Positions 1-64,000 of a DNA stretch of 64,000 bases are shown here, piece by piece (position 1 is the first letter of the stretch; each line of letters opens with the position of its first letter). A model generated the notes under the pieces. It was not told where the DNA came from and made no database searches. It worked only from the letters and a program-made list of their open reading frames with translations. The DNA is taken from assembly GCF_900103805.1 (NCBI RefSeq), contig NZ_FNIB01000003.1, positions 138,987-202,986 of the forward strand, read 5' to 3'. This stretch comes from Cryobacterium flavum. Lineage in GTDB: Bacteria; Actinomycetota; Actinomycetes; Actinomycetales; Microbacteriaceae. The translations under genes were made by a program, and so were the position numbers.

Positions 1-333
1 CTGACCCTGGCCGCGCTCGTACTCGTGCCGTTGTCGACTGAATCGGGGGAAGCCCTGGAGGAGCGGGTTTCCGAGAGCGCCCTCATCGATACTCACGCAG
101 ACCTGGCCGAGGGCTTGCTGCCCTGGGTGATCGGAATGGTCCTCATCGCCGCCGTGCTGTTCTGGTGGAACCTCAAGAAGGCACCCACGACCCGCGCGCC
201 GAAGTGGGTCGCCATCGCCATCGCCGTTGCTGCGTTTGGGGCTTCGTCGGGCACAGTGGTGCAGGCCATTTTGATCGGTCACAGCGGGGCGACTGCCGTG
301 TGGTCCGAAGACATGGACACTCCGGCCCAATAG
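1..333 (+). CDS. DUF2231-like membrane protein, C-terminal part (partial)
   Basis: The frame is open to base 1, so only about 110 C-terminal residues are visible and the true start lies upstream of the window. The fragment shows the tail of a hydrophobic segment at the window edge, an acidic soluble stretch, a transmembrane helix (WVIGMVLIAAVLFWW), a basic loop (KKAPTTRAPK) and a last helix (VAIAIAVAAFGASSG). It ends with GHSGATAVW near the C-terminus, which is characteristic of DUF2231-type predicted membrane proteins. Their function is unknown. The family call rests on remembered motif similarity and is moderate. Confidence 0.6.
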   Translation: MTLAALVLVPLSTESGEALEERVSESALIDTHADLAEGLLPWVIGMVLIAAVLFWWNLKKAPTTRAPKWVAIAIAVAAFGASSGTVVQAILIGHSGATAVWSEDMDTPAQ

Positions 334-484
334 CGCAGTTCCGGCTCCAGTTACCTTGGCGACCTCTGGTGAGCCTTCCGGCCGTCAGGGTGCACCGGCC
401 GAGGCGTAACATGTTTGCGTGTCGGTCATGCGTTCTTCTGACTGGAGCACACCCATCGACCGGCGCTTAGGACTGGAGGCAATC

Positions 485-1102
485 GTGACCAGCACGCGGC
501 GGCTCCGTCGGAATCCCAGCTTTCGTAACCCCACCTTTTTCTCTACCTGGCTGATCTGGCTGGTCGGGTTCCTGGCTTTTCCGATCGCGGGTCTGGCGGG
601 CACGGCGGTGGGCGGTCGGGTCAGTAATCCCGTCGCGGCCCTGATCGGCGGCGCGGTCTGTGGGGTTGTCATCGGAGTCGGTCAGGTGTTGGTCAGTCGG
701 CGTCGCCTCGATCCGTTGATCTGGATTCCCTTGACTGGGATCGGCATGGGCGTCGGGCTGCTGCTCGGCTCGACCGTCGTCAACTATCGCACAACGTTGG
801 CCGAGCTGGCCCTGATGGGAGCGATCACCGGGATCGTGCTCGGCGCGGCGCAGGCCGTGGGGTTGCCGCCACGCACGCGTCGACGCTGGCTGTGGGCCCT
901 CGGTATGGCCGCGCTGTGGGCGCTTGGCTGGACCGTGACGACGCTGGTCGGCGGCAACGTCGAGGCGCAGTTCACGAATTTCGGCGCCATTGGAGCGGTC
1001 ACCGTCACGGCATTGTCCGGGCTCCTCCTGCACCTGCTGCTGCCGTTTCACCCCGCCTCGGGTGTGTGGTTGCGTTCACACCCCATCACTAGCTCGACCT
1101 AG
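485..1102 (+). CDS. Polytopic membrane protein of unknown function
   Basis: A protein of 205 residues with about six hydrophobic helices separated by short Arg-rich loops (SRRRLD, PPRTRRR), which fits an integral cytoplasmic-membrane protein. I chose GTG at 485 because GGAGG lies at 475-479, five bases upstream. The frame is open back to 419 but no better ribosome binding site is seen there. Gly/Ala-rich helices (ALIGGAVCGVVIGVGQ, AITGIVLGAAQAVG) form two similar halves, suggesting an internal duplication. The last 14 bases overlap the convergent DoxX-like gene. I do not recognise a named family. Confidence 0.7.
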   Translation: MTSTRRLRRNPSFRNPTFFSTWLIWLVGFLAFPIAGLAGTAVGGRVSNPVAALIGGAVCGVVIGVGQVLVSRRRLDPLIWIPLTGIGMGVGLLLGSTVVNYRTTLAELALMGAITGIVLGAAQAVGLPPRTRRRWLWALGMAALWALGWTVTTLVGGNVEAQFTNFGAIGAVTVTALSGLLLHLLLPFHPASGVWLRSHPITSST

Positions 1103-1556
1103 GTGGCGCACCCGAGTCACGGTGCCGGCTGTCGCGCCAGGCACCGGTGGCCCACAGTGCCCACAGTACGAGCAGGGGTTGAAAGGCGAGGCGGATGCCC
1201 CGCGACAGATCCGAATTCAGCCCGAACGAGTCCGTGGCCGTGACGAATTGTGAGATGTTGCCGGGAAAGATGGCCACAAAGAACGCGGCCACGGTCCAGC
1301 CGACAGCCACGCGCCAACGGTGCAGCGCGAGTAGTGCGAGTCCCAAGGCGATCTCGACGATTCCGGAGAGTACAACGACGAGGTCGGGGCCGAGGGGAAC
1401 CCAGGAGGGAACCTGCGCCTGAAAAGCGTCACGATTGAAGGTGAGATGGCTGACTCCGGCCAGCAGGAGTAGGGTGCCGAGGGCCAGCTGGCCCAACAGT
1501 CGTGGCCACGAACGACGCGAGCGCGGGCCTGCTTCAAGAAGCTGAGAAGGGGTCAT
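1089..1556 (-). CDS. DoxX-like membrane protein
   Basis: About 155 residues with four predicted helices. It has the pattern of DoxX-type proteins: a first helix followed by a polar stretch ending in VPSWVPLGPD, then a helix containing GIVEIALGLALL, then WTVAAFFVAIFPGNISQF. In this superfamily the proline/tryptophan loop and the GxxEIxxGxxL helix are the recognisable parts. Some members act with membrane oxidoreductases, but the role here is unknown. ATG at 1556 is the simplest start. A GTG 66 bases further upstream is in frame but adds a basic N-terminus that does not look like the family. The 3' end overlaps the convergent gene ending at 1102 by 14 bases. Confidence 0.65.
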   Translation of the reverse strand: MTPSQLLEAGPRSRRSWPRLLGQLALGTLLLLAGVSHLTFNRDAFQAQVPSWVPLGPDLVVVLSGIVEIALGLALLALHRWRVAVGWTVAAFFVAIFPGNISQFVTATDSFGLNSDLSRGIRLAFQPLLVLWALWATGAWRDSRHRDSGAPPRSS

Positions 1557-1746
1557 TGCATTGAGTGTAATTGTTCGACCGTCAACCGGCCCACGGCGAC
1601 GCAGGTAAAGTTGGTCAGTCACGTCATGCGGGAACCAACCCGCGCGTCCACGAGTTGCGCTTCGATCGGGTCGACCGTGCCCGAGGCATCTGGCAATCGT
1701 GGAGACAGCATGTGCACCGATCTCACCCTCAGCAGTTAGCCGGTGG

Positions 1747-1911
1747 CTACCGACCTATCAGGCGAGCGAAGAAGCCGCCGGTGGACTTCACCTTCACGTG
1801 TCCCTCGCAGCGCTGGTTGCGGGGCACGCCCTTCATAACCTGGTCGACGTGCTGGCCGCAGCCGGCCCAGGTGGTCTTCTGGCAGGTCTTGCAGGTGACT
1901 GCTCTGCACAT
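1747..1911 (-). CDS. Small Cys-rich conserved protein (54 aa)
   Basis: Begins MCRAVTCKTCQKTTWAGCGQ and continues with HVDQVMKGVPRNQRCEGH. The Cys/His pattern (CxxC, then C, H, C, H) suggests binding of one zinc ion. Nearly identical short proteins are common and uncharacterised in actinobacteria. It sits at the end of a longer open frame, but the ATG at 1911 with GAAAGG about nine bases upstream marks the real start. A CsoR-type palindrome at 1947-1964 lies 36 bases upstream, so the gene may respond to metal or persulfide stress. That link is inference. It is divergent from the molybdopterin oxidoreductase. Confidence 0.7.
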   Translation of the reverse strand: MCRAVTCKTCQKTTWAGCGQHVDQVMKGVPRNQRCEGHVKVKSTGGFFARLIGR

Positions 1912-1946
1912 GGTGGGTGCCTTTCGTTGGGGAAGTATCTCTACAC

Positions 1947-1964
1947 TATACCCTTGGGGGTATA
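1947..1964. promoter_or_regulatory. CsoR/RcnR-type operator candidate
   Basis: TATACCCTTGGGGGTATA is an almost perfect palindrome with the ATACCC...GGGTAT arrangement and central G-tract typical of operators for the CsoR/RcnR/CstR repressor family. It lies between the divergent small Cys-rich gene (start 1911) and the molybdopterin oxidoreductase gene (start 2065). No csoR gene is in the window, so the regulator would be encoded elsewhere. Confidence 0.45.
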
Positions 1965-2064
1965 CAGAGAATTCACACCTGACGAACGGATGCTCCCGCC
2001 CCGGTCGGTGTATCGTTCGAGCATCGACCACGTGGCCGGCTGAACAGATCGAGAGCGGCGCAGC

Positions 2065-4362
2065 ATGAGTAGTGAACCTCCTATCAACGACGTCACCGAC
2101 GACGACATCGAGGTCACACACTCCAAATCCTGGGCCGCTGGCGTACCCGGCGTGCTGCACTCGATGGAGCCGGCGATCACCCAGATGGGCGCTGTGCGGG
2201 GCATGCGGGCGCTGCTGTCGATGAACCAGAAAGACGGGTTCGACTGCATGAGTTGTGCTTGGCCAGACCCTGACCATCGTAAGGCCTTCGAATTCTGCGA
2301 GAACGGCGCCAAAGCGGTCACCTGGGAGGCGACGCCGATCACCATCCCGACCAGCTTCTGGGCAGAGCACTCGCTCGCCGACCTGCGTGAGAAGAGCGAA
2401 TACTGGCTCGGAATGCAGGGCCGGCTGGTCGAACCGGTCTACAAACCGGCCGGCAGCGACCACTACCGCCCGGTCAGCTGGCCCGAAGCCTTTCGGGTGA
2501 TCTCCGCCAAGCTCAATGCCCTGGACTCACCCGACCAGGCCGCGTTCTATACCAGCGGCCGCGCCTCCAACGAGGCCGCGTTCGCCTACCAACTGTTCGC
2601 TCGCGCGTACGGCACCAACAATCTGCCCGACTGTTCCAACATGTGTCACGAGTCCACCGGCTGGGCCATGGGTCAGACCGTCGGTATCGGCAAGAGCACG
2701 ATCAGCTATGACGACTTCGCCAAGTCCGACCTGATCATCATCATGGGGCAGAACCCCGGCACCAACCACCCGCGCATGCTCACCGCGCTCGAAGAGGCGA
2801 AGGACGCTGGCGCCCAGATCGTCGCGGTCAACCCGCTGCCCGAGGCGGGCCTTCGCCGCTACAAGAACCCACAACGAGTGCGCGGGGTCATCGGCCACGG
2901 CACCGACATCGCCGACCAGTTTCTGCAGATCCGCATCGGCGGTGACATGGCGCTGCTGCAGGCCGTCTCCAAACGGGTGCTCGACGCCGAAGATGCCAGC
3001 CCCGGAACCGTGCTCGACCAGGCCTTCCTCGATGAACACTGTCACGGACTGGCCGAATTGCGCGAGCATCTCGCCCAGCTGGACGAGCGGATGGTGCTGG
3101 CCTCGACGGGCCTGCGCGCGGCCCAAATCGATGAACTGGCGAAGCGGTATATCAGCGCCGATCGGGTGATCATCACCTGGGCGATGGGGCTCACCCAGCA
3201 GAAAAAGGGCGTCGTGACCATCAAGGAGATCATCAACCTGCTGCTGTTGCGTGGCAACATCGGCAAGCCCGGTGCCGGCGCCTCGCCGATTCGCGGCCAC
3301 AGCAACGTGCAGGGCGACCGCACCATGGGCATCTGGGAGCAGATGCCGCCGGCCTTCCTCGACGGACTGGAAAAAGAGTTCGGCTTCAATCCGCCGCGCA
3401 AGCACGGTGTGGACTCCGTCGACGGGGTTCGCGCCATGCGGGACGGAAAGATGAAGGTGTGGATGGGCCTTGGCGGCAATTTCGTCGCAGCCATGAGCGA
3501 CACCGGCATTGCCGAGGCTGCCATGGCGCGCACGGAGATGAGCGTGCAGATTTCCACCAAGCTCAACCGGTCGCACGCCGTGACCGGCGAGGAGGCTCTG
3601 ATTTTGCCGACCATGGGCCGCACCGAGATTGACGAGCAGGCCACTGGGGAGCAGTTCGTCTCGGTCGAAGATTCGGTCTGCGCGGTGCATCCGTCCTGGG
3701 GCAAGCTCAAGCCGGTCTCGACGAACCTGCTCTCCGAGGTCGCGATCATCTCGCGCCTGGCCCGGGCGGTACTCAGCGACAAGGTGGCGGTGGACTGGGC
3801 CGGTTTCGAGGCCGACTACGACCTGATTCGCGAGCATATCTCGCACGTCGTGGGCGGCTGCGAAAACTACAACGAGCGCATCCGTCAGGAGGGCGGTTTC
3901 GTGCTGCCGAACGGCCCGCGCGACTCCCGCACCTTCAACACTCCCACCGGCAAGGCCATGCTGACCACGAACACGCTGGAGCACCTCGAGGTGCCGCCCG
4001 GGCGTCTCGTGCTGCAGACGCTGCGCAGCCACGACCAGTTCAACACCACCATCTACGGCCTGGACGATCGCTACCGTGGCATCAAGAAGGGTCGGCACGT
4101 GGTCTTCATCAACAAGAAAGACCTGATCAATCTCGGCTTCAGTGACGGCGACCTGGTCGACGTGCACAGCGAGTTCAGCGACAACGTCGACCGGGTGCTG
4201 CGCGGCTACCGGCTGGTCGCCTACCCGACGCCGCGCGGCTGCGCTGCCGCGTACTATCCGGAGGCGAACGTGCTGGTGCCGCTCGACAGCGTTGCCGACG
4301 GCAGTAACACGCCGGTGTCGAAGGCCGTCATCATTCGATTGGAGCCTGCTGCCCAGTCGTGA
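2065..4362 (+). CDS. FdhF/YdeP-type molybdopterin oxidoreductase
   Basis: A 765-residue protein with the layout of the FdhF/YdeP branch of molybdopterin-dependent oxidoreductases. The N-terminus carries GFDCMSCAWPDP (C61 and C64) and EFCENGAKAV. A molybdopterin-binding core follows, with FYTSGRASNE, C190/C194 in a DCSNMCHES context, IIMGQNPGTNHPRM and RGNIGKPGAGASPIRGHSN. The C-terminal MopB-type domain ends in RGCAAAYYPEANVLVP. The family is related to formate dehydrogenase H, but the physiological substrate of most members is unknown and acid resistance has been proposed for E. coli YdeP. No partner subunits are adjacent, so it probably acts as a soluble single-subunit enzyme. It converges with the DUF6457 gene 18 bases away. 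Confidence 0.9.
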   Translation: MSSEPPINDVTDDDIEVTHSKSWAAGVPGVLHSMEPAITQMGAVRGMRALLSMNQKDGFDCMSCAWPDPDHRKAFEFCENGAKAVTWEATPITIPTSFWAEHSLADLREKSEYWLGMQGRLVEPVYKPAGSDHYRPVSWPEAFRVISAKLNALDSPDQAAFYTSGRASNEAAFAYQLFARAYGTNNLPDCSNMCHESTGWAMGQTVGIGKSTISYDDFAKSDLIIIMGQNPGTNHPRMLTALEEAKDAGAQIVAVNPLPEAGLRRYKNPQRVRGVIGHGTDIADQFLQIRIGGDMALLQAVSKRVLDAEDASPGTVLDQAFLDEHCHGLAELREHLAQLDERMVLASTGLRAAQIDELAKRYISADRVIITWAMGLTQQKKGVVTIKEIINLLLLRGNIGKPGAGASPIRGHSNVQGDRTMGIWEQMPPAFLDGLEKEFGFNPPRKHGVDSVDGVRAMRDGKMKVWMGLGGNFVAAMSDTGIAEAAMARTEMSVQISTKLNRSHAVTGEEALILPTMGRTEIDEQATGEQFVSVEDSVCAVHPSWGKLKPVSTNLLSEVAIISRLARAVLSDKVAVDWAGFEADYDLIREHISHVVGGCENYNERIRQEGGFVLPNGPRDSRTFNTPTGKAMLTTNTLEHLEVPPGRLVLQTLRSHDQFNTTIYGLDDRYRGIKKGRHVVFINKKDLINLGFSDGDLVDVHSEFSDNVDRVLRGYRLVAYPTPRGCAAAYYPEANVLVPLDSVADGSNTPVSKAVIIRLEPAAQS

Positions 4363-4380
4363 AAGCTAGTGTGCTCATGG

Positions 4381-4698
4381 TTACTGAGCAGTATTGACCC
4401 AGCCGGCCTCGTCGGGGTTCTCCTCCGCGGGCTGCCGGCAGACGTCGAGCACGATCTCCGCTGCCCGGGCGATCGCTAACTGCGAGGCTATCGTCGAGTT
4501 GGCTGCGGCGAGGCCTGCGGCGTAGCCGACGACGAAGGTGGTGATCGGGGCGGCCATGGGGCTGACAGCGTGAGCAGCCTCATCGGCGACGTTGAGAATG
4601 AGGTGGTTGTCCAGTTCCAGGTCCAGAATCTGCAGGGCCTGGCTGAGCCGGCGGGTCCACTGCTGGAGGATCTTTTCGTCTACGGCGTTATGCGTCAC
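4381..4698 (-). CDS. DUF6457 protein, probably linked to molybdenum cofactor
   Basis: A helical protein of 105 residues containing LNVADEAAHAVSPMAAPITT, which matches the small DUF6457 domain often found fused to, or next to, MobA-like nucleotidyltransferases in actinobacteria. Its position facing a molybdopterin oxidoreductase supports a role in cofactor supply, though no biochemical function is established. The GTG start at 4698 is supported by AAGGAG about six bases upstream. Confidence 0.7.
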   Translation of the reverse strand: MTHNAVDEKILQQWTRRLSQALQILDLELDNHLILNVADEAAHAVSPMAAPITTFVVGYAAGLAAANSTIASQLAIARAAEIVLDVCRQPAEENPDEAGWVNTAQ

Positions 4699-4810
4699 AG
4701 CAGCTCCTTGAGTTGTCGGGTCTCACGTGTCGGATGCATCGGATGCTTAGCTGATCTGAGGGTACCCTCGCCGGAGAATTTCTGTGCAACGAAATAGTGC
4801 CGACCGCGCG

Positions 4811-5299
4811 TTACCAACCCATCGTGCCCGCGGCCCCCTTGAACGGTCCGGCGATTTTTGCCGTGATCCAGCCGCCGTAGTAGTCACCCTCCTGCGCGCG
4901 CACGGTTTCACCGTCAACGGTGCAGCGCGCCATGGCTCCCGGGTAGATAGCCACCCGGTCCGCCAGCGTTTCGAAGCCTGCGGTCGGCGTGGGATAGAAC
5001 CAGGCGGCCCGGGCGCTTGAACCGACGGTGAGGTAGCCGGCGACGCCCTTGTATTCGCAGTAGCTGTGGCCCGGTGCGGGTTGCAGCAGGCCAGGGTCGA
5101 ACGCCGTGCGCGGCAGGTAGTACACCGGGGGATGGCTGGTTTCCAGCACCCGCACCACGTCGGTTGTGTCGGCGATCGTCACGCCGTCGAGTTCGATCGT
5201 GACGTGCTCACCGGTGTGTTCGACGCGCGGCGGTCGCGGGTAGTCCCAGACGGATTCCTGGCCCGGGCGGAGGGGATCGCGTTTCACTCGCTCATTCAT
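4811..5299 (-). CDS. DUF427 domain protein
   Basis: A protein of 162 residues with the DUF427 signature: EHVTIELDGVTIADTTD, a His-Pro-Pro stretch followed by VYYLPRTAFD, the CEYKG motif, and WFYPTP followed by RVAIYPGAM near the C-terminus. DUF427 proteins have a small beta-rich fold of unknown function. The gene follows the MFS gene with a 9-base gap on the same strand, so the two are probably cotranscribed. It lacks a signal peptide and is probably cytosolic. Confidence 0.85.
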   Translation of the reverse strand: MNERVKRDPLRPGQESVWDYPRPPRVEHTGEHVTIELDGVTIADTTDVVRVLETSHPPVYYLPRTAFDPGLLQPAPGHSYCEYKGVAGYLTVGSSARAAWFYPTPTAGFETLADRVAIYPGAMARCTVDGETVRAQEGDYYGGWITAKIAGPFKGAAGTMGW

Positions 5300-5308
5300 G
5301 ACCCGATG

Positions 5309-6589
5309 CTAGAACGGTAACCTGCGAAGCCAGCTGTCAGTTCTGTGGGGGCGCAGGTTTCGGGGACGCAGGGCGACCACGGTCAGCGCGGCGGCCAGCA
5401 CCGCGAGACCGGCGACCATGCCGACCGTGCCGCCCCAGCCCCACTGCACGAAGAACACGCCGCCCAGCCAGCCGAACAGGCTCGATCCGGCGTAGTAGGA
5501 CAGGTTGTACAGCGATGATGCCTGAGCGCGACCGACCGTGGCCTCGGCGCCGGTCCACCCGGAGGCCACGGCGTGCGCGGCAAAGAAGCCGGCCGTGGCC
5601 AGCACGAGGCCGAGCAGAACGACCACGAGCACGCTCGACAGGGTTAGAAGTACGCCCACTGTCATGCAGGCGAGCGAGCCGAGCAGAATCGACCAGCGTC
5701 CGAATCGGGCAGCCAGGATGCCGGCCTGGGCCGACGACCAGGTGCCGGCGAGGTAGGCCACGAAGACGAGACTGATCAGGGCTTGTGGAAGGTTGAAAGG
5801 GTCGTGGGCTAGGCGAAAACCGAGGTAGTTGTAGAGGGCAACGAACCCGCCCATCAGCAGAAACCCCTGGGCATAGAGCGCGAGCAGGCGCGGTGACTTG
5901 AGGTTGGCGCCGAGTAGCCTGACCAGGCTGAGATCCGTGCCGCGTTCGCGTGCCCGGCGCGGCACAAAACCGCGAGGCGCCGGAATCAGACTGATGAACA
6001 GCACGGCCGACACCGCGCAGAGCACGCCGACGGTGAAAACGCCGACTCGCCAGTTGGTCAGTTCGGTGACCGGCCCGGCCACGAGACGCCCGAGCAGTCC
6101 ACCGATCGAGGTGCCGGCCACGTAGGTGCCCGCCGCACGGGCGGCGTGCCTTGGTTCGATCTCCTCGCTCAGGTAGGCGATCGCGATCGCCGGCACCCCG
6201 CCGAGCATCAACCCTTCGACGAAACGGCCGGTGAGCAACAGCGAGAAGGTGGGCGCGAACGGCACCAGCAGCCCGAACACCGTGGCGGCGATCACCGCGA
6301 TCGACATGGCCCGCACCCGGCCGAGCCGGTCGGCTACGAGCGACCAGGGAATCACGCCGATGGCCAGGCCGAGTGTCGATGCGGAGATGACGAGGGCGGC
6401 ATCCGCTGCGCTGACCCCCACGTCGCCGGCGATCTGGGCGAGCACAGCCTGGGGCGAGTAGAGCTGGGCGAACGTGGCGATGCCGGCGAAGAACAGTCCG
6501 GCGAGCAGTTTGCGGTAGTCGGAGCTGCCGTGCGAGTGCCCGTTCCAGCTCGCGGATGACGCCGCCCGGCCCGGGTGCGCGGGCGTCAT
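5309..6589 (-). CDS. MFS transporter (YnfM-like exporter)
   Basis: A protein of 426 residues with about 12 transmembrane helices. The motif between helices 2 and 3 reads WSLVADRLGRVRAM, a form of the MFS A-motif, and PAIAIAYLSEEIEPRHAARA resembles the YnfM/Bcr-type region. The order FATFAQLYSPQAVLA, VSAADAALVISASTLGLAIG is typical of the YnfM group of drug or arabinose efflux permeases, whose natural substrates are mostly unknown. The downstream DUF427 gene is probably in the same operon. The gene upstream is divergent. Confidence 0.85.
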   Translation of the reverse strand: MTPAHPGRAASSASWNGHSHGSSDYRKLLAGLFFAGIATFAQLYSPQAVLAQIAGDVGVSAADAALVISASTLGLAIGVIPWSLVADRLGRVRAMSIAVIAATVFGLLVPFAPTFSLLLTGRFVEGLMLGGVPAIAIAYLSEEIEPRHAARAAGTYVAGTSIGGLLGRLVAGPVTELTNWRVGVFTVGVLCAVSAVLFISLIPAPRGFVPRRARERGTDLSLVRLLGANLKSPRLLALYAQGFLLMGGFVALYNYLGFRLAHDPFNLPQALISLVFVAYLAGTWSSAQAGILAARFGRWSILLGSLACMTVGVLLTLSSVLVVVLLGLVLATAGFFAAHAVASGWTGAEATVGRAQASSLYNLSYYAGSSLFGWLGGVFFVQWGWGGTVGMVAGLAVLAAALTVVALRPRNLRPHRTDSWLRRLPF

Positions 6590-6674
6590 CTGCGGGTGGT
6601 CAGGACTGGGGGCACTCGTTCAGAGTACCCGGCTGCGCCGCACCCACCGTGACGAATCTGGCTACAGTGTGCGC

Positions 6675-7697
6675 ATGAGTTCTGATGCGGTAAATCTGAC
6701 GGTTGACGGCCCGCACGGTGCGCGCGAGGTGCGCCTGTCGAGCCCGGCCCGGGTGCTCTGGCCCGAGCCGGGAATCACCAAACTCGACCTCGCCCAGTAC
6801 TTCATCGACGTGGGGGAGGCGTTTGTTGGGGCCAACGGTGACCGTCCGGTGTCGCTGCAGCGCTTCAGTGGCGGCATCGACGGGGAGCAGTTCTTCTCCA
6901 AGAACCCGCCGAAGGGCGCACCGGACTATGTGCGGGCCGTACCCGTGGTCTACCCGAGCGGGCGCACGCATCCGCAGCTCGTGCTCGACGAACCGGCCGC
7001 CGTGGTGTGGGCGGTGCAGATGAACACGATCGTGTTCCACCCCTGGCCGTCCCGGGCCGAACTCCCCGATAATCCCGACGAACTCCGCATCGACCTGGAT
7101 CCGCAGCCGGGAACCGATTTCGCCGATACCATTCCCGTCGCCGTGGAACTGAAGAACCTGCTCGCCGAAGACGGCCTGACGGCGTTTGTGAAGACATCCG
7201 GTAATCGCGGGCTGCACGTCTTCGCGCCGATCGAACCCACCCGCGAATTTCTCGACGTGCGGCACGCGGTCATTGCGGCCGCGCGCGAACTGGAACGACG
7301 GATGCCCGAGACGGTCACCACGAACTGGTGGAAGGAAGAGCGGGGCGAGCGCATCTTCATCGACTATAACCAGGCCAACCGCGATCGCACCATGGCCGGC
7401 GCGTACAGCCCCCGGCCGCTGCCGCACGCTCCGGTCTCCTGCCCGCTGGAGTGGAGCGAACTCGCCGGGGCCGACCCGCGTGCATTCACGATTCTGACGG
7501 TTCCGGATCGACTGCGGAGCCAGGGCGACCCGTGGGCGACGATGCATGGGCACCCCGGCACCATCGACACCCTGTATTCGTGGTGGGAACGCGATCTGTC
7601 CAACGGGCTCGGCGAACTGCCCTTTCCGCCGGACTTTCCGAAGATGCCGGGGGAGCCGCCGCGCGTGCAGCCCAGTCGCGCCAGGAAGCCCGGCTAG
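6675..7697 (+). CDS. Stand-alone LigD-type primase/polymerase (PolDom)
   Basis: A protein of 340 residues that corresponds to the polymerase domain of bacterial LigD alone. The catalytic metal-binding pair is in ELRIDLDPQPG (D140 and D142), followed by VKTSGNRGLHVFAP, the template-binding/SGxxGxH region, and IFIDYNQANRDRTMAGAYS with the third acidic residue. In non-homologous end joining this domain fills gaps with ribonucleotides. It carries no ligase or phosphoesterase domain. A second, full-length LigD and Ku lie 2-5 kb downstream, so it probably belongs to the same repair pathway. ATG at 6675 was preferred over GTG at 6669. Confidence 0.9.
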   Translation: MSSDAVNLTVDGPHGAREVRLSSPARVLWPEPGITKLDLAQYFIDVGEAFVGANGDRPVSLQRFSGGIDGEQFFSKNPPKGAPDYVRAVPVVYPSGRTHPQLVLDEPAAVVWAVQMNTIVFHPWPSRAELPDNPDELRIDLDPQPGTDFADTIPVAVELKNLLAEDGLTAFVKTSGNRGLHVFAPIEPTREFLDVRHAVIAAARELERRMPETVTTNWWKEERGERIFIDYNQANRDRTMAGAYSPRPLPHAPVSCPLEWSELAGADPRAFTILTVPDRLRSQGDPWATMHGHPGTIDTLYSWWERDLSNGLGELPFPPDFPKMPGEPPRVQPSRARKPG

Positions 7698-7717
7698 CCC
7701 GCCGCCCGAGCCCGCGG

Positions 7718-8719
7718 TCAGTTCGCTATGCGCTCGAATGGCAGGGGCGGCTCCGGCGGGGTGCCAGTGCCGAACGGGTGCCCGCCGAGGTCGGCGCGAG
7801 CGTGCGGGGCCAGCCAGGCTGCGGCATCCGGTCCCTTAGGCACGATGCCGCTCGGGTTGATGTCCACGTGGGTCACGTAATAGTGTTTTTTGATCTGGTC
7901 GAAGTCGATGGTGTCGCCGAACCCGGGGGTCTGGAACAGGTCGCGGGCGTAGGCCCACAGCACCGGCATCTCGCTGAGCTTGTTGCGATTGCACTTGAAA
8001 TGCCCGTGATAGACCGAGTCGAACCGGGCCAGGGTGGTGAACAAGCGGATGTCCGCCTCGGTTATCGTGTCGCCCACGAGATACCGCTGCCCGGCCAGGC
8101 GCTGTTCGAGCCAGTCGAGCCGCGCGAACAGGGCGTCGTAAGCCCGCTCGTAGGACTTCTGGCTGCCGGCGAAACCGCACTTGTAGACGCCGTTGTTCAC
8201 GTCGTGAAAGATCAGGTTGGCGACCTCGTCGATCTCGGCCCGCAGCACCTCGGGGTAGAGGTCGGGGGCGCCGGGACGGTGGTACTGCGTCCACTGCGTC
8301 TCGAAATCGAGGGTGATCTGCGGGTAGTTGTTGGTGACGACCTTACCGCTTGGCACATCGACGATCGCCGGCACGGTGATGCCGCGGGGATAGTCGGGAA
8401 AGCGGGCGAAGAAGGCCTGCTGCAGGCGTTCGATGCCGAGCACCGGGTCGAGGCCGCCGGGGTCGAGGTCGAAGGTCCAGCTGTTCTTGTCGTGCGTGGG
8501 GCCGGGCAGACCGAGCGAGATCACACCCTCAAGGCCGAGCAGGCGGCGCACGATGGTGGTGCGGTTCGCCCAGGGACAGGCGCGGGCCGCGACCAGGCGG
8601 TACCGGCCCGGTTCGACCGGCCAGCCGTCCCGGCCGTCCTGGGTGATGCGGTCTTCGATGTAATTGGTGTCGCGGTTGAAATCCAGGCCGGGCGTGATGT
8701 AACTGGGGTCGAGGCTCAT
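7718..8719 (-). CDS. Glutathionyl-hydroquinone reductase-like GST (Xi class)
   Basis: A protein of 333 residues with the ACPWANRT motif (active Cys about residue 48), TVPAIVDVPSGKVVTNNYPQ and NNGVYKCGFA. These mark the YqjG/PcpF-like Xi class of glutathione transferases, which reduce conjugated hydroquinones. The C-terminal helical domain contains GDTITEADIRLFTTLARFD. Actinobacteria generally use mycothiol rather than glutathione, so the thiol partner is probably mycothiol. That is inference. The gene is downstream of a small hypothetical gene (9-base gap) and is likely cotranscribed with it. Confidence 0.9.
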   Translation of the reverse strand: MSLDPSYITPGLDFNRDTNYIEDRITQDGRDGWPVEPGRYRLVAARACPWANRTTIVRRLLGLEGVISLGLPGPTHDKNSWTFDLDPGGLDPVLGIERLQQAFFARFPDYPRGITVPAIVDVPSGKVVTNNYPQITLDFETQWTQYHRPGAPDLYPEVLRAEIDEVANLIFHDVNNGVYKCGFAGSQKSYERAYDALFARLDWLEQRLAGQRYLVGDTITEADIRLFTTLARFDSVYHGHFKCNRNKLSEMPVLWAYARDLFQTPGFGDTIDFDQIKKHYYVTHVDINPSGIVPKGPDAAAWLAPHARADLGGHPFGTGTPPEPPLPFERIAN

Positions 8720-8728
8720 GCGTCCACG

Positions 8729-9064
8729 CTACGCGCTGCCGGGCTCCGCTGTAGGTTCGGCCGTGAGTTCGGCCGTGATCTCCGCGTCGGTGCGTGCGTC
8801 GATGATGCCCCACATCATGTGGGTGGGGCCGCTGCTATCGCTCGGTTCCACCCGCGGCCGGCTGGCCCAGCCGCGGGAGACGGCGGCAGCACCGAGTTGC
8901 GCGAGCGAAGCCGCGACGCGGTTCTTGCGAATCTTGCCGGCCAGCACGCTGCCGTCGGGCGACTGACGCCAGCCTCGCTTGGCGGCGATCACCCGTCCGA
9001 TCTCTTCGTCGGTCAGCCAGCGCGAAAAACTGCGGGTGGGCGGGTCGATGGCAATCAGCTTCAT
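8729..9064 (-). CDS. Hypothetical protein, 111 aa
   Basis: Starts MKLIAIDPPTRSFSRWLTDE, followed by EIGRVIAAKRGWRQSPDGSV and a basic stretch KIRKNRVAASLAQLG. The tail is acidic and Glu/Thr-rich (EITAELTAEPTAEPG) and probably disordered. No signal peptide or membrane segment is visible. I do not recognise a family. It ends nine bases before the GST-like gene, so the two probably form an operon. Confidence 0.55.
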   Translation of the reverse strand: MKLIAIDPPTRSFSRWLTDEEIGRVIAAKRGWRQSPDGSVLAGKIRKNRVAASLAQLGAAAVSRGWASRPRVEPSDSSGPTHMMWGIIDARTDAEITAELTAEPTAEPGSA

Positions 9065-9208
9065 GCCCACACTGTACCCGCCTCCGCACCGTGAGCACGC
9101 CGAGCAATACGGCGACGCTGTCGGAAAAATCTGTGCCCCGAGCTGCGTGCGATCGACTGATCCGGGCGATGATCACAGCATCACCCCGACAACATAAGGA
9201 GAACGACC

Positions 9209-9676
9209 ATGAGCAGTCGACTCAACCCGTATCTCGGTTTTCGCGACACCGCGCGCGAAGCCATGGACTTCTACCAGAGTGTCTTCGGCGGAGAGATTAC
9301 GCGCAGCACCTTCGGTGAATTCAACGCGAGCGACGATCCGGCCGAGAAGGACAAGATCATGCACTCGGAACTGACCACTACGAGCGGTTTCTCGCTCATG
9401 GCTTCTGACACCCCCAGCAGTATGGAACTCCCCACCAGCAGCAGCGTCACCGTGTCCCTCAGCGGCGACGACGAAGCCGAACTGACCGGGTACTGGGAGA
9501 AATTGCTCGAAGGCGGCACCGCGACCAGGTCGCTCAGCAAGGCACCGTGGGGTGACAGCTTCGGCATGCTGGTCGACAAGCTCGGCACCAGCTGGATGGT
9601 CAACATCGCGGGGACCACGGCGGATGCGGCCTCCTCGAGCGGCACGAAGTCAGTCCGCGACGACGTCACCCGGTGA
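9209..9676 (+). CDS. VOC-superfamily protein (PhnB/glyoxalase-like)
   Basis: A protein of 155 residues beginning MSSRLNPYLGFRDTAREAMD, followed by FYQSVFGGEI, an arrangement typical of PhnB/3-demethylubiquinone-type members of the vicinal oxygen chelate superfamily. The conserved SKAPWGDSFGMLVDKLG near the C-terminus fits this subgroup. The substrate is unknown, and many such proteins lack one or more metal ligands. Start is supported by AAGGAG upstream of the ATG. The last 27 bases overlap the 3' end of the convergent ligD. Confidence 0.85.
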   Translation: MSSRLNPYLGFRDTAREAMDFYQSVFGGEITRSTFGEFNASDDPAEKDKIMHSELTTTSGFSLMASDTPSSMELPTSSSVTVSLSGDDEAELTGYWEKLLEGGTATRSLSKAPWGDSFGMLVDKLGTSWMVNIAGTTADAASSSGTKSVRDDVTR

Positions 9677-12124
9677 CTTGTCGGGGCGCCAGCCCCGCCA
9701 CGAGGGCTGGCGCAGCCGACCGGTCGCTGTCCATTCGGCGAACTCCACCTCGGCGACGAGGGTGGGGCGCACCCAGACGGCGCTCTGGGCATCCGTTGGC
9801 GGAATGTCACTGAACGGTGTGGTTTTTCGCACCAGCCGGGTCAGTCGAGAACGGATGTCGGTGAGGTCGCGCTCCCCAAACCCCGTGCCGACGCGCCCGA
9901 CGTAGCGGAGGCCCGCATCGGCCGGCACCCCGAGCAGCAGCGACCCGATCGCGCCGGTGCGGTTGCCGCGGCCGGGCCGCCAGCCGCCCACGACGACCTC
10001 CTGGGTACGAAAGTGTTTGATTTTCACCCAGTCGTGGGAGCGGCGCCCGCCCGTGTACCGGCCGTCGAGCCGCTTGGCCATAACCCCTTCGAGCCCGAGC
10101 TGACGGCTGGTCTGAAACGCCTCGGAGAAATCACCGTCGAACCGTGGCGGCACCTGCGTGGAGCCGGTCGCGGTGACCGCGTTCTCCAGCCGGTCCCGGC
10201 GCGCGCTGTAGGTGAGCCCGGTCAGGGAGCGGCCGTTTTGTTCGAGCAGGTCGAAGAGCATGAACTGCACCGGGGCACGTTTCGAGGCAGCCGCCACTTC
10301 CCGTTCCTCGGTGAGTTTCATGCGGGTCTGCAATAGCCCGAAGTTCGGTCGGCCGCGTTTGTCGACGGCCACGATCTCGCCGTCGAGCACCGCGGCATCC
10401 GTTTCTGGTTGGGTCGCCAGTCCGGCGAGCAGATCGGCGACGAGATCGGGATAGGACGCCGTCACGTCGTGCCCGTTGCGGGTGACCAGGCGCACGCTTT
10501 GCTCGGCCAGCGACACGTAGGCGAGCGCACGCATGCCGTCCCACTTCATTTCGAAGGCCCAGCCGTCGCCGCCGAGGTCGGTTTCGGAACCGGCAGCGGC
10601 CAACATGGGGGAGTAGGTGTGCTTCGTCGGTGCGGGTGCGATGCTCGCCGCCGATGCGCTGTGCGGGCGGGCATTCGTGCGGGAGCCGGCGCCACCGGTG
10701 AGTGGCTTCATGCGGTGGATCAGCCAGTTGTTCGCTGGTTTGCTGCCGTGGCCGTCGCTCGTGCGAATCAGGGCAAACCGGGCTGAGCCGCCGAGCCCGG
10801 CGTCGGGTTCACCGTGCAGGGTCACGATCACCTCGTCGTCGCGCCATTTTTCGAGTTCGTAGTCGCCGCGGTCCCAGATGGATACATCGCCGGCGCCATA
10901 TTCTCCGACTGGAATATTTCCCTCGAAACTGCCGTATTCGAGCGGATGATCCTCCACGTGCACCGCAAGCCGGTTCTGGGCGGTCGACACCGGCACGCCA
11001 CGCGGCAACGCCCAGGACACCAATACGCCGTCGTGTTCCAGCCGAAAATCCCAGTGCAGGCTGCGGGCGTGGTGTTCCTGAATGACGAAAGATTGGCCAG
11101 TGGAGGCCAGGGCCGGTGCCTCGGGAACCGGCTCGGGGGTCTTCGACGCATCGCGCTTGTCGCGGTACACCGTGAGGCGGTCCGGTGTGACCAGGGCGGA
11201 CGCCGAATCGACCTCGGCGGCGGCGTGCTCGAACGACCCGGCCGACAGCTGTGCGAGCGGATCCTCCCGCCGTTTTAGACGAGCGAGCACCTGCTTGTAG
11301 TCGAACTGTTCGAGGTCGGCCGAGGCCAGTTCCTTCCAGGTGCGCGGGGTCGCGACCATCGGGTGGCTCCGCCCCCGCAGCGAATACGGGGTGATGGTGG
11401 TTTTCGCGGCGTTGTTCTGGCTCCAGTCCACCAGCACCTTGCCGGGCCGCAGGCTCTTCTTCATGTCGCTCACGACGAGGTCGCGGTGGTCGGCTTCGAG
11501 GGCTCGTGCCAGTTCGTGCGCCACCGCCGACACCTGATCGGAGGTGTACGACAGATCGAGGGCCGCATACAAGTGGATGCCCTTGCTTCCGCTGGTCACG
11601 GGCATCGGTTCCAGCCCAATGTCCTGCAGAATCGTGCGGGCCATCCGCGCCACCTCCGCGCATTCGGCGAGTCCGATGCCCTCACCCGGGTCGAGGTCGA
11701 GCACGAGCCGGTCGGGATTGCGCTGGGTGCCGGTGCGGCCGAACTGCCACTGCGGCACGTGAATTTCAAGGGCGCTCATCTGCCCGAGCCAGGTGAGGGT
11801 GGCGAGGTCGTTCACCAGCGGGTAGATGTTCACGTGGTCCTTGTGCTGAATCTCACGCCGTTTCACCCAGCTCGGCGCCCCGGGTTCCAGATTCTTCTGG
11901 AAGAACATCGGGCCGGGGCTCTCATTCGTGCCGACGCCGTGCACCCAGCGTTTTCGGGTGGCCGGTCGGTTCGCCGCGTGGCCAATGAGCACGTCGGCGA
12001 TGGCCGCATAGTACGCCAGCACGTCAGCCTTGGTGGTGCCGGTCTCCGGGTACAGCACCTTGTCGAGGTGGGTGAGCGAAATGCGGTGCCCCTCAACGGA
12101 AACCACCTGACTGCTGGCGTTCAT
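9650..12124 (-). CDS. ligD: ATP-dependent DNA ligase LigD (Pol-PE-Lig)
   Basis: An 824-residue multidomain end-joining enzyme. Residues 1-300 form the polymerase domain (VLDLDPGEG at about 142-150, VTSGSKGIHLY, VLVDWSQNN). Residues 340-470 form the 3'-phosphoesterase domain (HHARSLHWDFRLEHDG, VPVGEYG-type loop, NNWLIHRM). Residues 500-824 form the ATP-dependent ligase, with the adenylated lysine in FEMKWDGMRA (K527), LDGEIVAVD, LEGVMAKR and WVKIK, plus a C-terminal OB fold. This Pol-PE-Lig order is the mycobacterial one. It works with Ku, encoded divergently from position 12196. The last 27 bases overlap the convergent VOC gene. Confidence 0.96.
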   Translation of the reverse strand: MNASSQVVSVEGHRISLTHLDKVLYPETGTTKADVLAYYAAIADVLIGHAANRPATRKRWVHGVGTNESPGPMFFQKNLEPGAPSWVKRREIQHKDHVNIYPLVNDLATLTWLGQMSALEIHVPQWQFGRTGTQRNPDRLVLDLDPGEGIGLAECAEVARMARTILQDIGLEPMPVTSGSKGIHLYAALDLSYTSDQVSAVAHELARALEADHRDLVVSDMKKSLRPGKVLVDWSQNNAAKTTITPYSLRGRSHPMVATPRTWKELASADLEQFDYKQVLARLKRREDPLAQLSAGSFEHAAAEVDSASALVTPDRLTVYRDKRDASKTPEPVPEAPALASTGQSFVIQEHHARSLHWDFRLEHDGVLVSWALPRGVPVSTAQNRLAVHVEDHPLEYGSFEGNIPVGEYGAGDVSIWDRGDYELEKWRDDEVIVTLHGEPDAGLGGSARFALIRTSDGHGSKPANNWLIHRMKPLTGGAGSRTNARPHSASAASIAPAPTKHTYSPMLAAAGSETDLGGDGWAFEMKWDGMRALAYVSLAEQSVRLVTRNGHDVTASYPDLVADLLAGLATQPETDAAVLDGEIVAVDKRGRPNFGLLQTRMKLTEEREVAAASKRAPVQFMLFDLLEQNGRSLTGLTYSARRDRLENAVTATGSTQVPPRFDGDFSEAFQTSRQLGLEGVMAKRLDGRYTGGRRSHDWVKIKHFRTQEVVVGGWRPGRGNRTGAIGSLLLGVPADAGLRYVGRVGTGFGERDLTDIRSRLTRLVRKTTPFSDIPPTDAQSAVWVRPTLVAEVEFAEWTATGRLRQPSWRGWRPDKSPGDVVAD

Positions 12125-12170
12125 GCATCAACTGTGCCGCAGAAACCGCGGGTCTACTAGGCGAAAAATG

Positions 12171-12201
12171 TCTCATTCGGGTGTGTACTGGTCGAATGAG
12201 A
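12171..12201. promoter_or_regulatory. Inverted repeat enclosing the ku start codon
   Basis: TCTCATTCG (12171-12179) and CGAATGAGA (12193-12201) are perfect 9-base inverted repeats separated by 13 bases. The right arm contains the ku initiation codon (12196-12198). No Shine-Dalgarno sequence precedes that codon. The element could be a hairpin that hides the start in the mRNA, or an operator shared with divergent ligD. Confidence 0.4.
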
Positions 12202-13035
12202 AGCATCTGGACCGGTGCGATCACCTTCGGGCTCGTCAATGTGCCCGTCAAGGTGTATAGCGCAACTGAAGACCACGACGTGTCGCTGCACCAGGTGCAC
12301 GATGCCGATGGGGGGCGCATCCGCTATCAACGCCGGTGCGAGATCTGCGCCAAGGTCGTTCCATACGACCACATCGACAAGGCTTTCGAGGACGGTGAGC
12401 AGGCCGTGGTGCTCACGGCGGACGATTTCGCCACGCTCCCCTCCGAGCGCAGCAAGGAGATCGACGTGGTCGAATTCGTGCCGAGCGACCAGATCGACCC
12501 GATCATGCTCGACAAGAGCTACTTTCTCGAACCCGACGGCAAGTCGTCGAAGGCCTATGTGCTGCTGCGTCGCACGCTTGAAGCCACCGATCGGACGGCC
12601 ATCGTGCACTTCGCGCTGCGGCAGAAGACCCGGCTCGGAGCGCTGCGTGTGCACGGCGACGTGCTCATGCTGCAATCCCTGCTGTGGGACGACGAGGTGC
12701 GCGAGGCCAAGTTCGCGTCCCTCGACGAGCTGGTGAACATCAGCGCCAAGGAACTGGACATGTCGGCCGCGCTGGTCGAGTCGTTCGCGGCCGACTTCGC
12801 ACCGGATGCCTTCACCGACGACTACCAGGACGAGTTGCGGGCGCTGATCGAGGCCAAACTGAAAAGCGGCGAGGCTGTGTCGACCGAGGTCACCTTCGGT
12901 GAAACCGAGGATGAGGGCGAGGGCGGCGAGGTACTCGACCTAATGGAGGCCCTGCGGCGCAGCGTCGAGGCCAGCCGCGATCGGGCCAAGCCCAAGCCGC
13001 ACGAGAAGGCGAAGCGGGCCCGTTCCGCCTCCTGA
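12196..13035 (+). CDS. ku: Ku DNA end-binding protein
   Basis: A 279-residue bacterial Ku. It begins MRSIWTGAITFGLVNVPVKV, the almost invariant start of the family, followed by HQVHDADGGRIRYQRRCEIC and the ring-forming beta-barrel. The C-terminus is a Lys/Arg-rich extension (RDRAKPKPHEKAKRARSAS), as seen in actinobacterial Ku proteins, where it aids DNA binding and bridging. Ku homodimers encircle broken DNA ends and recruit LigD, encoded divergently 71 bases away. The ATG at 12196 is fixed by the family start. No Shine-Dalgarno sequence is visible and the codon lies in a 9-bp inverted repeat. Confidence 0.96.
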   Translation: MRSIWTGAITFGLVNVPVKVYSATEDHDVSLHQVHDADGGRIRYQRRCEICAKVVPYDHIDKAFEDGEQAVVLTADDFATLPSERSKEIDVVEFVPSDQIDPIMLDKSYFLEPDGKSSKAYVLLRRTLEATDRTAIVHFALRQKTRLGALRVHGDVLMLQSLLWDDEVREAKFASLDELVNISAKELDMSAALVESFAADFAPDAFTDDYQDELRALIEAKLKSGEAVSTEVTFGETEDEGEGGEVLDLMEALRRSVEASRDRAKPKPHEKAKRARSAS

Positions 13036-13049
13036 TCGGGCAGCTTCAC

Positions 13050-13068
13050 GGTTCGCGCGAGGCGAACC
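13050..13068. terminator. Short hairpin between convergent ku and small gene
   Basis: GGTTCGC (13050-13056) and GCGAACC (13062-13068) form a 7-bp stem with a 5-base loop in the 33-base space between the ku stop and the stop of the convergent 47-residue gene. No T-run follows, so termination activity is inferred from position. Confidence 0.4.
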
Positions 13069-13212
13069 TCAGTGGTGGCGCTTGGCGAGCAGGTACATCT
13101 TTACGTTGAGCTGCAGAAAGCGCACGAGCTGAACCAGCACGTTGCTGCGTCGTCTCAGTTCGCGGGCGCTCGGCAGCGGCGCGACGTCGATGTGGGCTTG
13201 GGCGGTGTCCAT
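13069..13212 (-). CDS. Small basic protein, 47 aa
   Basis: A short gene encoding MDTAQAHIDVAPLPSARELR followed by an amphipathic stretch (NVLVQLVRFLQLNVKMYLLA) and a basic KRHH end. The ATG at 13212 has a clear AAGGAAG ribosome binding site about eight bases upstream. The frame continues further upstream only with low-complexity Arg/His codons. The helix could associate with the membrane. No family is recognised. It converges on ku. Confidence 0.5.
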   Translation of the reverse strand: MDTAQAHIDVAPLPSARELRRRSNVLVQLVRFLQLNVKMYLLAKRHH

Positions 13213-13333
13213 GGTGTTCTTCCTTCTAACTCGGTGGCAAAGTGGATGCGTGCGACTCACTCCGGAATGAGATACCAGAACGGGTACGCCTTGGCTTTGT
13301 ACACGAACATCGTGTGCAGCACGCCAAGAGCGG

Positions 13334-13627
13334 CGAGGGCAGCCTGAGCGTGCGCAGCGGCACCCAGCACGGCCACGAATACCGCGTGCTCGGCTCGCTC
13401 AAGGGGCTCACGGACGCCATCGAGCCCACCCTCGTCACGCTCACCTGTTCCAGCACGCCGGCACGGAGTTTCTCTACATGCTGACCGGCAAAATGGTCTA
13501 CGGCCACGGCCCCTACAAATACACCATGGTGCCCGGCGACTCGCTGCTGCTCGACGGCGAGGGCCCGCACGGCCCGCTGCAACTGCTCGAGCTGCCCATC
13601 ACCTTTCTCGCCATCACCGCCAAATAG
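13334..13627 (+). pseudogene. Cupin-domain regulator remnant, frameshifted
   Basis: Two overlapping frames together encode the C-terminal cupin of an HTH-XRE/cupin-type regulator. One contains SVRSGTQHGHEYRVLGSLKG and, after a frame change near 13445, the next reads FQHAGTEFLYMLTGKMVYGH, then VPGDSLLLDGEGPHGP, and ends at the TAG at 13625. The N-terminal DNA-binding domain is missing and no ribosome binding site precedes the fragment. Both truncation and frameshift indicate a pseudogene. The family assignment is from the cupin motifs (HxGxEFLYxLxG, PGDSLLxDxxxPHGP). Confidence 0.7.
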
Positions 13628-13652
13628 CTCGGCTCCGGGTATCCTGTGCGGC

Positions 13653-14075
13653 ATGGCCGAATCGGCAAGCGCCCGGGGTGAGAGCGCGACCCTGCACGGC
13701 GTCGTCGAGTTCGCACCCGAGCAACGACCGCAATCGCCGTGCACGGTCACGGTGCTGGTGGAAGACGTGTCGAAAGCGGATGCCCCCAGCACGATCGTGG
13801 GCCGCTCCCGGTTTCAGATTCCCGCGCCGCCCCGCAGCGAACTGTCCGATCGCGACGTGAACTTTGCCATGACCGTACCCGCCGATGCGCTCGACTCCGT
13901 GCGGCGGCTGAACGTGCGGGTGCACGTGAGCGCGCGGATGCGGCGGGAACCGGACGTGACCGAACGGCCGGACATCACCGAGGGGGACTTCGTCTCAACG
14001 CAGTCCCACCCGGTGCTGCCTGACCCGGTTCTGCCCGGCCTCGCGTCAGTTCGTGTCCCGGTTCTGCGAGTCTGA
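13653..14075 (+). CDS. YbaY/YscW-like domain protein
   Basis: A protein of 140 residues. The pattern [20 protein letters not shown], then [19 protein letters not shown] and [12 protein letters not shown] resembles the YbaY/YscW-type lipoprotein domain (a small beta-sandwich with DVSxADAPxxxI and a Q/ThPVL end). Unlike classic YbaY it has no signal peptide or lipobox, so it would be cytosolic. The C-terminus ([19 protein letters not shown]) is unusual and lies over the end of the broken propeller gene on the other strand. Function unknown. The assignment is by remembered motif only. Confidence 0.55.
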
Positions 14076-14550
14076 ACCCTCGGCAACGGCACGCGCCTCA
14101 GCCTCGTCGAACGACGTGATCACGCCGCCGAGACTCTCGTAGCCGGTGAGCGACGGACCCCACGCTGCTCCGTTGAACCACTTGTGGAACAGCGCGCTGT
14201 TGGTTCCGGTCAGGAACACGTCGAGCCGCCCGGGTGCCCAGGACACCACGCGCGGCTGTGAGGTCGGCGATGCCGCCCATGTTCTCGTAGCCGAGCACCG
14301 ACGGCCCCCACCCGTTGCCGTCGAACCACTTGTGGTGTAGCGCGCCATCCGTGCCCGTGACGAAGACGTCGAGCCGGTTCGGGCCCCAGGAGACTACCCG
14401 CGGCGCCGAGGTGCAGACTCCGCCGAGACGTTCATACCCGGTGAGCGACGGGCCCCAGGCTGAGCCGTTCCACCACTTATGGTAGAGCGCCCGGTCGGTG
14501 CCGATCACGAACAGGTCCAGCCGGTTCGGACCCCAGGAGACGACTTCGGG
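14046..14550 (-). pseudogene. Detached 3' end of the protease-propeller gene
   Basis: After the TAG that ends the upstream protease frame (14551-14553) the same frame continues with two more propeller blades ([20 protein letters not shown] and [20 protein letters not shown]). At about 14265 the frame shifts by one base, and a sixth blade ([20 protein letters not shown]) continues in another frame to a stop at 14046. The blades are nearly as well conserved as those upstream, so the damage is recent, or one or both changes are sequence errors. Confidence 0.75.
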
Positions 14551-14990
14551 CTAGCCGACGACGATGCCGCCCATGTTCTCGTAGCCGGTCACCGACGGGC
14601 CCCACGCCCCGTTGAACCACTTGTGATAGAGCGCATGGTCGCTTCCAACGACGAACACGTCGAGCCGGTTCGGACCCCAGGAGACCACCCGTGGGTCACC
14701 GAGGATGACGCCGCCCATGTTCTCGTAACCCGTCACCGACGGGCCCCACGCGCTGCCATTCCACCACTTGTGGTACAGCGCACTGTCGGTTCCGGTGACG
14801 AACAGGTCGAGCCGGTTCGGGCCCCACGCCACGGCTTGCGGAACACTCTCGGCGATGCCGCCCATGTTCTCGTAGCCGGTGACCGACGGCCCCCAGGCTC
14901 CGCTGAACCACTTGTGGAACACCGCACGATTGGTGCCGAGCACGAAGGCGTCGAGCCGGTTCGGTCCCCACGACACGACCGGGCTCGAAC
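14070..14990 (-). repeat. Six tandem propeller-blade repeats (about 145 bp each)
   Basis: Six consecutive copies of a roughly 48-residue unit with the core [20 protein letters not shown], [20 protein letters not shown]. The unit matches the tectonin/PLL-like lectin blade. Three copies lie before the in-frame TAG at 14551 and three after it. The DNA copies are close to one another, which makes slippage or recombination likely. Confidence 0.75.
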
Positions 14991-15819
14991 TTGCCCTGGG
15001 CGTTTGTGGGTACATGAAGTTGACCGCCGCGATGTCACCGGCCGACAGGGCCGTGCGCTGGCCGATCTGGGCTTCGGCCTGCACCGGGGTGATGGTCTCT
15101 AGCCCATTCTTTGAAAACGCGGTGCGCGGGTAATGCATGATCGAGCCGTAGTCATAGCCGCCGACGTCATCACCGTCGACGATGTGCTGGTCGAACTGGC
15201 TCTCCATACCTGGTGAGATGTTGGCCGCGTTGATGGTCACGAAGGTGTTGCGGTCTTCGCGGCTCTGTTCGTGCCAGAGACCGACCGCGTGGCCGATCTC
15301 GTGGATGGCGTTGCCGTTCGTGCAGCCGGTACCCAAACTGATGGTCTGCAGGCCGTTACCCTGCATACCGAGCATCGACCAGCATCCGCCGGCATCGCTG
15401 AACTCGACGAAGTTGGGAAATTGAGCGGCATTGGCCGGGGTGCGTTCCGAAAAACGGATGGGCGTGCGCGCCTCCCAGTGCGTGATCGCGTCCCGCACCC
15501 GCTGCTGGTAGGGGAGGGCGGCGTTGATCTGAAACGGAACCTGCGCGTTCGGCCAGCGAAACCGCGCGCCGGTGATGATGACGGCCCGGGCGGGACCGTC
15601 GTCCTGGTTCGCCTGATCCTTGCTCTGCTCCAGTTCGGCGACGGTGCCCAGCACAATGTCACCCTCGAAGACCGCCAGGCTGTTGACCTTGTAGTAGACC
15701 ACTTCCGTCGGTCCGAAGGTGACGCCGGAGATGATACCGGAGGCCGACTCTCCTGCCTGAAATTCACCCTCACTGACGAATTTCTGGTCCCCGCCAGGGC
15801 CGGAATTGTTTACTGCCAT
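14551..15819 (-). CDS. Astacin-type zinc metalloprotease with lectin-like propeller blades (truncated)
   Basis: A frame of 422 residues. Residues 1-80 are a short N-terminal region. An M12A (astacin-like) protease domain follows with [13 protein letters not shown] (H173, E174, H177, H183) and the Met-turn SIMHY (226-230). From about residue 277 three repeats of the PLL-type propeller begin. No signal peptide is visible, which is odd for this class, whose members are usually secreted. Start ATG at 15819 is supported by AAGGAG upstream. The frame ends at a TAG inside the repeat array, and further blades continue beyond it, so the protein is probably truncated. Confidence 0.8.
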
Positions 15820-15951
15820 GGAACTGCTCCTTGTGTCCTCTGTTCCCTCCTGGCACGGGCCGGAATTGGCGGTGCCGGAATGAGCGCTGTGCCGCAAGTG
15901 GTACCAGTGACCACTGGCGGTCAAGCTACGCCGGCAGGCGTTATCGGAGCG

Positions 15952-17442
15952 TTACTCGATGTGCGACGGCGCGACCAGCCGTTCGATCGCGGCGAGGGGG
16001 ATGGGCAGCCAGGTGGGGCGATTGCGAATCTCGTACACTGCTTCGTAGAGTGCTTTGTCGAGTTCGAACGCATCGAGGAGCGCGCTCTGTTCGGCCAGCT
16101 TGATGCCGGACCGTTCGGAGTAACCGTCGAGGAAGGCGTTGCGGCAGGCCGTGGCCCACTCAAAAAAAGTGGGCAGGGCATCCGTTGTTTCGGCCATCGC
16201 CCCCGCCACATACGAGAACGAACGCAGCATGCCCGCAACGTCGCGCAGCGGAATGTCGGGTTGCGTGCGCTCGCGCAGGGTACGCAGCGGCTCCCCCTCA
16301 AAGTCCAGGAGCACCCAGCCACGGCCGTTGACATCGAGCACCTGGCCGAGATGGAAATCACCGTGAATGCGTTGCAGCCGCGGCCAAGCTGCCGCCTCGG
16401 CCCGGACGAACACCGCCTCGATGGCATCGCGGTAGGCGGCCAGAACCGGCACTTCGTCCAAGGTCTGGCTGCAGCGCAGGCGCATCTTCGCCATTTCGTC
16501 CGCGATCACGGTGGGGGTGGCATCCAGGGTCGGAAGGGTTCGGGCGAGGTCGGCGTGCACATCAGCGGTGGCCTGCCCCAGTCGAAAAGATGGGCCCGTG
16601 AAGTCGGTGCCGGCGGCAGCGGCGACCAGGGCGGTGCGCCAGGCATCCGGAGCATCGGGTAAAAACTCCTGGGCGAAGGCCAGGTGTCCGACGGCACGGC
16701 CGCCCGGTTCGGCGGGGTCATCCCACTGGCCGAGGATGGCGCCGAACGGCAGCGGGATCCGCGCTGATCCGGCGCTCGCCAAGGCAGCCTGCACCGTCAC
16801 GTCCGGATTCTCGCCGGCATGAATGATACGAAACACCTTGCAGATGATCGGCATCGTCGGCGCTCCGGCAGCGTCCGTGCGCTCCACGATGATCGAGGTA
16901 TTGGATTGCTCACCGCGGAGTACGCGGCTGGAGGTCACCACGGTCTGCGACGGGGCCGCTGAACCCGATCGCAGATCGTCGCCGCGCGCACTGGCGGCGG
17001 CACGATCGGTTGAGGGCAGGCTGGAGACCGATACGCCCTGCAGCTCCATGAATGTGAGTACGGCGGCAGCGAAGGCCGGATCGTAGGCCGCGTCGTAGAT
17101 GAAGCGTGCGTGATCAGAACCGGGCTGGCGCACGGTGATCAGGGCATTGGCCGCACCGGGCAGTTCAGAGACGCGCTCAGTTGTGGGCAGTTGGTACAGA
17201 GTGATTCCCAGGCTCGCGGTATCCAACATGAGGTCGACGCGGATGCTCACTCCGGCCTCGAGGGAGTCCAGCGAGAAATGGCCGATGCTGCGCAGGGCCG
17301 GTACCTGCCCCTTATTGCCGAACCAGCGCTGCCCCGCGACCCATGCGTTCACATAGTCGGGCAGCGGAGTACCCCGATGGTTCGGGGCGAGGTCGGGATT
17401 GCTGGAGCCGTGTGCATTCTGGGCGCGCTCTCCATCGATCAT
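15952..17442 (-). CDS. mak: Maltokinase-like phosphotransferase
   Basis: A protein of 496 residues. The N-terminal cap contains NAWVAGQRWFGNKG, the hallmark of maltokinase cap domains. The C-terminal lobe has the aminoglycoside-phosphotransferase-like catalytic loop IHGDFHLGQVL (about residue 360) and the metal-binding LLDFEGEP. Maltokinase phosphorylates maltose to maltose-1-phosphate with ATP and feeds GlgE alpha-glucan synthesis, usually beside or fused to trehalose synthase. Here treS and glgE are not neighbours, so the gene is separated from the usual partners or acts on a related sugar. Confidence 0.8.
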   Translation of the reverse strand: MIDGERAQNAHGSSNPDLAPNHRGTPLPDYVNAWVAGQRWFGNKGQVPALRSIGHFSLDSLEAGVSIRVDLMLDTASLGITLYQLPTTERVSELPGAANALITVRQPGSDHARFIYDAAYDPAFAAAVLTFMELQGVSVSSLPSTDRAAASARGDDLRSGSAAPSQTVVTSSRVLRGEQSNTSIIVERTDAAGAPTMPIICKVFRIIHAGENPDVTVQAALASAGSARIPLPFGAILGQWDDPAEPGGRAVGHLAFAQEFLPDAPDAWRTALVAAAAGTDFTGPSFRLGQATADVHADLARTLPTLDATPTVIADEMAKMRLRCSQTLDEVPVLAAYRDAIEAVFVRAEAAAWPRLQRIHGDFHLGQVLDVNGRGWVLLDFEGEPLRTLRERTQPDIPLRDVAGMLRSFSYVAGAMAETTDALPTFFEWATACRNAFLDGYSERSGIKLAEQSALLDAFELDKALYEAVYEIRNRPTWLPIPLAAIERLVAPSHIE

Positions 17443-17610
17443 GCCGCCAGCGTAGCCTCCTCTCCCGGATTACGCCCGAGGATGCGTGCGGGTCGTCACG
17501 CCGACGCCCCAGCGGATTCTCGGCCGGCGATATTCGATGGACGACCGTTCGTCAAGCCCCCCAAACGGGATTTCTCGAATCCGACGACATTTTCGAGAGC
17601 TTGCGCTAGA

Positions 17611-17622
17611 ATTGTAAACAAT
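17611..17622. promoter_or_regulatory. ATTGT-N2-ACAAT operator, copy 1 (own regulator)
   Basis: ATTGTAAACAAT lies 80 bases upstream of the GntR-type regulator gene. It is one of seven such palindromes in 17.6-34.2 kb, and this one probably gives autoregulation. The GT-N2-AC core agrees with operators of the FadR branch of GntR regulators. Confidence 0.7.
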
Positions 17623-17701
17623 TGACAGACCGCTGAACTGCGTCACATCGTCAATGAAATTCTCATTCCATGCAATTCAGACATTCACCCAAGGAAGAAC
17701 T

Positions 17702-18391
17702 GTGAAGGGTATGCCCCAGCGATATTCATTGGAACCCGTCATCCAGGAATCCACCCCGTCGATCATCGCCCGCAAGCTTCGGTACGCGATCGCACACGGC
17801 GAGGTGGCTCCCGGGGCTCAACTGGGCGAGGCCGAACTCGCCCGCGAGCTCGGCGTCAGCCGGGGTCCGCTGCGCGAAGCGATGCAACGGCTGACCCAGG
17901 AGGGCCTGCTGGTCAGTATTCGCAACCGGGGCTTGTTTGTCATCGAAATGACGGATGCTGAGATTCGCGACATGTACGTGCTGCGCACCGCCATCGAATC
18001 GGCCGCCTGCAAGCTGCTCGTGCGCGCCGACCACGTCGCCGCCGGTGAAGACCTGCTGGCCAAGGTATCCGAGATGGAGAATGCGGCCGCCTCCGGCGAC
18101 CGCGCCGCCATGAGCGACGCCGACATGGCCTTCCACGAACACCTCGTCGCGTTGAGCGGCAGCCGCAGCCTCGCACGTATCCACAGCACGCTCATGACCG
18201 AGACGCGCATGTGCCTGACCGTGCTGCAGGACTCGTACCGGGTCACCGAGGAGTGGATCGCTGAGCATCGCGGCATCGCCGAGGCTGTGCTGGGCGGGGA
18301 TGGTCCGTTGGCCGAAAGCCGGTTGAGTGACCACGAAGACGATGCGCTGGCGCGACTGACTACCGAACCGGCATCTGTTTCGGTCGGTTGA
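17702..18391 (+). CDS. GntR/FCD-family transcriptional regulator of the catabolic island
   Basis: A protein of 229 residues. The N-terminal winged helix contains ARKLRYAIAHGEVAPGAQLG, ELARELGVSRGPLREAMQRL and VSIRNRGLFV, typical GntR. The C-terminal half is an all-helical FCD ligand domain with DMYVLRTAIESAACKLLV, a conserved MAFHEHLVALSGS (His) and a later EHRGIAEAVL (His), which in the family bind a metal and an organic acid. GTG at 17702 is preferred because AAGGA sits at 17691-17695. The matching palindromes at every transcription unit from 17.6 to 36 kb make it the likely local repressor. The ligand is unknown. Confidence 0.88.
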   Translation: MKGMPQRYSLEPVIQESTPSIIARKLRYAIAHGEVAPGAQLGEAELARELGVSRGPLREAMQRLTQEGLLVSIRNRGLFVIEMTDAEIRDMYVLRTAIESAACKLLVRADHVAAGEDLLAKVSEMENAAASGDRAAMSDADMAFHEHLVALSGSRSLARIHSTLMTETRMCLTVLQDSYRVTEEWIAEHRGIAEAVLGGDGPLAESRLSDHEDDALARLTTEPASVSVG

Positions 18392-18408
18392 GTCCGAAAC
18401 CGGCGCTG

Positions 18409-19644
18409 CTACGGGGTGACCTCGCCGACCAGCCGCAGGCAGAGCAGAGCATAGGCGCGGGCGGCGCAGACCAGTTCGGTGACGCTCACCGATTCATCGA
18501 TCTGGTGGGCCTGGTGGTTGAGGTCGCCAGGCCCGAACACGATCGTCGGAATGCCGAACTCGCGGTCGATGAAGCCGCCGTCGCAGGCGGCGCTCCACCC
18601 GCCGATCGGGCTTTCCCCGCCTCCCGCGTCTGCCGCTGCAGCGACGGTCTGGATTACGATCGGACTCTGGGCGCTGGTGCGAAAGCCGGGCATCTCCATG
18701 GTCACCTCGAAGGTCACGGTGATGCCAGCACGGTCGATGCCGGCCGCCGTGACCTGGGCGGCGAGGGCCGCCACGATCTGCTGCGGGTCTTCGCCCGGCA
18801 TGAGACGCCGATCGAGCCAGACCCGGCAGTCGGCCGCGACCATCGAGGTGCCGTCACCACCCTCGATGCGGCCGACGTTCCAACTGCCCGCGCCGAGCAG
18901 GTCATCCTGGTTCGCCTGCAGCCGTGCGTGATCGGCCAGAATGAGCGCAATGATCTTCGAGGCGGCGCTGATGGCATTGCGCCCATCGGCCGGGCGACCG
19001 GAGTGCGCGGACTTACCCTGCACGGTCAGCTCAATGTAGGCGTCGCCGCGGCAGGCGATGACGGTGTGCAGGTCGGTCGGTTCGGCGACCACGCAGGCCC
19101 TGTAGTGGCCGATACCACCGGCGGCTGACGCGGCCGCAGTCAGGGAGCGGATGCCGAGCCCCAGATCTTCCTCATCGACCGTGCAGAACAGGGCGGCCGG
19201 GCCGGCCAGGGTCACGTCGGCGCGCTTGATGGCGGCCAGGGCCAGCACGATGGCGGCCAGGCCGCCCTTCATGTCGGTGGACCCACGCCCGATCAGCCGG
19301 TCGCCGTGTCGCATCGGCACGAAGGGGTCGCGGCTCCAGCCCTCGCCGGCCGGGACGACGTCGGAGTGGCCGAGAAACATGAGGCCGGGCGCTGTTCCTC
19401 CCGTCAGGGTGGCCACGAGGTTGGGGCGCCCGGGGGCGACCTCGGTCACCCTCGTGCTGAGACCGTGCGCCGCGCAGGCGGCGCGCAGCACGCTCACCGT
19501 GTCGTTCTCGGTGCCGCCTGGGTTCTCCCCGGCCGCAGCGATGAGCGCGGAGGCGAGATCGACAATGCTCTGCTCGGTGATGAGGTCGAGTACACGGGAC
19601 TCGGTGTCGCTGAGCACGCCTTCAGTGGTCGTTGTGGTCATCAT
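18409..19644 (-). CDS. M20-family deacylase (ArgE/DapE-like)
   Basis: A protein of 411 residues with the M20 metal ligands in order: FLGHSDVVP (His), GRGSTDMKGG (Asp), CTVDEEDLG (catalytic Glu plus ligand Glu), VVAEPTD and NHQAHQIDE (His). The dimerisation domain contains LTVQGKSAHSGRP. The family hydrolyses N-acyl amino acids such as N-acetylornithine or succinyl-diaminopimelate. It is last in a minus-strand operon, six bases after an aminotransferase gene and downstream of a DoeA-like hydrolase. A fitting job would be removal of an acyl group from the ring-opened product. In known ectoine clusters that step uses the unrelated DoeB. Confidence 0.88.
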   Translation of the reverse strand: MMTTTTTEGVLSDTESRVLDLITEQSIVDLASALIAAAGENPGGTENDTVSVLRAACAAHGLSTRVTEVAPGRPNLVATLTGGTAPGLMFLGHSDVVPAGEGWSRDPFVPMRHGDRLIGRGSTDMKGGLAAIVLALAAIKRADVTLAGPAALFCTVDEEDLGLGIRSLTAAASAAGGIGHYRACVVAEPTDLHTVIACRGDAYIELTVQGKSAHSGRPADGRNAISAASKIIALILADHARLQANQDDLLGAGSWNVGRIEGGDGTSMVAADCRVWLDRRLMPGEDPQQIVAALAAQVTAAGIDRAGITVTFEVTMEMPGFRTSAQSPIVIQTVAAAADAGGGESPIGGWSAACDGGFIDREFGIPTIVFGPGDLNHQAHQIDESVSVTELVCAARAYALLCLRLVGEVTP

Positions 19645-19650
19645 CGGTTC

Positions 19651-20877
19651 TCAGAGTAGATCGGTCTCGCGCGCGGCGCTGGCACGGTCGAGGGCCCGGG
19701 TGAGGCGAATGACGCCTTCCTCGGTGCGCTCGGGGCTGGTCGACGCGAAGCACAGGCGCAGGGCGTCATCGAACCGGCCGCTCGGCGACAGGGCCGGCCC
19801 CGGAATGAAGGCGACGCCCTCGGCCAGGGCCGTTTTGAACAGCGCCTGGGTGGAGGTGGCGGCATCCGCTCCCTGCAGGGTGAGCCAGAGAAAGAAGCCG
19901 CCCTCGGGGTCGGTCATCGTGACGCGATCGCCGAGGTGGCGGCGCAGGCTGGCCTGCATCGCCTCCTTACGGGCGCGGTATTCGATGCGCAGAAAATCGA
20001 GGTGGGCATCGAGGCTGCCGCGGCGGATGAACTCGGTGAGAATGTGCTGGCCGGGAATGTTGGTGCAGGTATCCATGGTCTGCTTGGCGTTGATGACCAG
20101 CTGGCGCACGGCGGGGTCGGTGTCGACCCAGCCCACCCGCAGACCGGGCGCGAGAATCTTGGAGAAGGTGCGCACCGAGAACAGCAGCGGGTCGTTCGGG
20201 CTGAGCGTCTGAAAGTTAGGAATGTCGGTGCCAGCAAAGCGGAGCAGGCCGTAGGGGTCGTCGTCGATGATGACGGCATTCCACTGGTGCGCGAGCTCGA
20301 TCAAGAGTTCACGGCGGGCCAGCGACAGGGTGGTGCCAGACGGGTTTTGAAAGTTGGGGATGACGTAGATGGCCTTGGGCGTGCCACCGGCCCGGGCGAC
20401 CAGCCCGGGCAGCGCCTCGACGATAAGACCGTTCTCGTCGATCGGCGCTTCGAGCAGTTCGGCGCCGTAGCTCAGCGCGGTCGCCGACCCGTTGGTATAG
20501 GTGGGGGACTCGACGATCACGAGGTCACCCGGGTCGACGAAAATCTTGCAGGCCAGGTCGAGGCCCTGCATTCCGCCGGTGGTGATGGTGATGCGCTCGG
20601 CGCTGGTCGGGTCAGGCGTGGTCGACAGGTAGTCGACGAGGTTCGACAGCAGACCGGGCTCACCCTCGGTGGCGCCATAGGTGAAGGAACTGTGATCGAA
20701 GCGGCTCGCGGCGATCTCACGGAACGCCTCAAGGGGTACTGCATCGTCGGCGGGGGAGCCCATGGCAAAGCGCACGATGTCGTGTTCCTGGGCGGCGAGC
20801 AGCGAGGTGCTGGAGTCGATCACCGACCCGATCAGGTTTTCGGCACGGCGGGCGAGGGGCATGGTGGAACTTTTCAT
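19651..20877 (-). CDS. PLP-dependent aminotransferase, class I/II
   Basis: A protein of 408 residues, fold-type I. It resembles the 2-aminoadipate/MocR-type aminotransferase group, with GGMQGLDLACKIFVDPGD, VIPNFQNPSGTTLS, IIDDDPYGLLRF and the PLP lysine in RTFSKILAPGLRVGW. There is no N-terminal winged helix, so this is the enzyme and not a MocR regulator. Middle gene of the M24 - aminotransferase - M20 unit, with short spacers of 43 and 6 bases. It probably transaminates an amino acid intermediate. The substrate cannot be read from sequence. Confidence 0.88.
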   Translation of the reverse strand: MKSSTMPLARRAENLIGSVIDSSTSLLAAQEHDIVRFAMGSPADDAVPLEAFREIAASRFDHSSFTYGATEGEPGLLSNLVDYLSTTPDPTSAERITITTGGMQGLDLACKIFVDPGDLVIVESPTYTNGSATALSYGAELLEAPIDENGLIVEALPGLVARAGGTPKAIYVIPNFQNPSGTTLSLARRELLIELAHQWNAVIIDDDPYGLLRFAGTDIPNFQTLSPNDPLLFSVRTFSKILAPGLRVGWVDTDPAVRQLVINAKQTMDTCTNIPGQHILTEFIRRGSLDAHLDFLRIEYRARKEAMQASLRRHLGDRVTMTDPEGGFFLWLTLQGADAATSTQALFKTALAEGVAFIPGPALSPSGRFDDALRLCFASTSPERTEEGVIRLTRALDRASAARETDLL

Positions 20878-20920
20878 CGGATATCGCAGTTCATCGAGCG
20901 TCGGTGTTGCGTGTTCGGGG

Positions 20921-22093
20921 TTAGGAATGGGAAGTGAGAAGGCGCCGGGGAAAGCTGGTGAAGGTCTCCACGCCGGTCGCGGTGACCCGAATGGATTCGC
21001 TGAGCTCGCAGCCGAAGTTCTCCATCCACATGCCGCCGATCAGATGGAAGGTCATGTTCTCCTGCAGCACGGTGTCGTCTTCGCCGCGCAGGCTCACGGT
21101 GCGTTCGCCCCAGTCCGGCGGGTAGGCCAGGCCGATGGAATAGCCGATCCGGGAGGGTTTCTCGAGTCCATACCGAGCGAGCGTCACATTCCACGCCTCG
21201 GCAAGGTCGCGGGTACCGACGCCGGGGCGTACGAGGTCGAGCACGGAGCTGAGTCCGTCGTTGATGGCGTCGGCGAGCCGGGCGAGTTGGTCACTCGGCT
21301 GCCCAAGAACGATCGTGCGCGCCATCGGCACGTGGTAGCGGTGATGGGCACCGGCCAGCTCAACGATCACGGCCTGGCCGTCCTCAAACGGCTGGTCGTT
21401 CCAGGTGAGGTGGGGCGTGTCGGCCTCCACCCCGGTGGGGAGCATCGGCACGATCGCGGTGTAGTCCCCGCCGATTTCGGGGGTGCCCGCGATCTGAGCC
21501 TGGGAGATGGCGGCGGCGGCATCGCACTGGCGCACGCCGACTCTTACGTGTTCCACCGCGGCGGTCATGGCCGACTCGGCGACTCTCGCGGCGAGCCTCA
21601 TCTGCGCGATCTCGGCATCCGTTTTGATGACGCGCACCCAATTGACCAACTCGACCGCATCGACGAAGGTCCATTCGGGCAGACCGGTTTCGAGGGCGCG
21701 ATACGCCTTGGGAGAGAAGAACTGCGAGTCCATCTCGAGGCCGACCCGATTCGGTTCGACCAGGCCGCGCGCGCGCAGGGCGTCCGCGACCCAGTCGAAG
21801 GGGTGTAGGTGCGGGCGGTGCACGAAACTTTCGGGGTAGCCGATCATGTTGTCCGGCGGCAGCCAGGCGGTGCGAAAGGCGCCCTGGGCATCCATCGCCC
21901 GCAGAAAGAACAGCAGGTCGCCGGTCAGCGGAACAAATAGTACCTGCGGGGTGTAAAACGACCAGGCGTTGTAGCCGGTGAGATAGTTCAGGTTGGCCGG
22001 GTCGGTGACCAACAGGCTGGAGAGCCCCTGGGCCTCCATTCGGCGGCGCACATTGGCTAGTCGTTCGGCATACTCGCTGCTGGTGAAGAGCAC
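20921..22093 (-). CDS. M24-family hydrolase resembling ectoine hydrolase DoeA/EutD
   Basis: A protein of 390 residues with a creatinase-like N-terminal domain (LNYLTGYNAWSFYTPQ, RAMDAQGAFRTAWLP) and a pita-bread M24 domain (GGDYTAIVPMLPTG, HLTWNDQPF, GYSIGLAYPPDWGERTVSLR). These blocks agree, as I remember them, with ectoine hydrolase DoeA, which opens the tetrahydropyrimidine ring of ectoine to N-acetyl-diaminobutyrate. Classic M24 metal ligands look only partly kept, which also fits creatinase/DoeA-type enzymes. First gene behind the palindrome at 22119. A proline-peptidase function is less likely given the neighbours. Confidence 0.8.
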   Translation of the reverse strand: MLFTSSEYAERLANVRRRMEAQGLSSLLVTDPANLNYLTGYNAWSFYTPQVLFVPLTGDLLFFLRAMDAQGAFRTAWLPPDNMIGYPESFVHRPHLHPFDWVADALRARGLVEPNRVGLEMDSQFFSPKAYRALETGLPEWTFVDAVELVNWVRVIKTDAEIAQMRLAARVAESAMTAAVEHVRVGVRQCDAAAAISQAQIAGTPEIGGDYTAIVPMLPTGVEADTPHLTWNDQPFEDGQAVIVELAGAHHRYHVPMARTIVLGQPSDQLARLADAINDGLSSVLDLVRPGVGTRDLAEAWNVTLARYGLEKPSRIGYSIGLAYPPDWGERTVSLRGEDDTVLQENMTFHLIGGMWMENFGCELSESIRVTATGVETFTSFPRRLLTSHS

Positions 22094-22118
22094 GGGATCC
22101 CTTACATCGGTATTGCCT

Positions 22119-22130
22119 ATTGTTTACAAT
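22119..22130. promoter_or_regulatory. ATTGT-N2-ACAAT operator, copy 2
   Basis: ATTGTTTACAAT is centred about 30 bases upstream of the M24 hydrolase start (22093), inside the long minus-strand operon. It suggests an internal promoter for the M24 - aminotransferase - M20 genes. Confidence 0.75.
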
Positions 22131-22172
22131 CTACAGCCTGGGAGTGCTGGGGGCAAGGCCCAGGGAGGCCGG

Positions 22173-23657
22173 TCAGCGCGGGATCGCGAGGTACTTGTAC
22201 TCGAGGTACTCGTCGATACCAAGCTTGCCGCCCTCGCGGCCCAGGCCGGATTGCTTGACCCCGCCGAACGGGGCGAACGGGTTGGACACCATGCCGGTGT
22301 TGAGCCCGAGCATTCCCACCTCGAGGTCTTCGCCGAGGCGAAAGGCCCGGTTGATGTCCTGAGTATAGAGGTAGCCCACCAGGCCCCAGGGCGTGTTGTT
22401 GGCGAGTTCTACCGCCTCATCTTCGGTGTCGAACGGCACCACCGGGGCAACCGGGCCGAAGATCTCGGTGTTCATGAGGAGCGAGTCGGGGCTGACGTTT
22501 CCGAGCACGGTGGGCTGGTAGAAATAGCCGGCGCCGCCCTCACGCGAGCCGCCGACCACAACGGATGCCCCGCGCGCCACCGCGTCATCGACCAGGCCCT
22601 GCACCTTCAGCAGTGCCTTCTCCTCGATCAGTGGGCCGACGTTCACGCCGTCGGCAGCGCCATCACCGACGCTGAGCTCGCTCATGCGCTGGGCCAGTTT
22701 CGCGGCGAACTCGGTCGCCACGGACCGGTGCACGAACATGCGGTTCGCGGCGGTGCAGGCCTCACCCATGTTGCGCATCTTGGCGACCATCGCTCCATCG
22801 ACGGCCCGGTCGAGGTCGGCGTCGGCGCAGACGATAAACGGGGCGTTTCCGCCGAGCTCCATCGAGGAGCGCATGACGTTGCGGCTGGCCTGCTCCAGCA
22901 GCAGCTTGCCGACGGCGGTGGAGCCGGTGAAGCTCACCTTGCGGGCGATGCCGCTGTCCATCCACGGTTCGACGACGCTGCCGGCCTTCGACGTGGTGAC
23001 GACGTTCAGTACCCCGGCCGGAAGGCCGGCCTCCACCAGAATGTCAACGAGAGCGAGCGAGGTGAGCGGTGTGAGTTCGGCCGGCTTGAACACGATCGTG
23101 CAGCCGGCGGCGATGGCCGGGCCGATCTTGCGGGTGCCCATGGCGAGCGGAAAGTTCCACGGGGTGACGAGTACGCAGGGCCCGACCGGTTCGCGGGTCA
23201 CCAGGATGCGGTGCTTGCCGTCGCCGGTGATCGTGTGGTCGCCGCCGACGCGCACGGCTTCCTCGGAGAACCAGCGAAAGAACTCCGCGGCGTAGGCGAC
23301 CTCGCCGCGTGCATCGGCGAGCGGCTTGCCCATCTCGGAGGTGATGACGAGGGCGAGCTCTTCCTGCCGGCTCATCAGCAGGTCGTAGGCGCGGCGCAGA
23401 ATCTCGCTGCGCGAACGCGGCGAGGTCTTGCCCCAGGCCTTCTGGGCGCGACCGGCCGCCTGGATGGCGAGATCAGCATCCGCTGGGCCGCCGTCAGCGA
23501 CGTGGGCGAGCACGACGCTGGTGGCAGGGTTTTCGACGGCGAAGGTCGCCCCGGACAGAGCGGGCCTCCAGGCACCGTCGATGAACAACCCGGTGTTGAT
23601 CGTGGCGATGATCGTGGCCGCGTCGAGAGCGACCGGGAGTGTTGCGGTGGGGGTCAT
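22173..23657 (-). CDS. NAD(P)-dependent aldehyde dehydrogenase (succinate-semialdehyde dehydrogenase-like)
   Basis: A protein of 494 residues of the ALDH superfamily. It has TPWNFPLAMGTRKIGPA, the cofactor-loop SFTGSTAVGKLLLEQA, the catalytic Glu in SMELGGNAPFIV and the catalytic Cys in GEACTAANR, close to GabD-type succinate-semialdehyde dehydrogenases. In this context the aldehyde from the class III aminotransferase is the likely substrate: succinate semialdehyde, or aspartate semialdehyde in an ectoine pathway (DoeC role). The start overlaps the stop of the upstream FAD/Fe-S gene by four bases, indicating translational coupling. Confidence 0.9.
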   Translation of the reverse strand: MTPTATLPVALDAATIIATINTGLFIDGAWRPALSGATFAVENPATSVVLAHVADGGPADADLAIQAAGRAQKAWGKTSPRSRSEILRRAYDLLMSRQEELALVITSEMGKPLADARGEVAYAAEFFRWFSEEAVRVGGDHTITGDGKHRILVTREPVGPCVLVTPWNFPLAMGTRKIGPAIAAGCTIVFKPAELTPLTSLALVDILVEAGLPAGVLNVVTTSKAGSVVEPWMDSGIARKVSFTGSTAVGKLLLEQASRNVMRSSMELGGNAPFIVCADADLDRAVDGAMVAKMRNMGEACTAANRMFVHRSVATEFAAKLAQRMSELSVGDGAADGVNVGPLIEEKALLKVQGLVDDAVARGASVVVGGSREGGAGYFYQPTVLGNVSPDSLLMNTEIFGPVAPVVPFDTEDEAVELANNTPWGLVGYLYTQDINRAFRLGEDLEVGMLGLNTGMVSNPFAPFGGVKQSGLGREGGKLGIDEYLEYKYLAIPR

Positions 23658-26605
23658 GGGGTGTCCTTTGGTTGAGTGCTAGCGGTGCGTGCGGGGTCAA
23701 GGAGTTGGGCGAGATGGTGGGTCTGACGATTCGGGTCGAGCTGCTGCACCTGCATGTGGCAGCTGAACCCGTCGGTCAGCACGGCCTGTTGCGGCGGCAG
23801 TGCGCGTAGTGCTGGCGCCAGGGCCTGCTCGGCGACGGTCATGCTGAGCTCGTAGTGATCTTTCTCGAAGCCGAAGTTGCCGGCCACGCCGCAGCATCCG
23901 GTCGCCTCCAGCACGTCACGAATACCGACCGCGGTCAGGGCCGCTTTCTGAGCGTTCGCGCCGAAGACCGAGTACTCGTGGCAGTGTGCCTGCACGGTGA
24001 CGCTGTTCGGAGCCTGGCCGCCGGCCCAGGTGGGCTGCCAGCCGCCGGCGGCCAGTTCGGTCACGGCGCCGGCGAAACTGCGGATGCGCTTCGACACCCG
24101 GCGGGCGGCGGCGGTGGGCACGAGTTCGGGCAGGTCCTTGCGCAGGGCGGCCGCGCAGCTGGGCTCGAGCACGACGATCGGCCGGTCGGTGCCATCGTCG
24201 AGCGCGGCGGCGACGTTGGTGAGCAGGCGGCGGGCGGTGGACAACTGGCCGGTGGAGATCCAGGTGAGGCCGCAGCAGGCCTCGGCCGAGCACTCAACGG
24301 TTTTGCCGGCCGATTGCAGCACCCGCTGGGCTGAGCCGGCGACGTCGGGGCGAAAACCGCGGGTGAAGGTGTCGACGAACAGCACGACGTCGGCCGGGCC
24401 CGTGCTGGCCTGCCGTGACAGGGACGGTGAAAGCGTGCGGCGCCAGGCGGATGCCGCGTGGAACCGCGGCAGGCGCCGCTTGGTCGTGACGCCGCCGAGT
24501 CGGGCAATGAGCGTGCCGAGCGGACTGCTCAGCACGAGGTTCACCAGCGGCGCCATCAGCCCGGTCAGTTTCAGCCAACGCGGCAGCCAGCCGAGCGAGT
24601 AGTGCGAGATGGGCCGCAGCCGTCCCTCGTAGTAGTGGTCGAAGAACTCGGATTTGTAGGTGGCCATGTCGACGCCGGCCGGGCAGTCGCTCGAGCAGGC
24701 CTTGCACGACAGGCAGAGGTCGAGAGCCTCGCGCACGTCCTCGGAACGCCAGCCCGCCTGCACGGTGTCGGAGCCGCGAATCATATCCTGGAGCACGCGG
24801 GCCCGGCCGCGGGTGGAATCCTTCTCGTCGCCGGTGGCCCGGTAGCTCGGGCACATGACTCCGCCGGCGTCGCTCCGGCAGCGACCGATGCCGACGCAGC
24901 TCTGCACGGCGTGACTGAACGGGTCGAGCCCAGAGCCGGCCTCAGATCCGTGCTGACCGACCGGGGTGAGATCGAAGCTCGTACGCCAGGCCCGGTTCGG
25001 CACGTCCGTGAGGGCCAGGTGCTCAACCGTTGGTTCCGGGGCGACGATTGAGCCGGGGTTGAGCAGCTGGTTCGGGTCCCAGAGTGCCTTGAATTGGGCA
25101 AACGCGCCCATCATGGCCGGGGAGTACATCAGTGGCAGCAGAGCCGAGCGGGAACGCCCGTCGCCGTGCTCGCCCGAGATGGAGCCGCCGTGCCGCACCA
25201 CGAGTTCGGCGGCGGCGCGGGTGAAGTCGTCCATGATCTGGCGACCTTCGGCGCTGCGCAGGTCGAAGGTGAGGCGCACGTGCATGCAGCCGGCGCCGAA
25301 GTGCCCGTAGATGACGCCGGTCAGGTCGAACTGCGCCATCAGGTTGCGAAAGTCTTCCAGGTATGCGGCGAGATTCTCCGGGGCGACGGCGGAGTCTTCC
25401 CAGCCGGGCCAGGATTCCCCGCCGCTCGCGAGCCGGGCCGACAGGCCGGCGCCGTCTTCACGTACCCGCCAGAGGGAGGCACGTTCGGCGAGGTCCGGCA
25501 CGGCGCGGCCGGCCCGCATCCGCCCATTTTCCCGCAGTCGTGCCAGCAACTTCTCGCCCTCGGCCGCGACGGCGACCGGGTCGTCGCCGTCGATATCGAT
25601 GTAGAGCCAGGCCTTGCCAGCCGGCAGTCCCTGCACCGAGTCCAGGCCCCGACGGGCCTGCATGGTCTGCACGATCGCCTCGTCGATGCCCTCGATGGCG
25701 GCGGGGGAGAACGCGAGAATGGTGGGCACGTCGCGGGCGGCGTCGACGACATCGTCGTAGCCGAGGCTCAGCAGCAGGGCGGCCTGCGGTTGGGGTACGA
25801 GCTGCACGGTCGCTGCGACGACGATGGCGCAGGTTCCCTCGCTGCCGACGAGGGAGCGGGCCACGTCGAAGCCGTGCTCGGGCAGCAGATGCGAGAGGTG
25901 ATAGCCCGACACCTGCCGGGCGATCTGGCCGAGTTCGAGCCGAAATTCCGTCAGATGGTCGGCGGCCAACTGCCGCAGCCCAGCGGTGAGGGTCGAGGCG
26001 AGCGTGACGGCGGCGGCATCCGCTTGATCGGTGGCCTGCAGGCCGGTGCGCGTGGCGGTCAAGCGGATGCCGGCTGTCGTCACCAAGTCGAGCGCGAGCA
26101 CGTGGTCGGAGGTGCGCCCGTGCCGTACCGAGTGATTGCCGCAGGCGTCGTTGCCGATCGCTCCGCCGATCGTGGCGCGGGTGCGACTGGACGGGTCGGG
26201 CGCGAAAGTCAGCGTGCCGTTGGATGAGGCCGCGACCTCGCGTTGCAGGGTGGAAAGGATGACTCCGGCGTCGACCACGGCCGTCCGCGCGGCCAGGTCG
26301 ATGGAGTGAATGCTGTTGAGGTAGCGGGAGAAGTCGAGCACGATTCCCGCCCCGACGGCATTTCCGGCCATCGAGGTGCCGCCGCCGCGGCTGACCAGCG
26401 GAATGCCCTGCTCACTTGCGAACCGGGCGACCGCCACCACGTCAGCCACACTGCGCGGAAAGATCACGGCGACCGGCGCGACCCGATAGTTGCTGGCGTC
26501 GTAGCTGTACTCGCTCAGGCGGCGGGGCGCCGTGTCCACCTCGATTCCGCCGTCCCGCAGCGAGCGGAATCGATCGGAAGTCAGCGTGAGTGGCATCTGG
26601 GGCAT
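23654..26605 (-). CDS. FAD-linked oxidase/Fe-S protein fusion (D-2-hydroxyglutarate/D-lactate dehydrogenase-like)
   Basis: A 983-residue fusion. The N-terminal 480 residues form a PCMH-type FAD domain (VSRGGGTSMAGNAVGAGIVL, GNDACGNHSVRHGRTSDHVL) and FAD-oxidase C-domain (HFGAGCMHVRL, SGEHGDGRSR). The rest is a GlpC/HdrD-like part with two 4Fe-4S clusters (CVGIGRCRSDAGGVMCPSY and CLSCKACSSDCPAGVD) and CCG-type motifs (EACCGLTW, ATGCCGVAGNFG). The layout matches E. coli YdiJ-type D-2-hydroxyglutarate dehydrogenases, which pass electrons to the respiratory chain. With the D-2-hydroxyacid dehydrogenase at 28.1 kb it may interconvert a 2-hydroxy and a 2-oxo acid. It overlaps the aldehyde dehydrogenase gene by four bases. 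Confidence 0.88.
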   Translation of the reverse strand: MPQMPLTLTSDRFRSLRDGGIEVDTAPRRLSEYSYDASNYRVAPVAVIFPRSVADVVAVARFASEQGIPLVSRGGGTSMAGNAVGAGIVLDFSRYLNSIHSIDLAARTAVVDAGVILSTLQREVAASSNGTLTFAPDPSSRTRATIGGAIGNDACGNHSVRHGRTSDHVLALDLVTTAGIRLTATRTGLQATDQADAAAVTLASTLTAGLRQLAADHLTEFRLELGQIARQVSGYHLSHLLPEHGFDVARSLVGSEGTCAIVVAATVQLVPQPQAALLLSLGYDDVVDAARDVPTILAFSPAAIEGIDEAIVQTMQARRGLDSVQGLPAGKAWLYIDIDGDDPVAVAAEGEKLLARLRENGRMRAGRAVPDLAERASLWRVREDGAGLSARLASGGESWPGWEDSAVAPENLAAYLEDFRNLMAQFDLTGVIYGHFGAGCMHVRLTFDLRSAEGRQIMDDFTRAAAELVVRHGGSISGEHGDGRSRSALLPLMYSPAMMGAFAQFKALWDPNQLLNPGSIVAPEPTVEHLALTDVPNRAWRTSFDLTPVGQHGSEAGSGLDPFSHAVQSCVGIGRCRSDAGGVMCPSYRATGDEKDSTRGRARVLQDMIRGSDTVQAGWRSEDVREALDLCLSCKACSSDCPAGVDMATYKSEFFDHYYEGRLRPISHYSLGWLPRWLKLTGLMAPLVNLVLSSPLGTLIARLGGVTTKRRLPRFHAASAWRRTLSPSLSRQASTGPADVVLFVDTFTRGFRPDVAGSAQRVLQSAGKTVECSAEACCGLTWISTGQLSTARRLLTNVAAALDDGTDRPIVVLEPSCAAALRKDLPELVPTAAARRVSKRIRSFAGAVTELAAGGWQPTWAGGQAPNSVTVQAHCHEYSVFGANAQKAALTAVGIRDVLEATGCCGVAGNFGFEKDHYELSMTVAEQALAPALRALPPQQAVLTDGFSCHMQVQQLDPNRQTHHLAQLLDPARTASTQPKDTP

Positions 26606-26639
26606 TGGGCGAGGCTATCGGGTGGGTTTGTGCGGGCGT

Positions 26640-27926
26640 TCAGGCGGTTGCGCCGGTGGGCTCGAGCACGGGAACGGCGCCGGAATCGTTCAGGGCAGCT
26701 TCGAACGCGCTGAGTCCCTGCTCGATTTCGGCATCGCTCACGATGAGAGCGGGAATGACGCGCACGACGTTGCCGCGCGTTCCGCAGGTCAGCAGCAGCA
26801 AATTTTGCTTGATGGCGGCCTGCTGCACGGCGGCAGCCGCCTCGGGGTTCGGCTCCCCGTCGCCGTCGACGAACTCGAGGCCCTGCATGAGGCCGAGGCC
26901 GCGCACATCGCCGATCACCGGTCGGGTGGCGGCGAGACGCTTCAGGCCGGCCTGCAGTTGCAGACCGCGCACCCGGGCGTTCTCCACCAGGCCTTCCTCG
27001 CGCACCACGTCGAGTGTGGCCACGGCGGCGGCGCAGGACACCGCGTTACCGCCGTAGGTGCCGCCCTGCGAACCTGCCCAAGCCTTCTTCATAAGATCGA
27101 GTGGTGCCGCGATGGCCGAGAGCGGAAACCCGCTGGCCAAGCCCTTGGCGGTGATGAGGATGTCTGGGGTGATGCTTGAGTACTGGTGACCCCAGAACTT
27201 GCCGGTACGGCCGACGCCGGCCTGCACCTCGTCGAGAATCAAAATGATTCCGTGGTGGGTGGCGCGTTCGCGCAGTCCTTCGAGGAACGCGGGCGGGGTG
27301 GGCAGGTAGCCGCCGTCGCCGAGGGCCGGTTCAATGATGAAGGCAGCGGTGTCGGCCGGGCTCGAGATGGTGGCCAGCAGGGAGTCGAGCTCCTTGAGCG
27401 CGAAGGTGACGGCGGTCTGTTCGTCCCAGCCATAGCGAAAGGCGTAGGGGAACGGGGAGATGTGCACCCCGCCCATGATCGGCGAGAATCCGGAGCGAAA
27501 CTTGGTGCCGGCGGTGGTGAGGCTCGCAGCGGCCACGGTGCGCCCGTGGAACCCACCGTGGAAGGCGATGATGTTGGGCCGGCCGGTGGCCATGCGAGCC
27601 TGACGAATGGCGGCTTCGACCGCTTCGGAGCCCGAGTTGAGGTAGAAGACGCTGTCCATGCCCTCCGGCAATACCTCACCGAGCTTGTCGGTGAGCTCCA
27701 GCAGCGGAGTGTGCATTACCGTGGTGAACTGGGCATGGATGATCTTGCCGGCCTGTTCGCGGGCGGCGGCGACGACGCGCGGGTGGCAATGACCGGTGCT
27801 CGTGACGCCGATGCCGCTCGTGAAGTCGAGGTACTTCTCGCCGTCCGTGCCGAAGATGTAGGAACCGATCGCGTGGTCGACAACGACGGGTGTGGCTTGT
27901 TTGAGGGCGGGGCTGAGAATCGTCAT
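26640..27926 (-). CDS. Class III aminotransferase (4-aminobutyrate/diaminobutyrate type)
   Basis: A protein of 428 residues, fold-type I class III. It has FTSGIGVTSTGHCHPRVV, FYLNSGSEAVEAAIRQAR, AFHGGFHGRT, ILILDEVQAGVGRTG and the PLP lysine in ITAKGLASGFPLSA. Relatives transfer the terminal amino group of 4-aminobutyrate, ornithine or 2,4-diaminobutyrate, giving a semialdehyde. The aldehyde dehydrogenase two genes downstream can take that product. In ectoine degradation this is the DoeD step. ATG at 27926 is chosen. The frame runs open to 28031 but would then cover both operators. First gene of the minus-strand operon. Confidence 0.88.
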   Translation of the reverse strand: MTILSPALKQATPVVVDHAIGSYIFGTDGEKYLDFTSGIGVTSTGHCHPRVVAAAREQAGKIIHAQFTTVMHTPLLELTDKLGEVLPEGMDSVFYLNSGSEAVEAAIRQARMATGRPNIIAFHGGFHGRTVAAASLTTAGTKFRSGFSPIMGGVHISPFPYAFRYGWDEQTAVTFALKELDSLLATISSPADTAAFIIEPALGDGGYLPTPPAFLEGLRERATHHGIILILDEVQAGVGRTGKFWGHQYSSITPDILITAKGLASGFPLSAIAAPLDLMKKAWAGSQGGTYGGNAVSCAAAVATLDVVREEGLVENARVRGLQLQAGLKRLAATRPVIGDVRGLGLMQGLEFVDGDGEPNPEAAAAVQQAAIKQNLLLLTCGTRGNVVRVIPALIVSDAEIEQGLSAFEAALNDSGAVPVLEPTGATA

Positions 27927-27953
27927 GTGTCCATCATGCGAGTGGATGCTCGG

Positions 27954-27965
27954 ATTGTCAACAAT
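27954..27965. promoter_or_regulatory. ATTGT-N2-ACAAT operator, copy 3
   Basis: ATTGTCAACAAT, extended to the 16-base perfect palindrome GGATTGTCAACAATCC (27952-27967), lies 28 bases upstream of the class III aminotransferase start. It is paired with copy 4 in the divergent promoter region. Confidence 0.8.
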
Positions 27966-28020
27966 CCTTTCAGGGTGAACGGATGTCGCGAGCCGACTGC
28001 CGAGGCTGGCCAGCAGAGCC

Positions 28021-28032
28021 ATTGTTGACAAT
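28021..28032. promoter_or_regulatory. ATTGT-N2-ACAAT operator, copy 4
   Basis: ATTGTTGACAAT ends 27 bases before the D-2-hydroxyacid dehydrogenase start (28060). It is 67 bases from copy 3, start to start, so both divergent promoters have their own site. Confidence 0.8.
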
Positions 28033-28059
28033 CATCCGTTTCTGCACTGTGCTGGCAGA

Positions 28060-29052
28060 ATGCAAACGACAACTCCAAACCGCCCGATCCTCGTCGTGCT
28101 GTGCGAACCGCTGGACGCGGCGCGGCCCACTGGGATGGACGCTATCGAGCGCGTCGCTGACGTCAGGTACAGCGATGCGGCCGGCCTGCCCGACGCCATC
28201 GAGCACGCCGAGATTCTGCTGCTCTGGGACTTCTTCTCGACCGCGCTTAGGGACGCCTGGCCCCGGGCTCGGGCGCTGAAGTGGGTGCACGTGGCCGCGG
28301 CTGGAGTGGACACCGTGCTGTTCGATGAACTCCGCGCCTCCGACGTCGTGCTCACCAACGCCCACGGCTTCTTCGACGGTCCGATCGCGGAATTCGTGTT
28401 GGCGAACATTCTCGCCCACGACAAACAACTGCACGAGAACCGCGCTTTGCAGCAGGCTCACGAGTGGAAGCACCGGGAGACCCGGCGCACCGCCGGGAGT
28501 ACGGTCCTGGTGGTCGGCACCGGCGGCATCGGTCGGCAGATCGCGCGGCTGCTGCGTGCCGTCGGCCTCGAGGTGCGGGGCGCCGGTCGACGAGCGAGCG
28601 AGAACGACCCGGACTTTGGCGCCATCGTCTCGTCGGCGGCGCTCGCCGAACACGTCGGCTGGGCCGACAACGTGGTCGTGGTCGCGCCGCTGACGAATGA
28701 GACCCGCGGCCTGATCGATGCCGACGTCTTCGACGCGATGAAGGCATCCGCTCATCTGGTGAGCGTCGGCCGCGGCCCACTGATCGACGAGGCGGCCCTG
28801 CTGCAGGCGCTTGAAACCGGCTCGATCGCGGCGGCGTCGCTCGACGTCTTCGTGACGGAACCGCTGCCGGTCCACAGCTCGCTCTGGGACGCCCCGGGGG
28901 TTACCGTCTCGGCCCACATGTCGGGCGATGTTGTGGGGTGGCGCGACGGCCTGGCCGCTCAATTCACCGGCAACGTGACCCGTTGGCTGGCCGGGGAGCC
29001 CCTGGTCAATGTCGTCGACAAGCAGCTCGGTTACGTGGCCCGCGCACAGTGA
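28060..29052 (+). CDS. D-2-hydroxyacid dehydrogenase
   Basis: A protein of 330 residues with the NAD-binding Rossmann motif VLVVGTGGIGRQIA and the catalytic residues of the D-2-hydroxyacid dehydrogenase family: Arg in LVSVGRGPLIDE, Glu in VFVTEPLP and His in VTVSAHMSG. It may reduce a 2-oxo acid formed in the island or oxidise a D-hydroxy acid. The exact substrate is unknown. It is transcribed divergently from the aminotransferase operon and followed, after 165 bases, by the ABC transporter operon with a separate operator. Confidence 0.9.
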   Translation: MQTTTPNRPILVVLCEPLDAARPTGMDAIERVADVRYSDAAGLPDAIEHAEILLLWDFFSTALRDAWPRARALKWVHVAAAGVDTVLFDELRASDVVLTNAHGFFDGPIAEFVLANILAHDKQLHENRALQQAHEWKHRETRRTAGSTVLVVGTGGIGRQIARLLRAVGLEVRGAGRRASENDPDFGAIVSSAALAEHVGWADNVVVVAPLTNETRGLIDADVFDAMKASAHLVSVGRGPLIDEAALLQALETGSIAAASLDVFVTEPLPVHSSLWDAPGVTVSAHMSGDVVGWRDGLAAQFTGNVTRWLAGEPLVNVVDKQLGYVARAQ

Positions 29053-29096
29053 TCGCCGACTCGCTGATGATCACGAAACAAGAACTTTACAATCAG

Positions 29097-29108
29097 ATTG
29101 TTGACAAT
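29097..29108. promoter_or_regulatory. ATTGT-N2-ACAAT operator, copy 5
   Basis: ATTGTTGACAAT (within GATTGTTGACAATC) lies 110 bases before the solute-binding protein start. A nearby TTTACAAT (29087-29094) could be an additional half site. Confidence 0.75.
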
Positions 29109-29217
29109 CATTGGGGTGACTGCGTAGCTTCGACTTACACGTAGAACTCATTCACCTGGCCGTTCCCGAAGCGCTCCACGCGGCGTTCTCGGCCAGGTGA
29201 CCCAGATCGGAGTAATC

Positions 29218-30111
29218 ATGATTGCCAATCTCACTCGGCGTAATGTTCTGCAGGGGGCCGGCGTTGCCGCGCTCGGCGCCGTCTTCGCGGTCGTCGCCAC
29301 CGGCTGCGCCACCGTCACCCCGGCCGGCGAGGCCGTCGACGGCGGCACCGACCTGCTCGCCCTGGCCAAAAAGCAGGGCTACCTGCGCGTGGGCATCGCC
29401 AACGAGCCGCCATACACGCAGGTGAACAGCGACGGAACCGTCACCGGCTGCGAGCCCGACGTTCTCAAGGCCGTCTGCAAGCGCCTCGGAATCGACGATG
29501 TGCAGGGCATCATCACCCCCTACGAATCCATGATTCCCGGCCTGCAGGCCAACCGGTGGGACGCCGTTGCGGCCGGCCTGTTCATGAAGCAGTCGCGCTG
29601 CGCAGAGGTGCTCTACTCCGAACCGGTAATTGTCTCGACCGAGTCGTTCGGCGTGCCGAGCGGAAACCCGAAGAACATCCTCACCGTCGCTGACGTGCTC
29701 GCCGACGCGAGCCTGCGCATCGCCGTGCTGCCCGGAGGGTTCGAAGAGGGTATCCTGAACACGGCCAAGGTTCCGGCCTCCCAGCAGGTCAAGGTCAACG
29801 ACGGCCGCAGCGGCATCGAAGCCCTCGCCGCCGACCGTGCCGACGCATTCTTCCTGCCGACCCTGTCGCTGCGCGCCATCGCCGAGACCGACACAAGCTT
29901 CGAAGTGACCGAGCAGGTTCCGGATGCCCCGCGCACCGGCTCCGGCGCCGCTTTCCGCACCACTGACACCGCGTTCCACAAGGCCTACAACGTTGAGCTC
30001 GAAGCCTTCAAGAAGACCCCCGAGTTCAAGAAAATTCTGGACCTCTGGGGCTTCGACGCCGCGGCCGTAGAGGGCGTCACCGCCGACGAACTCTGCCAGA
30101 CCGAGGGCTAA
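29218..30111 (+). CDS. Solute-binding lipoprotein of a polar amino acid ABC transporter (EhuB-like)
   Basis: A protein of 297 residues. The N-terminus has a twin-arginine-like start (TRRNVLQGAGVAALG) and a lipobox (VVATGC), so it is an anchored extracytoplasmic lipoprotein. The mature part has the family-3 binding-protein pattern YLRVGIANEPPYTQ, VTGCEPDVLKAVCKRLGI and GIITPYESMIPGLQANRWDA. The operon order of binding protein, two permeases, ATPase and EutA-like protein resembles ehu-eut ectoine clusters. ATG at 29218 has GGAG five to eight bases upstream. Substrate specificity is inferred from neighbours only. Confidence 0.85.
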   Translation: MIANLTRRNVLQGAGVAALGAVFAVVATGCATVTPAGEAVDGGTDLLALAKKQGYLRVGIANEPPYTQVNSDGTVTGCEPDVLKAVCKRLGIDDVQGIITPYESMIPGLQANRWDAVAAGLFMKQSRCAEVLYSEPVIVSTESFGVPSGNPKNILTVADVLADASLRIAVLPGGFEEGILNTAKVPASQQVKVNDGRSGIEALAADRADAFFLPTLSLRAIAETDTSFEVTEQVPDAPRTGSGAAFRTTDTAFHKAYNVELEAFKKTPEFKKILDLWGFDAAAVEGVTADELCQTEG

Positions 30112-30210
30112 GCGCTTCTGCCGCCGCGGGTCTGGTGCCCGCGGCGGGCGCACGATCCGGACCAGTCGTATCGGACCATACGTCTCGACCTCGTTGAATT
30201 GGAATGAGTG

Positions 30211-30921
30211 ATGTCCGCCATAATCGAGTACGCGCCACTGCTGTGGCAGGGACTGATGACGACGATTCTGGTCGCCGTCCTCAGCGGCGCCTTGTGTTTA
30301 TTGGTCGCCTTCAGCATGGGCCTGGCCCGGCTGTCGCCGCACTGGATCATCCGCTGGCCGGCGGGAGTGTTCGTTGAAGTGTTTCGTGGCACCTCGCTCA
30401 TCGTGCAGATGTTCTGGTTCTTCTACGCGCTGCCCTTCTTCGGTATCCAACTGCATCCGCTGACCGCTGCGGTGCTCGCCCTCGGCCTCAACGAAGGTGC
30501 CTACGCCGCCGAGGTCGTGCGCGGCGCGATCAGCTCCCGGGCGAAGGGCCAGACCGAGGCCGGCATCGCCCTCGGCATGTCGCCAGCGCTGCGCCTACGC
30601 CGCATCCTGATTCCGCAGTCGATCCCGGCGATGCTGCCGCCGTTTGGCAACGTGATGGTCGACCTGCTGAAGAACACCTCGCTGGTCTCGCTCGTCACCG
30701 TCACCGACCTCACCTTTCGAGCGCAGATGATTCGCAGCACCACCGGCGAAACCGCCGCGGTGTTTTTGACCATCCTCGTGATGTACTTCCTGCTTTCCGT
30801 GCTGCTGACCATGCTCACGCAGTGGATGGAGAAGCGCTACGCCCTCGACCGCAGAGCTCTCGCGGTGCAGCGCAAGGCTCTGCGTGAAGCCTCGCTCAAG
30901 GACAAGGTGGGTGCACTGTGA
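30211..30921 (+). CDS. Polar amino acid ABC transporter permease 1 (EhuC-like)
   Basis: A protein of 236 residues with about five membrane helices. The HisM/GlnP-type permease motif ATPase-contact loop is ALGMSPALRLRRILIPQSIP, preceded by GLNEGAYAAEVVRGAI. These are signatures of the HisMQ family. It pairs with the next gene as a heterodimer that carries a polar amino-acid-like solute through the cytoplasmic membrane. The stop overlaps the next start by four bases. The C-terminal 25 residues (RRALAVQRKALREAS) are a basic cytosolic extension. Confidence 0.88.
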   Translation: MSAIIEYAPLLWQGLMTTILVAVLSGALCLLVAFSMGLARLSPHWIIRWPAGVFVEVFRGTSLIVQMFWFFYALPFFGIQLHPLTAAVLALGLNEGAYAAEVVRGAISSRAKGQTEAGIALGMSPALRLRRILIPQSIPAMLPPFGNVMVDLLKNTSLVSLVTVTDLTFRAQMIRSTTGETAAVFLTILVMYFLLSVLLTMLTQWMEKRYALDRRALAVQRKALREASLKDKVGAL

Positions 30922-31574
30922 TCTGGGACAACGCGTTCGCGATCTCCATCATCCCGATGCTGCTCAAGGGACTCTGGGTGACTATCCAGCTCACCCTGCT
31001 CGGCACGCTCATCGCCGCCGTACTCGGACTCGTAGCCGCGGTCATCCGTCGCCTGAATATTCCGGTGCTGTCGCCGCTCGTCTCGTTCATGGTCATCTTC
31101 ATTCGGGGCACACCGCTGCTGATTCAGGCCTACGTGGCGTTCTTCGTGCTGCCGATCTACGGCATCAGCTTCAACGCCTTCACGACCGGTGTCGTGATCA
31201 TCGGCATCAATTACAGCGCCTACATGGCGGAGGTCTACCGCAGTGGAATCCAGGGCGTGCCAGCCGGCCAGTGGGAGGCCGCGACAGCACTGAGTCTGCC
31301 GCCTGTGCGCACCTGGTGCCGGGTCATTCTGCCGCAGGCCGTGCGCACCGTCATCCCCATGCTCGGCAACTATCTCATTCAGATGTTCAAGGACTCGGCC
31401 GTGCTCTCGGCCATCACCGTGGTCGAACTCATGGCGACCGCGCAGTCCATCGGCACGTCCACCTACCGCTACCTCGAGCCGCTCACCATGGCCGGCGCCC
31501 TCTTCCTCCTGGTCAGCTACCCGGCCTCACGGCTCGTCAACAAAATGGAGCGACGCTATGCACCCAAGCAATGA
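30918..31574 (+). CDS. Polar amino acid ABC transporter permease 2 (EhuD-like)
   Basis: A protein of 218 residues, HisMQ family, with [20 protein letters not shown] and the coupling-loop region [20 protein letters not shown]. The GTG start overlaps the previous stop (four-base overlap) and the stop is 17 bases inside the ATPase gene, so the three genes are translationally coupled. It should form the membrane channel with the preceding permease. Confidence 0.88.
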
Positions 31575-32442
31575 TTCATATTCAGCGGATGCCGCCCGGC
31601 CCGATGCTGCCTTTCCCGGCGGGCCGCGCACCGACCGCATCACCGGGCTGCCCACCGGATCGGCACCGATCGTGGCCGGCGGGCCGATCGTGGCGTTCGA
31701 CAACGTCAGCAAGAACTGGGGCGAGAACCAGGTACTCAAGGCCCTGAACTTCAACGTGAACCCGGGGGAGAAGGTGTCGATCATCGGCCCGTCCGGGTCG
31801 GGCAAGACCACCATCCTGCGCATTCTCATGACGCTCGAGTCGCCCACCGATGGCCAGGTTCACGTTGACGGGGATGTGCTGTGGAATGTGAAGCACGGCG
31901 ACAAGATTCGGGAGACCAAGGTGATGCGCGCCACCCGCCGCAAAATCGGCATGGTTTTTCAGGGCTTCAACCTGTTTCCGCACATGACGGCCCTCGAGAA
32001 CATCATCGAGGCGCCGGTGCACGTGCTCGGCATGAATAAGGCCGAGGCGCGCGATCGGGCCGCCGAACTGCTGCAGCTCGTGGGCCTCGGCGCGCATATG
32101 AACCACACCCCGCCGCAACTGAGCGGTGGCCAACAGCAGCGCGTCGCCATCGCCCGCGCCCTAGCCATGCGCCCCAAGGTGCTCCTGTTCGACGAACCGA
32201 CCTCTGCCCTCGACCCGGAGCTGATCGGCGAGGTGCTCAACGTCATTCGCAATCTCGCCAACAGCACCGACATGACCATGCTCATGGTCACCCACGAGAT
32301 GCGCTTCGCCGAGGAGATCAGCGACCGGGTCGTCATGTTCGACCACGGCTCGGCGGTGGAAGGCGGACCGCCCGAGCAGATCTTCAAGAACCCGCAGGAA
32401 GAGCGCACCCGCGCCTTCCTCCAGGCCGTACTCAAGCACTGA
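31558..32442 (+). CDS. ABC transporter ATPase (EhuA-like)
   Basis: A protein of 294 residues. It has Walker [10 protein letters not shown], the Q-loop in [19 protein letters not shown], signature LSGGQQQR, Walker [15 protein letters not shown] and the switch histidine in [11 protein letters not shown], all of the polar amino acid (HisP/GlnQ) type. The N-terminal 45 residues ([19 protein letters not shown]) are an extension not usual for the family. The ATG at 31558 may therefore be too early, with later starts possible. The stop overlaps the next gene by one base (TGATG). Confidence 0.9.
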
Positions 32443-33248
32443 TGGACTTCCCTCGCGCCGACGCCGGCGAGATCTACCGACCGCCGACCCCCGTGTCACT
32501 GTCACCGGCGGTGGCCCCGGGCGACCGCCCGCCCACCGTCGGTCCGTTGCGCCAACGCGGAATCGGCGTCATCTGCCCGTTCGACATGGCCCTGGACCGT
32601 GAGCTGTGGCGGTGGATGCCGCCCGAAGTCTCACTGTTTTTCACCCGCACGGTTTTCGTCGACGAGCCGGTCAGCGTCGAGCTCGCCCTCGAGGTCAGCG
32701 ACACGGCCGATATCCTGGCGGCGGCTCGCAACCTCAGCGGTGTCAGCCCCGAAGTCATGGCGTACGCCTGCACTTCGGGCAGCTTCGTCAACGGGGTGGC
32801 CGGCTCCGACCGAATCTCGGCCGCGATGGAATGCGGGGGAGCGCCCCGTGGAATCACCACGTCGGGGGCCCTCGTTGACGCCCTCGACTATCTGGCCGTG
32901 CATCGCCTCGTGGTCGTCACGCCGTATGTCGCCGACCTGGCCTCGCTGCTCGACGTGTACCTGGCCGAGAGCGGCCGCCTGGTGGTCGCGCAGTCCTCGC
33001 TCGGCCTCGGCGAGAACATCTGGCAGGTGCCCTACGCCACGGCGATCGAGCTCATCCGCAATGCCGATGTGCCCGAGGCAGAAGCGATTTTCGTGAGCTG
33101 CACCAACCTGCCCACCTACGACATTCTGGCGCCGCTCGAACTCGAGCTCGGCAAACCCATCATCTCGGCCAACCAGGTCACCGCGTGGGCCGCGCTGCGA
33201 GCACTGGGACTGGCTGCGGTCGGGCCCGGGCAGCGCCTGCTCGCGTAG
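32442..33248 (+). CDS. Asp/Glu racemase-superfamily protein, EutA/maleate isomerase-like, two-cysteine form
   Basis: A protein of 268 residues. The arylmalonate decarboxylase/maleate isomerase fold is recognised from VMAYACTSGSFVNG (first Cys) and EAIFVSCTNLPTYDIL (second Cys), which flank the active site in maleate cis-trans isomerases and EutA-like proteins. EutA is part of hydroxyectoine utilisation, and its exact reaction is not settled. It follows the transporter ATPase with a one-base overlap, the same neighbour relation as in ehu-eut loci. The first 30 residues are probably unstructured. Confidence 0.82.
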   Translation: MDFPRADAGEIYRPPTPVSLSPAVAPGDRPPTVGPLRQRGIGVICPFDMALDRELWRWMPPEVSLFFTRTVFVDEPVSVELALEVSDTADILAAARNLSGVSPEVMAYACTSGSFVNGVAGSDRISAAMECGGAPRGITTSGALVDALDYLAVHRLVVVTPYVADLASLLDVYLAESGRLVVAQSSLGLGENIWQVPYATAIELIRNADVPEAEAIFVSCTNLPTYDILAPLELELGKPIISANQVTAWAALRALGLAAVGPGQRLLA

Positions 33249-33268
33249 GGCGGCGCATCCGCCTATTT
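33249..33268 (+). terminator. Weak terminator-like hairpin
   Basis: GGCGG (33249-33253) and CCGCC (33259-33263) form a 5-bp stem directly after the stop of the EutA-like gene, followed by TATTT. It lies in a 91-base convergent gap. The stem is short, so activity is uncertain. Confidence 0.3.
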
Positions 33269-33339
33269 GCGTTCCGGGTGCAAGTTTGCTGGCCAGGCGC
33301 AGTCTTGATCGTGCGCCCATCCAACGAAGGTGTGCTCCG

Positions 33340-34074
33340 CTAGGCCGGGAGGACCGCCGCGTCGCGAAACAGCGTGCCAAGGTCGTCGGTCGGGTGGATT
33401 TCGCCGGCCAGACGCAGTCCCTGCCACACCGTGACCTGGTTGGCGGTGAGTACGGGCTTGCCGAGCGCGGCTTCGAGTTCGTTGATCCAGCGGGCGGAGT
33501 GCAGGGCGGTGTCCGGAATGAGAATGGCCTGCGCCGCCGGGCTGTCGTTGCTGCGGGCGAGCGCCAGCACGCCGTCGTGGTCGAGCTCGCCGGCCAGGGC
33601 GGCCGTCTTGATGTCGTGGCTGACCAGTTCAAGCACCGTGATTCCGGCGTCACCGAGCAGGCGGGCAAAGTGTTGCGCCACATCGTGGGGGTAGGTCGCG
33701 GCGACGGCAACCGTGGTGAGGCCGAGGGCGCGCACCGCCTCGACGAAGGCGAGCGAGGTCGACGACACCGGCACGCCGAGCGCCGCCTTGACCTCGGCGA
33801 CCTGCTGGTGGGCGCCCTCCCAGCCGAACACGAAGCTGCCGGAGGTGCAGGCCCACATCACGGCGTCGGGAGCGTATGCCCGCAGCGCGGCAGACCCCTC
33901 GAGCAAGCGTGCGCTCTTGCCGAGGTCGAGCAGGGCGTCAACCTCGTGGGCATCGACGCCGACCGAGGTATGCACGAGCGGAAGCCGGGCGTACCCGCCG
34001 AGCACCTGCTCCAGAAAGGGGTAGTCATCTTCGGCTCCGAAGCCGGGGTAAAGCATGCCGACGGTGACGCTCAT
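33340..34074 (-). CDS. Asp/Glu racemase-superfamily protein lacking the second active-site cysteine
   Basis: A protein of 244 residues, a paralogue of the preceding EutA-like protein. It keeps the first cysteine (VMWACTSGSFVFG) but has AILIPDTALHSARW where the other has the second cysteine (Cys replaced by Asp). Two-base acid/base racemisation or isomerisation would therefore need another residue, and a decarboxylase-like or different lyase reaction is possible. The ATG at 34074 has AGGGAG upstream. It is transcribed divergently from the amidase with a degenerate operator copy 30 bases upstream. Confidence 0.82.
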   Translation of the reverse strand: MSVTVGMLYPGFGAEDDYPFLEQVLGGYARLPLVHTSVGVDAHEVDALLDLGKSARLLEGSAALRAYAPDAVMWACTSGSFVFGWEGAHQQVAEVKAALGVPVSSTSLAFVEAVRALGLTTVAVAATYPHDVAQHFARLLGDAGITVLELVSHDIKTAALAGELDHDGVLALARSNDSPAAQAILIPDTALHSARWINELEAALGKPVLTANQVTVWQGLRLAGEIHPTDDLGTLFRDAAVLPA

Positions 34075-34103
34075 CTGGATCTCCCTGCGTAAATCATCAT
34101 TAG

Positions 34104-34115
34104 AATGTAGACAAT
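34104..34115. promoter_or_regulatory. Degenerate ATTGT-N2-ACAAT operator, copy 6
   Basis: AATGTAGACAAT differs from the consensus at one arm position. It lies 30 bases upstream of the second EutA-like gene and 47 bases from copy 7, so the divergent promoter carries a strong and a weak site. Confidence 0.5.
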
Positions 34116-34150
34116 ACTACAAGAATCGACCCCACTGTGATAGTTTGAGG

Positions 34151-34162
34151 ATTGTCGACAAT
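34151..34162. promoter_or_regulatory. ATTGT-N2-ACAAT operator, copy 7
   Basis: ATTGTCGACAAT, within GGATTGTCGACAATCT, lies 57 bases upstream of the amidase start and probably controls the amidase-DUF3830 operon. Confidence 0.8.
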
Positions 34163-34218
34163 CTCGCGCACGGGTCGTTTTCAGGTTCGATCCGCGCTTC
34201 CAGAAGGAGCAGCCACTC

Positions 34219-35622
34219 ATGGATTCACTCGAATGGGCCACCGCGACCGAGCTGGTCGCCGCCTACCGTGCCCGCGAGGTCTCGCCGGTGGAGGTGACGC
34301 AGGCTGCCCTTGACGCGATCGAGACGTGCAACGCGGCGATCAATGCCTGGTGTCTGGTCGACGCCGAATCCGCACTCAGCGACGCGCGGGCATCCGAAGC
34401 GCGCTGGCAGGCGGGAACACCCCGCGGGCTCGCCGACGGCGTGCCCACCTCGATCAAGGACCTCATGCTCACCCGTGGCTGGCCCACCCTGCGTGGCTCC
34501 CGGCTGATCACACCGGGCAGCAACGAATGGACCGAAGACGCGCCCGCCGTCGCCAGACTGCGGGAGAACGGTGCGGTGCTGCTCGGCAAGGTGACGACCC
34601 CGGAATTCGGCTGGAAGGGCGTCACCCACAGCCCGCTCACCGACGTGACACGCAATCCCTGGGACACGTCCAAAACCTCCGGCGGATCGAGCGGCGGCAG
34701 CGCGGCTGCGGTCGCCGCCGGCATGGGTGCGTGGTCGGTGGGGACGGATGGCGGCGGCTCGGTACGCATCCCGGCCAGCTTCACCGGCGTGGTCGGCCTC
34801 AAACCCACCTACGGGGTCATTCCGCTGTACCCGGCCAGCCCGTTCGGAACCCTCGCCCACGCCGGCCCGCTCGCCCGCTCGGTCGCGGACGCCGCCCTCA
34901 TGCTGGACGTGCTCGCCGGCCCCGACCCGCGCGACTGGTCGTCGCTCGCGGCTCCGCGCGACTCGTTCAGCGCGGGCCTTGATGGCGGAGTACAGGGAAT
35001 GCGCATCGCGTTCAGCTCCAACCTCGGCTACGGCAGCAACGATCCCGAGGTTGAGGCTGCCGTGCGCACCGCCGTTGCCGTGCTGCAGGGCCTTGGCGCA
35101 GAGGTGACCGAGCTCGACCTCGGCTGGAGCGACCCCGTTGACGCCTACCACGTGCTCTGGTTCGCCGGCGCGGCCAAGGTGCTCGAGCCGTTCGGGCCCC
35201 AAGCACGCGAGAGCATCGATCCCGGCCTGCTCGCCGCGCTCGAACGCCACCACGATTTCTCGGCGAGCGACTTTCTCGATGCGACCGCGGTGCGCATGAA
35301 ACTCGGTCACGACATGGGCTTGCTGCACGAACAGTACGACGTGCTGCTCACCCCGACCCTGCCGATCACCGCGTTCGAAGCCGGTGTGGATGTTCCGGCC
35401 GGTTCATCCTCGTCGGACTGGACCTCGTGGACCCCGTACTCTTACCCGTTCAACCTCACCCAGCAGCCCGCGATCACGGTGCCCTGCGGCGTGACCGGCG
35501 AGAACCTGCCGGTGGGCCTGCAGATCGTCGGGCCACGCCACGCGGATGCGCGCATCCTGCGGGTCGCCGCCGCCTACGAACAGGCCGCGCAGTGGCCGGC
35601 CGGTATCAACCCCAACAGATAA
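34219..35622 (+). CDS. Amidase-signature hydrolase
   Basis: A protein of 467 residues of the amidase signature family. The catalytic triad parts are visible: Lys in GVPTSIKDLML, the cis-Ser in KTSGGSSGGSAAAVAAG and the nucleophile Ser in GTDGGGSVRIPASF. The family hydrolyses linear amides, including those of dicarboxylic acids. ATG at 34219 follows AGAAGGAG. DUF3830 starts eight bases after its stop, so the two are cotranscribed. Together with two isomerase-like proteins it could act on an amide produced in the island. The substrate is unknown. Confidence 0.9.
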   Translation: MDSLEWATATELVAAYRAREVSPVEVTQAALDAIETCNAAINAWCLVDAESALSDARASEARWQAGTPRGLADGVPTSIKDLMLTRGWPTLRGSRLITPGSNEWTEDAPAVARLRENGAVLLGKVTTPEFGWKGVTHSPLTDVTRNPWDTSKTSGGSSGGSAAAVAAGMGAWSVGTDGGGSVRIPASFTGVVGLKPTYGVIPLYPASPFGTLAHAGPLARSVADAALMLDVLAGPDPRDWSSLAAPRDSFSAGLDGGVQGMRIAFSSNLGYGSNDPEVEAAVRTAVAVLQGLGAEVTELDLGWSDPVDAYHVLWFAGAAKVLEPFGPQARESIDPGLLAALERHHDFSASDFLDATAVRMKLGHDMGLLHEQYDVLLTPTLPITAFEAGVDVPAGSSSSDWTSWTPYSYPFNLTQQPAITVPCGVTGENLPVGLQIVGPRHADARILRVAAAYEQAAQWPAGINPNR

Positions 35623-35630
35623 GGACCCCC

Positions 35631-36134
35631 ATGGCTCGCTACATCACCATCACCCTGGAACAGCGCGGCGTCAGCTGCAAGGCCATTCTCCTCGACGACG
35701 AGGCGCCCCGCACGAGCAATGCTGTCTGGGACGCCCTGCCCCTCTCCGGCCAGGTCTTTCACGGCAAGTACGCCCGCAACGAGATCTACAACCTGGTGCC
35801 GGCCTTCGCTCCCGCCGAACCCGGGCCTGAGAACACCACGATCACTCCGATCCCCGGCGACGTCTGCTATTTCACCTTCTCGGCGAACGACCTGCAGACC
35901 CCCTCGCACGGCTACGAGGTGGGCGGCGGTCCCAAGGAGCTCAGCACCATCGTCGACCTCGCCGTGTTCTACGACCGCAACAACCTGCTCATCAACGGCG
36001 ACAGCGGCTGGGTTCCCGGCAACGTGTTCGCGACCATCATCGAGGGCCTGCCCGAAATGAAGGCCGCCTGTCAGGACGTCTGGATGGGCGGCGCCCGCGG
36101 CGAGACCCTCACCTACGCCCGGTTCGAGGACTAG
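35631..36134 (+). CDS. DUF3830 protein (cyclophilin-like fold family)
   Basis: A protein of 167 residues beginning MARYITITLEQRGVSCKAIL, with LPLSGQVFHGKYARNEIY and a C-terminal WMGGARGETL block, the pattern of DUF3830. The family is related to cyclophilin-like TM1367 proteins, has no known reaction, and recurs beside Asp/Glu racemase-like proteins, amidases and amino acid ABC transporters in catabolic loci (from memory). No signal peptide. AAGGA lies nine bases upstream of the ATG. Last gene of the amidase operon, followed by a strong hairpin. Confidence 0.85.
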   Translation: MARYITITLEQRGVSCKAILLDDEAPRTSNAVWDALPLSGQVFHGKYARNEIYNLVPAFAPAEPGPENTTITPIPGDVCYFTFSANDLQTPSHGYEVGGGPKELSTIVDLAVFYDRNNLLINGDSGWVPGNVFATIIEGLPEMKAACQDVWMGGARGETLTYARFED

Positions 36135-36135
36135 T

Positions 36136-36190
36136 CGACAACGAAATAAGCGGATGCGCCGGTCCCGGCGCATCCGCTTATCCGTTGTCG
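36136..36190. terminator. Long bidirectional hairpin after DUF3830
   Basis: Arms 36136-36162 and 36165-36190 are complementary over about 25 base pairs with one small bulge and a two-base loop. The arms contain AAGCGGATGCGCCGG. It begins two bases after the DUF3830 stop, marking the end of the catabolic island. No clear T-run, but strength and position fit a terminator. Confidence 0.65.
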
Positions 36191-36254
36191 CGTTAGCGGA
36201 TGACTTTGATCGGCACAGTGTGAAGCGCCACCGCACCGAGTTGATCGGTCGGTA

Positions 36255-36483
36255 CCCGGTATGTTTCCCGGGCGGTGAATGCCGAGCCGCACCTCGCCGG
36301 TGTCGGCACGTTCAAGCAGTCGCTGCTCGACCAGCTGTGCAACGAGCCGGTGCGTGGTCGCCAACGGAATTTCGACCCGCCGGGCCAGGGTCGAAACTGT
36401 CATCGCGGTGCGTGTGGCGTCGAAGGCGCCGAGATGCTCACGAGTCGCGTCAGCATTGAATCGCCCGATGGAGAGTTGGCCAT
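36255..36483 (-). pseudogene. IclR-family regulator, N-terminal remnant with frameshift
   Basis: From ATG 36483 the frame reads MANSPSGDSMLTRLVSI. After a frame change near 36435 it continues GAFDATRTAMTVSTLARRVE, then LATTHRLVAQLVEQRLLERA and VRLG, the winged helix of an IclR regulator. It breaks off where the effector domain should begin. Frame change and loss of about two thirds of the protein mark it as a pseudogene. It may once have regulated the adjacent catabolic genes, as IclR proteins often do. Confidence 0.7.
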
Positions 36484-36611
36484 GAGACTCAGTATGCCGG
36501 TAGCCCGGTTGGGCTGACCGGGACGCATTAAACGGATGCCCGTCGCAACCGCCATAGTAATCGCCGCACCCAGTCTCCGAAAACGCCACCACCCGTTGGT
36601 CGAGCCTGCCG

Positions 36612-36640
36612 AGACCGCCACGGTCTTGCGGTGGCGGTCT
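36612..36640 (-). terminator. Hairpin downstream of the DUF222-HNH gene
   Basis: AGACCGCCAC (36612-36621) and GTGGCGGTCT (36631-36640) form a perfect 10-bp stem with a 9-base loop, 48 bases past the HNH gene stop on the minus strand. Confidence 0.5.
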
Positions 36641-36687
36641 GCGCCGCCCAGCCATTCCGTCGGTCAAGTGCTTCGGGCAGTTCGGGC

Positions 36688-38379
36688 CTACTTGTCCCAG
36701 TTGGGTTTCTCGGCGGGGGTGGCGGCGCGGTTTTGGCCGGCGGGGCGCCATGTTTGGGTGGGGTCGAACACGAGCGGGCCGCGGATCCAGGGGCGGCCGT
36801 CTCGCATGTCGATGTCCCAGCCGGACGTGTCGATGCTGGCATGGCCGGCGTTGCAGAGCAGCACGGCGTTATCTATATCGGTCGGGCCGCCCTGGCGCCA
36901 GGGGACGACGTGGTGAACCTGGGTGAGATGGGGTGGCACGGTGCAGCCGGGGATGACACAGCCACCATCGCGGGCGGCGAGGACTCGGCGCTGTTGGGCG
37001 CTGAAGAATCGGTTGCTGGTGCCCAAGTGCAGGATCGTGCCGGTGTGGCCGAACAGCACAGGTTGGTAGCCGCCGGCGCAGATCAGTTCGTCGACTTGGC
37101 TGGGGGTGAGCGGGCCGTCGATGCCGTCGATCCACCCGGCGCCGCGCCCGTCGAGGAGGTCGTTGATGTTGATGTGCACGAGCACGGTCGGGGCGGCACC
37201 GCCCATGGTCGGGGTGCCCGGCTGCCGGGCGGCGGCTTCGAACACGGCGCGGAGAATGCCGGCTTGCTTCTCACCGCGGGAGCGGGTGTCGTCGGGTTGC
37301 TGCGGGCACGGACCGTGCGGGCCAGGTGGGGGGTTAGCCTCGACCTCGACTTCGACCCCGGTTTCTGCTTGGGTTTCGGCCTCGTTGCTGGTGCCGTTGG
37401 TGCTGGCGTCGGAGGGTTTGGTCCCCCGGAACTCAACCGTGGTGCGGGGTATGACATCGGTGGCAGGGGTGGCCGTGGGGGTATCGTTCCCGGGGACCGG
37501 GTTGGCCGCCGCGGCGGACAGATACGCGTCGAAAACGTTGCCGATGATGGCACGGTCGAGGGTGGTGAACCAGCCGTTGAGGCTGTAGCCGCCGTTATTG
37601 AGGGTGCCGAAGGTGAGCCAGCTGCGCCGCTCCGGCGCAGTCTCACCGGGCGCAGTGCCATCGGGGGCGAGGCGTGCCTTCCACTGGATGCCCTGCTGCC
37701 GCAGCCACTCCGGCGCGAACGCGATGCCCGCACCGGGCAGCCCCTCAGTCTCCGGGGTGATCGCCCCGGAGCCGCTGGCGACCAGGGAGCGCTCGACCCG
37801 GTCGAGGTCCTCCACCAGCACGGAGGAGCGCAGACCGTCAAGCACCTGCACGATCACCCGGGCCTGCTCCAGCCCGAGCTCCCCGCTCTGCAGGGCGCCG
37901 CCGAGCACGGGGTAGGTGGGAGCGAGCGGGCGGCCGAGGAGCATCCGCTGGCCGGCTTTCTCACCGAGCGCTGACCGCTGACGCACTTCGCTGCGGGATA
38001 GCCGGGCGAGGGCGCAGACCAGCTCGACGCCGCTGCGACAGCCGAGCCGACGGGCCAGCGTCGGCGCAGCCAGAGACGCGGCCGCACCCGCCACACTTGG
38101 AGCGGCCGCACTCTGATCAATAGCAGCTTGGGCGGCGGCTTTCGCTGCGTCAGCATCGAAGTATTCGGAGCGACGCAGCACGTCCGACGTGGAGAGCACC
38201 CGGGCTCCGTCGACGACCCGGCCCACGCTCTCTAACGCTAGCAACATGGTCAACGATTCTTCATCACCCAGCAGCCCGAACGACACCCCACCCAACGCCG
38301 CCAACAGAATCTCCCGAGCTTGCTCTACCGCCGCAACGACGGGGTTCGAACTGGACTCACTCGGGTTTTCCATGAACAT
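36688..38379 (-). CDS. DUF222-HNH endonuclease family protein (13E12-repeat type)
   Basis: A protein of about 563 residues. The N-terminal DUF222 region (ALARLSRSEVRQRSALGEKA, GLEQARVIVQVLDGL) is followed by a low-complexity acidic linker and a C-terminal HNH domain with RVLAARDGGCVIPGCTVPPH, QVHHVVPWRQGGPTDIDNAV and LLCNAGHASI (Cys pair, HH, N, H). Such proteins are multi-copy in Microbacteriaceae and mycobacteria (REP13E12). Their role is unsettled. Three ATGs (38388, 38379, 38373) compete. GGAGG at 38391-38395 is best spaced for 38379. Confidence 0.88.
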   Translation of the reverse strand: MFMENPSESSSNPVVAAVEQAREILLAALGGVSFGLLGDEESLTMLLALESVGRVVDGARVLSTSDVLRRSEYFDADAAKAAAQAAIDQSAAAPSVAGAAASLAAPTLARRLGCRSGVELVCALARLSRSEVRQRSALGEKAGQRMLLGRPLAPTYPVLGGALQSGELGLEQARVIVQVLDGLRSSVLVEDLDRVERSLVASGSGAITPETEGLPGAGIAFAPEWLRQQGIQWKARLAPDGTAPGETAPERRSWLTFGTLNNGGYSLNGWFTTLDRAIIGNVFDAYLSAAAANPVPGNDTPTATPATDVIPRTTVEFRGTKPSDASTNGTSNEAETQAETGVEVEVEANPPPGPHGPCPQQPDDTRSRGEKQAGILRAVFEAAARQPGTPTMGGAAPTVLVHININDLLDGRGAGWIDGIDGPLTPSQVDELICAGGYQPVLFGHTGTILHLGTSNRFFSAQQRRVLAARDGGCVIPGCTVPPHLTQVHHVVPWRQGGPTDIDNAVLLCNAGHASIDTSGWDIDMRDGRPWIRGPLVFDPTQTWRPAGQNRAATPAEKPNWDK

Positions 38380-38397
38380 GGGCGCCATTGCCTCCTT

Positions 38398-38827
38398 CAC
38401 GCCAATTCTACCAAGAATCGAACGCAAAAGCGATAGAATCTCACAAATGCTCCAGGCACCAAAGTTGCCCGACCGATCCAATTTCGTCAACATTACTGCG
38501 ACCGCCATCAGGCAGCACAAGGACGATCATTCGTGTTTCACCGCAGTACCGTCTTGGCGTCAGTCGTGCAATGTCGAAGTAATGAGCGATTCTCCTTCGC
38601 GAATGCGCCCCAAGCATTCGCACTTACCCATTGCCCGACGCAACACTGTTGCGCCAGTTCCGCGCCGCCCGTGCCCGACAGCGGTGCCCGACAGCGATAG
38701 TCGACCCCGCTGAGTTGGCTCGTAGACAACCGGGGCACCCACGACGACATGACACCGCCGGCAACCTTTGCCGGCATCCCAGGCTCAACCTGAACCCTGG
38801 ACGAAGAAATCGCCTACCAGCGAGCAG
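38398..38827. other. Intergenic stretch without a convincing gene
   Basis: About 430 bases between the HNH gene and the small zinc-ribbon gene. The first 200 bases are noticeably AT-richer than the surroundings. I see only short frames without ribosome binding sites, and a partial direct repeat, GCCCGACAGCG (about 38674-38695). It may hold the HNH promoter and gene debris. Confidence 0.4.
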
Positions 38828-38995
38828 TTAGGCCGAGGCGAGGGTGTGCGCCCGACGCACGGGTTCAACGCGAATGCTGGTGCGTTCGCAACCGGTGCAC
38901 TTGAGAACGTAAAGGGGAAGGGTAATGCGCAGGGCCTGCGCGGGGTTGGGTTTCAGGTCGGCCTGAGACTTGCAAAACGGGCAGGTAATTCGCAT
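38828..38995 (-). CDS. Small zinc-ribbon protein, 55 aa
   Basis: A short frame encoding MRITCPFCKSQADLKPNPAQ, then ALRITLPLYVLKCTGCERTS and ending in IRVEPVRRAHTLASA. Two CxxC knuckles (C5/C8 and C33/C36) 24 residues apart form a typical zinc ribbon. AAGGGA precedes the ATG at 38995. Function unknown. It could bind nucleic acid or act in protein contacts. It is too short for many gene finders but the motif and codon pattern support it. Confidence 0.65.
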   Translation of the reverse strand: MRITCPFCKSQADLKPNPAQALRITLPLYVLKCTGCERTSIRVEPVRRAHTLASA

Positions 38996-39286
38996 CGAGG
39001 GTTGTCCCTTGGCTTGGTTCTGCGCAAGCGATAACTCGCGTCAGATTGACCATAGGGGGCGATAGCATTTTTCCGCTCCCCCTTGAACTTCTAGACAAAG
39101 TATGTATACAGAGCAGTTCGTCTGTCCCCGTTTCGACGGACTCTATCGCAGAAGACTCAAGGCGAGCCCGAATGGTGTTCTCAACGAGAAGGATTTGTGT
39201 ATACAGAGATTTGTTGCGGGCTGTGCATTCGCTGCCGTGTCAGCCCCCACGAGAGCGCTTGAAGCCCGCAGACATACACTGTGCCC

Positions 39287-39835
39287 ATGAATACTGTGTC
39301 AACAAATGCCGCGCCCGGCACCCCCGGGCCGGCCGCGGCCGAGCCGAGTCTTGCCTCGGCGCCGCCCCTTGCACCGAAGACCGCGAGTGCCCGCCGCGGA
39401 CTCACCGTCACCTGGCACCAGCAGCACAAGAAATCCCTGACCACGGGGGAGCGGGCCGCCGACACCATGCGCAACTCCATGGGCAGCTGGCGGTTCGTCG
39501 GCGGCTTCGTGCTGTTCATGATCCTCTGGGCCGTGGCGAATTCGTTCGCGTCCGGCTGGGATCCGTACCCGTTCATTCTGCTCAATCTGTTCCTGAGCAT
39601 GCTCGCCGGTCTGCAGGGCGCGATTCTGCTCATCTCGGCCAAGCGGCAGGATGCGATCGCCGCGGCGCTGGCCCAGCACGACTTCGATACGAACATCGCG
39701 GCCAAGACCGACATCGAAGCGCTGCTGGAGATCAACAATCGTCAGCTCGCCATGATCGGCGATCTGCAGGCTATTCTCGAACGCCTCGACCTGCCGACCC
39801 GATCGGCCGGGCCGACGCCCGCGACGAACGACTAG
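39287..39835 (+). CDS. DUF1003 membrane protein
   Basis: A protein of 182 residues. A disordered Pro/Ala-rich N-terminus is followed by the DUF1003 core: GERAADTMRNSMGSWRFVGG, first helix VLFMILWAVANSF, WDPYPFILLNLFLSMLAGLQ, second helix, and a charged C-terminal tail (KRQDAIAAALAQHDFDTNIA). DUF1003 proteins are two-helix membrane proteins without an assigned function. No clear ribosome binding site precedes ATG 39287. Confidence 0.88.
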   Translation: MNTVSTNAAPGTPGPAAAEPSLASAPPLAPKTASARRGLTVTWHQQHKKSLTTGERAADTMRNSMGSWRFVGGFVLFMILWAVANSFASGWDPYPFILLNLFLSMLAGLQGAILLISAKRQDAIAAALAQHDFDTNIAAKTDIEALLEINNRQLAMIGDLQAILERLDLPTRSAGPTPATND

Positions 39836-39846
39836 CCGTCTTCAGC

Positions 39847-40347
39847 CTAAACGGACGCCGCCAGCAGGCTCACGACAACGGTGTCGCCCTTTGTCGACAG
39901 CTGGCCGACCTCCACAAAGCCGAGCCGGTCGTGGAAGGCGAGGGAGCCCGGGTTCCGCGGCTCCAGGTTGACCTCGCAGAGCACTTCGGCGAGCTCCAAA
40001 CGGCGGGCAGCGCGGAAGATGGCGTCGTAAAGCACCTGGCCGAGGCCCTGCCCGCGATACCCGTCGGCCACGACGATGCGGTCGACGTAGAGAAAATCAC
40101 TGGACCGGGCGGAGAACCAGCGGTAGTTCTCGCTCTGGTACTCCGCTCCGGCGACGAACAGAATGGCGAAGCCGAGCACCGTGCCGACATTATCGTCGTC
40201 GACAACGGCGACCGCGAGGTGGCTGTGCAGCGCCAGCGAAGCCAGCGCCTCGGCATCCAGCTCATTGACCGCGGGAACGGCCTCATTGTTGAGCGCGAGC
40301 AGGCGCGGCAGATCGGCGGGCACGAAGGAACGAATGGAGAAGGTCAC
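39847..40347 (-). CDS. GNAT-family N-acetyltransferase
   Basis: A protein of 166 residues with GNAT organisation: beta-strand YVDRIVVADGYRGQGLGQVL containing the acetyl-CoA pyrophosphate loop (Q/RxxGxG/A), and the C-terminal NPGSLAFHDRLGFVEVGQLS. The length and single domain fit small-molecule or protein N-acetylation. Substrate unknown. It converges with DUF1003 and lies downstream of the cyclodeaminase-like gene, 26 bases away, so it may share its transcript. Confidence 0.88.
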   Translation of the reverse strand: MTFSIRSFVPADLPRLLALNNEAVPAVNELDAEALASLALHSHLAVAVVDDDNVGTVLGFAILFVAGAEYQSENYRWFSARSSDFLYVDRIVVADGYRGQGLGQVLYDAIFRAARRLELAEVLCEVNLEPRNPGSLAFHDRLGFVEVGQLSTKGDTVVVSLLAASV

Positions 40348-40373
40348 CCCTAACGATAAGCCGTGTCTCTACT

Positions 40374-41318
40374 TCACAGCTCGCCGGCCCGATGCACCGC
40401 CGTCGCGATGACCAGGTCTTCCCAAGACATTCCCGTGCTCTTGAAGATGCGTGGCCGACCCAGATCTACGGCGATCGCACCGATCACCAGTTCACGCAGC
40501 GGCACGAGGTCTCCCGGCCGGACCACACCCTCGGCCAGGGCCATGATCACATCACCGGCCTCGCGCAGCGCCGTCGCCGGGTCTTCGACCACAACCTGGG
40601 CGCGGGAGAGGAGCGCGGAGTCGAGCTCGCGGGCATCCGCTTCGTGCGAACCGACCGCGACAACGCAGCAGTCGTCGGGCACCAGCGACCCATCGAACAG
40701 GGGAGTGCGGGCGGTCGTGGCGCACACGATGAGCTGCGCCGTCGCGACGTCGGCCGCGATGCCGACCCGGGCCGGCAGCCCGGTCGCGCTCACCCGAGCT
40801 GCGAACAGCTCGGCACGGGCCTGGTCGCGGGCCACGATAGTGATTCGATTGATCGAGCGGATGGCCCACATCGCCTCGATGTGGCCCCAGGCCTGCGGCC
40901 CCGATCCGAACACGACCAGGTGTTCCACGGTAGCCGGAGCCAGGTAATCGCCGGCGGCGGCCGACACGGCCGGGGTGCGCAGGGTCGTGATCGCGGCGCC
41001 ATCGAGCAGGCAGACCGGGGTCAGCGTCGCGGCATCGAGCAGCAGGTAGACGCCCTGGATGCGCTCGACGCCGAGCGCCGGGTTACCCGGAGCGACCGAG
41101 GCCACCTTGATACCGACGAAATCCGGCGCCTCGGTGGGCATGAGCAGCAGGTGGCCGCTTGCGACCGGCAGCACCTGCCGGGCGAAATCCTGTGCCGGGT
41201 CGAGCCCGCCGAGGAGCGCGTTCTGCACCGCCCGAACAGCGGCGCGGTAGTCGACCCGCGCGAATATCTCGTTGGCCGTTATCATGGCGGGCAGGACGGG
41301 CGCGTTTTCAGATGTCAT
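40374..41318 (-). CDS. Ornithine cyclodeaminase/mu-crystallin family protein
   Basis: A protein of 314 residues. It has VGIKVASVAPGNPALGVERI-type substrate residues (Lys), LDGAAITTLRTPAVSAAAGD (Arg) and the NAD-binding fold at VEHLVVFGSGPQAWGHIEA, followed by VCATTARTPLF. The family includes ornithine cyclodeaminase, alanine dehydrogenase and EutC of hydroxyectoine utilisation. It lies 4 kb beyond the catabolic island, outside the palindrome-marked units, so a link is only a possibility. ATG 41318 was chosen over upstream codons because the family begins near there. Confidence 0.85.
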   Translation of the reverse strand: MTSENAPVLPAMITANEIFARVDYRAAVRAVQNALLGGLDPAQDFARQVLPVASGHLLLMPTEAPDFVGIKVASVAPGNPALGVERIQGVYLLLDAATLTPVCLLDGAAITTLRTPAVSAAAGDYLAPATVEHLVVFGSGPQAWGHIEAMWAIRSINRITIVARDQARAELFAARVSATGLPARVGIAADVATAQLIVCATTARTPLFDGSLVPDDCCVVAVGSHEADARELDSALLSRAQVVVEDPATALREAGDVIMALAEGVVRPGDLVPLRELVIGAIAVDLGRPRIFKSTGMSWEDLVIATAVHRAGEL

Positions 41319-41418
41319 CCCTCGCAGACTATCGGCCCGGTGCGGTCCGACCTTGAGCACTGCCAGAATGGATTGTCGCCGTTTCACTCTGGCGACTCGT
41401 TCGAGGAGACAACGGCGT

Positions 41419-43140
41419 ATGACTCACCAAGTGAGCACGAACACCAACACGAGCACCGGCAACTACCGCGCGGCCCGCGACCAGCTTCTGGCCCTGCGCG
41501 ACGATCACGCCCGCGCCGCGCAGGAATTTGAATGGCCCGACGTGGGAGACCACTTCAACTGGGCCACCGACTGGTTCGATGTGCTCGCCCGCGGCAACGA
41601 CAAGATAGCGCTGTGGATCGTCGAAGAAGACGGTAGCGAGCAGAAGTTCACGTTCGACGAGATGGCTCACCGGTCAGACCAGGTTGCCACGTGGCTCAGC
41701 CATCAGGGCGTGCGGCGCGGCGACCACGTCATGCTCATGCTTGGCAACCAGCGCGAAATCTGGGAGGCCATGCTCGCCATCATGAAGGTCGGCGCCGTCA
41801 TCATGCCCACGAGCGCCGTGCTCGCCTCGCACGACCTGAGCGACCGGGTGCAGCGCGGCGGCGTCACTCACGTCATCGCCAACTCGTCCGACACGGCCAA
41901 ATTCGATGACGTTCCCGGCGACTACGGACGCATCGGCGTCGGTGCCCCGCAACCCGGCTGGGCCGATTTCGCCGATGCCTACAGTGTCACGCCCGAGCCC
42001 ATCGAGACGGTCGTGGCATCCGCTGACCCCTCGCTGATCTACTTCACCTCCGGCACGACCAGCAAACCCAAGATGGTGCTGCACTCGCAGACCTCCTACC
42101 CGGTCGGCCACCTGTCCACCATGTACTGGCTGGGCCTCCGCCCCGGCGACGTGCACCTCGCCATCAGCTCGCCCGGCTGGGGCAAACACGCCTGGAGCTG
42201 CTTCTTCGCCCCGTGGATCGCCGAAGCCACCGTGTTCGTCTACAACTACTCCAAGTTCGATCCCAACGCCCTCATTGCGCAGCTGCATCGCGCCAGGGTC
42301 AGCACCTTCTGTGCGCCGCCCACGGTCTGGCGCATGCTCATCCAAACGGATGTTGGCGCCCGCCCCGCCGCCCTCCGGGAACTGCTCTCGGCCGGTGAAC
42401 CACTGAACCCCGAGGTCATCCGGCAGATTGACAACGGCTGGAAACTGACGATCCGCGACGGATTCGGCCAGACCGAGACCACCGCCATCGTCGGAAACGG
42501 GCCCGGATCCGTGCTGAAAGCCGGGTCGATGGGGCTGCCCCTGCCCGGCGTCTCGATCAAACTGCTCGACCCCATCACCGAGCTGCCCGCCGACGAGGGC
42601 GAGATCTGCCTCGACCTCTCGCAGAGCCCGGTCAACCTCATGAGCGGCTACCACGGCGAACCCGACCTCACCGCGCACGCCATTCGCGGCGGCTTCTTTC
42701 ACACCGGCGATGTCGCCAACGTGGATGCCGACGGCTACCTCACCTTCATCGGCCGCACCGACGACGTGTTCAAATCGAGCGACTACAAGGTGTCACCGTT
42801 CGAGGTGGAGAGCGTGCTGCTCGAACACCCCGCAGTTGCCGAAGCCGCCGTCGTTCCCGCGCCCGACTCCACCCGGCTGAACATTCCCAAGGCCTACATC
42901 CACCTCGCCCCGGGCTGGGAACCGAACGCCGAGACCGCCGAAGCCGTACTTCGACACGCCCGCACCGGCCTGCCCGCCTACATGCGGGTGCGCCGGGTGG
43001 AATTCTTCGAGCTGCCCAAGACCATCTCTGGCAAGATTCGCCGGGTCGAGCTGCGCGAGCGCGAAGACGATGCGGCCGCCGCCGGCACCCGGCTGCCCGA
43101 CGAATGGCGCGACGACCAGTTTCCGGGGCTGAAAGGGTAA
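41419..43140 (+). CDS. Acyl-CoA synthetase (AMP-forming, MACS-like)
   Basis: A protein of 573 residues of the ANL superfamily. It has P-loop IYFTSGTTSKPKM, LSAGEPLNPE, DGFGQTETTAIVGN, the FFHTGDVANVDADGYLTFIG hinge region with GRTDDVFKSSDYKVSPFEVE, and the catalytic Lys in ELPKTISGKIRR near the C-terminus. The overall pattern is closest to medium-chain/acetyl-CoA synthetase-like enzymes. It activates a carboxylic acid to its CoA thioester. The gene is divergent from the cyclodeaminase-like gene and 70 bases upstream of pflB. Confidence 0.9.
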   Translation: MTHQVSTNTNTSTGNYRAARDQLLALRDDHARAAQEFEWPDVGDHFNWATDWFDVLARGNDKIALWIVEEDGSEQKFTFDEMAHRSDQVATWLSHQGVRRGDHVMLMLGNQREIWEAMLAIMKVGAVIMPTSAVLASHDLSDRVQRGGVTHVIANSSDTAKFDDVPGDYGRIGVGAPQPGWADFADAYSVTPEPIETVVASADPSLIYFTSGTTSKPKMVLHSQTSYPVGHLSTMYWLGLRPGDVHLAISSPGWGKHAWSCFFAPWIAEATVFVYNYSKFDPNALIAQLHRARVSTFCAPPTVWRMLIQTDVGARPAALRELLSAGEPLNPEVIRQIDNGWKLTIRDGFGQTETTAIVGNGPGSVLKAGSMGLPLPGVSIKLLDPITELPADEGEICLDLSQSPVNLMSGYHGEPDLTAHAIRGGFFHTGDVANVDADGYLTFIGRTDDVFKSSDYKVSPFEVESVLLEHPAVAEAAVVPAPDSTRLNIPKAYIHLAPGWEPNAETAEAVLRHARTGLPAYMRVRRVEFFELPKTISGKIRRVELREREDDAAAAGTRLPDEWRDDQFPGLKG

Positions 43141-43158
43141 GCATCCGCTGACGGAAAA

Positions 43159-43178
43159 GTCGGGACTTACGGCCCGAG
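43159..43178 (+). promoter_or_regulatory. DosR/DevR-like box upstream of pflB
   Basis: GTCGGGACTTACGGCCCGAG agrees at 16 of 20 positions with the mycobacterial DosR consensus TTSGGGACTWWAGTCCCSAA, including the complete GGGACT and CCC cores. It ends 32 bases before the pflB start. DosR-type regulators respond to low oxygen, which would suit an oxygen-sensitive glycyl-radical enzyme. No dosR gene is in the window. Confidence 0.5.
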
Positions 43179-43210
43179 ACAGCCGCCGGCCCCGTCGCTA
43201 GCGTGGAGGT

Positions 43211-45478
43211 ATGACCCTCCTTGACTGCCCGCGTTCCGCCGCTCCCAGCATCGATGATGGTTGGGCCGGTTTCACCGCCGGACCCTGGCAGCACGGAATT
43301 GACGTGCGCGATTTCATTCAGCGCAACTACACGCCGTTCACCGAAGACGCGAGCTTTCTGACCGGGGCGACCGAGCGCACCCTGGGCCTGTGGGCTCGCC
43401 TGTCGGCGATGTTTCCCCGGGAGCGGGCGCTCGGCGTCTACGACGTCGACCCGACGACCCCGGCATCGATCACCGCGCACGCACCCGGCTACATCGACCG
43501 ACCGAACGAGATCATTGTCGGATTACAAACGGATGCCCCGCTCAAGCGCGCCATCATGCCGTTTGGCGGCTGGCGCATGGTCGCGACGAGCCTCGAGACC
43601 TACGGCTACCCGGTCTCGCCCGAGCTGGAAACGATCTTCACCAAGTACCGCAAGACCCACAACGACGGCGTGTTCGACGTGTATCCGCCGGCCGTCAAGC
43701 GGGCCAGGCACAGTCACCTCATCACGGGGCTGCCGGACGCCTACGGTCGCGGCCGCATTATCGGAGACTACCGCCGCGTCGCGCTCTACGGCGTGACCGC
43801 GCTGATCGCGGCGAAGAAGATCGAACGCGCGACGCTGGACGAGCAGCCGAGCACGGAAGAGATCATCCGCGCAAGGGAGGAGAACGCCGAGCAGGTGCGG
43901 GCCCTGAAAGAACTCGTTCAGATGGCCGCCAGTTACGGGTTCGACATTGCCCGGCCGGCACGAACGGCGACCGAAGCGGTGCAGTGGCTGTACTTTGCCT
44001 ACCTCGGCGCGGTCAAGGAGCAGAACGGTGCCGCCATGTCGTTCGGCCGCAACAGCGCCTTCCTCGACGCCTACCTCGAGCGTGACCTTCAGGCCGGAGT
44101 GTTGACCGAGAGCCAGGCGCAGGAACTCATTGACGACCTCGTGATCAAGCTGCGTATCGTGCGATTTCTGCGCACCCCGGAATACGACCAGCTGTTCTCC
44201 GGCGACCCCACCTGGGTCACCGAGTCGCTCGGTGGCATCGGCCTCGACGGGCGCACCCTCGTGGTGAAGACCGCGTTCCGGTTTCTGCAGACCCTGTACA
44301 ACCTGGGCCCGGCGCCGGAGCCGAACCTCACGGTGCTGTGGAGCGACGCTCTGCCCGAGGGATTCAAGCGCTTCTGCGCGCAGGTCTCCATCGACACCTC
44401 GGCCATTCAGTACGAGTCGGACGACATCATTCGTGAGGCCTGGGGCGACGACGCCGCCATCGCCTGCTGTGTCTCGCCGATGGGGGTCGGCAAGCAAATG
44501 CAATTCTTCGGCGCCAGGGTCAACGTCGTCAAGGCGCTGCTCTACGCCATCAACGGCGGTCGCGACGAACTGACCGGCGAGCAGATCGCGCCGGTCACCG
44601 CCCCGCTGGCCGGGGACGTGCTCGACTATGACACCGTCTGGGCCGCCTACCTCGCGAGCCTCGAATGGCTCGCCGAGACCTACGTCGACGCGCTCAACTG
44701 CATCCACTACATGCACGACAAGTACGCCTATGAACGGCTCGAGATGGCCCTGCACGACGGCACGATTCTGCGCACGATGGCCTGCGGCATCGCCGGCCTC
44801 AGCGTCGCCGCAGACTCCCTCGCCGCGATCAAGTACGCCACCGTGCGTCCGGTGCGCGACGACACCGGCCTCGTCGTGGACTACGCGATCGACGGCGAGT
44901 ACCCCTCGTTCGGCAACGATGACGACCGGGTCGACGAGATCGCGGTCACCATCGTCGAGACTTTTATGGCCATGATTCGCAAGCACCCCACCTACCGGAA
45001 CGCCGTACATACCCAGTCGGTGCTCACCATCACCTCGAACGTGGTCTACGGCAAGAAGACCGGAAACACGCCCGACGGACGCCGCGGCGGAGCGCCCTTC
45101 GCTCCCGGAGCCAACCCGATGAACGGCCGCGACACACACGGCATGCTCGCCTCGGCCCTGAGCGTGGCAAAACTGCCCTATTCCGAAGCGCAAGACGGCA
45201 TCTCCCTGACCAACACGGTCGTGCCGACCGGTCTCGGCCACACGCCCGAGGAGCAGATCACCAACCTCGTCGGCCTGATCGACGCCTACACGCTCGCGAG
45301 CGGGTATCACCTCAACATCAATGTGCTCAACCGCGAAACCCTTGAAGACGCCATGCTGCATCCCGAAAACTACCCGCAGCTGACCATCAGGGTGTCGGGC
45401 TACGCCGTGAACTTCGTGCGCCTCACCCGCGAGCAGCAGCTCGACGTAATCAGCCGCACCTTCCACACGAGCGTCTGA
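43211..45478 (+). CDS. pflB: Pyruvate formate-lyase
   Basis: A 755-residue glycyl-radical enzyme that splits pyruvate with CoA into acetyl-CoA and formate under anoxic conditions. It has [20 protein letters not shown] near the N-terminus, the adjacent active-site cysteines in [20 protein letters not shown] (C419/C420), [20 protein letters not shown], and the radical glycine in [14 protein letters not shown] (G730). Length and all key residues are intact. GGAGG at 43205-43209 is only one base from the ATG, which is unusually close. The activase gene follows after four bases. Confidence 0.97.
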
Positions 45479-45482
45479 CGTC

Positions 45483-46442
45483 GTGGGTGCCGCGGTCAAT
45501 GTCGGTCCACACCGCCTGGGTGTGCCGGTAAAGAGAACCTCAGACGGGCCGTCGCGAGCGGATGCCGTGAGCCGGGCCGTGCGCGCAGCATCCGTGGCCC
45601 GCGCCTCCACCACTGCTGACCTGCACCAGTTGGACCTCGCCCACACCGCCACCCGCGCGACGGGCGCTCCGGCGACCAAGAAGCACCACGAGAATCTGGC
45701 CGCGATCCGCGACGGTCGGGTGGCGAGCGTGCACTCCTGGGAACTCGTCACGGCCGTCGACGGGCCGGGCACCCGGCTGACCTACTTTCTCTCCGGCTGC
45801 CTGCTGCGCTGCCAGTACTGCCACAACCCGGACACCTGGAAGAAGCACGACGGCGTGATCACGCCGATTGAGGATGTGCTCACCCGTATCCGTCGCTACC
45901 TCGGTGTGTTCGCGGCGACCGGAGGCGGTCTGACGCTGTCCGGCGGGGAGCCGCTCATGCAACCGGCATTCGTCGCACGGGTGTTCGCCGAGTGCCATGA
46001 GCTCGGCGTGCACACGACCCTCGACACCTCGGGGTATCTCGGCACAAGCGCGTCGGACGAGTTGCTCGATCACACCGACCTCGTACTGCTCGACGTGAAG
46101 TCCGGCCTGCCCGACACCTACCGTGAAGTGACCGGGCGAGAGTTGGCACCGACCATCGCGTTCGGCGACCGGCTGAGCGCGCGCGGCACCAATGTCTGGG
46201 TTCGGTTCGTGCTCGTTCCCGGGCTGACCGACGCGATCGACAACGTTGACGCCGTCGCCGAGATCGTGGCCCGCTGGCCCAACGTCTCCAGGGTCGAGGT
46301 GCTGCCATTCCACCAGATGGGCGAGGACAAGTGGAACCGCCTGGCCATCCCGTATCCGCTGCACGGCGTGCAACCGCCGGACGCCGCCCTGCAGGAGCGG
46401 GTGCGCGGCCAGTTTCGCGCCCACGGCCTCATGACCTTCTGA
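45483..46442 (+). CDS. pflA: Pyruvate formate-lyase activating enzyme (radical SAM)
   Basis: A protein of up to 319 residues. The radical SAM motif is LSGCLLRCQYCHNPDTW (CxxxCxxC), preceded by HSWELVTAVDGPGTRLTYF and followed by ATGGGLTLSGGEPLMQPAFV and LDTSGYLG. It installs the glycyl radical in PflB using SAM and a 4Fe-4S cluster. The first 75 residues (Ala/Thr/Arg-rich) are absent from ordinary PflA of about 245 residues, so either the start is further downstream or this lineage has an extension. GTG 45483 directly follows the pflB stop. Confidence 0.93.
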   Translation: MGAAVNVGPHRLGVPVKRTSDGPSRADAVSRAVRAASVARASTTADLHQLDLAHTATRATGAPATKKHHENLAAIRDGRVASVHSWELVTAVDGPGTRLTYFLSGCLLRCQYCHNPDTWKKHDGVITPIEDVLTRIRRYLGVFAATGGGLTLSGGEPLMQPAFVARVFAECHELGVHTTLDTSGYLGTSASDELLDHTDLVLLDVKSGLPDTYREVTGRELAPTIAFGDRLSARGTNVWVRFVLVPGLTDAIDNVDAVAEIVARWPNVSRVEVLPFHQMGEDKWNRLAIPYPLHGVQPPDAALQERVRGQFRAHGLMTF

Positions 46443-46451
46443 ATCAGCCTC

Positions 46452-47303
46452 CTAGTAGCGGGCGAGCAACTCCGTCTTTTTGGCGAGGAATTCGGCATCC
46501 GTTACAACGCCGGCGTCGCGGAGCTGACCCAGCTGGGTCAGGTGCAGGGCGATTCCGGTGGATGCCGCGGGCGCGAGTTCGCGCCGGATGGGTGCGGCAG
46601 TCAGAGCCGTGATCGGCCCGGGGGCGACGGTGGGCCCGTGCACCGGTGACGGCGCAAACGCCGGAGCAGCATGCCCGGCCTGCGACATTCGGTCGATCCA
46701 AGCCAGGGCGATGGCGGAGAGAATGAACACCATGTGGATGATGACCTGCCAGAGCACGCCGTCCCAGGTGTAGACGTTGCCGGTGATGGTCTCGGTGGGG
46801 TTCGAATCCACCGGCGTGCCGCGCGCGGCCAGATCGCCGACCTCGATGAACGTCTTGAGCAGATGAATCGACGAGATCCCCACGATGGCCATAGCGAGTT
46901 TCACCTTGAGCACGTTCGCGTTGACGTGCGACAGCCATTCCGGCTGGTCGGGGTGACCCTCTAAGCGGATGCGCGAGACGAACGTTTCGTAGCCGCCGAT
47001 GATGACCATGATCAGCAGGTTCGCGATCATCACGACGTCGATCAGGCCGAGCACGGAGAGCATGATCGCGGCTTCTTCAACGTGGATGCCGCCGTCGTTA
47101 CTCGGAACGGTCAGTGACGTCCAGACGTCACCACCGAGGTTGATGAGCTCAACCATGAACACGATCACGTAAATGATCTGCGCGATGATCAGGCCGATAT
47201 AGAGGGGTGCCTGCAGCCAGCGGCTGAAGAAGATCATGAGCCCGACGCTGCGTACCCAGCGGGACTGGGGGCGGAAGGGGCGGGGGAGGGCTGTTTCAGT
47301 CAC
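46452..47303 (-). CDS. UPF0114/YqhA-like membrane protein with C-terminal SHOCT domain
   Basis: A protein of 283 residues. Residues 20-210 form four membrane helices of the UPF0114 type (FFSRWLQAPLYIGLIIAQII, ANLLIMVIIGGYETFVSRI, VLKVKLAMAIVGISSIHLLK). An Ala/Pro-rich linker leads to a short C-terminal SHOCT-like module (LTQLGQLRDAGVVTDAEFLA, KKTELLARY). UPF0114 proteins have no assigned function. The SHOCT module usually mediates oligomerisation. The fusion of the two is uncommon as far as I know. It converges on pflA with a nine-base gap. Confidence 0.85.
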   Translation of the reverse strand: MTETALPRPFRPQSRWVRSVGLMIFFSRWLQAPLYIGLIIAQIIYVIVFMVELINLGGDVWTSLTVPSNDGGIHVEEAAIMLSVLGLIDVVMIANLLIMVIIGGYETFVSRIRLEGHPDQPEWLSHVNANVLKVKLAMAIVGISSIHLLKTFIEVGDLAARGTPVDSNPTETITGNVYTWDGVLWQVIIHMVFILSAIALAWIDRMSQAGHAAPAFAPSPVHGPTVAPGPITALTAAPIRRELAPAASTGIALHLTQLGQLRDAGVVTDAEFLAKKTELLARY

Positions 47304-47346
47304 CGGTCGATCATAAGTTGGCCCCGAGTGAGAACCTCCTGTGAGC

Positions 47347-48060
47347 TCAGCTGGTTTTCATCGCCCGCACCAGCAGGCGGGAGTCGGCGATCGCAGGTTC
47401 CAGCCCGAGCAGCTCGGCGAAATGGGCCGACGGTTCGACTCCGAGTTCCCGCCCCAGGTGGGCCCGAAAACTGCGGTACACCCACACCGCCGAGGCGTAG
47501 TTGTCTTCGGCGATGTGGCAGCGTACGAGCAGGTGCTGGGCGCTTTCCCGCAGCGGGGCGACAAGCGCCGCTGCCCGTGCCGCTCCCAGGGCGCGGTTGA
47601 AACTGCTGGCGACCAGGTAACAGCGGGCCAGGGCTTCCAGCGCATCGACCCGCTGGTTCAGCAGGTGATCCTGCTGGTCGATCACCCATTCCTCGTACCA
47701 GCCCGGCAGCAGGTTGGCTTCCTGCAGCAAATCGATCGATTCGGGCGTCACCGATCGTGCGCCGTTCAGGGTGACCTCGGTGATCAATTCCCGTACCTCG
47801 CGCAGGTCAACGCGCACCGCGGCGTCGAGTTGCGGAGGATCAGTCGCGCTCAAGAGTCGGGGCAGTTCATGCGAGATGCGAAAGACGCTCGCCCGCAGGT
47901 TTCCGGCCGACTGACGCTCGGGGCTGTCGGGCCAGAGCAAGGCGGCCAGCACGGGTCGCGGTTGGGGGTGCAGCAGGGCGAGGGCAGCGAGCAGCCGCTT
48001 CTGACGTGCACCGACCTCGACCGGAAGGCCGTTGTAGCGCAACTGCCAGTGGCCCAGCAC
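47347..48060 (-). CDS. BTAD (SARP-like) transcriptional regulator
   Basis: A protein of 237 residues. The N-terminal OmpR/SARP-type winged helix (LRYNGLPVEVGARQKRLLAA, LLWPDSPERQSAGNLRASVF) is followed by the bacterial transcriptional activation domain (LLPGWYEEWVIDQQDHLLNQ, YASAVWVYRSFRAHLGRELG). SARP regulators act alone as activators, without receiver or ATPase domains. Transcribed divergently from the caspase-like gene across a 286-base spacer, so it is a candidate regulator of that cluster. Confidence 0.87.
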   Translation of the reverse strand: MLGHWQLRYNGLPVEVGARQKRLLAALALLHPQPRPVLAALLWPDSPERQSAGNLRASVFRISHELPRLLSATDPPQLDAAVRVDLREVRELITEVTLNGARSVTPESIDLLQEANLLPGWYEEWVIDQQDHLLNQRVDALEALARCYLVASSFNRALGAARAAALVAPLRESAQHLLVRCHIAEDNYASAVWVYRSFRAHLGRELGVEPSAHFAELLGLEPAIADSRLLVRAMKTS

Positions 48061-48346
48061 GTGAAGATCCTAGCCGGGTGTCGCCGAAAATCCCATGAGT
48101 GCTCGATCCGCGAAAGAATACACAGCGGACCCGCAACGAGACAGCGGGTGCTGCTACCGCCCAGAATGGCCAGCACCGGCTCGGTTGTCAATGCCGATAC
48201 CCCCAAAACGGATGCTTTCGCACCCGCGAGCGCGGCGCCCGAGTAACTCGCCGGTAACGCCCCTGCGGCTACCCTCGGTTCGCGCGGAGTGTGCAGCTGG
48301 CACCCGCGGCATCCGCTTGTGTTGGCTCTGTCAGATTTGGACCATC

Positions 48347-49198
48347 ATGACTCAATTCGCTCTCTGCGTGGGAATCAACAAGTTCGAGAATCTGCCGATG
48401 GCGAGCTGGCTGAACGGCTGCGTGAACGACGCCAACGATGTCAGGGAGCTGCTCGCCTCGGGTTTCGGATTCGCCGACGCGAGCATCACCGTGCTGACCG
48501 ACCAGGCAGCGACCAAGGACGCTGCGTTCGGCGCGATGACCGAGGCGCTGGACCGGGCGAACGCGCCGGGGGAGCACCTCGATCACATCGTTTTCACCAT
48601 GTCGAGCCACGGCACGCAGCTGCCCGACACGAGCGGCGACGAAGCCGACCAGGTCGACGAAGCCTTCGCCACCTACGACCTGCGGCAGAACGGTGCCGCG
48701 TGGGACCCGGGCTCTCTCATCGTCGACGATGAACTGCACGACCTGTTTGCCCGGCTGCCAAAGGGGGTGCTGGTCGATGTGATCCTCGACACCTGTCACA
48801 GCGGCAGCAGGCTGGGCGCCATGGACCTCGTGCCCACGGTCGACGACCGGCGCCCGCGCTTCGTGCCGCCGCCGACACCGCTCGGTCGGGACGGCGCCGA
48901 AGCCGAGGGCGCCGACACCCGTACCCTGCGGGACCTGGTTCGCACCTCCAAGGCCGCGGCCAAACCGGTGTTGTTCGCCGCCTGCCGCGCCGACCAGACC
49001 GCCGCCGACGCCAACTTCGACGGCCGGTACAACGGCGCGTTCACGCACTTTCTGCTGGACGCGCTGCAGTCCGGTTCGAGCCGTGGTGAGGTGATCAAAC
49101 AGGTCAACGCGAAGCTGCGGGCGCGCAAGTTCGCGCAGCGTGCGCAGCTGGAGGCATCCGCTTTGGGAAAGTCGACGGCGTGGGGCACGGCGTTCTGA
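48347..49198 (+). CDS. Caspase-fold peptidase (C14 family, metacaspase-like)
   Basis: A protein of 283 residues composed almost only of a caspase p20-type domain. It starts FALCVGINKFENLPMASWLN, followed by GCVNDANDVRELL. The catalytic His is in IVFTMSSHGTQLP (H88) and the catalytic Cys in VILDTCHSGSRLG (C150), followed by a p10-like region with KPVLFAACRADQTAADANFD, GAFTHFLLDAL. Bacterial members (orthocaspases) cut after Arg or Lys and are often calcium-dependent. No signal peptide, so cytosolic. The neighbouring gene 0.45 kb downstream carries a second caspase domain. Confidence 0.92.
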   Translation: MTQFALCVGINKFENLPMASWLNGCVNDANDVRELLASGFGFADASITVLTDQAATKDAAFGAMTEALDRANAPGEHLDHIVFTMSSHGTQLPDTSGDEADQVDEAFATYDLRQNGAAWDPGSLIVDDELHDLFARLPKGVLVDVILDTCHSGSRLGAMDLVPTVDDRRPRFVPPPTPLGRDGAEAEGADTRTLRDLVRTSKAAAKPVLFAACRADQTAADANFDGRYNGAFTHFLLDALQSGSSRGEVIKQVNAKLRARKFAQRAQLEASALGKSTAWGTAF

Positions 49199-49201
49199 AC
49201 C

Positions 49202-49702
49202 TCAGGGATGAAAGGTCGGCCGACGGTCGGCCGAGACCTCGGAGGGCGGCGCGGCGATTTTTCGCGGGCTGGGCTGCGGCGGTACAGGCGGGGCGGCGGC
49301 ATTCGCTGGGCGAGTGGCGAGCTGCGCGGCGGCGAGCTTGGCGCGCTGGCGGTCGGGATCGAGAATCGGTTTGAGGGCGGCGAAGCTGAGGCGCCCGCCC
49401 TCGTCGAACCGCAGTTGCCCGCCGCCGCGAATGAACACCGGTGCCCGGGTAGCGAGCCCCAGGCTGCGGGCTTCAGCGGCGCTCAGCCGAAACTCCTGGG
49501 TGAAGGTGGCGCCGATCTCCGACACGACGAAACCGTCGGGGCCGACGCGCAGGGTGGGGCGCACCCGTTCGACCGCGATCGGCCGGGTCGGATCGATTCT
49601 CGCCGCCGCGAGCAGTGTGGGGTTCTCCCAGAGAAACCGCACGATGTCCTCCGGATCGGAAGCCAGCGCGGCCAGCCGAAAACTACGGCCGCACGTCGTC
49701 AA
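49202..49702 (-). CDS. Unknown protein between the two caspase genes
   Basis: About 165 residues containing LAALASDPEDIVRFLWENPT, RPTLRVGPDGFVVSEIGATF and EARSLGLATRAPVFIRGGGQ, then a Pro/Ala-rich tail. The amino acid composition is that of a real protein, while the other strand here reads as Arg/Ser-rich shadow. The start is unclear. The frame extends to ATG 49777, but that would overlap the divergent fusion gene by 134 bases, so I list a TTG at 49702 as a conservative start. No family recognised. Its end is four bases from the caspase stop. Confidence 0.5.
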   Translation of the reverse strand: MTTCGRSFRLAALASDPEDIVRFLWENPTLLAAARIDPTRPIAVERVRPTLRVGPDGFVVSEIGATFTQEFRLSAAEARSLGLATRAPVFIRGGGQLRFDEGGRLSFAALKPILDPDRQRAKLAAAQLATRPANAAAPPVPPQPSPRKIAAPPSEVSADRRPTFHP

Positions 49703-51941
49703 CCTCAGCGGCGGCACATTCTCGTCGACCGGGGCGTTCACAACGACCAAGAAAGACGTCGACGCCATCTTCGCCACCCACCTGCCGGCCTTTGTGGCCG
49801 AGCATGGCGGCGTCGTTCCCGTGGTGTTCTACGCGCACGGCGGGCTCGTCGATGAGCAATCCGGGCTGCGCATCGCGGCCACCCAGGTGGACTGGTGGAA
49901 ATCGAACGGCGTCTACCCGATTCACTTCGTCTGGGAGACCAGCCTCGCCGGGGCCATCACGAGCGCGGTCGGAGACTGGGCGCAGGGTCGCCGCGGCTGG
50001 CTCGACGATGCAAAGGACCGGGTACTCGAACTGGCGGCCCGATTCGGGCAGGGCCAGGCGATCTGGGGGCAGATGAAGCGTTCGGCCGAGGCGGCCCCGG
50101 CCGGTGACGGCGGCGCCCGCTACGTGGCCGAAGCGCTTGGCGCGTACTGCGCAGCGCATCCCGACACGATCACCGTGCACGCCGTCGGGCACAGCGCCGG
50201 GTCGATCTTTCACTCCTTCTTTCTGCCGACGGCGTTGAAAGCCGGGGTGCCGGCCATCGAAACGCTCAGCCTGCTCGCGCCGGCCGTGCGCACCGACGTC
50301 TTCGAGAAGCAGATCGTGCCCCTGGTCGGCCACGGCGTGGAATCCCTCGCCATGTTCACCATGACCGAGAAACTCGAACGCGACGACACCTGCCTCGGCG
50401 CCTACGGAAAGTCCCTGCTCTACCTCGTGCGGGCGTCGTTCGAACCCGAGGAGTTTTCGCCCATCCTTAGACTCGAGGAATGCCTGCGCGCCGACCCCGT
50501 GCTGGCTGGGCTGTTCGGGCTGTCCGGCGCGAGCGGGTCGCCCGGGGTCGGTGGGGCGGCCGATATCATCTGGTCGAAGACGCCAAGCGGCCCGCTCACC
50601 AGCCGCAGCACCTCGACCAGTCACGGCGGTTTCGACAACGACATTCCCACTATGGACAGCGTCGCCCGCCGGGTCACCGGCAGCTCGCGCATCCAGTCGT
50701 TCCCAGCCACTCGGGATCTCGGCGACGAACTTTGGCCTATGGCAGGCCCGGCAGCGCCCCGACCGGTCGGCACTCACCAGGCGCTCTGTGTGGGCATCAA
50801 CGCCTATCCGGGCGGGGATGCCCTCTACGGCTGCGTAGCCGATGCCGAGGCCTGGGCTGCGCAATTCAGCATCGCCGGGTTCGCGGTGCGCACCCTGCTC
50901 GACGCGGAGGCGACCCGGCAGAACATTCTGCTCGGGCTGCTCGACCTGGTCGCCAGTAGCGTCGCCGGCGACGTGCTGGTCTTTCAATACGCCGGCCACG
51001 GCACCTACGTCGACGATCTCGACGGCGACGAGTCCGAGGCCGGCAACGAGGAGACGAAGTACGACGAAGCGCTCTGCCCGATCGACTTTCGCGACGGCAA
51101 CCTGATCATCGATGACGACCTGGGCGAGATCTTCGACCAGCTGCCCGACGGCGTCAGCCTCACGGCCTTCTTCGATTCCTGCCACTCCGGTGATGGTCAG
51201 CGCCGGTTGCAGCTGCAGCCGGCCGATGTGGCCGACCTGAGTGCGGCATCCGCTCCCCACGGGCGGCGGGCGCGGTTCATCATCCCCGATGAGCAGACGA
51301 GCAGGAACTATCGGGCCAAGCGCGGCGCGCCCGCTCGGGCCGGCAAGCGGGCGCTGACCCGGGAAGTGCTGTTCAGTGCGTGCAAGCCCACCGAGGTCGC
51401 GTATGAAACTGGCGGGCACGGGAACTTCACCGTTGCGGCCAGCCTGCTCGTGGTTCCGAGCGCGAATCGCCTGACCAACGCCGAATTCCTGGCCAAGGTG
51501 CGGGAAGCATTCTCCAGCCAGCCGAGGCAGAACCCCGATTTCAATGGTCCGCGGGCGGCGAAGTCGCGGGTGTTTTTGGGGGCTCTGGTTGGCGGTGCTG
51601 GTTCGGTATCTGTTGCCGGTGCTAACAGTGCTGGTTCGGCGCGGGCGGGGTCGCCGCCGGTGCGGGCTCGGGTTCGGGCTTTGGGTCCCGCAACGATTCC
51701 GGGCGCTATTTCGGCTCTGCTTGACGCGGCCGCCGGCGTGGGAACCGGGGTCGGAGCCGGGGTCGGCGCGGGCGGGATTGGCGCGGGCGGGGTCGGCGCG
51801 GGCGGGATCTACCCGCTCGCGGCATCCGCTGGCCCGGCAGGAATGGCGGGCAGCGCCGACTCGTGCGAAACGGATGCCGCCGCTCGCGCCCTCGCGGCTG
51901 CCGCGTTCCTGCGCACTGCTGCGGACTTCATCGACGGGTAG
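49644..51941 (+). CDS. Alpha/beta-hydrolase-caspase fusion protein
   Basis: About 765 residues with two catalytic modules. Residues 15-300 are an alpha/beta hydrolase (VPVVFYAHGGLVD, nucleophile elbow TVHAVGHSAGSIFHSFF with S184). Residues 375-650 are a caspase domain (HQALCVGINAYPGG, His452 in FQYAGHGTYV, Cys513 in AFFDSCHSGDG), followed by LFSACKPTEVAYETGGHGNF. A Gly-rich low-complexity stretch (GVGAGVGAGGIGAGGVGAGG) precedes a helical end. No signal peptide. Both active sites look intact. ATG 49644 is chosen because upstream sequence in this frame is antisense to a likely gene. Confidence 0.85.
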   Translation: MSSGSEASAASRKLRPHVVNLSGGTFSSTGAFTTTKKDVDAIFATHLPAFVAEHGGVVPVVFYAHGGLVDEQSGLRIAATQVDWWKSNGVYPIHFVWETSLAGAITSAVGDWAQGRRGWLDDAKDRVLELAARFGQGQAIWGQMKRSAEAAPAGDGGARYVAEALGAYCAAHPDTITVHAVGHSAGSIFHSFFLPTALKAGVPAIETLSLLAPAVRTDVFEKQIVPLVGHGVESLAMFTMTEKLERDDTCLGAYGKSLLYLVRASFEPEEFSPILRLEECLRADPVLAGLFGLSGASGSPGVGGAADIIWSKTPSGPLTSRSTSTSHGGFDNDIPTMDSVARRVTGSSRIQSFPATRDLGDELWPMAGPAAPRPVGTHQALCVGINAYPGGDALYGCVADAEAWAAQFSIAGFAVRTLLDAEATRQNILLGLLDLVASSVAGDVLVFQYAGHGTYVDDLDGDESEAGNEETKYDEALCPIDFRDGNLIIDDDLGEIFDQLPDGVSLTAFFDSCHSGDGQRRLQLQPADVADLSAASAPHGRRARFIIPDEQTSRNYRAKRGAPARAGKRALTREVLFSACKPTEVAYETGGHGNFTVAASLLVVPSANRLTNAEFLAKVREAFSSQPRQNPDFNGPRAAKSRVFLGALVGGAGSVSVAGANSAGSARAGSPPVRARVRALGPATIPGAISALLDAAAGVGTGVGAGVGAGGIGAGGVGAGGIYPLAASAGPAGMAGSADSCETDAAARALAAAAFLRTAADFIDG

Positions 51942-52185
51942 GCCAGGGGGATTCGGGGGCGTCGCCGGGGTCGTGGCGTAGCTCCCGCGGCGCCGTGAAC
52001 TGGGCGCGCGCGGGCGCCGTGAAACGGCGATTGGCAGGCCGAAATGGGCACAACGGCAGACTCGGATTGTCGACATCTTTCGCATCCGGTGCCGTGGCCT
52101 GCGAGACTGGATGCACAGCTCGGCGCCGAGGTCGCTCGACCGGATCGCCGAAACGATGTATGCGCTTGCGCCTCGGAAGGACTCC

Positions 52186-53859
52186 ATGCTCGATTTTCTG
52201 TTCAGCCCGATCCCCGGGATCATTTTCACGATCATTGTGGTTCTGCTCATCGGCCTGATCTACGCCAAGACCATCTACAAGAATGCCGGGCCCGACGAAG
52301 CCCTCATTATCACCGGCAAGAAGAGCCGCAAGACCATCGTCGATGGTGCCACGCTCGAGGAATCCGGCCAGCGCGTCGTGCACGGACAGGGTGTGTTCAT
52401 CACCCCGTTCTTCCAGAAGGCGTTCAAGATCAGCCTGCGCAGCCGGGCGATTGAGATCACTGCCGTGGCGCAGGATCGCAACGGCATCACGCTCTCGGTT
52501 GAAGCCGTCGCCATCGTCAAGGTCGGCGACGACCCGGCAGCGATCCGCGCCGCCGCCCAGCGGTTCCTCGGGCAGGACAAGAACATCGACGGCTTCGCGC
52601 AGGAGGTACTGAGCGGTTCGCTGCGATCCTCGATCGGCGCGACCGACGTGATGACCGTCATTCAGAAGCGCGACGAGCTCGGCACGTCCGTGCTTGCCAC
52701 CGCGCGTGAGTCGCTCGCCAACCAGGGCCTCGACGTTGACTCCTTCGAGATCAAGGGTATTACCGACGAGAACGACTACATTCGCGACATCGGTCGTGCA
52801 GAGCAGGCCAAGGTTCGCCGCCAGGCCGAGGTTGCCGAGCACGTCGCCAACCGAGAGTCGCAGGAAGCCCTGATCACCGCCGAGCAGGCCATCGCAGAAG
52901 CGCAGAACACGCTCGCCCTGCGCAAGGCCGCCCTGCAGCTCGACACCGATAAGGCCTCCGCTGAGGCCGCCGCATCCAAGCCTCTCGCCGAGGCCAAGGC
53001 ACAGCAGGCCATCGTGCAAGAGCAGGAGCTCACCGCTCAACGTCGCGCCAGCCTGCGCAAGGCCGAGCTGGAATCCGAGGTCAACGCCATTGCCGACGCT
53101 GACGCCTACCGAATTCGGGTGACCGCGATCGCGGCCGCCGAGGCATCCGTCGCCAAGGCCACCGCCGATCGCGACAGCCGTGTCGCCAACGCCGACGCCA
53201 CCCGCGCGGAGGGCCAGGCCGAGGCCGACGCCATCCTCGCCCGGGGTACCGCAGAGGCAACGGCCACCCGGCTCTCCGCCGAGGCCGTCGCCCAGCAGTC
53301 CGAGGCGCTCATCCAGCTGCGTCTGGTCGAAATGCTCCCGCAGATCGCACACGAGCTCGCCGCTCCGATGGGGAACATCGACCAGCTCACCGTAATTTCA
53401 ACGGATGGTGCCAGCCAACTCTCCAAGAACGTCGCGTCGGGCTTCAGCGAGGTCGACGCCGTGCTCGGCTCCACCATGGGAATCGGCATCAAAGACCTCC
53501 TCGGTGGGCTGCTCGGCGGAACGGCGGGAGCCGCTTTGCGGAACGCTGCGCCCGCGCACAGTGGCGCATCCGCTTCGCCTGCTGCTGCTACGTCGGTGCG
53601 TTCCACAGGGGCCGGCGCCGCGTCGCCCTCGGGGGCAACCTCGCCTTCAACAGCAGCGCCTTCAGCAGAGTCGTCACCGTCGGTTGGTGCCTCGGCGGCG
53701 ACCGGCGCCGCAGCTGCACGGTCGGCAGCGGAAGCATCCGTTTCTGATTCGATCAACAGCGTCGACTTCGACGCAGTCGCCGACGAAGCCGCGGCAGCAA
53801 TCGCCCGCGCTGCGGCAGCCCGGCTGCCGAAAAAAGCCGCGGACCGCCTGCTGCCGTAG
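52186..53859 (+). CDS. SPFH/flotillin-family membrane protein
   Basis: A protein of 557 residues. An N-terminal membrane segment (PIPGIIFTIIVVLLIGLIYA) is followed by the SPFH domain (GPDEALIITGKK, VVHGQGVFITPFFQKAFKIS, VQDRNGI-like region), then a long Ala/Glu/Lys-rich coiled coil (about 200-400) with the AEAxAxA repeats of flotillins, and an Ala/Ser/Pro-rich tail. Flotillins organise membrane microdomains and oligomerise. AAGGA precedes ATG 52186. It follows the hydrolase-caspase gene by 244 bases on the same strand. Confidence 0.9.
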   Translation: MLDFLFSPIPGIIFTIIVVLLIGLIYAKTIYKNAGPDEALIITGKKSRKTIVDGATLEESGQRVVHGQGVFITPFFQKAFKISLRSRAIEITAVAQDRNGITLSVEAVAIVKVGDDPAAIRAAAQRFLGQDKNIDGFAQEVLSGSLRSSIGATDVMTVIQKRDELGTSVLATARESLANQGLDVDSFEIKGITDENDYIRDIGRAEQAKVRRQAEVAEHVANRESQEALITAEQAIAEAQNTLALRKAALQLDTDKASAEAAASKPLAEAKAQQAIVQEQELTAQRRASLRKAELESEVNAIADADAYRIRVTAIAAAEASVAKATADRDSRVANADATRAEGQAEADAILARGTAEATATRLSAEAVAQQSEALIQLRLVEMLPQIAHELAAPMGNIDQLTVISTDGASQLSKNVASGFSEVDAVLGSTMGIGIKDLLGGLLGGTAGAALRNAAPAHSGASASPAAATSVRSTGAGAASPSGATSPSTAAPSAESSPSVGASAATGAAAARSAAEASVSDSINSVDFDAVADEAAAAIARAAAARLPKKAADRLLP

Positions 53860-54001
53860 GCAACGTGGCCCGCGGCCCCGGTTCGAGTCGAACCCGCAGA
53901 CGGCGGGCGGGCTCGCCAATCGCGGCACTCCTTGCCGACGAGGGCACTCTTGGGTAGGGGTGCCCTGATCTGTAAGGGGTGCCGCCACGCGGGCCGGAGC
54001 G

Positions 54002-54883
54002 TCAGCAGCCGGGACCATGGGAGTTGGCGTTGCAGTCTTCAGCCACGAGCACGGTGGATTCCTTCGCCGCGACGACGGTGAACGGAGCTGACGGCACGGA
54101 GACGATTCCCTCGACGGGTCGCCAGCCCTGGTCGCCGAAGCTGTAGTCGGCTCGGTAGTCGACGGTGAGGGTGGTTGTGTAGGTGCCCTTGGCGGTGTAT
54201 TTGTGGCTTGTGGGAGTGGTGGAGAATTCGGCCAGGCCGAGGTCGGCCCAGCTGGCTCCGCCGGTGGGGCTCGATGCGGCGCTGCCGTCGCCGTAGTTCC
54301 AGCGGTACCCGATCGGTGTGAACATGACCTGCGCTGGTTCGCCGAGGAGTAGTCCTTCGCCGATTTGAGCGGATGCTTCGGCCCAGAAATTCGCGGCCAG
54401 CCCGACGATGGCCCAGCCATTGGGTTCCATGCCCGTTGGGGCAGCGGGCGCGGGGAAGTTCTGCAGGTCGGTGACCGTGACGATGGTGGCGGCGGAGCAG
54501 ATGGCGCAGGGCGTTGTGGGGGCGGCGATAGTGGGTTGCCACTCGGGGTGCCGCGAGAGTAGTGGCAAGTCGCCCGTGCCGCACAGCGACCACTCCTGCT
54601 CCGAGGTCAGTTTGCCCTGTGGGTGGGCGCAAATCTCGGCCACGGTTGGGCCGGTACCAGCCCGACCGCTGGCGGACCCACCCGTTCCGCCGCCAGAACT
54701 TCCGCCGTACCCGGCCGATAAGTCCACGCCTGGACCGACTACGTCAGCCCGCGGTGGGCAGACGAAAAGTGCACCTTCCAATCCGACACATGATTGTTCT
54801 TTGAATCCGGCCATTGCGCTTTGGTTGGGGATGGCGATGGCTGTCGCAAGAGCCACGATCAGCAGAAGTTTGAACCGGACCAT
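54002..54883 (-). CDS. Secreted protein with PKD-like domain
   Basis: A protein of 293 residues. A signal peptide is visible (MVRFKLLLIVALATAIAIPN, Ala-rich cleavage region SAMAG). A Gly/Ser-rich linker follows, then two Cys pairs, and from about residue 190 a PKD-like fold (GYRWNYGDGSAA, TSHKYTAKGTYTTTLTVDYR). It ends in a Cys-containing tail, CNANSHGPGC. PKD-like domains mediate extracellular binding. The start overlaps the end of the upstream lipoprotein gene by 25 bases, so the two are coupled. Function unknown. Confidence 0.75.
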   Translation of the reverse strand: MVRFKLLLIVALATAIAIPNQSAMAGFKEQSCVGLEGALFVCPPRADVVGPGVDLSAGYGGSSGGGTGGSASGRAGTGPTVAEICAHPQGKLTSEQEWSLCGTGDLPLLSRHPEWQPTIAAPTTPCAICSAATIVTVTDLQNFPAPAAPTGMEPNGWAIVGLAANFWAEASAQIGEGLLLGEPAQVMFTPIGYRWNYGDGSAASSPTGGASWADLGLAEFSTTPTSHKYTAKGTYTTTLTVDYRADYSFGDQGWRPVEGIVSVPSAPFTVVAAKESTVLVAEDCNANSHGPGC

Positions 54884-55455
54884 GAGTCTGATTTCTCGAC
54901 GAGGAGTCGGTCGGAGGCGGAATCACGCAGCAGAGAAACTTGAATCGGGTAGCGACCGGGGCGGCCAGGTGGGACGACAGTAAGACCAGTGGCGTCAACG
55001 ACATCAGTGCCAGAGACATCAAGGCAAACGTAGGCGACTACTTCGCCTGATTCCAGGTCGGCGCTTTGGATAGACAGTGAGTCGAACGCGAGGTTGCCAA
55101 TGAGGTGGAGACCGCCTGACGACAACGTTTTGTAGATTCCAAGTTCTGACTCGAGAACTTTCCCGACTGCAAAATCGGAAATTCTCTCGGGATCTGCTCC
55201 GCCTTCGTGGGCGATCGTGTTGGACATCGACTGATATTCGCCGAAGGCGGCGGTCGCGGCCGCCAGCGCCTCGTCGTTCGACGCGAAGACCGGGGGAGTC
55301 ACGGTGGGCTCGGGACTAGCCACGGCGACCGGCGTTGCCGGGACGGGCGGGGCGGGAGCGGCCATGCATCCGCTTAGGAAAACAACGGAGACAGACAGCA
55401 CGAGAGCGTTGAGCACAGCAGTGTGGATCGGGCGGCGGCGCGACGGATTTCGCAT
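54859..55455 (-). CDS. Putative lipoprotein
   Basis: A protein of 198 residues with a lipoprotein signal: basic start, hydrophobic LNALVLSVSVVFLSGC (lipobox LSGC) and a Pro/Ala/Val-rich tether. The mature region contains ALAAATAAFGEYQSMSNTIA and VVAYVCLDVSGTDVVDATG, and reads as a small extracellular domain. Similar lipoproteins paired with a PKD-like secreted protein occur in Microbacteriaceae, to my memory. Function unknown. It overlaps the PKD gene by 25 bases. Confidence 0.75.
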   Translation of the reverse strand: MRNPSRRRPIHTAVLNALVLSVSVVFLSGCMAAPAPPVPATPVAVASPEPTVTPPVFASNDEALAAATAAFGEYQSMSNTIAHEGGADPERISDFAVGKVLESELGIYKTLSSGGLHLIGNLAFDSLSIQSADLESGEVVAYVCLDVSGTDVVDATGLTVVPPGRPGRYPIQVSLLRDSASDRLLVEKSDSWSGSNFC

Positions 55456-55535
55456 GGGGCCACAGTAGACCGGATTGCTACAATCCCGTTTAAGTTCTCC
55501 ACAGGCTGGTGGCGGGGCTCAAATTGCGCTAAAAA

Positions 55536-56288
55536 CTATCGCAGAGTCCCCACCAGAAGCCCCTCAATCATGCGGGACTGCACCTCGTTCGTGAAGTAGT
55601 CCGGGTCGAGAATGCGCTCGAGCGCCAGGATATTGGTAGCCGACATAACGAGGGGAGCGAGCACGTCCACCCGGTGGGTAGCCGGGTCGATGCCGAATTG
55701 GTCGGCGCGTTCCAGGATCACCGCGCCGAGGGCGAGGCGCACGCTCCGCCGACTCTGGCGATAGAGATCCGCGGCCTGGGGGTTGCGGGCCGAATGAACG
55801 GCCAGTTCCATGAGCAGCAGGTGCCAGGGGCCGTCTTCGACCAGGGTCTCGGCCAGACGGCGGGCGATGCGGGCGAGCGCCGCGTCGTCGAGCCGTATCT
55901 CGTCGCCGAGAATGGTCGCGAGCCGCCCGCTGAGCAGGGTAGCCAGGCGCTCATTCAGGATCGATCCGAATAGGGCTTGCTTGGAGCCGAAATTGGAGTA
56001 CACGGCGCCCTTGGTGTACCCGGCCCGCGTCGCCACGTCGTCGAGTTTGGTTCCGAGGTAGCCGGATTCGAAGAATTGCTCGGTCGCCGCCCGCAGAATA
56101 TCCGCACGTACGTCGGTGCGCAGGGGTCGTTTGCGAGCCGGTGGCGGGGCGTCGCGCGCGAGGGCTGGTGCGAGATTGGGCGACGTTTCGGGTGCCAACG
56201 CGGAGTCGGCCGCGAGAACGCGCGAGGTGCCACGAGCGTGAGCCGTTCCTGATGCCATCTCGGGTGTCGTGCCTGGCGTCTCGTCCAT
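55536..56288 (-). CDS. TetR-family regulator
   Basis: A protein of 250 residues. A 55-residue disordered N-terminal extension precedes the TetR helix-turn-helix (ILRAATEQFFESGYLGTKLD, DVATRAGYTKGAVYSNFGSK). The C-terminal ligand domain is of the TetR_C type. ATG at 56288 is the closest start to the divergent promoter. Two tandem palindromes at 56320-56348 lie between it and the ABC-type gene, so it probably represses both transcripts. Confidence 0.88.
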   Translation of the reverse strand: MDETPGTTPEMASGTAHARGTSRVLAADSALAPETSPNLAPALARDAPPPARKRPLRTDVRADILRAATEQFFESGYLGTKLDDVATRAGYTKGAVYSNFGSKQALFGSILNERLATLLSGRLATILGDEIRLDDAALARIARRLAETLVEDGPWHLLLMELAVHSARNPQAADLYRQSRRSVRLALGAVILERADQFGIDPATHRVDVLAPLVMSATNILALERILDPDYFTNEVQSRMIEGLLVGTLR

Positions 56289-56319
56289 GAGTGCCTTTCG
56301 GATTGCTGTTGACAAGCGG

Positions 56320-56348
56320 ATACTTTGGGTATTGGATACTCTCGGTAT
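56320..56348. promoter_or_regulatory. Tandem palindromes, likely TetR operator
   Basis: ATACTTTGGGTAT (56320-56332) and ATACTCTCGGTAT (56336-56348) are two copies of ATACT-N-T-N-GGTAT repeated with a 16-base period. They lie between the divergent TetR and ABC-type genes, as expected for two TetR dimers side by side. Confidence 0.55.
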
Positions 56349-56393
56349 TGAAAATACTACGGTGGCATTGCGCCCCGCACAACCCAACGTTGG

Positions 56394-57260
56394 ATGGAAC
56401 TCTGCATGACCCTCGACTCCGCTTCGACCCCCGCTTTCGACTCGACTGAAATCGCCCTCGCCATCCGAGCGAGCAACTTCACGATTCGAAACGGTGGCCA
56501 GACCGTGATCGGCGCCACTAACCTCGTTATTCCGGTCGGTGCACTCTTCGTCGTGTCGGGCCGGTTCGCCTCGGGCAAGACAACACTGCTGCTCGCTCTT
56601 GCCGGCCGCCTGCGTGGGTTCGCCGGAACGGCGACCGTGTTCGGACATCCGCTGCGCCAGAGCGGCGGGCAGGTGCGGCACCTGTCGGCCCTCGCCGAGA
56701 CGCCGATCGTAAACCGCCTCGACGACGATCTCACGGTTGAGCGCCAGATCGCGGCTGCTCTCGTGCTCCGTCAACCGTGGTGGAAACCGCTGGTCAGCCA
56801 CAAAACGGTGGCACTCTGCTTGGTTCGGGTGAACGCGCTGCTGCGTCAGGTCGATGCGCGGGCCGGCGAAATCCTTGAGCAACGTCATGCCGGCCTGCCG
56901 CGACTGACCGGCACCGATCGCATCGTCGACCTGCAACCGCTCGATCGTGCGGTGCTCGGCGTCGTCCTGGCCCTGATCGGCCGGCCACGCCTGCTGATCG
57001 TCGATGACGTCGACACCCTGCGCGACACGGATGACCGCGCCCGCGCCTGGGCCGCACTGCTCGTTCTGCGCATGGCGGGCTGGCACGATCTCACGATCGC
57101 GGCGAGCGGGCAGGACCCCAAGGAGCTCGTCGAGATCCTCGAACGCGTCGGCGCCGACGTCCACCCCGCGCCAGCCCGCCCGGTGTACCTGCTCGACCTG
57201 GATTCCGCCGACCGCACCCTCACAGCCCGCACCCTGATTGCGTCCACCCGGAAGGCCTGA
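56394..57260 (+). CDS. ABC-type ATPase with degenerate signature motif
   Basis: A protein of 284-288 residues with Walker A SGRFASGKTT and Walker B RLLIVDDVD, but the ABC signature LSGGQ is not recognisable (the region reads RIVDLQPLDRAVLGVVLALI) and the second acidic residue pair is altered. ATG 56394 or 56406 could be used. It ends three bases before the YhgE/Pip-type gene, so the two form a unit. It is either a diverged ABC transporter subunit or an ATP-dependent regulator of the membrane protein. Confidence 0.7.
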   Translation: MELCMTLDSASTPAFDSTEIALAIRASNFTIRNGGQTVIGATNLVIPVGALFVVSGRFASGKTTLLLALAGRLRGFAGTATVFGHPLRQSGGQVRHLSALAETPIVNRLDDDLTVERQIAAALVLRQPWWKPLVSHKTVALCLVRVNALLRQVDARAGEILEQRHAGLPRLTGTDRIVDLQPLDRAVLGVVLALIGRPRLLIVDDVDTLRDTDDRARAWAALLVLRMAGWHDLTIAASGQDPKELVEILERVGADVHPAPARPVYLLDLDSADRTLTARTLIASTRKA

Positions 57261-57263
57261 ACC

Positions 57264-59366
57264 GTGGCCAAGATGTTTTCACTGCCCAGCATCGAGCTGT
57301 CCCGGTTTCGGTCTTCCCGCTTGGCCATCGTGGCGCTGCTCATGATCGCCGCCGTTCCCGCCATCTATGGCGGCGTCTACCTCTCGGCCAACTGGAACAC
57401 GAGCGGCAACATCGGCGAACTACACGCCGTCATCGTCAACAACGACGTGGCCGCGAACGTCACCGGCACGGACGGCCGCGAGCAGACCATTGACGCCGGC
57501 GCCGGCCTGGTCGACTCCCTCGTGGGCAGCGACAGTGCTGGCTTCACCTGGAGCAGTGCCACCAGCGAAGCGGATGCCCGCAGCTCGCTCGCCGATAACC
57601 AGAATTTCGCCGTGCTCGTCGTTCCCGCCGATTTCTCGAGCACCCTGGCCTCGACCGCTGCAAACCCCGGCGCGGTGAACCCCGCCGCCACGACGACCGG
57701 CACCGCAGCATCCGTTTTCGCCCCCGAGCAGGCCCGCCTGCGCGTGTACACCGACGACGCTTCGAACTTCATCGTGGGGCAGGTCACGAAATCGGTCACC
57801 GCCGCGATACGCACCGAGCTGTCGACGTCCATCTCGGCGACCTACCTGGACAACGTCTACCTGGGGTTCACGAGTGTGCACGACAGCCTCGCTCAGGCCG
57901 CCAACGGCGCACTCACCCTCAGCGACGGCGCCACGAGCGCGAGCGACGGGTCGGCGCAACTCGTGATCGGCCTCGGAACCCTCTCCGACGGCGCCGCCAC
58001 GCTCGCGAGCGGGGTGTCCCAAGTGGATGCCGGCACCCACACCCTCGCCACCGGCGCGAGCACCCTGGCCACCGGGTCGTCGAGTGTGGCGAACGGTGCG
58101 GCGGAGGTCGCGAGCGGTTCGGCAGCGCTCGCGACGGGCGCGGCCACCCTCGACGCGAGCGTGAGCACACTGCCGACCGCCACGGCCCGGCTGGCGGCGG
58201 GTACCCAAACCGTTTCCACGACTCTCGGCACGATCGCCGCGCTCACGGCTGCGCACCCTGACTGGACCCTGACCCAGCTGAACGCGGCCCTCGCCACCGG
58301 CGGCGGATCGATCGCGGATCTCGCGGCGGGCGCCGCGACCGTCGTAGCCGGGGCCAACATCCTGAACCAGAGCGCGACACCACTCGTCGCCGGCATCGGC
58401 ACGCTCGCCGACGGCGCCGCGACCCTCGCCACGGGAGCGTCGAGCGTCTCGGCCGGAGCCCAATCCGTCTCAACCGGCGCGGCATCGCTCTCCGCGGGTG
58501 CTGCCTCGCTCGCCACCGGTGCCGACAGCGCTGCGGCCGGCGCCAGCACGCTGGCCACCGGCGCGACGACCGCCAGCACCGGCGCGAGCACCCTCGCCGA
58601 CGGCCTCGGCCAGCTCGCGACCGGTGCCGACAGTCTGAGCACCTCGCTGCAGTCGGGCGTGACGCAGGTGCCGAGCTACACGTCCGCGCAGGCCAGCGAA
58701 CTCGCCGCGGTGACTTCCGAACCAGTTGCCGCGGAGCATGTGCGCGAGAATGCCGTCGGATTCTATGGCGAGGGCATCGCGGCGTACTTCATTCCGCTCG
58801 CGCTCTGGGTCGGCGGAATCGGCATGTACTTCCTGTTCCGTCCGCTGTCGCCGCAGGCCGTCGCATCCACTGCCCGGCCGGTGCGGGTGGCGCTGACCGG
58901 CCTCGCCCCTGGGCTGCTGTTTGGATTGCTGCAGGCCGGACTTCTGCTCGCCGTGCTGCACTTTCTGGTGGGGCTGGAAGCCGCCAATTTCGCGGCCCTC
59001 GCCGCCTTCACGGTGATTGTCGCGCTCGTGTTCACGGCCATTCACCACAGCCTGATCGCCCTGCTCGGCGGGCGCGGTCGGCTGGTGGCCTTGTTACTGC
59101 TGATTCTGCAGTTGGCCTCGGCCGGAGGCACCTACCCGGTTCAGACGTCGCCCGGCTTCTTCCAGTGGATCAGCCCGGCCTTGCCGATGACCTACGCGGT
59201 CGACGGCGTGCGGCGACTCATCGCCGAGGGCTTCACGAGCGCGATTCTGGTTGACCTTCTCGCCCTGATCGCTTTCGGAATCGGAGCGTTCGCCGTTTCG
59301 GTCTTCGCCAGTCGTTCGATGAAGATCTGGTCGATCGCCAAGCTGCACCCGTCGCTGAAGATCTAG
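57264..59366 (+). CDS. YhgE/Pip-domain membrane protein with Leu-Gly heptad repeats
   Basis: A protein of 700 residues. An N-terminal helix (IVALLMIAAVPAIYGGVYL) is followed by a large extracytoplasmic region with the XXXLXXG heptad repeat (ATGASTLATGSSSVANGAAE and many more, about residues 215-470). The C-terminus has five to six helices of the ABC-2/YhgE type (YFIPLALWVGGIGMYFLFRP, PVQTSPGFFQWISPALPMTY). Relatives include phage infection protein Pip and type VII-associated YukE-locus EsaA-like proteins. The exact role here is unknown, though export or cell-wall functions are suspected. Coupled to the ABC-like gene upstream. Confidence 0.85.
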   Translation: MAKMFSLPSIELSRFRSSRLAIVALLMIAAVPAIYGGVYLSANWNTSGNIGELHAVIVNNDVAANVTGTDGREQTIDAGAGLVDSLVGSDSAGFTWSSATSEADARSSLADNQNFAVLVVPADFSSTLASTAANPGAVNPAATTTGTAASVFAPEQARLRVYTDDASNFIVGQVTKSVTAAIRTELSTSISATYLDNVYLGFTSVHDSLAQAANGALTLSDGATSASDGSAQLVIGLGTLSDGAATLASGVSQVDAGTHTLATGASTLATGSSSVANGAAEVASGSAALATGAATLDASVSTLPTATARLAAGTQTVSTTLGTIAALTAAHPDWTLTQLNAALATGGGSIADLAAGAATVVAGANILNQSATPLVAGIGTLADGAATLATGASSVSAGAQSVSTGAASLSAGAASLATGADSAAAGASTLATGATTASTGASTLADGLGQLATGADSLSTSLQSGVTQVPSYTSAQASELAAVTSEPVAAEHVRENAVGFYGEGIAAYFIPLALWVGGIGMYFLFRPLSPQAVASTARPVRVALTGLAPGLLFGLLQAGLLLAVLHFLVGLEAANFAALAAFTVIVALVFTAIHHSLIALLGGRGRLVALLLLILQLASAGGTYPVQTSPGFFQWISPALPMTYAVDGVRRLIAEGFTSAILVDLLALIAFGIGAFAVSVFASRSMKIWSIAKLHPSLKI

Positions 59367-59945
59367 TCGTGCGCGGTCAGCGCCTGCCTGAGCAGGGCGG
59401 CCAGCGCCGGCTGCCCGCCGCTTCTCATGGCGGCCCGCTGGCGTTCGGCTCCGGTCCCGAGTCGCCGCGCCCGCGCCAGCAGCCCCACAATTCGCTCGCG
59501 ATTGCCCACCTCGTCAATCGCATCGCCGGCATAGCGCAGCAGCTCGTCCGTCACGATCAGCGCACTCTCCAGGGTTCCGATCGTGGACCACCGGCGCATG
59601 TGCACGCTCCGCCAGCTGGAGAAGCCGGTATCGGCTCCGTGCCAGAACGGCGAATTCACGGCCAGCGCGAGCAGCGTCGGCAGCCAAACGCGCACCCGGT
59701 TGAGCGCCTGCACCCCGGCATCACGGCTGGGAATGCCCACGTGCACGTGAAGCCCGTTGATGAGGTGATCCGGCACCAACCCCCGAAATTCGGTCTCGAC
59801 GGTGTGGTAGCGCTCCACATCGGTTACCTCAGGCCAGCCCTCGGTCTGGAACGGCGCGCCCACGCCGGCCGCGAGCACCCCGCGGGCCACGGCAGCGCGC
59901 GCCAGCCGTGATCGAAAGGCGAGCAGGTCAGCGGATACTACTCAC
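59363..59945 (-). pseudogene. YbdK/GCS2-type carboxylate-amine ligase, internally deleted
   Basis: The fragment keeps a middle part of the YbdK/EgtA-like fold (RGVLAAGVGAPFQTEGWPEV, DHLINGLHVHVGIPSRDAGV, ALAVNSPFWHGADTGFSSWR) and a C-terminal helical part (RARRLGTGAERQRAAMRSGG). The first ~85 residues are missing, a TGA stop closes the frame upstream, and about 90 residues between RRWSTIG and TLESALIVT, including much of the active site, are absent. This makes it a pseudogene. Full-length relatives have about 370 residues. Confidence 0.8.
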
Positions 59946-60083
59946 AAACCGGTATCAAGCCGATACATTCTCAGATCGGCCAGCCGGTCACATTCGAGCC
60001 CACAGGTGACTAACATGACAATTAATTGGCAACCGATGTGCAGGCGTTGGCTCTCGCACTGATCGACTCAGTTGGGGGTAAAC

Positions 60084-62369
60084 GTGGTGCAAGTGACCGA
60101 GGTTCCAGCCGGCGCGGCCCAATCGTGGCGGCGTTCTCTGCACGGCGTTCTCGGCGGGATGCTCGGATTCGTCGCGATGAGCGCGGTGGCCGGCATTCTG
60201 GTCACCGTGTCGGTAACCCCTGTCGTTGCGCTCTCGGGTATGGCTGCCACCAATACCATTTCGGTGTTCGAGAATCTGCCCGGCTACATCAACATCGAGC
60301 CCCTCTCGCAGAAGAGCGACATTTTTGCGACCCGCAGTGACGGAACCTTCGAACTGCTCGCCTCGTTCTACGATCAGAATCGCATCGAGGTGGGGTGGGA
60401 TGCGATCAGCCAGTTTGCGAAGGATGCCGCGGTGTCGGGAGAAGACCCACGCTTCTACGAGCACGGCGGGGTCGATTTGCAGGGCACCCTGCGGGCCACG
60501 GCAACGACGGTGGCAGGGGGAGACACCCAGGGCGGGTCATCCATTACTCAGCAGTACGTTAAGAACGTGCTGGTGCAGAAGTGCGAGGTGATCACCGACA
60601 AGCGCGCGCACGATGCCTGCTACACCGCGGCGACCGAGACCACGCCCGACCGCAAGCTCAAAGAGATGCGGCTCGCCATCGGGGTCGAGAAGAAGTACAG
60701 CAAGCACGACATCCTGCAGCAGTATTTCAACATCACCGGCTTCGGTGGCACCGTCTATGGCATCGAAGCCGCCGCCAACTATTACTTCAACAGCACCGCG
60801 GCCAACCTCACCCTGCCGCAGGCGGCCAGCCTGGTGGCGATCGTGAACAACCCGGTCAAGTTCCAGCTCGACAAGCCGGCCAGCGAGACCAATGGGGCCG
60901 CCAACGGTTACGCCGCGAACAAGCAGCGCCGCGACTACATTCTGCGTGAGATGCTGCGCCACAAAAAGATCGCCAAGGCCGACTACGAAGCGGCCCTGGC
61001 GGCACCGGTCGAACCCGTGATCACCGAACCCAGCACCGGCTGCCAGACCGCCGCAGCCAACGCGTTCTTCTGCGACTATGTGACCAAGATTCTGCAGACC
61101 GATCCCACCTTCGGCGCCGACGCTGCCACCCGCATGCTCAACTTTCGCCGAGGCGGCTATGACGTCTACACGACCCTCGACCTCGACGTGCAGGGCGCGG
61201 CCGTGACGACCATGAATCAGCAGGTTCCCAAGGTCTACGCCGGCGGGGACGTGGGCGCGGTGATCACGAGCGTGCAGGTCGGCACCGGCCGGGTGCTGGC
61301 CATGACCCAGAACAAGGACTACAGCCAGGACCCCACGGTGCAGGCGACCGGTGCCAACTACACCGGAATCAACTACGCCACGGACTTCGCCGAGGGCGGT
61401 TCGAGCGGATTCCAGCCGGGGTCGACCTATAAGGTCTTCACCCTGGCCGAATGGCTCAAAGAAGGGCACTCGCTCAACGAACGCGTGGACTCCCGGCGCA
61501 AGTCCAACTGGGGCACCTTTCAAGACAGCTGCCTCGGGCCCCAGAATTACGACAAGGAGAAACCACCCTTCAACCCGCGCAACGACGCCAACGAATCCGG
61601 TGCCAACTACAGTGCGCTGCAAGCCACCGTCGGCTCAATCAACACCGGCTTCATCGGCATGGCGAAGCGGCTCGACCTCTGCGGTATCCGCAAAACTGCG
61701 GAGGCGTTCGGTGTGCACCGGGCCGACGGTAACCCGCTGTCGCAGTCCGCAGCAACCGTGATCGGAACCAATGAGGTTGCGCCGCTGACCATGGCCGTCG
61801 CCTTCGCCGGCATCGCCAATAAGGGCGTCACCTGTTCGCCGATCGCCATCGACCGTATCGTCGACCGCGGCGGCGTGGAGGTCGCGGTGCCGCCGTCGGT
61901 CTGCACGCAATCGGTGGATTCGACGGTCGCCGCCGGCATGGCCTACGCCATGCACCGGGTGATGACGAGCGGCACCGGACAACAATCCAACTCGAATACG
62001 AAACCGAATGTACCGATGATCGGCAAGACCGGAACAACGGATGGCGCCAAGGATACCTGGATGAGCGGCGCAAGCACCAAGGTGGCCACGGTAGTCGCCG
62101 TGGTGAGTGTGACGGGATCACTCAGCCAGCGGCGGCAGTTCTTTGGGCGTGACCAGATCGCGACGGCGCGGCACCGCATGTGGCCGGTCGTGATGTCGGT
62201 CGTCAACGCCAAGTACGGCGGTGATGCCTTCGACGAACTCGCCCCCAAGTACATTCCACCGCCCGTGGTCGTGGCGCCACCGGTCGTGGCGCCACCGGTC
62301 GTGGCGCCGGTGGCTCCGCCGGCCGCACCCGCCCCGCCGGAGACGGCTCCGGCGCCGCCGGGCCAGTAG
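60084..62369 (+). CDS. Class A penicillin-binding protein (bifunctional peptidoglycan synthase)
   Basis: A protein of about 761 residues. A membrane anchor (GGMLGFVAMSAVAGILVTVS) leads to a GT51 transglycosylase (GEDPRFYEHGGVDLQGTLRA, GGSSITQQYVKNVL) and a transpeptidase with the serine in QPGSTYKVF (SxxK), SIN (SxN) and GKTGTTDGAKDTW (KTG). A Pro/Val-rich C-terminal tail contains 15-base DNA tandem repeats. It polymerises and cross-links peptidoglycan at the cell surface. GTG 60084 is preferred (GGGGG upstream) over TTG 60072. Confidence 0.95.
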   Translation: MVQVTEVPAGAAQSWRRSLHGVLGGMLGFVAMSAVAGILVTVSVTPVVALSGMAATNTISVFENLPGYINIEPLSQKSDIFATRSDGTFELLASFYDQNRIEVGWDAISQFAKDAAVSGEDPRFYEHGGVDLQGTLRATATTVAGGDTQGGSSITQQYVKNVLVQKCEVITDKRAHDACYTAATETTPDRKLKEMRLAIGVEKKYSKHDILQQYFNITGFGGTVYGIEAAANYYFNSTAANLTLPQAASLVAIVNNPVKFQLDKPASETNGAANGYAANKQRRDYILREMLRHKKIAKADYEAALAAPVEPVITEPSTGCQTAAANAFFCDYVTKILQTDPTFGADAATRMLNFRRGGYDVYTTLDLDVQGAAVTTMNQQVPKVYAGGDVGAVITSVQVGTGRVLAMTQNKDYSQDPTVQATGANYTGINYATDFAEGGSSGFQPGSTYKVFTLAEWLKEGHSLNERVDSRRKSNWGTFQDSCLGPQNYDKEKPPFNPRNDANESGANYSALQATVGSINTGFIGMAKRLDLCGIRKTAEAFGVHRADGNPLSQSAATVIGTNEVAPLTMAVAFAGIANKGVTCSPIAIDRIVDRGGVEVAVPPSVCTQSVDSTVAAGMAYAMHRVMTSGTGQQSNSNTKPNVPMIGKTGTTDGAKDTWMSGASTKVATVVAVVSVTGSLSQRRQFFGRDQIATARHRMWPVVMSVVNAKYGGDAFDELAPKYIPPPVVVAPPVVAPPVVAPVAPPAAPAPPETAPAPPGQ
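62271..62308 (+). repeat. 15-bp tandem repeat in the tail of the penicillin-binding protein gene
   Basis: Two complete copies and a partial third copy of GTGGCGCCACCGGTC (62271-62285, 62286-62300, 62301-62308). They encode the VAPPV repeats of the protein tail, and copy number could vary by slippage. Confidence 0.7.
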
Positions 62370-62378
62370 CGCCCGGCC

Positions 62379-62394
62379 AGCGGTGCCGGCCGCT
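62379..62394. terminator. Short hairpin between convergent genes
   Basis: AGCGG (62379-62383) and CCGCT (62390-62394) form a 5-bp stem with a 6-base loop in the 31-base gap between the convergent penicillin-binding protein and dnaE2 genes. Weak, inferred from position. Confidence 0.3.
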
Positions 62395-62400
62395 TGTTGG

Positions 62401-64000
62401 CTAGGCACTCTGCGCCCCAGTGAGCTGGTGCAGGGTACCGCCGCCCGAAGACTGCTGCGCCGGGGTGCGCAGCAACGGATGCGCCGCAAGTTCGGCGGCG
62501 TAGGCGGCAGCACTGGCCGCTTCCTCCGCGGCGGCGCGTTCAACGGCGTGGCGTTCCTTCACCTGGCGGGCCACATCGAACAGGTTCCACAGATTCTCCC
62601 CGGTCACCGACACTCCCTTGGCGCCGGAGCGCCGTGTTCGACCGCGCACGAGCATGTAATTGGTCTGGAACACCTGCCCGCCCACCCGTTCCTGTGCGTC
62701 GTGAAAGAACACGACGTTCGCGACCGGGCCGGTGCCGTCGTCGAGGCTGATGAACACCACGCGGCGGCCGCCGCGCATCGGCGGCGTGTTCGTAGCCCGC
62801 CGCACCCCGGCGAGCAGAACCTCGGTGCCGCCGGGCAGGTTGCCGAGCTCGCTCGCCGGCGTCACCCCCAACTCCTTGAACAGCGAGTGAAAGCGTTTCA
62901 TCTGGTGTGATCCGACGGCCAGGTTCAGATCGAGCAGCTCCAGGTCGGTCTGGGTTCGACCGCGCAGCTCGAGCGAGGTGATGGCACCCGCACGGTCGCC
63001 GGAGTAGCGCGGCACCGGCAGCTCCACCTCGAACGCGAGCTGGTCGGCACGAATGACCACGGCCGTGCCGCGCAACGACTGAATGTGCGCGAGTAGCTCG
63101 TGCCGCCGGGCCCGGTCGTAGCCGATGAACGTGTCGAGGGCGCCGACCCGGGCCAGCGCTTCGAACGTGCGCCTGCGGGGGTGCACCCGGTCACGAAAGT
63201 CCTGCAGCGACCCAAACGGCTGGTGCTGGGCAATGCGCGCCCGCTCGGCTTCGGTGCTGCCGACCAGCTCAGGCAGCGCCAAACGGATGCCCTGGCTCCC
63301 GTCGGCGAGATCTTCCACGCGGTAATCCAGCGCGCTCGACTGCACGTCGAGGGGGAGCACCGGCACCCCGAGCACCCGAGCTTCGGCCACGATGAGGTCT
63401 TTGGGCCACATGCCGGGGTCGTGGGTGAGCAGCCCGGCCAGGAAGGCGGCCGGATGGTGGGTTTTCAGCCAGGCCGACTGGTAGGTGGGCAGGGCGAAGG
63501 CGGCGCCGTGCGCCTTGGCGAAGCCGAAGCTACCGAACCCCGCAAGCACCGTCCAGATCTGGTCGATCACCTTCACGCTGAAGCCGCGGGCGAGCGCTTT
63601 CTCGCGCAGATACTCCTCGATCTGGGGGAGTTGCTCCGGCTTCCCCAGGTGGCGGCGAAAGACATCCGCTTTGCCGAGGCCGCAGCCGGTGAGTTCGTCG
63701 AACAACCGCATGACCTGTTCGTGAAAGATCACGACGCCCTTGGTTTCGCGCAAAATAGGCTCGAACCGGGGGTGAATGTAATCGGGCGCGACCTCGCCGT
63801 GCCTGGCCTGCAAATATTTGAGCGGCATGTTGTTTTTCATCGGGCCGGGTCGAAACAGCGAGATCTCCACGGTGAGGTCGTTGAACACCTCGGGTTGCAG
63901 CTTGCCGACCAGCTCCATCTGGCCGGGGGATTCGATTTGAAAGATGCCGAGGGTGCGGGTGGAACGAATCAGCTCGAACGTTTTCGCATCGTCGAGCGGC
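62401..64000 (-). CDS. dnaE2: Error-prone DNA polymerase III alpha subunit, C-terminal part (partial)
   Basis: The frame runs to the window edge, with at least 533 residues visible. The sequence contains FELIRSTRTLGIFQIESPGQ, EISLFRPGPMKNNMPLKYLQ, GFGSFGFAKAHGAAFALPTY and KTHHPAAFLAGLLTHDPGMW, typical of DnaE2 rather than DnaE1. An OB fold (VLLAGVRRATNTPPMRGGRR, FISLDDGTGPVANVVFF) follows. DnaE2 (ImuC) performs translesion synthesis after DNA damage with ImuA/ImuB, which would be outside this window. The N-terminus is missing. Confidence 0.95.
   Translation of the reverse strand, partial: PLDDAKTFELIRSTRTLGIFQIESPGQMELVGKLQPEVFNDLTVEISLFRPGPMKNNMPLKYLQARHGEVAPDYIHPRFEPILRETKGVVIFHEQVMRLFDELTGCGLGKADVFRRHLGKPEQLPQIEEYLREKALARGFSVKVIDQIWTVLAGFGSFGFAKAHGAAFALPTYQSAWLKTHHPAAFLAGLLTHDPGMWPKDLIVAEARVLGVPVLPLDVQSSALDYRVEDLADGSQGIRLALPELVGSTEAERARIAQHQPFGSLQDFRDRVHPRRRTFEALARVGALDTFIGYDRARRHELLAHIQSLRGTAVVIRADQLAFEVELPVPRYSGDRAGAITSLELRGRTQTDLELLDLNLAVGSHQMKRFHSLFKELGVTPASELGNLPGGTEVLLAGVRRATNTPPMRGGRRVVFISLDDGTGPVANVVFFHDAQERVGGQVFQTNYMLVRGRTRRSGAKGVSVTGENLWNLFDVARQVKERHAVERAAAEEAASAAAYAAELAAHPLLRTPAQQSSGGGTLHQLTGAQSA

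Follow-up and report, generated by a model that had tools for sequence, protein, structure and literature searches.

The compatible solute ectoine is widespread, protects against salt and also serves as microbial food. A known repressor of ectoine genes, EnuR, is a MocR-type GntR protein with the predicted operator ATTGT-N6-ACAAT (PMC8739950; PMC5320631). The island described here resembles the proteobacterial EnuR/EutR regulon in the GntR superfamily of its regulator, in the ehu, doe and eut genes presumably under control and in the half-sites ATTGT and ACAAT. In contrast, EnuR/EutR carries an aminotransferase domain that binds PLP and has a spacer of 6 nt in its predicted operator, whereas the island combines an FCD sensor with a spacer of 2 nt. 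For the FadR subfamily, the operator consensus is described as TKGT/ACMA boxes with 2–3 nt between GT and AC (PMC4494728). Its GntR, HpxS, HypR, MdcY, PrpR and UxuR groups share with the island a FadR-type regulator, a 2-nt gap and the occurrence of adjacent extra half-sites, and the word ectoine is absent from the main text of that study. Among degradation operons, ehuABCD-eutABCDE of S. meliloti (PMC5924519) has in common with the island EhuABCD, EutA- and EutD-like proteins, an aminotransferase and an aldehyde dehydrogenase. The island differs from it by the lack of EutB and EutC above the cut-off, by an M20 deacylase and by seven separate putative units, and additionally holds genes for a hydroxyacid dehydrogenase, a YdiJ-like protein, an amidase and a DUF3830 protein. 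As late as 2026, the use of ectoine by Gram-positive bacteria was still regarded as undescribed (PMC13188858). The putative clusters of Bacillota and Actinomycetota in that work likewise contain Ehu or other transporters. PucR is proposed as regulator of the Bacillota clusters, with GntR unmentioned in the text on them, in contrast to the FCD GntR protein of the island; eutE is missing in the Bacillaceae examined, and the text names no regulator for the actinobacterial clusters. No paper linking the FCD-type GntR class to ectoine was found in our literature search.

The window, i.e., the whole 64-kb stretch of Cryobacterium flavum DNA that was analysed, contains a complete Ehu transporter on the forward strand. 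All four subunits scored above the NCBIfam equivalog cut-off: the ectoine/hydroxyectoine binding protein EhuB (29197..30111; TIGR02995, 248.6 bits, cut-off 190.9), the permeases EhuC (30208..30921; TIGR03004, 244.3 bits, cut-off 196.95) and EhuD (30918..31574; TIGR03003, 255 bits, cut-off 205.2), and the ATPase EhuA (31558..32442; TIGR03005, 376 bits, cut-off 345.4). Genes for a catabolic route surround it. The reverse strand encodes an M20 deacylase of the ArgE/DapE family, a candidate deacetylase in the DoeB/EutE role (18409..19644; TIGR01910, 232.4 bits, cut-off 217.6), whose nearest solved relatives by sequence are DapE/ArgE proteins. It is followed by the class I/II aminotransferase AT1 (19651..20877, reverse), related to the aminotransferase domains of MocR proteins but lacking the HTH, and by a DoeA/EutD-like ectoine hydrolase of the M24 family (20921..22093, reverse). 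The latter has the Pfam domains M24 and Creatinase_N, and matches TIGR02993 over residues 2–387 of 390 with 440.6 bits, below the cut-off of 613. Its nearest solved structures are the ectoine hydrolase DoeA entries 6TWK/6TWJ (E 1.6e-111), and the next follows at E 5e-20. Also on the reverse strand lie a succinate-semialdehyde-dehydrogenase-like aldehyde dehydrogenase, assigned by profile matches and a candidate for the DoeC role (22173..23657), a YdiJ/GlcD-like FAD/Fe-S dehydrogenase (23654..26605; YdiJ 451 bits, below the cut-off of 1350) and the class III aminotransferase AT3, a profile-based candidate for the DoeD role (26640..27926). A D-2-hydroxyacid dehydrogenase, likewise recognized by profile matches, is encoded on the forward strand (28060..29052). 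Downstream of ehuA, two EutA-like proteins of the arylmalonate decarboxylase/racemase superfamily are encoded at 32442..33248 (forward; TIGR02990, 102.8 bits) and 33340..34074 (reverse; 92.5 bits), both below the cut-off of 318. An amidase (34219..35622, forward; NF004815, 727.3 bits, cut-off 506) and a DUF3830 protein (35628..36134, forward; PF12903, 216.5 bits), with the uncharacterized 3KOP as nearest solved structure (E 1e-93), complete the island. In the genome neither EutB nor EutC had a match above the cut-off; the best matches, both outside the island, reached 276.8 and 180.9 bits compared with the required 413.35 and 471.65. Because of this, and since the deacetylase candidate belongs to M20, the route is not the classic eutABCDE pathway.

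An FCD-type (FadR-subfamily) GntR regulator is encoded beside the deacylase gene (17654..18391, forward; start ATG 17654 or GTG 17702). The initial annotation had proposed that seven ATTGT-N2-ACAAT sites tie the island to this regulator. All seven were recovered between 17.6 and 34.2 kb, six as exact copies and the one at 34104 with a single mismatch. As it had also claimed, no further copy occurred in the 64-kb window when one mismatch was allowed. Chance predicts 0.30 sites at this stringency, and none of 100 shuffles reached seven. From open reading frames and strand we derived seven putative units, and the expectation of one site per transcription unit held for them. Operator 1, ATTGTAAACAAT (17611..17622), lies upstream of the regulator gene, suggesting autoregulation, at 31 or 79 bases depending on the start codon. 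Operator 2, ATTGTTTACAAT (22119..22130), ends 25 bases before doeA in the unit M20-AT1-doeA, and operator 3, ATTGTCAACAAT (27954..27965), ends 27 bases before AT3 in the unit AT3-ydiJ-ALDH. Operator 4, ATTGTTGACAAT (28021..28032), ends 27 bases before the hydroxyacid dehydrogenase gene, and the same sequence, ATTGTTGACAAT, forms operator 5 (29097..29108), 88 or 109 bases upstream of ehuB in ehuBCDA-eutA1. Operator 6, AATGTAGACAAT (34104..34115), ends 29 bases before eutA2; its mismatch recurs identically in two other genomes (G155 and G174). Operator 7, ATTGTCGACAAT (34151..34162), is located 56 bases upstream of the amidase gene in amidase-DUF3830. All but operator 6 are exact. The spacing of 26–30 bases before a start codon, reported earlier for four sites, agrees with our 25, 27, 27 and 29 if counted inclusively.

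A scan of the 4.04-Mb genome returned eight exact sites, six of them in the island. The motif scan thus returned mainly island sites, as predicted, and the palindrome is not equally frequent genome-wide, the result that had been named as speaking against the regulon. With one mismatch allowed, 30 matches were found, compared with 8 for a reversed control pattern; among the 22 one-mismatch matches, only that at 34104 lies in the island. The two outside exact sites have a GC centre. One (L001) precedes a family-5 binding-protein gene and the other (L002) a second gene for an FAD oxidase, whose product shares 48% identity with the island YdiJ-like protein. Twenty further sites in the genus, 14 with GC and 6 with TG at the centre, were compared with L001 and L002. 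Since few of them have a common locus, L001, L002 and the further sites were left out of the regulon. A genome-wide regulon was likewise rejected, as only the two GC-centred exact sites lie elsewhere and these are not counted as members.

Conservation was surveyed in 84 distinct related loci (thresholds: regulator at least 38% identity, AT1 at least 50%), which are related and do not represent independent events; 80 loci had been kept from at least 587 relatives. The survey yielded 129 exact sites, located in 51 of the 54 loci holding AT1 (the exceptions being L139, L143 and L180) and in none of the 30 loci lacking it. Exact sites, 116 in total, were present in 42 of the 44 loci with the regulator; L136 and L137 encode a related regulator (56–58%) and have no exact site. 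At spacers 0, 1 and 3–8 no ATTGT/ACAAT pair was found in the 84 loci, so that the EnuR-type N6 operator could be rejected. Wider spacers gave few pairs (two at 9, nine at 10, three at 11, and one each at 12, 13 and 15), and among those at spacer 10 are degenerate sites and an additional ATTGT next to a complete site. Among all 1024 half-sites at spacer 2, ATTGT ranked first with 129 copies, followed by the GC-rich CGGCG with 75; the 159 other half-sites of equal A/T content reached two copies at most. A chance palindrome is ruled out by the window, genome, mismatch-control and half-site counts. A regular third half-site was also considered, but a direct ATTGT 3 bp away accompanies just 6 of the 129 sites and is a minor feature.

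These sites keep to the same genes. While gene order varies between genera, 124 of the 129 sites are at most 250 bp upstream of the start of a cluster gene, and rearranged clusters with sites at the same genes were found in Cryobacterium, Homoserinimonas, Arthrobacter, Gordonia, Williamsia, Serinicoccus and Mycobacterium. This pairing strongly supports the earlier proposal that one regulon covers uptake and degradation in the island. Only 11 loci were counted with an exact site upstream of the regulator gene itself. DoeA relatives from Microbacteriaceae with about 49–57% identity represent a different arrangement, because 19 of 20 fetched regions had no exact site and mostly M20 alone stood beside doeA.

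The island is best read as a substrate-inducible regulon for ectoine uptake and degradation under its own FCD GntR regulator, an assignment that we make from sequence with good confidence. It would allow the use of ectoine, and probably also of 5-hydroxyectoine, as a nutrient. We infer that the regulator, encoded at the left island edge, would bind ATTGT-N2-ACAAT as a dimer before its own gene and before every other unit. Repression by blocking RNA polymerase is the most likely mode, because the distance from site to start codon is in many cases a few tens of bases. It would be relieved by an ectoine-derived carboxylate (ectoine, N-acetyl-diaminobutyrate or diaminobutyrate) in a presumably metal-containing FCD pocket. 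After import via EhuABCD, the DoeA-like hydrolase would open the ring, the M20 deacylase would take off the acetyl group, and aminotransferase and aldehyde dehydrogenase would lead to aspartate.

An activator, requiring its ligand for binding or recruiting polymerase, is the less likely mode, at perhaps one chance in five. ATTGTTGACAAT includes the -35-like hexamer TTGACA and the site centre is TG or CA in 106 of 129 cases, so the sites may mark the -35 region. However, 43 sites could be assigned to a single downstream gene, and read in the direction of that gene their centre was TG in 20 cases, CA in 13 and something else in 10. The excess of TG is moderate only, and we do not claim a TTGACA of fixed orientation for all operators. 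The repressor-like position close to the start codon recurs in relatives (11 of 20 doeA sites at 23–26 bases, with starts extrapolated from alignments). Furthermore, Streptomyces HypR, an FCD regulator, is described as a repressor and autorepressor (PMC6608401).

The initial annotation had left the compound open. The substrate of the island is very probably ectoine/hydroxyectoine, judged by sequence similarity. Ectoine synthesis does not explain the island; an ectoine synthase was detected in one of 57 genus genomes (G173), which is not this one. It is rather improbable that a real regulon serves another cyclic amidine or an N-acyl diamino acid, with repurposed Ehu and DoeA relatives. That reading could draw on the DoeA-like and both EutA-like proteins scoring under their equivalog cut-offs, on the lack of eutB and eutC matches above the cut-off in the genome, and on the amidase, hydroxyacid dehydrogenase, YdiJ-like and DUF3830 genes, which are foreign to the classic pathway. 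Loci with Ehu genes are also a minority of the AT1-holding loci (ehuB in 8 of 54, ehuA in 11 of 54 at 40% identity or more, in stretches of only about 21 kb). Against it stand the four Ehu subunits, each above its cut-off, and EhuB, which is far nearer to the ectoine-binding 2Q88 than to the next solved structure (E 8e-59 versus 1e-12). In addition, a protein of the MFS type whose closest similarity is to the osmolyte symporter ProP adjoins the regulator in three Gordonia/Williamsia clusters that have no Ehu genes in the fetched stretch.

The same operator before the same genes in many relatives suggests that the neighbouring regulator governs these sites. The protein has an N-terminal GntR winged helix (PF00392, 62.3 bits) and a C-terminal FCD domain (PF07729, 72.5 bits), both above the cut-off, and thus the FadR-subfamily architecture; an aminotransferase domain as in MocR/EnuR is absent. 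The winged-helix residues V52, S53, R54, G55, P56, R58, E59 and R74 are invariant in all 44 regulators, and the 129 sites show the FadR-type pattern TTGT-N2-ACAA. A second Cryobacterium cluster type has a diverged regulator, whose best match in G000 is the window regulator (E 9e-38 versus 4e-19 for the next).

Within the genus, doeA was found in 6 of 57 genomes, which carry 5–8 exact sites. The 51 others have 0–3 each, 49 in all, of which 35 belong to the 42 genomes where no regulator match was found. Seven of the 51 have kept an intact regulator but lack the island; the absence of doeA was tested across their whole genomes. All seven orphan regulators have an exact site upstream. These seven island-less genomes link regulator and site and support the pairing proposed earlier. 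In G162 and G197 the orphan regulator still has the hydroxyacid dehydrogenase gene as a neighbour, and G193 retains a fragment of this gene. These leftovers favour deletion of the island over insertion as the origin of the empty sites. That another GntR-family protein encoded elsewhere binds the palindrome, with the neighbouring FCD regulator incidental, is highly improbable: several FadR-subfamily groups use TTGT/ACAA-type boxes with a 2-nt gap (PMC4494728), the genome holds nine further related-regulator matches and sites persist in 9 of the 12 AT1 loci whose fetched stretch lacks the regulator (several on short contigs or contig ends), but the site before the orphan regulators is the only exact genome copy in four of seven, and the regulator accompanies the cluster across genera.

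More tentatively, Actinomycetota might have their own regulator class for ectoine catabolism, an FCD-type GntR protein that, after a swap of regulators, still reads the EnuR half-sites but at a spacing of 2 instead of 6. The regulon might also define a variant route that lacks EutB, EutC and probably the classic EutE and whose hydroxyectoine branch is handled by DUF3830, amidase, D-2-hydroxyacid dehydrogenase and YdiJ-like proteins. The agreement in half-sites between EnuR and the island may be fortuitous, given that TTGT/ACAA matches the box of FadR-type regulators in general. The exact operator would serve as a mark of pathway genes, among them those of the unassigned DUF3830 family and of both EutA-like proteins. 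The orphan regulators suggest that, in several Cryobacterium species, regulator and operator outlast the pathway.

The 64-kb window was scanned for the predicted operator, ATTGT-N2-ACAAT. Six exact copies (17611, 22119, 27954, 28021, 29097 and 34151) and one with a single mismatch (34104) were found where the initial annotation had placed them, and none elsewhere in the window, as it had stated. Shuffled windows held 0.30 copies on average, and seven or more were reached in 0 of 100 shuffles. Between 17.7 and 36.1 kb, seven transcription units were inferred, and each has a site, in agreement with the claim of one for every unit. A genome-wide scan had been expected to return mainly island sites. 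Indeed, the 4,040,838 bases (42 contigs) hold eight exact copies, six of them inside the island, with about 0.3 expected from base composition. One off-island exact copy, with a GC centre (L002:1501-1512, G000:C25:114652), precedes a second FAD-oxidase gene, whose product shares 48% identity with the YdiJ-like dehydrogenase of the island. The contig also has matches to GntR-type regulators at 118600, 119319 and 122555, at a distance of 4-8 kb, and this copy may be an operator for a paralogue of the regulator.

The predicted operator is conserved among related loci. An alignment of the ectoine hydrolase DoeA was used to scan a collection of species genomes, which yielded at least 587 relatives, and the 80 with the best match were kept. 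Removal of the duplicates L103, L104 and L106 and addition of the window and six fetched loci gave 84 loci, some of which are short contigs and several of which come from close relatives, so that counts do not represent independent events. At least one exact site was present in 42 of 44 loci bearing the regulator (at least 38% identity; 116 sites) and in 51 of 54 bearing AT1, the class I/II aminotransferase gene beside doeA (129 sites). None of the 30 loci without AT1 had an exact site. Over the 84 loci, ATTGT/ACAAT pairs were absent at spacers 0, 1 and 3-8, and 17 occurred at spacers 9-15, nine of these at spacer 10. At spacer 2, ATTGT ranked first of 1024 half-sites with 129 copies; the runner-up of equal A/T content had 2, and that of any composition, a GC-rich one, 75. 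Nearly all sites (124 of 129) lay at most 250 bp upstream of some cluster gene start. Counted per downstream gene, where one site may serve two divergent genes, they preceded the class III aminotransferase gene AT3 (52), hydroxyacid dehydrogenase (40), amidase (29), eutA2 (25), doeA (20), the regulator (11) and others. A degenerate operator, GATGCAGACAATC, with an extra ATTGT half-site nearby, was seen at L122, L123 and L136, which come from two genomes of Paeniglutamicibacter and one of another Micrococcaceae assignment; L136 has no exact site.

The pairing of site and gene persists while genera differ in gene order. Cluster content varies. At 40% identity or more, the 54 AT1 loci hold M20 deacylase (53), hydroxyacid dehydrogenase (49), aldehyde dehydrogenase (48), ydiJ (46), AT3 (44), eutA2 (24), amidase (22), eutA1 (18), ehuA (11) and ehuB (8), with absence often merely a cut in fetched stretches of about 21 kb. 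The DUF3830 gene (35628-36134) was present in 24 of the 54 loci as fetched; the solved relative of its product, 3KOP, is uncharacterized, and a full-text literature search returned no paper naming DUF3830. Cryobacterium has two layouts, the window type (G000, G155 and G174) and a second type (G173, G180, whose contig stops short of its ehu genes, and G199), shared by Homoserinimonas G064. The second-type regulator is only 39-44% identical to the window regulator (17654..18391, + strand) over the matched stretch, yet the identical exact palindrome precedes AT3, amidase, doeA, ehuB/eutA2 and DUF3830/eutA1 in this layout. The best match of the second-type regulator in the window genome is the window regulator (E 9e-38; runner-up 4e-19). 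Its gene lies after that for aldehyde dehydrogenase, and no site stands immediately in front of it.

The regulator is also tied to the palindrome through island loss. Six of 57 genus genomes have doeA, with 5-8 exact sites each; the 51 without it have 0-3 each, 49 altogether. The regulator was matched, at E values up to 1e-30, in 15 of the 57: three with the window-type island, three of the second type, seven with an intact regulator but no doeA, and two with a truncated one and no doeA. An exact site lies upstream of the regulator in all seven intact orphans and is the sole exact copy of the genome in G141, G166, G167 and G195. The points corresponding to 18.4 and 38.8 kb of the window are joined in G195, G166, G167, G141, G078 and G184, with about 110-220 bases between. 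Hydroxyacid dehydrogenase is left at the junction in G162 and G197, and a fragment of it in G193. Mutual dN/dS of the orphan regulators was 0.07-0.21, compared with 0.07-0.08 among three island-bearing regulators; thus the orphans remain under strong, slightly relaxed constraint, or else the islands were lost recently. Overall, 18398-38856 is missing at nine genus loci, where the regulator or a truncated piece remains. A homologue of the HNH gene lies elsewhere in the fetched stretch of G193 and G197. To the left, at 14551-15924, the window encodes an astacin-family protease with a C-terminal DUF346 repeat, and in G078 (L078:14773-16680) there are several tandem matches to the repeat portion.

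Judged from sequence, the island genes very probably point to ectoine/hydroxyectoine as the compound. Against the NCBIfam equivalog models of the ectoine/hydroxyectoine ABC transporter, EhuB, EhuC, EhuD and EhuA all score above cut-off. Residues that we take to form the EhuB pocket (Glu, an aromatic, Tyr, Phe and Arg) are retained in all eight island-type EhuB proteins compared. Among solved structures, EhuB is closest to 2Q88 (E 8e-59; runner-up 1e-12), presented in PMC5924519 as an EhuB structure with ectoines. The M24 hydrolase is closest to the ectoine hydrolase DoeA (E 1.6e-111; runner-up 5e-20) but scores short of the NCBIfam DoeA cut-off (440.6 vs 613). Both EutA-like proteins fall under their cut-off, and a whole-genome profile search gave no match above cut-off for EutB or EutC. 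By family, the M20 deacylase, the class III aminotransferase and the SSADH-like dehydrogenase would perform the DoeB, DoeD and DoeC steps, respectively. The type of transporter differs between clusters. In the Gordonia/Williamsia clusters tested (L109, L110 and L132), a gene for an MFS protein adjoins the regulator; this protein matches the osmolyte symporter ProP best among NCBIfam models (383-388 bits, cut-off 544), which to some extent supports the view that the substrate is a compatible solute. L116 and L142 have an MFS protein too, and the single ORF examined from L134 gave no match.

V52, S53, R54, G55, P56, R58, E59 and R74 do not vary across 44 regulators. D141, H145, H189 and H211 are at least 90% conserved and match the Asp-His-His-His metal site of TM0439-like FCD proteins. 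FadR-subfamily boxes, according to PMC4494728, read TKGT/ACMA, and their GT and AC are 3 nt apart, or 2 nt in some groups. The palindrome fits and is thus a canonical FadR-type box; the resemblance of its arms to those of the EnuR operator may be coincidence. EnuR/EutR, the proteobacterial ectoine repressor, is, according to PMC8739950 and PMC5320631, a MocR-type GntR protein with the predicted operator ATTGT-N6-ACAAT. AT1 (19651-20877) resembles the MocR aminotransferase domain, with scores below cut-off against PdxR (203 bits) and EhuR/EnuR (125 bits); it has no HTH and could be kin of the sensing domain in EnuR. A 2026 study (PMC13188858) describes putative ectoine clusters both in Actinomycetota and in Bacillota, the latter with PucR, and terms Gram-positive ectoine catabolism not previously described. 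Our literature search, with most subscription papers and RegPrecise outside its scope, returned nothing on ectoine regulators of the FCD type.

The regulator may act as an activator, but sites near start codons (11 of 20 doeA sites lie 23-26 bases before the start, as extrapolated from alignments) favour repression, as does the precedent of HypR, an FCD-type repressor according to PMC6608401. Most likely, then, the regulator would repress the island units, and an ectoine-derived carboxylate would lift repression. Since ectoine synthase has no match in the window genome and one in only 1 of 57 genus genomes, the island appears to serve ectoine scavenging.
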